A DNA stretch of 26,510 nt from a bacterium (GTDB lineage: Bacteria; BMS3Abin14), in the NCBI GenBank assembly GCA_020350725.1, contig CP070719.1, positions 567,969-594,478 of the forward strand, read 5' to 3'. Under the pieces are notes generated by a model. It made no database searches, was not told where the DNA came from, and worked only from the letters and a program-made list of their open reading frames with translations. Shown here piece after piece: positions 1 to 26,510 of the stretch (position 1 is its first letter; each line of letters begins with the position of its first letter). The translations under genes and the position numbers were made by a program.

Positions 1-69
1 CATTTCCCCCCTGCTTACGTCCTTAATCCATTGACTTCCCGTGCCGTTTCCATGTACCAACACCTCTGT

Positions 70-1077
70 ATGGCTTCAAATGTTGAACAAAAGCCGGAAT
101 CCTCGGGAAAGGCCAGAGTCCGGTTCCTGTCCGTCGCCAAGGTGGCTGTCAGCATCCTCGTCCTGTGGCTTCTCCTTCGTCGGGTGGACCTCGGTCAGGC
201 TTTTGGTTTTCTCGCCGATAGCGGGAAAGGGCCCTGGTCTGCCGCCCTCGTTCTGGTGGTCCTGTCCCAGGCCCTTTCCTCTTTCCGTTGGCAGATTCTC
301 CTCAGGCCGCTCGGTTACAGTCTTGACTGGGTCAGGGTCCTGAAGATCTACTATATTGGCATGTTCTTCAGCCTGTTCCTTCCGTCGGTGATCGGGGGTG
401 ACGGCATCAAGACTTTTTACATCGCCGGTACCTGGAGGAGAATTCCAGCGGCCCTCTATACCCTCCTCGCCGACCGGGTCATAGGCATGACGGCCCTGAT
501 CCTGTACAGCCTCGTGGGTGCTGCCTCCGTGTGGTCGAGGGTCCCGCCGTGGATGGCGTTTTCGCTCCTGTTTGCCGTGCCGGTGATTTACCTCGTTGTG
601 GTTCTTCTGCCGCGTTTTTCTCAACCCATCCTGGACCTTAGCCGCCGCATGAGGGAGCTTCCCCGCGAACGTCTCTTCGTGTACTGGACCGATCCCACCC
701 CGGCCTTAAAGGGGTGGACTATCTCAATGGTTGTCCACCTGATGATCGTTCTTGCCCACCTCCTCATGGGGTCATCCCTCGGCCTGGACGTTCCCAAGGC
801 GGCCTGGTTCCTCATATATCCCCTGGCGGGGTTTATCTCTGTAATCCCGGTAAGCCTCAACGGGATCGGACTCAGGGAGGCCGCCTACGTCTATCTGCTC
901 GGTCTTTTCGGGGTGGGTCCGGAAAAGGCGTTCTCTCTGGGCCTCATGTGGTTCTCGATGGTTCTGATAAACGGTCTTCTGGGAGGGCTTCCATATCTTC
1001 TCGGCGGTGAGCTGAAAGTCAAGGAAGCATTGACCACAGAGAACGCGGAGAGTGATATTCCGGAATCCAGGATCTAG
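70..1077 (+). CDS. Flippase-like integral membrane protein (lysylphosphatidylglycerol synthase TM / UPF0104 family)
   Basis: Polytopic inner-membrane protein of the UPF0104 family, the fold shared with the membrane half of MprF. Members are thought to move or bind lipids or lipid-linked intermediates; the substrate cannot be read from sequence. Family-like segments are the stretch GGDGIKTFYI in the first third, LLADRVIGM soon after, and SLNGIGLREAAYVYL near the end. Hydrophobic segments fill most of the protein, and its length (about 335 residues) is normal. The start is uncertain: the frame is open from a TTG at 31 with ATGs at 52 and 70, none with a clear Shine-Dalgarno. I chose 70 because it leaves a short basic tail before the first membrane segment. 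The last 16 residues or so (ALTTENAESD...) are encoded by intergenic-type repeat DNA and are probably a recent read-through tail. It is followed in the same direction by the PaaK-like gene, 172 nt away. Confidence 0.85.
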   Translation: MASNVEQKPESSGKARVRFLSVAKVAVSILVLWLLLRRVDLGQAFGFLADSGKGPWSAALVLVVLSQALSSFRWQILLRPLGYSLDWVRVLKIYYIGMFFSLFLPSVIGGDGIKTFYIAGTWRRIPAALYTLLADRVIGMTALILYSLVGAASVWSRVPPWMAFSLLFAVPVIYLVVVLLPRFSQPILDLSRRMRELPRERLFVYWTDPTPALKGWTISMVVHLMIVLAHLLMGSSLGLDVPKAAWFLIYPLAGFISVIPVSLNGIGLREAAYVYLLGLFGVGPEKAFSLGLMWFSMVLINGLLGGLPYLLGGELKVKEALTTENAESDIPESRI

Positions 1078-1096
1078 GTTTCAGGGTCCAGGGTCT
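1032..1096. repeat. CCACAGAG-type repeat and AGGGTCC heptamer array overlapping the end of a CDS
   Basis: A CCACAGAGAACGCGGAGAG segment (from 1032) resembles the copies near 2971, 3009 and 10792. It is followed by four 7-nt units from 1069 to 1096: AGGATCT, AGGTTTC, AGGGTCC, AGGGTCT. The stop codon of the upstream flippase-like gene (TAG) lies inside this array, so its last residues are repeat-encoded. Confidence 0.7.
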
Positions 1097-1205
1097 CGAA
1101 TCGAGTTTCCTGGAACCGGATCAGGTTTTTATCGTCAGGAATGTAAAGAGCGCCGGCGGGAATAATTTGTTGTCCGTTATCTCTGTGGTAATATTTCTAA
1201 TCTTG

Positions 1206-1233
1206 AACCTTTAACCTTTATCCTTTAGCCCTG
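1206..1233. repeat. AACCTTT heptamer array
   Basis: Four consecutive 7-nt units: AACCTTT, AACCTTT, ATCCTTT, AGCCCTG. It lies 17 nt upstream of the PaaK-like start codon, where a Shine-Dalgarno would be expected; none is visible. The rest of 1097-1249 shows no other clear feature. Confidence 0.65.
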
Positions 1234-1249
1234 GACCCGGTATTCCCCA

Positions 1250-2578
1250 ATGCCCAAGACCAAACCCTTCTGGAACCCGGAAATAGAGACCATGCCGCGG
1301 CAGGACCTGGAGGCCCTCCAGGCGGATATGCTCCGGGACGTCGTGGACAGGGCCTACCGGAAAAGCCCCTTCTACCGTGATCTGTACCGGAAGGTCGGCA
1401 TTACCCCCAGGGATATCCGGTCCCTGGAGGACGTCCGCAAGCTCCCCTTCGTGGACAAGGAACTGGCCGACAGGGCCTACCCCTTCGGCATGCTCATGTG
1501 CGAGAGGTCGGAACTGCGCCAGGTCCACGCCGCCACCACTCCCAGCCGCCAGATCCTTCCCATCTGGGCCACGGAGGCGGACCTGGATCGATGGGCCGAG
1601 AGGTGTGCGCGCATCCTCTGGATGGTGGGTCTGAGGCCGGGTGAGAAACTCCAGAATGCCTTTCGCTTCGGTCTGTCCACGGGCGGATTCGGTTTCCACC
1701 TGGGCGCCATGAGGATGGGAATGACCAGCATCCCGGCCAGCATCGGCGGCACCGACCGCCAGATCGACTTCCTCGTGGACCTGGGCGTCGAGGGCATCGC
1801 CATGATGCCCTCCTACGGTCTCTTCCTCGGGATGAGGGCGCTTGAGAGGGGGATCGATCTGGGGAGGGAGTCGAACCTCAGGGTGGGACTCTTCGGGGCC
1901 GAACCCACCAGCACCCGGATGAAGACCAGGCTGGCCGAGCTCCTGGGCATCAAGGCCTACGGGGAATACGGCATGAACGAGTTCCTCGGCCCCGGCATGG
2001 CCTGCCATTGCCCCTTCAAGAAGGGCATGCACGCCTGGGGGGACCAATTCCTGGTCGAATGCATCGATCCCGGAACCGGAGAGCCGGTTGCCGAGGGGAA
2101 CTCGGGCGAGCTGGTCTGGACGTGGCTCAGCGCAGAGGCCACGGCGGCCATCCGGTTCAGGAGCCACGACATCTCCAGGGTGGTCTGGAAACGGTGCCGC
2201 TGCGGCCGAACCCACCCACGGGTGCGGCGCATATCGGGCCGGACCGACGACGCCCTGTCCATCGGGGGCTTCGTCATCTACCCCTCCCGGCTTCAGGACG
2301 TCATGGCCCTCTTCCCGGACGTGGGACCCTTCCAGGTGATCCTCGACTCCGTCAAGGGTCTGGACGATTTCTCCATAAGCGTCGAACTCCGGAAGGGCGC
2401 CGAGGTCGACGAGAGGGCCCTGACGGATAGGATCCGGAGCGCCGTCTGCTCCTACCTGGTGTGCACGCCCAGCGTCCAGGTCGTACCCGCGGGGAGCCTT
2501 GGACTCTCGGAGGCCGACCCTCCCTTCCGGATCATCGACTACCGGAGGTTCAGTGGGCGGTACGGAGCTGAGGAGTGA
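1250..2578 (+). CDS. Phenylacetate-CoA ligase (PaaK)-family protein with degraded ATP-binding motifs
   Basis: Homologue of the PaaK / coenzyme F390 synthetase group of adenylate-forming enzymes (442 residues, normal length). Family landmarks: N-terminal YRKSPFYRDLY (36-46), KLPFVDKEL (64-72), YGEYGMNEFLGPGMACHC in the middle, then IRFRSHDISRV, SGRTDDALSIGGFVIYPS and a C-terminal PFRIIDYRR. Two catalytic elements are abnormal. The glycine-rich phosphate loop, normally HASSGTTGxP, reads HAATTPSRQI (93-102) with no glycine. The C-terminal catalytic lysine normally found before RVIDxR is absent (DPPFRIIDYR). Adenylation is therefore doubtful; it may be a non-catalytic or repurposed member. It has no Shine-Dalgarno, so the start could also be the ATG at codon 15. 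It lies downstream of the flippase-like gene, with no obvious functional link. Confidence 0.8.
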   Translation: MPKTKPFWNPEIETMPRQDLEALQADMLRDVVDRAYRKSPFYRDLYRKVGITPRDIRSLEDVRKLPFVDKELADRAYPFGMLMCERSELRQVHAATTPSRQILPIWATEADLDRWAERCARILWMVGLRPGEKLQNAFRFGLSTGGFGFHLGAMRMGMTSIPASIGGTDRQIDFLVDLGVEGIAMMPSYGLFLGMRALERGIDLGRESNLRVGLFGAEPTSTRMKTRLAELLGIKAYGEYGMNEFLGPGMACHCPFKKGMHAWGDQFLVECIDPGTGEPVAEGNSGELVWTWLSAEATAAIRFRSHDISRVVWKRCRCGRTHPRVRRISGRTDDALSIGGFVIYPSRLQDVMALFPDVGPFQVILDSVKGLDDFSISVELRKGAEVDERALTDRIRSAVCSYLVCTPSVQVVPAGSLGLSEADPPFRIIDYRRFSGRYGAEE

Positions 2579-2614
2579 TCTCTGTTCACTTCGGACGCGG
2601 GGGAAAATGTGTCC

Positions 2615-2642
2615 AGAGTCCAGGGGCCAGAGTCCTGAGGGG
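2615..2642. repeat. AGAGTCC/AGGGGCC heptamer array
   Basis: Four units in register: AGAGTCC, AGGGGCC, AGAGTCC, TGAGGGG. The first two units recur identically and in the same order at 26219-26232, 23.6 kb away. Confidence 0.7.
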
Positions 2643-2656
2643 GCGAAGGGGCGGTA

Positions 2657-2766
2657 GGGCCCTTCGACAAGCTCACGGCAGGCAGGGCAGGCGAGGAACA
2701 GAAGCGGGGACGCAGGGAGACGGGGACGCGATAGGGCGACAGGGCGAGGGGGAGAGGGGGAGAAGG
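2657..2766. repeat. GACAAGCTCA motif and purine-rich GGGGACGC repeats
   Basis: CCCTTCGACAAGCTCACGG (from about 2660) is followed by GGCAGG repeats and by degenerate GGGGACGCAGGGAGAC-type units running into a GGGGGAGA purine tract. GAGCTTGTC, the reverse complement of the first core, also appears at about 13987. No coding signal is visible. Confidence 0.5.
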
Positions 2767-2781
2767 ATATATCGTTCTAAG

Positions 2782-2865
2782 AGATAAGTGATAAGAGATA
2801 AGTCTACTGAGCGGTTACTTATCACATATCACTTATGTACTTGGGACTCAGCTCTCAGTTAGTGC
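2782..2865. repeat. Inverted pair of AGATAAG / ACTTATC heptamer arrays
   Basis: The left array is AGATAAG, TGATAAG, AGATAAG (2782-2802). The right array is ACTTATC, ACATATC, ACTTATG (2817-2837), approximately its reverse complement, so the two could pair as a hairpin around a 14-nt spacer. Heptamers continue with TACTTGG, GACTCAG, CTCTCAG and TTAGTGC to 2865. Confidence 0.7.
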
Positions 2866-2970
2866 CTGGGACGTGGAACGCGTATCACCGGCAACGGGGA
2901 CCTAGGGACAAAAGACGGTTGTCATTGCGAACCGGAAACTGCGTGAAACAATCCCGATGATAATAACCTT

Positions 2971-3027
2971 TACCACAGAGGACCACGGAGGCGTCCCTTG
3001 AGACGCTACCACAGAGGGCCACAGAGT
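2971..3027. repeat. ACCACAGAGG repeat, two copies around a short inverted repeat
   Basis: ACCACAGAGGACCACGGAG and ACCACAGAGGGCCACAGAG are separated by GCGTCCCTTGAGACGC, whose ends GCGTC and GACGC are complementary. Related sequence occurs at 1032 (inside a CDS tail) and 10792. Confidence 0.55.
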
Positions 3028-3039
3028 TGATTTTATTTT

Positions 3040-3250
3040 GGATTTTGGACTTTGGATTTTGGATTCGTTGACTAATCACGAATCACAAGTCACCAATCAC
3101 GGCGGTTCCAACCGTGAACCGTGAACGGTCTTTTTGGATTTTGGACTTTGGACTTTGGATTCGATACTTAATCACAAATCACGAGTCACCAATCACGGCG
3201 GTTCCAACCCTAAACTGTGACCGGGGAACTGTGAAACGTGAACTGTCCTT
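3040..3250. repeat. Composite heptamer module, tandemly duplicated with 96-bp period
   Basis: Copy 1: three GGATTTT/GGACTTT units (3040-3060) plus GGATTCG, four AATCACN/AGTCACC units (3074-3101), the bridge GCGGTTCC (3102-3109), then two AACCGTG units. Copy 2 repeats every element exactly 96 nt later: GGATTTT at 3136, AATCACA at 3170, GCGGTTCC at 3198, then degenerate AACTGTG units. The AATCACN-GCGGTTCC-AACCGTG part recurs at 26265-26384. From here to 3566 I see nothing else definite. Confidence 0.8.
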
Positions 3251-3566
3251 TTTTAGAATTCCCAACCTAAAGGATAATACCGACAGAACTAACGTCAAGT
3301 ACAGCTTGACACTTACGGTAGATCGAATTTGTTTTATTTAAAAGCTGTTTGGGAAGCCTGATTTGCCTAAGCCTCCATTTTCAGGCGGTATTTTTTCACT
3401 TGGCAGGACTTCAAATGATGTGTTTCCTCCTCGGATAAAATAGCATTTTACTCTTGCAAACCGGGGGGGTACTCGCTATACTTGGCCACTCATGCTGATA
3501 CCAGAATCGGCGTCGGGGTGGGGCGCCACGGGTCCTTTACCACTTGTAAAGACAGGAAAAATCGGC

Positions 3567-3595
3567 TTGACATGGATATTGTGAAGTGCTAATTT
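3567..3595 (+). promoter_or_regulatory. Sigma70-type promoter for the 3839 outer-membrane protein gene
   Basis: TTGACA (3567-3572), a 17-nt spacer, TAATTT (3590-3595). It predicts a 5' leader of about 240 nt. The same -35, spacer length and -10 occur at 6952-6980 before the second outer-membrane protein gene. Confidence 0.6.
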
Positions 3596-3838
3596 TTCGG
3601 GAAATTGAGCCTCGGGGAGGGTGATCCGGGGGAAGAAAATCCGGACCGTGTCTATTCGCCGCATTGCGGAACCGTATTCATTTCGGTCACGGCCCGGTTC
3701 ACGGATAAAATAGAGAAAGGAAACCAGAGGAAAGGAGGGGATAGCGGGGTTCCCAAAGACACATCCGATCTACCATTTCGTGTTCAATCGACTAGTTACT
3801 AAGCATGTTCAACCTCATACTTCTTTAAGGAGGGAGAT

Positions 3839-5059
3839 ATGAAGAGATTTTCCATTTTACTGTTGGCCCTGGCATTCGCGGTTGCCATTGCCGCTCCCGC
3901 CATGGCCGTCCACGAGGGATCCCTCGACACGGGTCCGCCTCCGGCCGACATGGAGGAGGGATGGGCCATGTACGGGGACTATACTCTGGATGCAGAGGAC
4001 TATACCCACCGGACCGACGCTCAGACCCAGTGGTACGACGACGAGTTCCAGTTCGTCATCATGGTGGACCGCGGCCCGGTGACAGCCACCGTGGACCTTG
4101 AAGTCTCCGACGATGAGAATTTCGAGGGAAGCGGCAAAGCCAGGACGGGGGACCTCGTTGACAACTACTTCGTCGTGTACGACGCCGGCGCCAGGGTCGA
4201 GGGCCTGAGCTTCAAGGTCGGCGAGTTCGGCAATTCATTCCATTCCAAAGCCATCTTCTACTCCGAGGGCGGCCACCAGATCGGTGCTATATACAGTGCC
4301 GATTTCGGTAAAGTCGGTCTCTACCTGGGCAAGAAGGACGAGACCAAGTCGGATCCCGACGCGGATGATGACCTGATCACGTTTACCCTCGACATCGCCA
4401 AGTCGATCGACTTCTTCAAGAGCCTGGACTTCATCTACGCTTCAGGTTCTAACGAGGTCACCGCCGGTTCGGAGTACGATTACAGCTTCTTCGGCGGCTA
4501 CGCAGCTTTCGACATCGGTCCTGTTCCCATAACACTGGAGATGGGTTCAGTTAGTGATGATAGAGATCCGGATACTGTGGGTGGTAACGACGGCGGCCAG
4601 TATTTCTATATGACCGCCGGTTTTGACGAGTTCGTCGGCTTCGACCTGAACCTCGAATACTACAATGCTAACGAGGATCATGGTACCATGACTTTCGGTG
4701 ACGACGACTTCTTCCCCCTCATGATCTACGGCTTCCGGAGCGGCGACAATGAAGCCCTTGCGGACGTCGATCTGATCATGGTCAGCGCCTCCTACGCGGT
4801 GAGCGACTTCCTGACCCTGAAGGGCAAGGTCCTCGTCGCCGGAGACGAGGGTAACGCGGTTGTTAACGACGACGATGGATTTGCCGACTATACTAACACC
4901 AATGACAGTGTTGGAACCGAGATCGACGTTCACGCCATCATGAAGTGGGCCGGCAACGTCACCTCCACCCTGACCTACGCCACCTGGAGCCCGGGCGACG
5001 GCTACACGCCCGACGACACCGCTACCGACATCCGCCTCAGGACGGTCTTCAGCTGGTAA
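3839..5059 (+). CDS. Secreted acidic outer-membrane beta-barrel protein (porin-like)
   Basis: 406 residues with a Sec signal peptide: basic MKRF, a hydrophobic core, and an AMA cleavage site near residue 23. The mature part is rich in Asp, Gly and aromatic residues, with alternating hydrophobic stretches (VEGLSFKVGEFGNSF, QIGAIYSADFGKVGLYLG, ASYAVSDFLTLKGKVLVAG). It ends in RLRTVFSW; a C-terminal aromatic residue is the usual signal for BAM-dependent insertion. An AAGGAGGG Shine-Dalgarno lies about 5 nt before the ATG. Strong promoter, strong Shine-Dalgarno and a dedicated terminator suggest an abundant, monocistronic protein. The exact porin family and the cargo cannot be named. The surface-like repeats of D/E (SDDRDPDTVGGNDGG, VVNDDDGFADY) could bind cations, which is speculation. 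Confidence 0.85.
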   Translation: MKRFSILLLALAFAVAIAAPAMAVHEGSLDTGPPPADMEEGWAMYGDYTLDAEDYTHRTDAQTQWYDDEFQFVIMVDRGPVTATVDLEVSDDENFEGSGKARTGDLVDNYFVVYDAGARVEGLSFKVGEFGNSFHSKAIFYSEGGHQIGAIYSADFGKVGLYLGKKDETKSDPDADDDLITFTLDIAKSIDFFKSLDFIYASGSNEVTAGSEYDYSFFGGYAAFDIGPVPITLEMGSVSDDRDPDTVGGNDGGQYFYMTAGFDEFVGFDLNLEYYNANEDHGTMTFGDDDFFPLMIYGFRSGDNEALADVDLIMVSASYAVSDFLTLKGKVLVAGDEGNAVVNDDDGFADYTNTNDSVGTEIDVHAIMKWAGNVTSTLTYATWSPGDGYTPDDTATDIRLRTVFSW

Positions 5060-5084
5060 AAAACGCCATCTTGAGCTGTTCGAA

Positions 5085-5115
5085 GGGTCCCGCCGTCCGG
5101 CGGGACCCTTTTTTT
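5085..5115 (+). terminator. Rho-independent terminator
   Basis: Perfect 10-bp stem GGGTCCCGCC / GGCGGGACCC with a GTCC loop, followed by seven T. It lies 26 nt after the stop of the beta-barrel gene. Confidence 0.93.
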
Positions 5116-5523
5116 GTCCATGCTAAGACCCCTAACCGCGGCGTGGGCCGGACGACGGAAGGGCAGCAGAAGGATAGGCAGGGGTTGAAATAGAAACGGG
5201 AGAGGTAATGGCGGGTGTTCGAGTATGGACTGTGTGAGTGGGGAGAAGGGGAGTCTATGGCGAACGACCCTGGATGCCGGGAAGGCGATATCGCGGCGGG
5301 GAGTCACCCGTTTGCCTTGGTCTCACACCTTTGGCCTACCCCGGTGTCGACCATCCCTGCCCAGCCCGACAGGAGGCTGCGGCAAATTGAGGGGCGGTTT
5401 GTCCGTGGAATCATCCCCGTGGTCCGACCAGACGAGATCCTGTATGAAAGGGCAAGGAGAGGGCCTCCCTGCCGTCCCGGGACGGAAAGGATGGACGCGG
5501 CCTTTGGAACAACGGCGTGGGTT
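5116..5523. other. Intergenic stretch with no supported gene
   Basis: About 400 nt between the terminator and the 3' end of the small minus-strand Cys-rich gene. The open frames here have no Shine-Dalgarno or recognisable protein features. No heptamer array or clear promoter is visible. Confidence 0.5.
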
Positions 5524-5799
5524 CTAGGGAGAAACGGTGGCCGGTTTTCTCACCGGACCGGCTGGAAGGGGAACGGCGGTGGACGGCTCTTTGCCGATGC
5601 CGACGGCGGCCCGGGAGGGGCAGGTGCACAGGTAGGTGTTGCCGAAGGGGCACCGGAAAGCGCATGCATTGGCCCTCGGGCCCCGCTCGAGGCACACCAT
5701 GAAGTTCCTGTTGCCGATGTTGCCCGTGGTGCAGGGCCCGTCGGCGCTCTTGCTGGACGGTTTACCGCCCGAGAAGTATCGGAAAAAACCCACCTTCAT
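5524..5799 (-). CDS. Small cysteine-rich hypothetical protein
   Basis: 91 residues; not a family I recognise. The N-terminus is MKVGFFRYFSGGK. The core contains six cysteines: PCTTGNIGNRN, VCLERGP, ANACAFRCPF and YLCTCPSR. A proline/alanine-rich tail follows. Support for coding: codon third positions are overwhelmingly G or C, as in the sure genes here, and the cysteine motif looks structured rather than random. The spacing (CxxxC, CxC) could bind metal or form disulfides. No signal peptide is obvious. The Shine-Dalgarno is weak (GCGGGG, about 2 nt before the ATG). It is divergent from the small gene at 6008. The overlapping plus-strand frame (5215-5823) looks like a shadow. Confidence 0.55.
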   Translation of the reverse strand: MKVGFFRYFSGGKPSSKSADGPCTTGNIGNRNFMVCLERGPRANACAFRCPFGNTYLCTCPSRAAVGIGKEPSTAVPLPAGPVRKPATVSP

Positions 5800-6007
5800 T
5801 ACCCCGCTTTGATGCTAAGATAGGATCCGCCGCATGCCGGAGCCCCCCCGGGCCGCCGGAACATACATGTGGCGAGACGCTCTTGTATAGAATTTATCTT
5901 CCGAATGCAAGCAAAATATTCCGGGGCCGGGCAATGGCTGCCGGGGCCTTTTTAGACCGGGATCGGCGGGTTAAACATACGACAGATACGGGAAGGGAGG
6001 TTTTGAA

Positions 6008-6274
6008 ATGTCAGGTGGATTGGAGAGGGCCCGGTTGGGGGGAGGGAAGGCGTTCCTGTTGGGTGTCCTGACGGCGGCGGCCGTCCTCGTCCTCCTCGGG
6101 GCCGGGCCGTCGGGCAACGGCGGACCCTCCTATCAGGTCACGTCGTCGACCACGGGAGCAGGCCGCGTCGTGGTCCACATCGTGGACACGTCCACCGGCG
6201 AGACCAAGGTGGTGTCCAACGGGATCAGGAGCCAGTACGGTGTGACCTTCGGGGAGATGGCGGCGGATCTGTAG
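6008..6274 (+). CDS. Small membrane-anchored hypothetical protein
   Basis: 88 residues with a good Shine-Dalgarno (AAGGGAGG, 5993-6000). One hydrophobic segment, about residues 15-33 (AFLLGVLTAAAVLVLLGAG), is either a signal anchor or an uncleaved signal. A 50-residue exported domain follows, with a beta-strand-like RVVVHIVDTSTGETKVV and a C-terminal QYGVTFGEMAADL. Short secreted proteins with a VHIVDTSTGETK-like strand pattern are common, but I cannot name a family. Upstream (5886-5891) there is a TATAGA that could be a -10, without a convincing -35. Confidence 0.65.
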   Translation: MSGGLERARLGGGKAFLLGVLTAAAVLVLLGAGPSGNGGPSYQVTSSTTGAGRVVVHIVDTSTGETKVVSNGIRSQYGVTFGEMAADL

Positions 6275-6303
6275 GGCGGGAAAAAGGGTTACCAGGAGCC
6301 GGG

Positions 6304-6331
6304 ATTCAGCAGTCCGTATTCGGTATTCAGC
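6304..6331. repeat. ATTCAGC/ATTCGGT heptamer array
   Basis: Four units in register: ATTCAGC, AGTCCGT, ATTCGGT, ATTCAGC. It starts 29 nt after the stop of the small membrane protein gene. It is related to the TTCAGTA/TACTGAA family found at 14600, 17764, 18214 and 22711. Confidence 0.65.
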
Positions 6332-6403
6332 AAAACATCGAAGATCGACTCCTGAAATCAGCTCTCGGCGTAACGGTTACCTCTTTCCCGGAGTAGTGCA
6401 AAA

Positions 6404-6639
6404 TATGCGCAAGAAGGGGTGGACTGCCATGGTTTGCGCAGAAAGTGCGCGCTTAATCTGGAACCATTTTCGATACGTGGAGGGAGAAAGCCGTTTCAAA
6501 TCAACCCATTACGGAATTGGACACCTGTTGGCATACCGGTTGCAATATTCCGGGCGAAGGCTCCTTTCTCACCCCGGTGCCCGGCAGCGGCAAACCCTTT
6601 CTCCCCTCCTTAAACCCTGCCGGGTAACCGGGACTTTTT
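6404..6639 (+). other. Structured non-coding stretch, possible small RNA or leader
   Basis: There is no convincing gene here. TGCGCAA (about 6406) can pair with TTGCGCA (about 6435), and GCGCA/TGCGC forms a tight hairpin with loop GAAAG. The stretch ends in a long terminator-like hairpin (separate entry). I found no match to a riboswitch consensus I know, and no clear promoter. Confidence 0.3.
6573..6639 (+). terminator. Long terminator-like hairpin followed by T run
   Basis: CCCGGT (6573-6578) pairs with ACCGGG (6627-6632), and CCCGGCAG (6580-6587) pairs with CTGCCGGG (6617-6624). That gives 14 bp with one small internal bulge and a 29-nt pyrimidine-rich loop. AC then TTTTT follow (6635-6639). 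The nearest upstream gene ends 300 nt earlier, so it may end a separate transcript. Confidence 0.6.
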
Positions 6640-6691
6640 ATGCCCTCGCGGGGCAGACAATGACATCACCGGAACTCTCGGGATCGAGCCC

Positions 6692-6946
6692 AGATCCAAA
6701 ATCTAAGATCCGAAACCGGTATATGCAATGTTCTGTTGCTCTGATCTCTAATGCTCCAAACTCCAATGGCTGATGTTCCAATTTCTAATACTCCAATCTC
6801 CAATCTCCAATGTTCTAATGCTCCAATGCTCTCATCTCTAATGTTCTGATCTCCAATCCTCCAATGTTCTAACCTCTGATACTCTATTTTCTAATGCTCT
6901 ATTGCCTGATGCTCCCATTCCCCCCGCCTGACGCTCTCACCCTCTA
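6692..6946. repeat. AGATCCA heptamers and long TCTAATG/CTCCAATG 7/8-nt array
   Basis: AGATCCA, AAATCTA, AGATCCG, AAACCGG occupy 6692-6719. From about 6731 to 6946 there are some 25 degenerate 7- or 8-nt units of the form (A/G)AT(G)(C/T)TC(C/T). The same family is at 15244-15369. The array ends only 6 nt before the -35 of the next promoter. Confidence 0.8.
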
Positions 6947-6951
6947 TATTC

Positions 6952-6980
6952 TTGACATCGACCGGCCTTTCCCATAATTT
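6952..6980 (+). promoter_or_regulatory. Sigma70-type promoter for the 7071 gene
   Basis: TTGACA (6952-6957), a 17-nt spacer, TAATTT (6975-6980). This is the same architecture as 3567-3595. It predicts a leader of about 85 nt before the ATG at 7071. Confidence 0.7.
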
Positions 6981-7070
6981 GCAAATTGCCGGAACGTGAG
7001 AATATGGAGGGGCCAAACTGTCCTGTTTTCCCTGTCAAATAGAGTTCGGAATTCTGCAAAGGAGGTATTC

Positions 7071-7892
7071 ATGAGAGCGTTCGCCAGATGCGTTCCCGTC
7101 GCGGTGTGCGCCGCGGCCCTTATCCTCGGCCCGGCCTCGCTGGCCGGAGCCCATTCCTTCGCCGTCAACACCAGCGGCCTGAGCGGGCTCTACGTCACCA
7201 CGTCGGGCGAGACCCTCGAGGCCGGGACCTTTGTCGTCGGGGCGGGTATCCTCTTCGCTGACGAGGGGGATATCGGTTACACCACCTATACGGTACCCGT
7301 GACGCTGACCTATGCCCTCTCCGATGGTCTTGAGGGAGGCCTTTCCATGCCGGTGATCACCGACCTCGATCCCGACGGTGGTCCTTCCGAATCCAGTGTC
7401 GGGGACCTCCTGGTCTCCCTTAAGTACAGCGTTCAGAAGGAGACCGAGGGCCTCCCGTCCATCGCCGTCGGCGGCAGGGTCAAGATCCCCACTGCAGACG
7501 ACGAGGAGGGACTGGGCTCGGGTGAGGTCGACCTCGGCCTCTTCGCCGCCCTGGACAAGGACCTCTCAGGGGTACGGGGATACCTGAACGTGGAGTACTT
7601 CATCGTGTCCGAGCCCGACAACGGCTTTCCGGAGCAGGATCAGGTCAACTACGCCGTGGGCGTCGGCATTCCCTACAAGGACAACGTCGATTTCGGCGTT
7701 GAACTGCTGGATCAGTCCTTCCTCACCAGCCCCTGGGTGCCCGGCTTTCCCGGTTTGCAAGGCGATATCCTGCTGGGTAGCGCGTATATCGATATGCCCC
7801 CGTCCATCAACCTCGGATTGGCCGTCGGGTTCGGGCTGAGCGAGTTCGCCTCGGACTTCCTGGTGGGAGGAAAGATCTCCCTCCGCCTCTGA
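7071..7892 (+). CDS. Secreted beta-barrel outer-membrane protein (hypothetical)
   Basis: 273 residues from the ATG at 7071, chosen because AAAGGAGG sits 6 nt upstream and a Sec signal peptide follows at once (MRAFARCVPV..., cleavage near LAGAHS, residues 27-29). A longer frame from 6996 would start inside the leader. The mature protein alternates polar and hydrophobic residues and resembles the transporter-like or MetA-pathway-of-phenol-like barrels: ETLEAGTFVVGAGILF near the N-terminus, LTYALSDGLEGGLSMPV, SVGDLLVSLKYSV, GGRVKIPTAD, and a last strand FLVGGKISLRL. It has its own promoter; the function is unknown. The gap to the next gene (7893-7992) holds a small hairpin (TATCCCG/CGGGATA). Confidence 0.8.
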   Translation: MRAFARCVPVAVCAAALILGPASLAGAHSFAVNTSGLSGLYVTTSGETLEAGTFVVGAGILFADEGDIGYTTYTVPVTLTYALSDGLEGGLSMPVITDLDPDGGPSESSVGDLLVSLKYSVQKETEGLPSIAVGGRVKIPTADDEEGLGSGEVDLGLFAALDKDLSGVRGYLNVEYFIVSEPDNGFPEQDQVNYAVGVGIPYKDNVDFGVELLDQSFLTSPWVPGFPGLQGDILLGSAYIDMPPSINLGLAVGFGLSEFASDFLVGGKISLRL

Positions 7893-7992
7893 TGTAGAGG
7901 AAGGTCGTGACGAGATAAGCTTTATCCCGCGGGCCGGGATATAAACCGATGGCAGCCTTCAGGTAAACGTTTCAACTGTTAGGAGGGTACAG

Positions 7993-9129
7993 ATGATCAA
8001 GAAGAGGATCTATTCACCGGGTCCGGTCGATGTGTCGCCGCTGACCCTGCTGGAGATGGCCCAGCCCGTCATGCACCACCGGACCAAGGAGTTCGAGGCC
8101 ATCGTCGCCGAGGTGGTCGAAGGCCTCAAGTACGTCTTCCAGACCAAGGGAGATGTGCTCATCTTCGCCTCGTCCGGAACCGGCGGCATGGAGGGAGCCA
8201 TATCCAACACCCTCAATCCCGGCGACAAGGCCATCTGCGTCCGGGGCGGGAAATTCGGCGAGAGGTGGGCGCAGCTCGTGTCGGCCTTCGGCGGGGAGCC
8301 GCTGAACCTGGATGTGGAATGGGGCCAGGCCGTGGATCCCCAGCAGATAGCGGACGCCCTCAAGGCCGATCCCTCCATCCGGGCCGTCTGCGTCCAGGCC
8401 AGTGAGACCTCCACCGGCGTGGCCCATCCGGTCAAGGAGATAGCCGACATCGTCAAGGGCTACAGCGATACCCTCTTCATCGTCGACGGCATCACGGCCG
8501 TGGGTGTGATGGACATCCCCTTCGACCGGTGGGGTCTGGACATCCTCGTCGGCGGTTCCCAGAAGGCGTGGAGGCTGCCCCCGGGACTGGCCTTCGCCGC
8601 CGTGAGCGACAAGGCCTGGGCCGCGGTGGAGAAGTGCACCCAGCCCCGGTATTACTTCGACTGGGCCAAGGAGAAGAAGAACCTGGCCAAGAACACGACG
8701 GCCTACACACCGGCCGTCTCCCTCATGGTGGGCCTCGCCCAGGTCCTCCGGGAGATGAGGGAGGAGGGCCTCGAATCCCTGTTCGCCCGCTCCGCATCCT
8801 ACGCCAGGGCCTTCCGGGAGGCCATGCTGGCTCTGGGCCTGAAGTTGTTCGCGCCCGATTCGCCCTCTGATTCCATCACGGCAGTCTACGGTCCCGAGGG
8901 CATGGACGCCGGTGCCATCGTCAAGCACCTGTCCTCGAAATTCGGCATCACCATTGCCGGGGGGCAGGACCACGCCAAGGGCAAGATCTTCCGCGTGTCC
9001 CACATGGGCTATCTGGACGCCCTGGACATGGTCACCGCGGTGGCCGCCCTGGAGATGACCCTGAACGACCTTGGCCACCAGGTGGAGCTGGGCGCCGGCG
9101 TCAGAGCGGCCCAGAAGGCGCTTGCATAA
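7993..9129 (+). CDS. Class V PLP aminotransferase, probable phosphoserine (or alanine-glyoxylate/serine-pyruvate) aminotransferase
   Basis: 378 residues with an AGGAGGG Shine-Dalgarno 8 nt upstream. Fold-type I, class V: N-terminal YSPGPVDVSP, the phosphate-binding SSGTGGMEGAI, VDGITAVGV (the Asp that contacts the pyridine nitrogen), and the PLP Schiff-base lysine K191 in GGSQKAW. The family covers alanine-glyoxylate and serine-pyruvate aminotransferases. Several lineages without classic SerC use this type for 3-phosphohydroxypyruvate to phosphoserine. The next gene, 12 nt downstream, is serA, which supplies that substrate, so a phosphoserine role is the best inference. Sequence alone cannot settle the specificity. 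Confidence 0.9.
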   Translation: MIKKRIYSPGPVDVSPLTLLEMAQPVMHHRTKEFEAIVAEVVEGLKYVFQTKGDVLIFASSGTGGMEGAISNTLNPGDKAICVRGGKFGERWAQLVSAFGGEPLNLDVEWGQAVDPQQIADALKADPSIRAVCVQASETSTGVAHPVKEIADIVKGYSDTLFIVDGITAVGVMDIPFDRWGLDILVGGSQKAWRLPPGLAFAAVSDKAWAAVEKCTQPRYYFDWAKEKKNLAKNTTAYTPAVSLMVGLAQVLREMREEGLESLFARSASYARAFREAMLALGLKLFAPDSPSDSITAVYGPEGMDAGAIVKHLSSKFGITIAGGQDHAKGKIFRVSHMGYLDALDMVTAVAALEMTLNDLGHQVELGAGVRAAQKALA

Positions 9130-9141
9130 GGGAGGGGAACC

Positions 9142-10728
9142 ATGAAAGTTCTAGTCAGTGACAAGCTCTCACCCGCCGGGGTCGAGATCCTCGAGAGGGC
9201 GCCCGGACTCTCCGTGGACGTCAAAACGGGGCTGGCCCCCGATGAGCTCAAGGCGATCATCGGCGACTATGACGGACTGGTGATCCGCAGCGCCACGAAG
9301 GTCACCAAGGAGATCATCCAGGCTGGCTCGCGCCTGAAGGTGGTGGGCCGGGCCGGCATCGGAGTGGACAACGTGGACATCCCCGAGGCAACGAAGCGGG
9401 GTATCGTGGTCATGAACACCCCGGGAGGGAACACGGTGACCACTGCCGAACACGCTATCTCCATGATGTGCGCCCTGGCGCGCCAGATACCCCAGGCCGA
9501 TGCCAGCATGAAGGCGGGGCGCTGGGACAAGAAACTCTACATGGGCGTGGAGCTTCTGAACAAGACACTGGGTATCATCGGTCTGGGAAACATCGGATCC
9601 ATCGTGGCCGATCGAGCTCTCGGCCTGAAGATGAACGTTATCGCCTACGACCCCTACCTCACCGAAAAGGCGGCTTCCAAGCTGGGCCTCGAACTGGTGG
9701 ACCTGGACGAACTCTACAGAAGGTCGGACTTCATCAGCATCCACGTGCCCCGGACCGAGGAGACGCAGAACCTCCTGAATGCGGAGGCCTTCAAGAAGAT
9801 GAAGGCAGGTGTGCGGATCATCAACTGCGCAAGGGGCGGCATCGTCAACGAGGCCGACATGGCCGAGGCCCTGCAGAAAGGCCTGGTGGCGGGGGCAGCT
9901 TTTGACGTTTTCGCCAAAGAGCCCACCGAGGAGGACAATCCTCTCCTGGGGCTGGACAACGTCATTCTCACGCCGCACCTCGGCGCCTCCACGGGAGAGG
10001 CCCAGGAGAATGTAGCCATCGCCGTCGCCCACCAGATCGCCGACTACCTCGTCAGCGGCACGATCACCAACGCCGTTAACGTCCCCTCCGTGAGCGCCGA
10101 GGCCCTTCCAAAGGTCCAGCCCTACCTCGACCTGGCCGAGAAGCTCGGCAGCCTCACGTCTCAGTTGGCCGACTTCGCGCCGAAATCCGTTCAGATCCGT
10201 TACGCCGGATCGGTCCGGGACCTTCCCCTCGAACCGGTGACCATCAGCGTACTGAAGGGGGTCATGGAACCGGTCCTGGGAGTCGGCGCCGTGAACTTCG
10301 TCAACGCTCCCGTCCTGGCCGAGGACAGGGGGCTGAAGTACACCGAGACCAAGAGCTCAGAGTCGGAGGATTACAGCAATCTCATCGAAGTGACCCTGGT
10401 AGCCAACGGCAAGGAGATGTCGGCTGCAGGCTTCATCTTCGAGGGACGGGAATCACGGATCATCCGCATCGGGCGCTTCTCCATGGAGGCCAGGCCCGAG
10501 GGTCACGTGCTGGTTCTCTCCAACGAGGACCGACCGGGTGTCATCGGCAACCTGGGCAAGACACTCGGCGATCACGGCATCAATATCGCCAGCATGCAGA
10601 TCGGCCGCGACAAGCCCGGCGGGGAGGCCCTGTCCTTCCTCCAGGTCGATTCCGAACCCGGCGAGGATGTCCTGAAAGCCCTGAAGAAACTCCCGCATAT
10701 CAAGACCGTCACCAAGGTGGAGTTCTAG
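9142..10728 (+). CDS. serA: D-3-phosphoglycerate dehydrogenase, long form with ACT domain
   Basis: 528 residues. It oxidises 3-phosphoglycerate to 3-phosphohydroxypyruvate, the first step of serine synthesis. Domains: substrate-binding (1-100 and 285-320), the NAD-binding Rossmann core with GLGNIG (147-152), an intervening domain (about 320-450), and a C-terminal ACT domain (HVLVLSNEDRPGVIGNLG onward, to 528) for feedback control by serine. Catalytic residues are R231 (NCARGG), E260 (AKEP) and H279 (PHLGAS). The Shine-Dalgarno is GGGAGGGG. It sits 12 nt after the aminotransferase, surely the same operon, and is followed by a terminator. Confidence 0.97.
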   Translation: MKVLVSDKLSPAGVEILERAPGLSVDVKTGLAPDELKAIIGDYDGLVIRSATKVTKEIIQAGSRLKVVGRAGIGVDNVDIPEATKRGIVVMNTPGGNTVTTAEHAISMMCALARQIPQADASMKAGRWDKKLYMGVELLNKTLGIIGLGNIGSIVADRALGLKMNVIAYDPYLTEKAASKLGLELVDLDELYRRSDFISIHVPRTEETQNLLNAEAFKKMKAGVRIINCARGGIVNEADMAEALQKGLVAGAAFDVFAKEPTEEDNPLLGLDNVILTPHLGASTGEAQENVAIAVAHQIADYLVSGTITNAVNVPSVSAEALPKVQPYLDLAEKLGSLTSQLADFAPKSVQIRYAGSVRDLPLEPVTISVLKGVMEPVLGVGAVNFVNAPVLAEDRGLKYTETKSSESEDYSNLIEVTLVANGKEMSAAGFIFEGRESRIIRIGRFSMEARPEGHVLVLSNEDRPGVIGNLGKTLGDHGINIASMQIGRDKPGGEALSFLQVDSEPGEDVLKALKKLPHIKTVTKVEF

Positions 10729-10737
10729 GCGAACCAA

Positions 10738-10774
10738 GGCGCAGGGCCGGTGTGAGGCCGTCCTGCGCCGTTTT
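10738..10774 (+). terminator. Rho-independent terminator after serA
   Basis: GGCGCAGG (10738-10745) pairs with CCTGCGCC (10762-10769). An inner GGCC/GGCC pair is possible; G then TTTT follow. The serine pair therefore probably forms its own transcript, separate from hisZ-purA. Confidence 0.75.
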
Positions 10775-11014
10775 GCGCCTTCAGGTCTTAAACCACAGAG
10801 ACTGCGGAAGGATACCGGAGAACTGCCAGGCTAAAGGGAACGTCAATCGGCGCCCGGCGGCCTGTCTGTTCGCTGCCGTTTTATTACGGGACCCCATAAA
10901 GGGGCAAATTCCCTGTATAATAATCCAAGAACCCCGTTTCAGGTTCCCTCTGAGATCTCCGCGGAACCTGACCCTCTCCGTGTCCCCTGCGGTCAAACTG
11001 TTACTGGAGATGCA

Positions 11015-12277
11015 TTGAGTCACGGCAGGATAATCGGTCCATGGCAGCTGCCCACAGGCGTCTTCGAGATGACCCCTGACAGGGCCGCTTCTTTCAGGAA
11101 AGTGGAAAACTCCCTCCTGTCGACGTTTTCCGGATGGGGCTACCGTGAGATCCGCACCCCCGCCATGGAGTACCTGGAGACAATGGCCCAGGGGCTGACC
11201 CAGGCCGAACTCGACATCGCCTTCAAGCTCGTTGACCGTTACACCGGCCGGATGATGGTATTGCGGTCGGACGTCACACCCCAGGCGGCTCGGATGGCAG
11301 CCATCGGCCTTCAGGACCTTCCCCGTCCCCTGCGGTTATGCTACATCGCCAACGTCTACCGCTACCCTGATGACCCGGGCCACCCGCGGAGGGAATTGGT
11401 CCAGGCCGGAGCCGAACTCCTTGGTCTTCAGGAACCCCAGGCGGATGCGGAGGTTGTCGCCCTGGCCGTCAACTCCCTCAGGAGCATGGGACTGAGCGGG
11501 ATACGCATCTCCATCGGCCAGGTGCGTTACGCCAGGGGGCTTCTCAGCGAGAGGAACCTGCCACCTCAGACGGAAGACCGGTTGATGGTTGCCGCCCACC
11601 GGAAGGACTGGGCCGGGATGTCCGGCATATTGGACAGTGAGGGTATTACCGGGGGCGATCTCCGCCCGGCTCTGCTGGCCCTTACGGAGACCCAGGGCGG
11701 AGATGAGGCGATCGCCAGGGCAGAGCATCTCGCACCCAATCGTGAGTGCCGGGATGCTTTGACGAACCTGAGGACGGTCCTGGAACTGCTGCCCTCCTAT
11801 GGGATCGACCGGGACCTGATCCAGGTGGATCTGGGGGAGGTGGCCGGCTTCCGGTACCACACAGGAGTCGTTTTCGCCGGGTTCGTGTCCGGTGCCGGAA
11901 GGGCTGTCCTCAGGGGAGGGCGATATGACCACCTGGCGGGCAGATTCGGAAACCCGGATCCGGCCACCGGTTTCGCCATCGACATTCTGGAACTGGTCGA
12001 GATCGCCTCGGGTAGAGTCGAAATGGTTCCATCGATCGATTACATGCTGGTCAACCGGACGGGAGATCGGGCAAAAGGGCTGCGTATCGCCGTGGAACTG
12101 AGGAACAGGGGACGTAATATACTGTGCCTGATCCGGGACCTGCCGCAGGAACGGCTTCTTCCCTATGCAAAGGCCCACAGTATTAAAAAGGCTCTTATCC
12201 TGGAAGGCGATGGGAGTTTACATTGCCTGGACCCGTCAAGCGGAGAACCTTCAGCGTGTGATCTGGAGGAGCTGTAA
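11015..12277 (+). CDS. hisZ: ATP phosphoribosyltransferase regulatory subunit
   Basis: 420 residues. It is a class II aminoacyl-tRNA-synthetase-like subunit that activates the short-form HisG in the first step of histidine synthesis. Visible parts: LPTGVFEMTPDRA at the N-terminus, the motif-2-like VLRSDVTPQAARMA, LCYIANVYRY, and the motif-3 region VLRGGRYDHLAGRFGNPDPATGFAI. The HisRS-specific histidine-binding LDYYTG is replaced by FRYHTG, as expected for HisZ. A C-terminal part of about 90 residues (IDYMLVNRTGD to the end) is longer than in many HisZ and resembles an HisRS anticodon-binding remnant. The start is a TTG preceded by GGAG at 5 nt; the in-register ATG upstream is blocked by a stop. 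hisZ next to purA is a common proteobacterial arrangement. It implies a short HisG elsewhere. Confidence 0.85.
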   Translation: MSHGRIIGPWQLPTGVFEMTPDRAASFRKVENSLLSTFSGWGYREIRTPAMEYLETMAQGLTQAELDIAFKLVDRYTGRMMVLRSDVTPQAARMAAIGLQDLPRPLRLCYIANVYRYPDDPGHPRRELVQAGAELLGLQEPQADAEVVALAVNSLRSMGLSGIRISIGQVRYARGLLSERNLPPQTEDRLMVAAHRKDWAGMSGILDSEGITGGDLRPALLALTETQGGDEAIARAEHLAPNRECRDALTNLRTVLELLPSYGIDRDLIQVDLGEVAGFRYHTGVVFAGFVSGAGRAVLRGGRYDHLAGRFGNPDPATGFAIDILELVEIASGRVEMVPSIDYMLVNRTGDRAKGLRIAVELRNRGRNILCLIRDLPQERLLPYAKAHSIKKALILEGDGSLHCLDPSSGEPSACDLEEL

Positions 12278-12319
12278 ATAAACAGGAAAAAAAGAAACGG
12301 TGGGAGTTCAAAGGGTTAA

Positions 12320-13681
<1,362 letters not shown>

Positions 13682-13813
13682 GGGTTTTGCGGGTGGCCAG
13701 AGCCTGGTGTCGAGTGGTTTAATGTAAGGTGCGCCCTGTGACGGGTTGCGGGCGGCAGAAATAAAAGATCAGGTCTTTCCGGCCGCCGGTCAACGGAAAC
13801 GTCCTCGCAGAGC

Positions 13814-13842
13814 TTGACAAAAGCACCGGCAAATATTAGAAA
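13814..13842 (+). promoter_or_regulatory. Probable promoter for tRNA-Lys
   Basis: TTGACA (13814-13819), a 17-nt spacer, then TAGAAA (13837-13842); the -10 is imperfect. It ends 14 nt before the mature 5' end of tRNA-Lys. Confidence 0.5.
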
Positions 13843-13856
13843 GTCTAACGTTTTGC

Positions 13857-13933
13857 GAGCCCGTAGCTCAGTCCGGTAGAGCAGCGGACTTTTAATCCGT
13901 CGGTCGAAGGTTCGAATCCTTCCGGGCTCACCA
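13857..13933 (+). tRNA. tRNA-Lys (anticodon UUU)
   Basis: Full cloverleaf: acceptor stem GAGCCCG/CGGGCTC, discriminator A, encoded CCA, D-arm starting TAGCTCAG, anticodon loop CTTTTAA (anticodon TTT), T-arm with GGTTCGAATCC. 77 nt. Confidence 0.97.
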
Positions 13934-14032
13934 GATCTTTGCACGATATGTCCCGGAAGGATGAGAACCGGCCGTCAGGCCCTGGTGAGCTTGTCCTGAG
14001 CCCGTTGGTGTTTGGTTTCCTGTGGCGAAGGA

Positions 14033-14053
14033 AATCCTTCCGGGCTCACCAGA
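14033..14053 (+). repeat. Duplicated tRNA-Lys 3' end (att-like remnant)
   Basis: 21 nt identical to 13915-13935, covering the 3' half of the T-arm, the acceptor 3' strand and CCA of tRNA-Lys. A preceding GGCGAAGG also matches the T-arm 5' strand, with a small deletion. The 97 nt between the copies contain inverted fragments of the same tRNA end (CCGGAAGGAT, TGGTGAGC). Confidence 0.75.
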
Positions 14054-14079
14054 AATTTTCTCCGGAAGGAGAAAATTTC
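14052..14079 (+). other. Perfect 12-bp hairpin after the tRNA duplicate
   Basis: GAAATTTTCTCC, loop GGAA, GGAGAAAATTTC. There is no T run after it. It may be a processing or transcription signal, or a by-product of the duplication. Confidence 0.7.
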
Positions 14080-14167
14080 AGTTTGTAGTTTCTAGTTTCT
14101 GGTTTCTAGTTAATCATATGATCCAGATCATCAAGTATTCTAAACCCTAGACACTAGAAACAGTTTT
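14080..14167. repeat. Facing AGTTTCT and CTAGAAA heptamer arrays
   Basis: Left array 14080-14107: AGTTTGT, AGTTTCT, AGTTTCT, GGTTTCT. Right array 14140-14160: CTAAACC, CTAGACA, CTAGAAA, the approximate reverse complement. A 32-nt spacer lies between. It fills the gap between the tRNA-Lys duplicate and tRNA-Glu. Confidence 0.7.
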
Positions 14168-14170
14168 TCA

Positions 14171-14248
14171 GTCCCCTTCGTCTAGTCAGGCCCAGGACAC
14201 CAGCCTTTCACGTTGGCGACACGGGTTCAAATCCCGTAGGGGACGCCA
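14171..14248 (+). tRNA. tRNA-Glu (anticodon UUC)
   Basis: Acceptor GTCCCCT/AGGGGAC, discriminator G, encoded CCA, anticodon stem CCAGC/GTTGG with loop CTTTCAC (anticodon TTC), T-arm ACGGGTTCAAATCCCGT. 78 nt, close to the classic bacterial tRNA-Glu. Confidence 0.96.
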
Positions 14249-14253
14249 CCAAT

Positions 14254-14286
14254 AAAACGGCCCGGGTTGCTTACCCGGGCCGTTTT
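14254..14286 (+). terminator. Terminator after tRNA-Glu(UUC)
   Basis: Perfect 14-bp stem AAAACGGCCCGGGT / ACCCGGGCCGTTTT around a 5-nt loop (TGCTT), with the T run inside the stem end. It starts 6 nt after the CCA. Confidence 0.9.
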
Positions 14287-14409
14287 CGCATCGTTGCATG
14301 GGAGTAGGGTGCAACGGAGTTTCAGGCGCCGGGATCGATCCTGGATCCTGTCTCCTGACTCCCGAATTCTACCCTGTAACCTTTGCTTGCCTTTTCCGTA
14401 AGAGATGTT

Positions 14410-14487
14410 GTCCCTGTCGTCTAGTAAGGCCCAGGATACTGGTCCCTCAAACCGGTGACACGGGTTCAAATCCCGTCAGGGACGCCA
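14410..14487 (+). tRNA. tRNA-Glu (anticodon CUC) with unusual C33
   Basis: Acceptor GTCCCTG/CAGGGAC, discriminator G, encoded CCA, T-arm identical to the preceding tRNA-Glu. The anticodon stem CTGGT/ACCGG encloses loop CCCTCAA: anticodon CTC at 34-36, but position 33 is C instead of the nearly universal U. Otherwise it is intact. It is a functional isoacceptor or a degenerate copy. Confidence 0.88.
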
Positions 14488-14494
14488 AAAATAA

Positions 14495-14523
14495 CACGGC
14501 CCAGGGCGATTACCTGGGCCGTG
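14495..14523 (+). terminator. Hairpin terminator after tRNA-Glu(CUC)
   Basis: Perfect 11-bp stem CACGGCCCAGG / CCTGGGCCGTG with a 7-nt loop. The tail CTTGTAT is poor in T. Position and stem parallel the terminator of the preceding tRNA-Glu. Confidence 0.65.
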
Positions 14524-14526
14524 CTT

Positions 14527-14624
14527 GTATCGGGGTATGGGAGTATCGGGGTATCGGAGCTCCAAGAGTTTTTCACTCCCGTTGTTTGATTCTTCTGGAT
14601 ACTGAATACTGACTCCTGAATACC
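14527..14624. repeat. GTATCGGG and TACTGAA heptamer arrays
   Basis: About four 7/8-nt TATCGGG/GTATGGG units lie near 14527-14560. TTCTGGA, TACTGAA, TACTGAC, TCCTGAA lie in register at 14593-14620. The second array ends 15 nt from the stop codon of the convergent SYLF gene. Confidence 0.65.
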
Positions 14625-14634
14625 TTTGGCTGAA

Positions 14635-15201
14635 TTACTTCACTTCCAGCTTCTGCATCTTGGATCCCTCGAGGGTGAGGTTGTACATCAGGCCCGCCTG
14701 CCCGAAGACGAAGCCGACGATGGGCTCCTTGATGTTGGTGGTGTCGATGGAGCCGCCTGCGCCGATGTCCACCAGGGCCACCGAACCGTCGACGCCGACT
14801 TCCCAGCCGCTGCTTTTCCGGAACTTGGCCAGGGAGTCCGCAGTGAGGAACATGATGACGATGGTCTTCTTCTGGCCCCCCAGCTGGAGTCCTATGGACG
14901 CTGCCGATGTGGAGTAATAATCCACTGTCTTTCCACCCATCAGCAGGGCACCCTTTCCGTGCTCCGCTCCTATGCCGATGCCGGCCTTGTAGACCCTGGG
15001 AAAGACCAGGACACCGTTGGCCTGATCCAACAGTTTGACGCCGCCCTTGACCTCCTTCCGAAACTGAGCCAGGGCTTCAACGACCTCGGCGTCGATCTTT
15101 GCGGCCGTCTTGGCACTGATGGCGAAAGCCGGTGCCGCCAGGGCGGCCGTCAGAATGATGGAGAGGGTCAGTGCCTTTAGTTGACGAGATGTCAGTCCCA
15201 T
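14635..15201 (-). CDS. SYLF (Ysc84-type) lipid-binding domain protein, exported
   Basis: About 188 residues with a signal peptide (MGLTSRQLKAL..., hydrophobic core, APAFA cleavage near residue 29). The rest is one SYLF domain: GVLVFPRVYKAGIGIGAEHGKGALL, YYSTSAASIGLQLGGQKKTIVIMFL, WEVGVDGSVALVDIGAGGSID and IVGFVFGQAGLMYNLTLEGSKM, all typical blocks. Family members bind phospholipids; in bacteria they are periplasmic or envelope proteins of unclear role. AAAGGAGG lies 8 nt before the ATG at 15201; another ATG at 15207 is only 2 nt from it, so 15201 is preferred. It is convergent with the tRNA cluster. Confidence 0.9.
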   Translation of the reverse strand: MGLTSRQLKALTLSIILTAALAAPAFAISAKTAAKIDAEVVEALAQFRKEVKGGVKLLDQANGVLVFPRVYKAGIGIGAEHGKGALLMGGKTVDYYSTSAASIGLQLGGQKKTIVIMFLTADSLAKFRKSSGWEVGVDGSVALVDIGAGGSIDTTNIKEPIVGFVFGQAGLMYNLTLEGSKMQKLEVK

Positions 15202-15243
15202 GGACATAACCTCCTTTATAGAGATTGATGTGATGTTTCCTTA

Positions 15244-15369
15244 ACTCTAATGCCCAATGACGCCAATGTCTAATCTCTAATACTCCAATCTCTAATGCTC
15301 CAATGCTCTAATCTCTAATGTTCTAATCTCTAATGCTCTATTATCTCATTCCCCATCTCCTATCTCTTC
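15244..15369. repeat. Long TCTAATG/CTCCAATG 7/8-nt array
   Basis: About 15 degenerate units (TCTAATCTC, TAATGCTC, CAATGCTC and similar) fill the whole space between the SYLF gene leader and the end of the GT39 gene. It is the same family as 6731-6946. The GT39 stop codon (TAG on the minus strand) falls inside the edge of the array. Confidence 0.8.
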
Positions 15370-16910
15370 CCCGAATACCCGAAGCATCTCACAACAGTCA
15401 GGCGCAGTCCGTCATCCTCTCCGGCGGTGTCCGGTACAGGCTCCACCCGGTCGAACCGCGCCAGCAGGAACTCCCTCTCCCTGGAAAAATCCCGGTAGCT
15501 GACAAAAACGCCATCATGACCAATATAATCCTCGGGTTCGAACCACAGAAAATGGTTCCTGCCGTGGGAGCTGCCCCCGCCCAGAACCGTCACCTCGGGA
15601 TGGCCCGGCGTGTAGAAGGCAACCAGAGAGGAGAGGGCGTAGGAACGGGTGAAGACGAACGCGGCATTATCTGCCTTCATCTCCTCCAGGACCGCCGATA
15701 TCCTCTTTCCCGAATCGGAGGGGGATATGGTCAATTTCCTGAGTTGGGCGGTTTTGACCTTGGTGTTCCTGAGGGGATACTCCCAGTCGTCCGGAAGCAG
15801 ACGGGGGATGACCGGAATGAGGAAGAGAAGCGCGGTGAGGACCCAGGCCGAGGCCGCAGCGGCGACATAGCCGCTCGATATCGGTCCCTTCCTGAGAAGA
15901 TAGGCCGTGACCGTCAGGGCGAGGAATGGAAGACCTGCGGCCGGCCAGTGGGCTCCGACTTTGGTCAGTATACTGACGAGGAGCAGTCCTCCGTAGGGGA
16001 CCAGGGCAAGGAAGGCGGGGAGTGCCCATCTGGTCATCCTGTTGCCCCGGAGGCCTATAAATCCGCCGGCCAGGGCCGGAAAGGCGAAGAGCAGGACCAG
16101 GGGACTGAGGCCCAGGGACTGTCCCAAAAGGTAATCTGCCGTGTTCCCGAGTCCGGCGCCCGCGCCGCTGTGGCGGGCTGAAAAGGTGTAGACGAAAGTG
16201 GCCCACTCGTTCGATGCGTTCCAGACGATGACCGGAACCAGGGAAACGGCCGCAAGGGCCAGGGAGATGTAGGGTCCCGGTTCCCTCAGAAGCGGCCTGT
16301 GATGTTTCGAGAGGATCAGAAATCCGAAGCAGGCGGCAGGGAGTGCGGCTCCCAGGAACTTGCTCAGGAGCGCCGCGCCGAAACAGAGCCCGAGACCCCA
16401 CCAGGCCCTCCGGTCTCCCTCCTCGGCCGCCAGATAGAAGAAATAGCCGCCCAGGGCACCGGCGCCGATGAGAGGGGTGTCGGGGGTGATCAGGACCCCT
16501 CCGATCTCCACCAACGGGATGCCCATCAGGAGAAGCCCGGCCAGACAGGCGAATCTGGCTGAACCGCTGATACGCCAGGCCAACCGGTGGGTTATGAGGA
16601 CAACAGCGGAGATGATCCCCACGCCCGTGATCCGTATCGCCAGGACCGTATTCCCCAGTACGGAGGTCATCAGCCACAGAATCCAACCGGCCATGGGCGG
16701 ATGGTCGTAATAGGAAAGGGAAGGGTGCCTTCCCCATTCCCAGAGGTAGGCCTCGTCTCCTGTGAGGGGAAGAGTCCGGGCGTAGATGAGACGGAGGAGG
16801 GTGGTGGTTGCCAGAAGGATCCAGAAAGCTCGGTCCCAGGCGTTGCTCTCTTTGCCGTAAGGAGGCAAAGACGGCCGATCTGCTGTCAGGGGGGTCGCAA
16901 TGTGGGACAT
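15360..16910 (-). CDS. GT39-type glycosyltransferase (ArnT/PMT-like membrane protein)
   Basis: 516 residues with many membrane segments. It belongs to the polyprenyl-phosphate-sugar-dependent glycosyltransferases related to ArnT and protein mannosyltransferases (GT39/GT83, GT-C fold). The first periplasmic loop carries the acidic catalytic motif GDEAYLWEWGRHPSLSYYDHPP (shown in part: D52-E53 region), and ITPDTPL is the second family motif. The family moves a sugar from an undecaprenyl carrier to lipid A, glycan or protein on the outer face of the inner membrane; the acceptor here is unknown. The C-terminal 130 residues form a soluble periplasmic part. There is no Shine-Dalgarno before the ATG. 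Upstream, 16911-17204 is a 294-nt gap where I see no gene. Confidence 0.88.
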   Translation of the reverse strand: MSHIATPLTADRPSLPPYGKESNAWDRAFWILLATTTLLRLIYARTLPLTGDEAYLWEWGRHPSLSYYDHPPMAGWILWLMTSVLGNTVLAIRITGVGIISAVVLITHRLAWRISGSARFACLAGLLLMGIPLVEIGGVLITPDTPLIGAGALGGYFFYLAAEEGDRRAWWGLGLCFGAALLSKFLGAALPAACFGFLILSKHHRPLLREPGPYISLALAAVSLVPVIVWNASNEWATFVYTFSARHSGAGAGLGNTADYLLGQSLGLSPLVLLFAFPALAGGFIGLRGNRMTRWALPAFLALVPYGGLLLVSILTKVGAHWPAAGLPFLALTVTAYLLRKGPISSGYVAAAASAWVLTALLFLIPVIPRLLPDDWEYPLRNTKVKTAQLRKLTISPSDSGKRISAVLEEMKADNAAFVFTRSYALSSLVAFYTPGHPEVTVLGGGSSHGRNHFLWFEPEDYIGHDGVFVSYRDFSREREFLLARFDRVEPVPDTAGEDDGLRLTVVRCFGYSGKR

Positions 16911-17204
16911 GGGCGAATCTTAGCCTAGGAAGTGGGGTGGGGCAAAGGAGCAAAACCGGAAAAATCTCTCACTGGATGGTCGAAGACATCTAAGGTATCG
17001 GGGAAATGGTTTGTCCATTACCTGGAGCTCAAAGTCGAGATGAGGGGTGGACAGGACCCTCCCGGCGGCTCCGTTCCTCTCCGCGAGATGGATTCTATGG
17101 AAGCGTTGTACGAATGAACCGATTTTATACCAGATGGTTCAAACACGATCCATGCATACCGACCGACGATTTCCCCGTCGCCTCCATAGACTCTCCGGTC
17201 CGGA

Positions 17205-17741
17205 TCAATTTTTCCTGTCGAAGAAGGGGTTCTTGCCGGTGGCGGACAGGGGGATGCCGTACGCGATCCTGACCGGGCTTGGGAAAAGGCCCAGATCGAC
17301 GGCAGCTCGTCCGGCCGTGAACATGATCCGGTTGTCGATGTGTCTCCGGGCGGCAAAAGCCGCCGCTGAACCGATGGCGGTGCCGAGATCGCTGACGGAA
17401 AAGGCACAGGGGGTGTGGCCGTGGTCGCGGTTTTCCTGGCAGTCCTTCCATCCGCAGTAACCGCAGTGCGGGATGTCGAGGGGGCTGATCTCGGTTCCCA
17501 CGAGAAGGATCACGGGGGCATGTTTCAGATTCTCAGCGTCCCTGACGAAGAACCCTATTTCCTCGCTGCTTCCAATCCTGTGCATTTCATCGGCCAGCCG
17601 GTCCTTGTCGTCTTCCGTCAGGATCAGGATATGGATCGTGTCCCTGCCCCGGCCCTTCGGTGCGGTCCGGGCAGCTATGGCCATCTCCTTGGCCGCCTCG
17701 ATCAGTTTTTCCCTGCAGTAGGTTTTCCATTCGATGCGCAT
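17205..17741 (-). CDS. DUF2148 ferredoxin-domain protein
   Basis: 178 residues, matching the DUF2148 / COG4739 type found mainly in anaerobes. The N-terminal half includes ILTEDDKDRLADEM and VILLVGTE. The central cysteine cluster CGYCGWKDC with a further C after about 10 residues (HTPCAF) is the probable iron-sulfur site. The conserved SDLGTAIGSAAAFAARRHIDNRIMFTAGRAA follows. The biochemical role is unknown; redox is likely. AAAGGAG lies 6 nt before the ATG. Confidence 0.9.
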   Translation of the reverse strand: MRIEWKTYCREKLIEAAKEMAIAARTAPKGRGRDTIHILILTEDDKDRLADEMHRIGSSEEIGFFVRDAENLKHAPVILLVGTEISPLDIPHCGYCGWKDCQENRDHGHTPCAFSVSDLGTAIGSAAAFAARRHIDNRIMFTAGRAAVDLGLFPSPVRIAYGIPLSATGKNPFFDRKN

Positions 17742-17763
17742 CGGATTCTCCTTTAATATTAAA

Positions 17764-17798
17764 GTATTCAGTAGTCAGTATTAGGTATTCAGTATAGA
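17764..17798. repeat. GTATTCA heptamer array overlapping a CDS end
   Basis: Five units: GTATTCA, GTAGTCA, GTATTAG, GTATTCA, GTATAGA. The four-helix-bundle gene reads into it: its last codons (ILNT and stop) are repeat sequence. An inverted copy of the same family lies beyond the other end of that gene (18214-18237). Confidence 0.75.
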
Positions 17799-18143
17799 TT
17801 TAGTCAATGATTCCAGCAGTTTACTCACCTCTTCGATCTGTGATTCCAAGGTAATGATGTCGCCGTAGCCAAGATCCTCTGCAAGTATAAGATAATATTT
17901 GCATTCCTCTATCGAACCTTGTGCAATATTCATATACCGGGCTTTATCCACCTGTGATCTTTTCTTGAACCCTTCAGCGATATTTGCCGGGATCGATATT
18001 GCTGCTCTCCTGAACTGGGATGTCAGGCTGTACATCTCTGATTTTGGGAATTGGCTACTGAGCAAATACACGGATAGGACAAATCGATGTCCCTTTTGCC
18101 AGACAATCAAGTCCCGGAAACTTCTCGCAGGTTCTCTCACCAT
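17781..18143 (-). CDS. Four-helix-bundle protein (23S rRNA intervening-sequence / bAvd-like family)
   Basis: 120 residues with the full family pattern: FRDLIVWQKGHRFVLSVY, FPKSEMYSLTSQFRRAAISIPANIAEGF, IAQGSIEECKYYLILAEDLGY and a C-terminal helix. The family was found in intervening sequences of 23S rRNA genes and is related to the Avd accessory protein of diversity-generating retroelements. Members pentamerise and are often genomic orphans, as here. A good Shine-Dalgarno (GAGGAGG, 6 nt) and a dedicated promoter are present. Base composition looks clearly AT-richer than its neighbours, suggesting transfer. The gene is bracketed by inverted heptamer arrays. Confidence 0.93.
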   Translation of the reverse strand: MVREPARSFRDLIVWQKGHRFVLSVYLLSSQFPKSEMYSLTSQFRRAAISIPANIAEGFKKRSQVDKARYMNIAQGSIEECKYYLILAEDLGYGDIITLESQIEEVSKLLESLTKSILNT

Positions 18144-18159
18144 AACTTACCTCCTCGTT

Positions 18160-18187
18160 CTTATACTTCTTGGAGAAGTACCTGCAA
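18160..18187 (-). promoter_or_regulatory. Promoter of the four-helix-bundle gene with an internal palindrome
   Basis: On the minus strand: TTGCAG (18187-18182), a 16-nt spacer, TATAAG (18165-18160). The spacer holds a perfect 7-3-7 inverted repeat TACTTCT-N3-AGAAGTA (18164-18180), a good position for a repressor. Confidence 0.5.
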
Positions 18188-18213
18188 AAAATGAACCCGG
18201 TTCTAAAGTTTTT

Positions 18214-18237
18214 TCCTGAATCCTGAATACTGACTTC
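18214..18237. repeat. TCCTGAA/TACTGAC heptamer array, inverse of 17764-17798
   Basis: TCCTGAA, TCCTGAA, TACTGAC in register. The reverse complement of 18216-18235 matches 17773-17792 at 17 of 20 positions without gaps. The array ends 6 nt from the stop codon region of the AEC transporter gene. Confidence 0.75.
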
Positions 18238-18243
18238 TCGTTG

Positions 18244-19167
18244 TTAAATGCCCGCCCCCGTCACCGAGATCCACAGCGTGTAGGTTGCGATGGACAGGAC
18301 AGTGCTGACGGTCACGGCGGCTGCCGCAAGGTCCGACTCACCCCCCATTTCGGCCGCCATGACATAGGATATCGTGGCCGACGGGCTGGCGAGGAGGATC
18401 ACCGCAACAGCGGCCTGCGGCAGGGACACCCCCATGATCCGGAAGACGAGAAACCCGCAAAAGGGAAGAAGGATGAGCTTGAAAAATGTCGACAGGCAGA
18501 CAAGCTGGATCCTTCTCGTTGGGGCCCTTTTGAGGGATCCGCCGATGATGAGAAGCGCCAGGGGAAGCGCCATGTCCCCGACGATGGTAAAGGAGCGGTC
18601 GATGAATCCGGGAAGACTGAATCCGAAAGCGGAGGAGAAGAGGCCGAGCACTGTGGCGAGAATGATGGGGTTGCCGAGGAACTTCCAGGCCAATCCCCCG
18701 TCGAGCCTCCGCCCTCTGGCCTGGAGAAAGGTGTAAAGGGAGATCGAGATAAGGTTCTGAAACAGGATCAGAAAGCCGGCCAGGACGCTGGCAGCTCCCC
18801 GGCCCGAAGGGCCAAGGGTATAGAAGACAACCGCCAGACCGACGTATCCGAGGTTCCCGTGGAATGAACCCTGAACGAAGGTGGCGCTGCCGCCAGGGCT
18901 CAGACGGAGGATGACAGCGGTGAGGAGACCGATCGACATGATGATGACCACCGCGAGAAAGGTCCCGGAGATCTGGAGGAGATCAAAACTCTCGGAGAAA
19001 TGTCCCGCGGAGATCTCCCCGAAAACGAGGATTGGAATGGCGATGTAGTACACGAGGCGATTGGCCGACTGGATAAAGGCGTCGGGAATAAATCCCATCC
19101 TCCGGGACAGATAGCCGAGTCCGATGACGAGAAATACGGGGGAAATGCTCTCGAGGATGCGCAGCAT
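18244..19167 (-). CDS. AEC (auxin efflux carrier) family transporter
   Basis: About 307 residues with ten predicted membrane segments in two five-helix halves. Family features are the opening SISPVFLVIGLGYLSRRMG, the mid-protein HGNLGYVGLAV with its conserved Asn/Gly, and SPSATISYVMAAEMGG near the end. Bacterial members export organic acids such as malate or malonate; the substrate here is unknown. A longer frame starts at a TTG (19206). I prefer the ATG at 19167 because MLRILESISPVFLVIGLG fits the family N-terminus. Neither has a clear Shine-Dalgarno. It is divergent from hsp20. Confidence 0.9.
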   Translation of the reverse strand: MLRILESISPVFLVIGLGYLSRRMGFIPDAFIQSANRLVYYIAIPILVFGEISAGHFSESFDLLQISGTFLAVVIIMSIGLLTAVILRLSPGGSATFVQGSFHGNLGYVGLAVVFYTLGPSGRGAASVLAGFLILFQNLISISLYTFLQARGRRLDGGLAWKFLGNPIILATVLGLFSSAFGFSLPGFIDRSFTIVGDMALPLALLIIGGSLKRAPTRRIQLVCLSTFFKLILLPFCGFLVFRIMGVSLPQAAVAVILLASPSATISYVMAAEMGGESDLAAAAVTVSTVLSIATYTLWISVTGAGI

Positions 19168-19221
19168 GACAGCTGCGAATATAGCCCATGGGCCTGGCAC
19201 CGGCAAGGTCAGGGTGCGATC

Positions 19222-19249
19222 TTGACAGAGGGTAAGGGCGAGCTAAATT
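19222..19249 (+). promoter_or_regulatory. Promoter of the hsp20 gene
   Basis: TTGACA (19222-19227), a 16-nt spacer, TAAATT (19244-19249). It predicts a leader of about 35 nt. No CIRCE inverted repeat is visible. Confidence 0.6.
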
Positions 19250-19291
19250 TACCATAGAAAGCACCACATTTGATCAAAGGAGGAAGATAAA

Positions 19292-19753
19292 ATGGCTATC
19301 GAGCGCTTCAGGAGACAGAGACCGACTCTCTGGGAGCCTTTTTTCGGTCTGCGGGGCCTCCAGGAGGAGATGAACAGGCTCTTTTCGGACTTCTACGGGG
19401 AGCCGAGCGGGACCGCTGTATCCATGGTAAATCCGGCGGTGGATGTGGTCGATACCAAGGACAGCATCAGGATCCACGTGGAGCTCCCTGGCATAGCCAA
19501 GGAGGACGTGGAGATCTCCCTGAAGGACGACATCCTGACGATCCGGGGGGAGAAGAAGCGGGAGAAAGAGGAAAAGGGCGAGAACAGGTATTATGTGGAA
19601 AGGTCGTTCGGATCTTTCTCCAGGACCATGAGCCTGCCTGGCAGGGTCAAGAACGACAAGGTCAAGGCCACCTTCAAGAACGGGGTCCTGGAGATCGACC
19701 TGCCGAAAGCCGAAGAGGAGAAGTCCCGCGAGATCCAGGTCAAGGTGGAGTGA
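19292..19753 (+). CDS. Small heat-shock protein, Hsp20 family
   Basis: 153 residues. It is an ATP-independent chaperone that holds unfolding proteins, cytoplasmic and oligomeric. A short N-terminal arm (LQEEMNRLFSDFYG) is followed by the alpha-crystallin domain (about 47-140): PAVDVVDTKDSIRIHVELPGI, the typical EDVEISLKDDILTIRGEKK, ERSFGSFSRTMSLP, and FKNGVLEIDLPK. The C-terminal I-x-I anchor appears as IQV. The Shine-Dalgarno AAAGGAGG is 8 nt before the ATG. It has its own promoter and terminator, so it is monocistronic. Confidence 0.96.
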   Translation: MAIERFRRQRPTLWEPFFGLRGLQEEMNRLFSDFYGEPSGTAVSMVNPAVDVVDTKDSIRIHVELPGIAKEDVEISLKDDILTIRGEKKREKEEKGENRYYVERSFGSFSRTMSLPGRVKNDKVKATFKNGVLEIDLPKAEEEKSREIQVKVE

Positions 19754-19776
19754 CCCTTCTTCGGAATCCCAACGGA

Positions 19777-19805
19777 TAAGGCCGCCTTCGGGCGGCCTTA
19801 TTTTT
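19777..19805 (+). terminator. Terminator after hsp20
   Basis: Perfect 10-bp stem TAAGGCCGCC / GGCGGCCTTA with a TTCG tetraloop, followed by TTTTT. It starts 24 nt after the stop. Confidence 0.95.
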
Positions 19806-19935
19806 ATATTCGGTATCGAGATGGATCAGGAGTAAGGGAGATGGATGTCTGATACCGGGGGTCTGTTCCAAAGGTCCTGTATGGGATGCTCTCATGTCAC
19901 CGGAACGGTTCCAACGACCTTCCCTTTCCATATCC

Positions 19936-19954
19936 CGATCCCAAATTGGGATCG
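19936..19954. promoter_or_regulatory. Perfect 19-nt palindrome, candidate operator
   Basis: CGATCCCAA-A-TTGGGATCG: 9-nt arms around one central base. It lies in the 364-nt gap between the hsp20 terminator and the helicase gene, and downstream of the small minus-strand reading frame. A smaller CCCGG-ATA-CCGGG repeat follows at about 19964. Confidence 0.45.
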
Positions 19955-19999
19955 TCCCATTATCCCGGATACCGGGCACTGAATTCGAAATTCACCTCT

Positions 20000-20047
20000 T
20001 TAGACCGGCACTTTTCCAGCCAGTTTCTCTTTGCGGTTCTTGTCCAT
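20000..20047 (-). CDS. Possible 15-residue peptide with strong Shine-Dalgarno
   Basis: On the minus strand, GGAGGTGA lies 9 nt before an ATG that opens MDKNRKEKLAGKVPV and a stop. An alternative ATG overlapping the Shine-Dalgarno would give a 34-residue product starting MEVKRLW. The peptide is very basic. There is no other evidence; it could be a leader peptide or chance. Confidence 0.25.
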   Translation of the reverse strand: MDKNRKEKLAGKVPV

Positions 20048-20169
20048 AGTCTTTTCACCTCCATGTGGTATAAGAGAGATAGCCCTTGAATCAGTCTTCG
20101 CATGTGGAAAACGGGTGTCCGGGCGAGAAAGCGATCACAGGCCGCGACGAATTATTATATTGAAATCCG

Positions 20170-22698
20170 ATGAAGCCATTGGAGCATTCGGTATCCGACC
20201 GCCTCTCCCCTGAGGCTGCCCGCATCATGAGGGAGGAGATCCACCTCTGCAGCGGTCACGAGATCTTTTTTATCGGTCGGACGCAGGAGGGTGTCGTCGT
20301 GGAGGCCGAACCCATAGCGAGGGGCAATTCCGAGGCTGTTCCGGCCGTGGCCGAGACGGCAGGACCCGGCGACGTTCTGATCCACAACCACCCCACCGGC
20401 ATCCTGGTCCCCTCGGAGGCCGACATCGCAGTGGCTTCAAGGTACGGTGGGCTGGGAATCGGATTTTACATCATCGACAACGACGTCTCCCGTCTCTATC
20501 CAGTGGTCGAGCCCCGATCCTCCGAGTCCGCTCCTGAGCCCCTCGATCCATCCCGCATATCCCACCTTCTCGGCCCCGAAGGCCCTCTTGCCGAGGTCCA
20601 TCCCACCTACGAACCCAGGGAGTCCCAGTGTCGAATGGCGGCCGATATCACGGCTGTCCTGGAAGGCGGCGGAGTGGGTGTTCTCGAGGCCGGTACGGGA
20701 ACGGGGAAAAGCCTGGCATACCTTATCCCGTCGGTCCTCTGGTCCCTGAGGGGAAAACGCAGGGTCGTGGTGTCCACCAGGACGATCAACCTTCAGGAGC
20801 AGCACCTCGAGCAGGACCTGCCCCTGGTCAGGAAGATGCTCGGGGAGGACTTCAGGGCGGTCATCGTCAAGGGAAGGGGCAATTATCTCTGTCTGCGAAA
20901 GAGGGATATGCTGGACACCGATTCGGGGGAGGTCCTCCTCGAGTTCGACGACGTGCAGGAGATGAGAGAGCTTCTCCACTGGAGCAGGAACACCTCGGAC
21001 GGAAGTCTATCCGACCTCCCTTTCGTGCCCGGGGACAGCAACTGGGAGCTGTTGAGGGCCGAATCGGATTCGTGCCTGCGGGCCCGGTGTCTGAACTTCT
21101 CAGCATGTTTTTTCTACAGGGCACGGGTCGAGGCGGCCTCGGCCCAGATCCTCCTGGCAAACCACCACATTCTCTTTGCCGACCTCGCCCTTCGCGTTGG
21201 AGGGCACGAAGCGGCCGCCATTATGCCCCGCTACGATGCAGTGATCCTGGACGAGGCCCACAACGTTGAGGATGTGGCCCTCTCCTATTTCGACGCCAGC
21301 GTGGGGAGGTATGGTCTGCTGGGCCAGTTCGGGCGCCTCGTCAGCAGACGGAGATCCGAGAGGGGCCTCATACCCTTTCTCCTGAAAAGGATCCCCGCCC
21401 TGAAAGGTCTTAAGGGTGACAGGGGCACGGAGATCCTCACCCTCGCGACCGATGTTCAAGCCGGGATAGGTGCGGGGCGAAACCGCCTGGACAAGCTCTT
21501 TGAGGATCTTGCCTTCTCCTTTTCGAGCTGGCTGGGCAGGGGGGATACCGGCGGGGACAACCGGTGGCGAGTGCCCCCTGAGAGGCGGGAGGAAGGCCAG
21601 TGGCAGGACATCGGTGCACTGCTGACGGAGATGTCGGGCCTCATCGGTGACACGGCAGCGCCTCTGCGCAGGATCACCCGAAGGCTGAAGGACCTGGTCG
21701 AAGACGGCTTCGAGGAGCTTGCCGGGCTGTGGAGCGATATCGGGGCGGTCGTCAATCGTCTGGATGGGGCGGTCGATCTTCTCAACAGGGTCAGGAGGGG
21801 TGAAGAGGAAGGGGAGGTCTTCTGGGTAGAGGTCAGGAGGAGGAGGGGTCGATCGGTGGTCAACCTGCACCTGACGCCCCTTGAGGCCTCAGAGATCCTC
21901 AGGAACACCCTCTTTGACGCGGTGGGAAAGGTGGTGATGACCTCGGCGACGCTGACGGTCGGCGGCTCCTTTCAATTCCTCAGGGAGCGGCTGGGACTTG
22001 ATCAGATCCCCGGCATGGAGGTTATTGAGGAGATCTACGCAAGCCCCTTTGACCTCTCCGACCAGATGCGCCTGGCGATACTGAACGATCTTCCCGAGCC
22101 GGGGACGGATGGCTTCGTCCGGGGTATGACCAATGCGGTAAAGGGGATCGTCCGAGCATCCGAGGGCGGGGCCCTTCTGCTCTTCACTTCCTACCGGACG
22201 CTGGATGCCGTGTTCGAGCAATGTGCTGAGGATCTCGCCGCGGAAGCACTCCCTCTGGCGCGACAGGGAGACGCACCCCGGACGGCTCTGCTGGAGAGGT
22301 TCCGGACCGAGAGCAACCTGACTCTTTTTGCCACCGACAGCTTCTGGGAGGGCGTGGACGTGGTGGGTGATTCCCTTCGCTGTGTGGCCATCGCCCGGCT
22401 TCCGTTCCCCGTCCCCACCGATCCACTGGTTGAGGCACGGGGTGAGTCCCTCCTCCGCCAGGGCAGGGATCCCTTCATGGAGGATTCCGTGCCGAGGGCC
22501 GTGATCAGGCTGAGGCAGGGAGTCGGTCGCCTGATAAGACATCGTGAAGACCGGGGATACGCCATCATCTGTGACACAAGGATCCTTAAGCGGGCGTATG
22601 GTCGGATTTTCCTTGCGTCCTTCCCCGAGGAATGTCTGGAGTGGGGAAGCACGGAAAAGATTGCTGCCAACATGAAACGTTTTTTGGAGAATAATTGA
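20170..22698 (+). CDS. DinG/XPD-type DNA helicase fused to an N-terminal JAMM (RadC/JAB-like) domain
   Basis: 842 residues. The N-terminal 110 form a JAMM metalloprotease-like domain with E31 (GHEIFF), H72 and H74 (HNHPTG), S82 and D85 (PSEAD), a complete zinc-site signature. A superfamily 2 helicase of the Rad3/DinG group follows: Walker A GTGTGKS (175-181), four cysteines C241, C302, C307 and C313 spaced as for the 4Fe-4S cluster of XPD-like helicases, DEAH (361-364), and C-terminal motifs SATLTVGGSF, LFATDSFWEGVDV and QGVGRLIRHREDRG. A 5'-3' DNA helicase role is likely (R-loop or replication-fork repair for DinG). The JAMM part could cut a peptide or act as a docking domain. The Shine-Dalgarno is weak. 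Confidence 0.92.
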   Translation: MKPLEHSVSDRLSPEAARIMREEIHLCSGHEIFFIGRTQEGVVVEAEPIARGNSEAVPAVAETAGPGDVLIHNHPTGILVPSEADIAVASRYGGLGIGFYIIDNDVSRLYPVVEPRSSESAPEPLDPSRISHLLGPEGPLAEVHPTYEPRESQCRMAADITAVLEGGGVGVLEAGTGTGKSLAYLIPSVLWSLRGKRRVVVSTRTINLQEQHLEQDLPLVRKMLGEDFRAVIVKGRGNYLCLRKRDMLDTDSGEVLLEFDDVQEMRELLHWSRNTSDGSLSDLPFVPGDSNWELLRAESDSCLRARCLNFSACFFYRARVEAASAQILLANHHILFADLALRVGGHEAAAIMPRYDAVILDEAHNVEDVALSYFDASVGRYGLLGQFGRLVSRRRSERGLIPFLLKRIPALKGLKGDRGTEILTLATDVQAGIGAGRNRLDKLFEDLAFSFSSWLGRGDTGGDNRWRVPPERREEGQWQDIGALLTEMSGLIGDTAAPLRRITRRLKDLVEDGFEELAGLWSDIGAVVNRLDGAVDLLNRVRRGEEEGEVFWVEVRRRRGRSVVNLHLTPLEASEILRNTLFDAVGKVVMTSATLTVGGSFQFLRERLGLDQIPGMEVIEEIYASPFDLSDQMRLAILNDLPEPGTDGFVRGMTNAVKGIVRASEGGALLLFTSYRTLDAVFEQCAEDLAAEALPLARQGDAPRTALLERFRTESNLTLFATDSFWEGVDVVGDSLRCVAIARLPFPVPTDPLVEARGESLLRQGRDPFMEDSVPRAVIRLRQGVGRLIRHREDRGYAIICDTRILKRAYGRIFLASFPEECLEWGSTEKIAANMKRFLENN

Positions 22699-22710
22699 GA
22701 GCAAAAGCAT

Positions 22711-22738
22711 TCAGTAGTCAGGGTTCAGTATTCAGGGA
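22711..22738. repeat. TCAGTAG/TCAGGGT heptamer array
   Basis: TCAGTAG, TCAGGGT, TCAGTAT, TCAGGGA in register, starting 13 nt after the helicase stop codon. An AT-rich stretch without features follows (22739-22899). Confidence 0.7.
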
Positions 22739-22899
22739 ATCGGATCAGAATTATTTAATATCAAAGGCTATAACGAAGAAAATAAATACATATGCATTTA
22801 AATATCAAAAGATTTTCTACTTATAAATTCTTTTATACCGAAATACTGACTAAAGAATCCTGGGTACTAAGCTACATCTGAACACTTCAGACAAAACGG

Positions 22900-22929
22900 T
22901 TGACTTTTCCCCGAGGGGGAGGTTATAAG
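22900..22929 (+). promoter_or_regulatory. Promoter of greA
   Basis: TTGACT (22900-22905), an 18-nt spacer, TATAAG (22924-22929); alternatively TTATAA after 17 nt. Transcription would begin about 22935-22937, at the first base of the hairpin described next. Confidence 0.65.
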
Positions 22930-22935
22930 AACTTG

Positions 22936-22966
22936 ACTCCACCCGCACAGCGGGTGGAGTATTTTT
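22936..22966 (+). terminator. Terminator-like hairpin at the start of the greA transcript
   Basis: Perfect 11-bp stem ACTCCACCCGC / GCGGGTGGAGT with loop ACA, then ATTTTT. It lies 59 nt before the greA ATG and directly after the promoter, so it is an early attenuator rather than a terminator of the helicase gene, 238 nt upstream. Confidence 0.8.
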
Positions 22967-22973
22967 CGTAAAA

Positions 22974-22996
22974 CCTTCCTCGCGGAAGGGATTTTT
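22974..22996 (+). terminator. Second terminator-like hairpin in the greA leader
   Basis: CCTTCC / GGAAGG stem (6 bp, loop TCGC), then GATTTTT. It lies 7 nt after the first hairpin and 12 nt before the greA Shine-Dalgarno. Confidence 0.6.
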
Positions 22997-23024
22997 ATGT
23001 GAGCGCCAAGGAGGGCAAGTTAGG

Positions 23025-23498
23025 ATGACGAGGCACCCAATGACCCCGGAGGGCCTGCAGAAGCTCAAGAGTGACCTGAAGAGGCTGAAAACCCAGGACC
23101 GGCCCAAGGTCATAGAGGAGATCGCCGAAGCGAGAAGCCACGGGGACATCTCCGAAAACGCGGAATACGACGCCGCCAAGGAGAGGCAGGCCTTCATCGA
23201 GAGCCGGATCCGGGATATCGAGATCAAGATCGCCAACGCTCAGGTCGTCGATCCCCTCGACATGGATACCGACCGGGTGGTGTTCGGTGTGAACGTCACC
23301 GTTCAGGACCTCGAATCGGGAGACAAACTCAGCTACCAGATCGTCGGGGCGGACGAGGCCGATGTGGCCTCCAGCAGGATCAGTGTCACCTCGCCCGTGG
23401 CAAGGGCCCTCATTGGGAGAAGGGTTGGCGACGTCGTCCAGGTGCAGATTCCGAGGGGACTGAGGGAGCTCGAGATCATGGAGATCTCCCTGCCATGA
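23025..23498 (+). CDS. greA: Transcription elongation factor GreA
   Basis: 157 residues. It rescues backtracked RNA polymerase by stimulating transcript cleavage through the secondary channel. The N-terminal coiled coil has the tip motif HGDISENAEYDAAKERQ (acidic D and E that reach the active site); the C-terminal FKBP-like domain has LSYQIVGADEAD, ISVTSPVARALIGRRVGD and VQIPRGLRELEIMEI. The length is normal. The Shine-Dalgarno AAGGAGGG is 9 nt before the ATG; an ATG at codon 6 is a possible alternative start. It has its own promoter with two hairpins in the leader. Confidence 0.96.
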   Translation: MTRHPMTPEGLQKLKSDLKRLKTQDRPKVIEEIAEARSHGDISENAEYDAAKERQAFIESRIRDIEIKIANAQVVDPLDMDTDRVVFGVNVTVQDLESGDKLSYQIVGADEADVASSRISVTSPVARALIGRRVGDVVQVQIPRGLRELEIMEISLP

Positions 23499-23502
23499 CA
23501 AA

Positions 23503-23578
23503 ATAGTCCAACGTCTTATGTCCAAAGCCCAAGGTCCATAGGCCGTGATCAGTGATTCGTAATTCGTGATTTGTACTT
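23503..23578. repeat. TCCAAAG and CGTGATT heptamer arrays
   Basis: Degenerate TCCAACG, TCTTATG, TCCAAAG, CCCAAGG, TCCATAG units are followed by CGTGATC, AGTGATT, CGTAATT, CGTGATT, TGTACTT (23544-23578). The second part is the AATCACG family in reverse orientation. It starts 5 nt after the greA stop. Confidence 0.7.
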
Positions 23579-23651
23579 AAAGTACCTGTTGCTAGTTAAT
23601 AAAATATCTTTCCATGAAGATTTATTTAGGATTTTTTCGTATGCCTTTACC

Positions 23652-23757
23652 AACCACGAATCACAAATAACGAATTACGGTCTTAAATAACTCCAAACTG
23701 TAAACTTTAACTTGATTTACGAATCACCCATCACCAATTACAAATCACGAATCACGG
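23652..23757. repeat. AATCACG/AATTACG heptamer array facing 23544-23578
   Basis: AACCACG, AATCACA, AATAACG, AATTACG (23652-23679), then AAACTGT, AAACTTT, AACTTGA (23695-23715), then ATCACCC, ATCACCA, ATTACAA, ATCACGA, ATCACGG (23723-23757), almost all in one 7-nt register. With 23544-23578 it forms an inverted pair around 73 AT-rich nt. Confidence 0.75.
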
Positions 23758-23881
23758 TCATTCCCCCTTTCCTTTACAATGCAACTCCCATCCATTAATC
23801 TTTAGAGGAGCGTTCCGACGACCCCGATCCTCAGCGATCCAGGACGGCCGGTTTGCTCTTGAGACGACCGGGGAAGCGAGG

Positions 23882-23925
23882 CGGCGGACTGCGGCCGGTC
23901 TCCCCAGCCTCAGACCGGACCGCCG
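23882..23925 (+). other. GC-rich two-part hairpin upstream of the P-II gene
   Basis: CGGCGG (23882-23887) pairs with CCGCCG (23920-23925), and CCGGTCT (23895-23901) pairs with AGACCGG (23912-23918). A possible small RNA or leader element. The rest of 23758-24195 shows no gene. GGCACG at 24028 followed by GTTC is only a poor sigma54-like match. Confidence 0.35.
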
Positions 23926-24123
23926 TCCATCCTCACATCCCCCTTCTCCCGATGGACATGCCTACCTCAACCGTGGAAGCGGTTCCCGTTCATCGGTCCC
24001 GTGAGGGTCGATTTTGCCTAACCTGTAGGCACGCGATGTTCGATGTGACGTTTATTTAGGCAGGAAGGGGGAGGCCAATGCCGGATGTCACCGGTAAAAT
24101 ATCTCATAAATTCATGTAGATAG

Positions 24124-24534
<411 letters not shown>

Positions 24535-24577
24535 CGCCGGTCGGCATGAAACTCACGTAAGGATTGGAGGTTTTAAG

Positions 24578-25996
24578 ATGACACCGAAAGAGGTACTGGA
24601 TTTTGCCCAGAAGAACGGGATCAAGATGGTTGACCTCAAATTCATGGATCTGCCCGGGACATGGCAGCACTTCGGGGTGCCCATCAGCCAACTGGAGGAG
24701 AGCAGTTTCGAGGACGGTTACGGGTTCGACGGGTCATCCATCCGCGGCTGGCAGCCTATCCACGCCAGCGACATGCTGGTGATCCCGGATCCATCCACGG
24801 CACAGATCGATCCCTTCATCAGCTCTCTGCCCACCCTTTCCATGATCTGCAATATCGTGGATCCTGTCACCAAGGAACCCTATACCAGAGATCCGAGGTA
24901 CGTGGCGCAGAAGGCTGACGCCTACCTCAAGTCGACCGGCATCGGCGATGCGGCCTATTTCGGCCCCGAGGCCGAGTTCTTCATCCTGGACGACATCCGG
25001 TTCGACCAGAATGCCCACTCCGGTTATTTCTTCCTGGATTCCAAGGAGGGGTGGTGGAACACGGGCCGGGATGAAGGCCCCAACCTGGGTTACAAACCAC
25101 GGCACAAGGAGGGGTATTTCCCCTGCCCACCGACCGACAGCCAGGTCGAAATCCGCCATGAGATGGTCAGGATCATGGAGGAGGCATACGGCATAGAGAT
25201 CGAGGCCGAGCACCATGAGGTGGCAACAGCGGGTCAGGCTGAGATCGACATGAAGTACGCCCCCCTGGTTCAGGCCGGCGACAACCTCATGCGGTTCAAG
25301 TACGTGGTCAAGAATGTGGCCCGCAGGTTCGGTAAGACGGCGACCTTCATGCCCAAACCCGTCTTCCAGGATAACGGATCCGGTATGCACGTGCATCAGA
25401 GCATCTGGAAAGGTGACAAGCCCCTTTTCGCCGGGGATCGGTACGGCGGGTTGAGCGAGATGGCCATGCACTATATCGGCGGCATCCTCAAGCATGCGCC
25501 GGCTCTGTGCGCCCTGACCAATCCAACCACGAATTCCTACAGGCGGTTGGTGCCCGGATACGAGGCGCCCATCAACCTGGTTTACTCCTCCCGTAACCGG
25601 AGCGCCGCTGTGAGAATTCCTCTCTACTCGGCCAGTCCCAAGGCCAAGAGGATCGAATTCCGGACGCCCGACCCCACCTGCAACGGCTATCTGGCTTTCT
25701 CGGCCATGCTCATGGCCGGCCTGGACGGGATCGAGAACCGGATCGATCCGGGTGAGCCCCTTGACAAGAACATTTACGGTCTTTCCCCCGAGGAGCTGGC
25801 CCAGTATCCCAAGGCCCCCGGTTCCCTTGAGGAGGCTCTTGATGCCCTGGAGAGGGACAACGATTTTCTCCTCAAGGGCGATGTATTCACAACGGACCTT
25901 CTCGAGATGTGGATCTCGTACAAGAGGGAAAATGAGGTGGATGAGGTCAGACTCCGCCCCCACCCCCACGAGTTCGCCCTGTATTTCGACATCTAG
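24578..25996 (+). CDS. glnA: Glutamine synthetase, type I
   Basis: 472 residues (normal GSI-beta length). It joins ammonia and glutamate with ATP and forms a dodecamer. Key blocks: the N-terminal beta-grasp with [11 protein letters not shown] and [13 protein letters not shown] (the Asp latch), metal-binding [55 protein letters not shown], and the [17 protein letters not shown] block. The adenylylation tyrosine is Y400 in NIYGLSPEE, equivalent to the E. coli NLYDLPPEE site, so covalent control by GlnE is expected. The Shine-Dalgarno is GGAGG. It is an operon with glnB. Confidence 0.98.
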
Positions 25997-26064
25997 GACA
26001 AAGGTCTATCGCGGAGGACGCGAACGAAGCAAAGGAAAGTGATTTTTCATTTTATTTATCCTAT

Positions 26065-26088
26065 CTCTTAGCACTTAGCTCTTAGTCC
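26065..26088. repeat. CTCTTAG/CACTTAG heptamer array
   Basis: CTCTTAG, CACTTAG, CTCTTAG in register, then TCCTTGT. It lies about 70 nt after the glnA stop, between the gene and its terminator-like hairpin. Confidence 0.65.
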
Positions 26089-26122
26089 TTGTTTTAAAGT
26101 TCCCTGGCCGTCTCAGGGACTG

Positions 26123-26154
26123 AAGGGGGAGGCCGCTTCGGCGGCCTCCCCCTT
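26123..26154 (+). terminator. Strong hairpin after glnA
   Basis: Perfect 14-bp stem AAGGGGGAGGCCGC / GCGGCCTCCCCCTT with a TTCG tetraloop, preceded by a smaller TCCCTG/CAGGGA hairpin at 26101-26119. The T run is very short, so termination is likely but not certain. It may act on both strands between convergent genes. Confidence 0.75.
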
Positions 26155-26218
26155 CTCCAGTCGAGAGTCCACCCGCCTGCGCGGAAAGGACATGCGGACA
26201 GGGGAGGGAAATGAGTCC

Positions 26219-26245
26219 AGAGTCCAGGGGCCAGGGTCCAGAGGG
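26219..26245. repeat. AGAGTCC/AGGGGCC heptamer array, second copy
   Basis: AGAGTCC, AGGGGCC, AGGGTCC, AGAGGGA in register. The first 14 nt equal 2615-2628. Confidence 0.7.
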
Positions 26246-26264
26246 AGGGGAACTAGTCTTTTCG

Positions 26265-26384
26265 AATCACAAATCACGAATCACAAATCACGGCGGTTCC
26301 AACCGTGAACCGTGAACTAATCTTTTCGAATCACAGATCACGAATCACTAATCACGGCGGTTCCCACTGTGAACCGTGAACCTG
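26265..26384. repeat. Composite AATCACG-GCGGTTCC-AACCGTG module, tandem with 64-bp period
   Basis: Copy 1: AATCACA, AATCACG, AATCACA, AATCACG, bridge GCGGTTCC (26293-26300), AACCGTG twice. Copy 2 starts 64 nt later (26329): AATCACA, GATCACG, AATCACT, AATCACG, GCGGTTCC (26357-26364), CACTGTG, AACCGTG. The order of parts is the same as at 3074-3123 but without the GGATTTT part. It ends 8 nt from the stop codon of the next gene. Confidence 0.8.
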
Positions 26385-26391
26385 GTACACC

Positions 26392-26510
26392 TTAGGGTCG
26401 GTTTTTCCTCCGTTCCAGATAGACGTAAGCTCCCACGGCTATCGGCAGCAGGACCAGGGCGGTGATCTGGCTGGTGCTCAGTGTGATGCCGAGGATGGAG
26501 GCCATCCCCC
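26392..26510 (-). CDS. 3' end of a membrane protein gene, probably prolipoprotein diacylglyceryl transferase
   Basis: Only the last 38 or so residues are in the window. They contain LGITLSTSQITALVLLPIAV, one hydrophobic helix, and a basic tail YLERRKNRP. The short polar STSQ before the last membrane helix and the RR-rich end resemble the C-terminus of Lgt, which transfers diacylglycerol to lipoprotein cysteines at the inner membrane. This rests on a short match. The gene runs off the right edge, so its start is unseen. Confidence 0.45.
   Translation of the reverse strand, partial: GMASILGITLSTSQITALVLLPIAVGAYVYLERRKNRP

Follow-up and report, generated by a model that had tools for sequence, protein, structure and literature searches.

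Heptad arrays between the genes of a bacterial genome are probably arms of small mobile elements encoding an S23 protein

The DNA analysed here, in the following called the window, is a stretch of 26,510 nucleotides from a bacterium of the BMS3Abin14 lineage (contig CP070719.1, positions 567,969 to 594,478). Between two of its protein genes lies an S23 gene which is bracketed by an inverted pair of tandem arrays; the first of these is complementary to positions 18214-18234 in 17/21 nucleotides. The S23 protein has a weak bAvd (PF22296) match below the cut-off, and a search of the window for rRNA gave no match. Tandem Repeats Finder (TRF) calls arrays with a period of 7 (some 8, 14 or 15) from 1066 to 26381, where a preliminary description made from the sequence alone had placed them. 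Most of the gene-less inverted pairs tried fold far better as RNA than shuffled sequences do. The features are collected in Table 1.

Table 1. Arrays and the S23 element in the window
Feature	Position	Strand	Basis
TCCAGGG array, family CCAGAGT = arm unit of S23 element L158 (G000:1248024)	1066..1095	+	TRF; L158 arms
TAACCTT array	1198..1227	+	TRF
GTCCAGA array, family of L158 arms	2611..2639	+	TRF; L158 arms
Gene-less inverted heptad pair, GATAAGA / TCTTATC types, 11-nt gap, strong hairpin	2778..2836	.	18/21; RNA fold z -5.26
Composite block, 2 x 96 bp: GGATTTT, AATCACG, AACCGTG arrays	3036..3224	.	TRF; direct pairs
TCTAATG/CTCCAATG array, mixed 7/8 units	6737..6914	+	TRF
Gene-less inverted heptad pair, AGTTTCT / AGAAACT, 30-nt gap	14076..14165	.	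16/21; RNA fold z -2.51
Octamer array GTATCGGA, unit type of S23 arms in L285 (G008)	14527..14559	+	TRF; L285 arms
TACTGAA-type array, unit family of the window's S23 arms	14595..14623	+	TRF
TCTAATC/CTCCAATG array, mixed 7/8 units	15263..15340	+	TRF
S23-element arm, unit CAGTATT, overlaps S23 gene 3' end	17760..17796	+	TRF 17763-17795; lag-7 run
S23 gene (23S_rRNA_IVP, four-helix bundle), only gene of the element	17781..18143	-	PF05635 E 6.7e-36; PDB 2gsc E 4.7e-18
Second S23-element arm (TCCTGAATCCTGAATACTGACTTC)	18210..18242	-	TRF; lag-7 run; 21/28 complementary to first arm
TTCAGTA-type array, unit family of the window's S23 arms	22710..22737	+	TRF
Inverted arrays: one GTGATTC-type arm, two AATCACG-type arms	23545..23760	.	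19/21, 18/21; RNA fold z -2.58
CTTAGCA array	26067..26085	+	TRF
GAGTCCA array, family of L158 arms	26213..26243	+	TRF; L158 arms
Composite block, 2 x 64 bp: AATCACG, AACCGTG arrays	26250..26381	.	TRF

The heptad arrays are confirmed as a real property of this DNA. The autocorrelation check which the preliminary description had proposed gave, for the window's intergenic DNA, a lag-7 value of 0.326 where Markov-1 shuffles reach 0.256 (z 12.4), and further peaks at the harmonics 14 and 21; the coding DNA shows the codon period only. The genome forms a single contig (2,777,163 bp), and an 800-kb sample of it contains 185 lag-7 runs, which extrapolates to ~600 arrays for the whole. The shuffle check covered a 400-kb half of this sample (evenly spaced stretches) and found 131 lag-7 runs vs 0 in the shuffles, with 0-17 runs at each of the other lags from 4 to 13. 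The placement between genes holds as well, 179 of the 185 runs (97%) being intergenic in a sample of which 15% is intergenic DNA. The sequence AACCGTGAACCGTG is found in 25 copies genome-wide, its reversed-sequence control in none. Many different units exist, as had been noted, but they do not form an open-ended set since ~16 recurring families take in most of 251 arrays, and the five largest families alone hold 178 of them. Nor are the arrays confined to this genome: related genera carry them with other units, at densities reaching 32 runs per 100 kb.

The interpretation offered in the preliminary description is partly supported; what it had missed is that such arrays are the inverted arms of elements with an S23 gene. 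Complementary periodic arms (complementarity at least 20/28) surround 50 of 69 full-length S23 genes from many lineages. In the same test they were found at 32 of 1000 mismatched flanks, 5 of 230 ordinary small genes from this genome, which is itself rich in arrays, and 1 of 20 Y1-transposase genes from S23-bearing genomes, and five S23 loci added later have arms at 5/5. The 19 full-length genes without detectable arms count against the link, as do the set G019 with S23-like genes and no heptads and genome G058 with heptads and no S23 gene over the cut-off. The arm period among the 50 elements is 7 in 37, 8 in 10, 6 in two and 9 in one. The unit differs from locus to locus, yet unit similarity tracks S23 protein identity (Mantel r 0.41, p 0.0002), a correlation found on the coding strand (r 0.41) and absent from the opposite strand (r 0.00). 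The 5' arm is purine-rich and C-poor (A.335, G.327, T.224, C.114). The earlier idea of one process fixing length more than sequence thus stands with two amendments, that the length is not absolute (6-9) and that the sequence follows the S23 lineage.

The slippage model of Mrazek and co-workers, as cited in PMC4679880 and PMC4692102, postulates that any 7-nt stretch can be duplicated and expanded, 7 nt being a length favoured by the polymerase. It agrees with the predominance of heptamers among the long simple repeats of many genomes (as cited there), with the diversity of the unit sequences and with a unit number that varies between arrays. Slippage should however act equally beside any gene, which is at variance with the low count at ordinary genes (5/230), and it explains neither the inverted partners found specifically at one gene family, nor the genome-wide spread of ~16 families, nor the clean insertions of whole arm pairs and the empty sites in the plasmids described below. 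Slippage repeats (LSSR) are direct units without inverted partner or gene link, and these arrays have both; we find the model very unlikely.

The preliminary description had proposed to look for arrays that appear in orthologous gaps, and this is observed in cyanobacterial plasmids which are 90-98% identical. Filled and empty sites occur side by side with nested insertions and with gene-less copies whose arms are like those of full copies. Gap 1 of a Nostoc plasmid operon is filled in L237, L238, L239 and L244 and empty in L206, L240 and L245, and another gap of the same operon holds a different S23 element. L236 is a decayed copy, one arm and an S23 fragment, at a site which elsewhere is empty or filled. 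Signs of target duplication are limited to one or two sites, with GTAAT (5 bp) at site A and ATG (3 bp) at L245, and no other site shows one clearly. These observations bear on the hypothesis that the arrays are cis-regulatory or RNA-processing repeats, e.g. binding sites of a translational regulator, kept in place by selection. The strictly intergenic position, the well-folding hairpins and the TAACTGA repeats seen just before start codons (MacGregor 2015, PMC4679880) are what it would predict; presence and absence in the same gap of such similar plasmids, different units at the same kind of site, nesting and many unit families per genome are not, and we regard it as most improbable.

This genome contains only 3 S23 genes vs the extrapolated number of arrays, which counts against the arrays being S23 arms. 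So does the arrangement of neighbouring arrays in the genome sample (15 inverted, 23 direct, most in composite blocks). Inverted pairs as a rule within this genome were rejected, direct neighbours being commoner, and hence most arrays are read as orphan arms. The units of the genome's own S23 elements match 66/251 arrays vs 15 for foreign units (p 0.017), and when ten S23 units of the family are taken, 183/251 (73%) are matched vs 44 (p 0.0005), both p-values being rough because the arrays are not mutually independent. The same tests in genome G008 gave 19/79 vs 5 and 33/79 vs 10, respectively. A search of this genome's sampled arrays beyond the window for S23 relics found none, again a point against. 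From the S23 arms across lineages, the filled and empty plasmid sites and the 73% unit matches we conclude that the heptad arrays are most likely the arms, in pairs or as orphans, of a small S23-encoding mobile element inserted between genes. The co-occurring gene is therefore S23, and not the reverse transcriptase or transposase which the preliminary description had suggested looking for.

It should be noted that the analysis found no integration enzyme for S23 elements, which counts against this conclusion. Y1 transposases (RAYT or IS200-like) act on hairpins, and the heptad hairpins could be their REP-like substrate with S23 as a passenger; Y1 genes are present in 14/16 S23-bearing genomes, and this genome has two such genes. 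Yet among S23, Y1 and ordinary small genes, S23 genes alone proved to have their ends in common with the arrays, Y1 genes were rejected as an arm-bearing source (1/20), the unit follows the S23 lineage, and the incomplete assemblies G010 and G011 have S23 elements without a Y1 match. The Y1 route is quite unlikely. Alternatively, a host reverse transcriptase could move the elements with S23 acting like the Avd protein of diversity-generating retroelements. S23 and Avd are homologous (PMC10053308), the window protein has its weak PF22296 match, and upstream neighbours lie mostly on the S23 strand (33 vs 17 opposite). RVT_1 is lacking in 11/16 S23-bearing genomes, this complete genome included, and the enzyme was rejected as the cause; the changes in arm pairs show no significant lean towards G-U (103 vs 80, p 0.10), the signature looked for as a sign of RNA pairing. 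Retrotransposition we consider unlikely.

The model for the S23 element proposes that a complete copy (~430-510 bp) would begin with a 5' arm made up of some five to six units of 7 nt, followed by a single S23 gene (PF05635) and by a 3' arm which repeats the first in inverted form. In gene-less forms the arms would remain, with a short spacer between them, and further decay would lead to single arms and composite blocks. The S23 protein may grip the repeats in a register of about 7 nt, and this would keep the unit length constant while the sequence drifts along with the protein. PDB relatives of S23 have five chains per entry, and the X. campestris protein is described as a toroidal homopentamer. 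The arms may pair in RNA or single-stranded DNA, like the rRNA intervening sequences cut out by RNase III, and slippage may add or drop units in an already existing array. A wider hypothesis, which we put forward tentatively and with slightly less than even confidence, is that these are a distinct class of mobile element in which an S23 pentameric ring recognises ~7-nt repeats and which inserts although it encodes neither a transposase nor a reverse transcriptase itself. The arms would be the source of most bacterial heptamer repeats (STRRs, GGGAATC, perhaps TAACTGA), and rRNA intervening sequences would be one special habitat. In our literature search we met with no paper that connects S23 with heptamer repeats.

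The intervening sequence of Coxiella burnetii has one S23 ORF in ~430 nt, a 28-bp stem and a sporadic, horizontally acquired distribution (PMC4990558). The S23 elements resemble it in the single gene, the approximate size, the complementary ends and this kind of distribution. The window element shares with this class the S23 reading frame and the complementary ends (17/21 and 21/28); unlike it, it lies between protein genes and not in helix 45 of 23S rRNA, and S23 elements have tandem 7-mer arms, gene-less derivatives and a high copy number. The likeness to cyanobacterial STRRs, claimed earlier, is upheld at the level of description, both being degenerate tandem 7-mers between genes. The host is confirmed not to be a cyanobacterium, yet cyanobacterial plasmids carry arms of this kind. 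Degenerate 7-mer arrays between genes are also reported from Xanthomonas and Nostoc (GGGAATC / GGGGA(T/C)T), with 70 closely spaced inverted array pairs in Xcc and 75 in Xac, and the available part of that paper names no gene or mobile element behind them (PMC4692102). The model predicts that XCC0516, the Xcc S23 protein of structure 2GSC, sits between GGGAATC arrays; the 386 genomes searched hold no close match to it. The TAACTGA repeats of Beggiatoaceae are likewise intergenic heptad arrays, scattered over distant phyla, and differ in having a single unit, almost always direct, proposed as a translational control site (PMC4679880).

Gene-less copies in gap 1 of the Nostoc operon are short, inverted, multicopy and present or absent at the same site, as MITE and REPIN elements are, and have arms in common with a gene-bearing relative as in REPIN/RAYT; unlike in those systems, the arms are 7-nt tandem arrays, and the transposases compared, those of the Y1 family, lack matching ends in 19 of 20 cases. 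Gene-less elements of the REPIN/RAYT and MITE kind are thought to be mobilised in trans. Diversity-generating retroelements offer a homologous four-helix bundle protein, bAvd, and differ in that no RVT_1 is found in this genome and the bAvd score is below the cut-off.

If the model is true, a class of bacterial repeats unexplained since ~1990 gains an explanation. It would join two old puzzles, the dominance of heptamers among long bacterial simple repeats and the role of the poorly understood S23 protein, and, provided that arms and protein are parts of one system, both could be tested together. Heptad arrays would then be scars of insertion and could serve as markers of mobility. Annotated genomes list S23 genes under the name 'four helix bundle protein', and the arms can be read from the flanks. 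Annotators should be aware that S23 genes beside other systems may be passengers; at L208 the S23 gene lies between cas10 and cmr3.

Period-7 arrays span positions 1066-26381 of the window (Tandem Repeats Finder). The window's intergenic DNA has a lag-7 self-similarity of 0.326, where shuffles reach 0.256 (z 12.4); harmonics appear at lags 14 and 21, and autocorrelation finds no such signal in its coding DNA. The host genome is a single contig of 2,777,163 bp, of which the window occupies 567,969-594,478; evenly spaced stretches of it, 400 kb in all, hold 131 lag-7 runs against 0 in shuffles, and in 800 kb 179 of 185 runs are intergenic. The preliminary description, which saw heptameric arrays of at least ten unit families throughout the intergenic DNA and proposed autocorrelation as a check, is thus valid genome-wide. 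Most arrays fall into about 16 recurring families, led by CCAGAGT, AATCACG, AACTGTG/AACCGTG, GGATTTT and AAGTGAT.

Several arrays of the window form inverted pairs, and one such pair brackets a gene for S23, the protein encoded in rRNA intervening sequences.

S23 element of the window
Feature	Position	Remark
S23 gene (PF05635)	17781-18143	between inverted heptad pair
Inverted arms	17760-17796 and 18210-18242	

At most of the S23 loci read, in relatives and in unrelated lineages, the gene lies between reverse-complement arrays whose unit varies by locus. Fifty of 69 full-length S23 loci have two periodic arms (6-9 nt) that complement each other at 20 or more of 28 positions. The same criteria are satisfied by 32/1000 mismatched flank pairs and by 5/230 ordinary small genes from the array-rich host genome. 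The unit period of the 50 is 7 in 37 loci, 8 in 10, 6 in two and 9 in one. A simpler alignment test agrees (24/48 S23 loci, 0/150 controls), and all five S23 loci gathered later for other reasons have arms. Y1 transposase genes were considered and rejected: such arms were found at only 1 of 20 Y1 loci in S23-bearing genomes. The preliminary description had suggested looking for a co-occurring reverse transcriptase, transposase or polymerase; a reverse transcriptase is absent from 11 of 16 S23-bearing genomes.

The unit follows the protein. Among 26 non-redundant period-7 elements, the more alike two S23 proteins are, the more similar their coding-strand units (r 0.41, p 0.0002); the opposite strand gives no correlation (r 0.00). 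The coding strand of the 5' arm is rich in purines and poor in C. Orientation is therefore relevant, and the unit varies in step with the protein, a pattern that recognition of the repeat by S23 would produce.

On plasmids of Nostocales, Picosynechococcus, Geminocystis and Azospirillum all S23 genes have arms directly at the gene. Many of these plasmids differ little from one another, which exposes empty sites. Trichormus variabilis has an insertion of ~430 bp, with GTAAT on either side, relative to the 98% identical Nostoc linckia. One gap of a Nostoc operon contains S23 in loci L206 and L244 and lacks it in L237, L238, L239, L240 and L245. Another gap holds gene-less inverted GTCAGGA arrays, sharing the unit of the operon's S23 element, in L237, L238, L239 and L244 (a second copy is nested inside the first in L237 and L244) and none in L206, L240 and L245; a third gap is occupied in L245 by another S23 element, whose unit is GGGAAAA. 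The plasmid of Picosynechococcus PCC 7003 carries an element between cas10 and cmr3 (L208, 1400-1930) at a site without one in PCC 7002. The 23S rRNA IVP is named in lists of CRISPR-linked domains (PMC10910872); such entries may be passengers. A decayed copy, L236, retains one arm and the fragment LIVWQKAHQFILLVCQFSSEFPKSEIYA, clearly S23; the other arm is missing. S23 elements, with their arms and gene, insert, leave gene-less derivatives and decay.

Two of the host's three S23 genes are flanked by heptad arms, one with the unit CAGTATT (in the window), the other with AGTCCAG (position 1248024). These are exactly two of its dispersed families, AGTCCAG being the commonest. The two units match 66 of 251 arrays, compared to 15 for foreign units (p 0.017), and ten S23 units of the host family match 183 of the 251, compared to 44 (p 0.0005); the same excess is found in a relative, G008. 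Of the eight gene-less inverted pairs folded, 3 in the window and 5 elsewhere, most form much stronger hairpins than shuffled sequence does (z -1.6 to -9.8). The majority of arrays are single or within composite direct blocks, which we infer to be orphaned arms spread further by duplication.

Five chains are present in each of the solved structures of S23 relatives, 2gsc and 2rld, and PMC4990558 describes the X. campestris protein as a toroidal homopentamer. S23 would bind the arm units, one register per ~7 nt, and the arms would pair as hairpins; RNase III may excise the element from messages, as with rRNA intervening sequences.

S23 genes with complementary ends are known in rRNA intervening sequences (PMC4990558), including those of CPR rRNA genes (PMC11270868), as is the homology of S23 and Avd (PMC10053308). 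Heptamer arrays are known from Beggiatoaceae (PMC4679880), cyanobacteria and Xanthomonas, where 70 pairs in Xcc and 75 in Xac are inverted (PMC4692102); the explanations offered are slippage or regulation. No paper linking S23 with heptamer arrays was found in the open-access literature, an absence which is not proof. We assign the heptad-armed elements to the S23 intervening elements as a variant, though they may form a class of their own.

The host family has no near neighbours among the genomes compared; MAG bin676 (CP070682.1) and SZUA-178 are the closest records that carry a name. Relatives of the same family also have heptad arrays, with other units, their density reaching 32 runs per 100 kb in G008. 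The AATCACG unit has 10-60 matches in each of five relatives and occurs in a few distant genomes. In genome G010 a 197-nt AATCACN array, of the window's own unit family, directly flanks a single side of an S23 gene (L269, 1832-2028). Genome G058 has long GGCAAGA and GGCAGTA arrays (L256) and no S23 gene over the cut-off. Genome G019 (L191, L202, L229-L231) has 19 S23-like matches, mostly head-to-head inverted pairs flanking an A/T-rich hairpin and with no heptad arrays around them, perhaps another arrangement of S23 elements.

Octamer arrays, GACGCGGG/GACACGGA and GGGGCGAT, adjoin heptads in the window (2728-2763) and in other stretches of the host genome, and GACACGGA-type arms are present on S23 elements of genomes G011 and G009 (L280, L272). 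Other dispersed intergenic pieces, the palindromes TTGTCATTGCGAACCG...GTGAAGCAATC and CCACAGAGG...CCACAGAG (window 2870-3035; many gaps of L011-L026), keep a fixed order relative to the heptad arrays. Runs of 100 N, from masking or assembly gaps, occur inside one-contig genomes (L013, L015, L025, L151), some of them in array-rich gaps.
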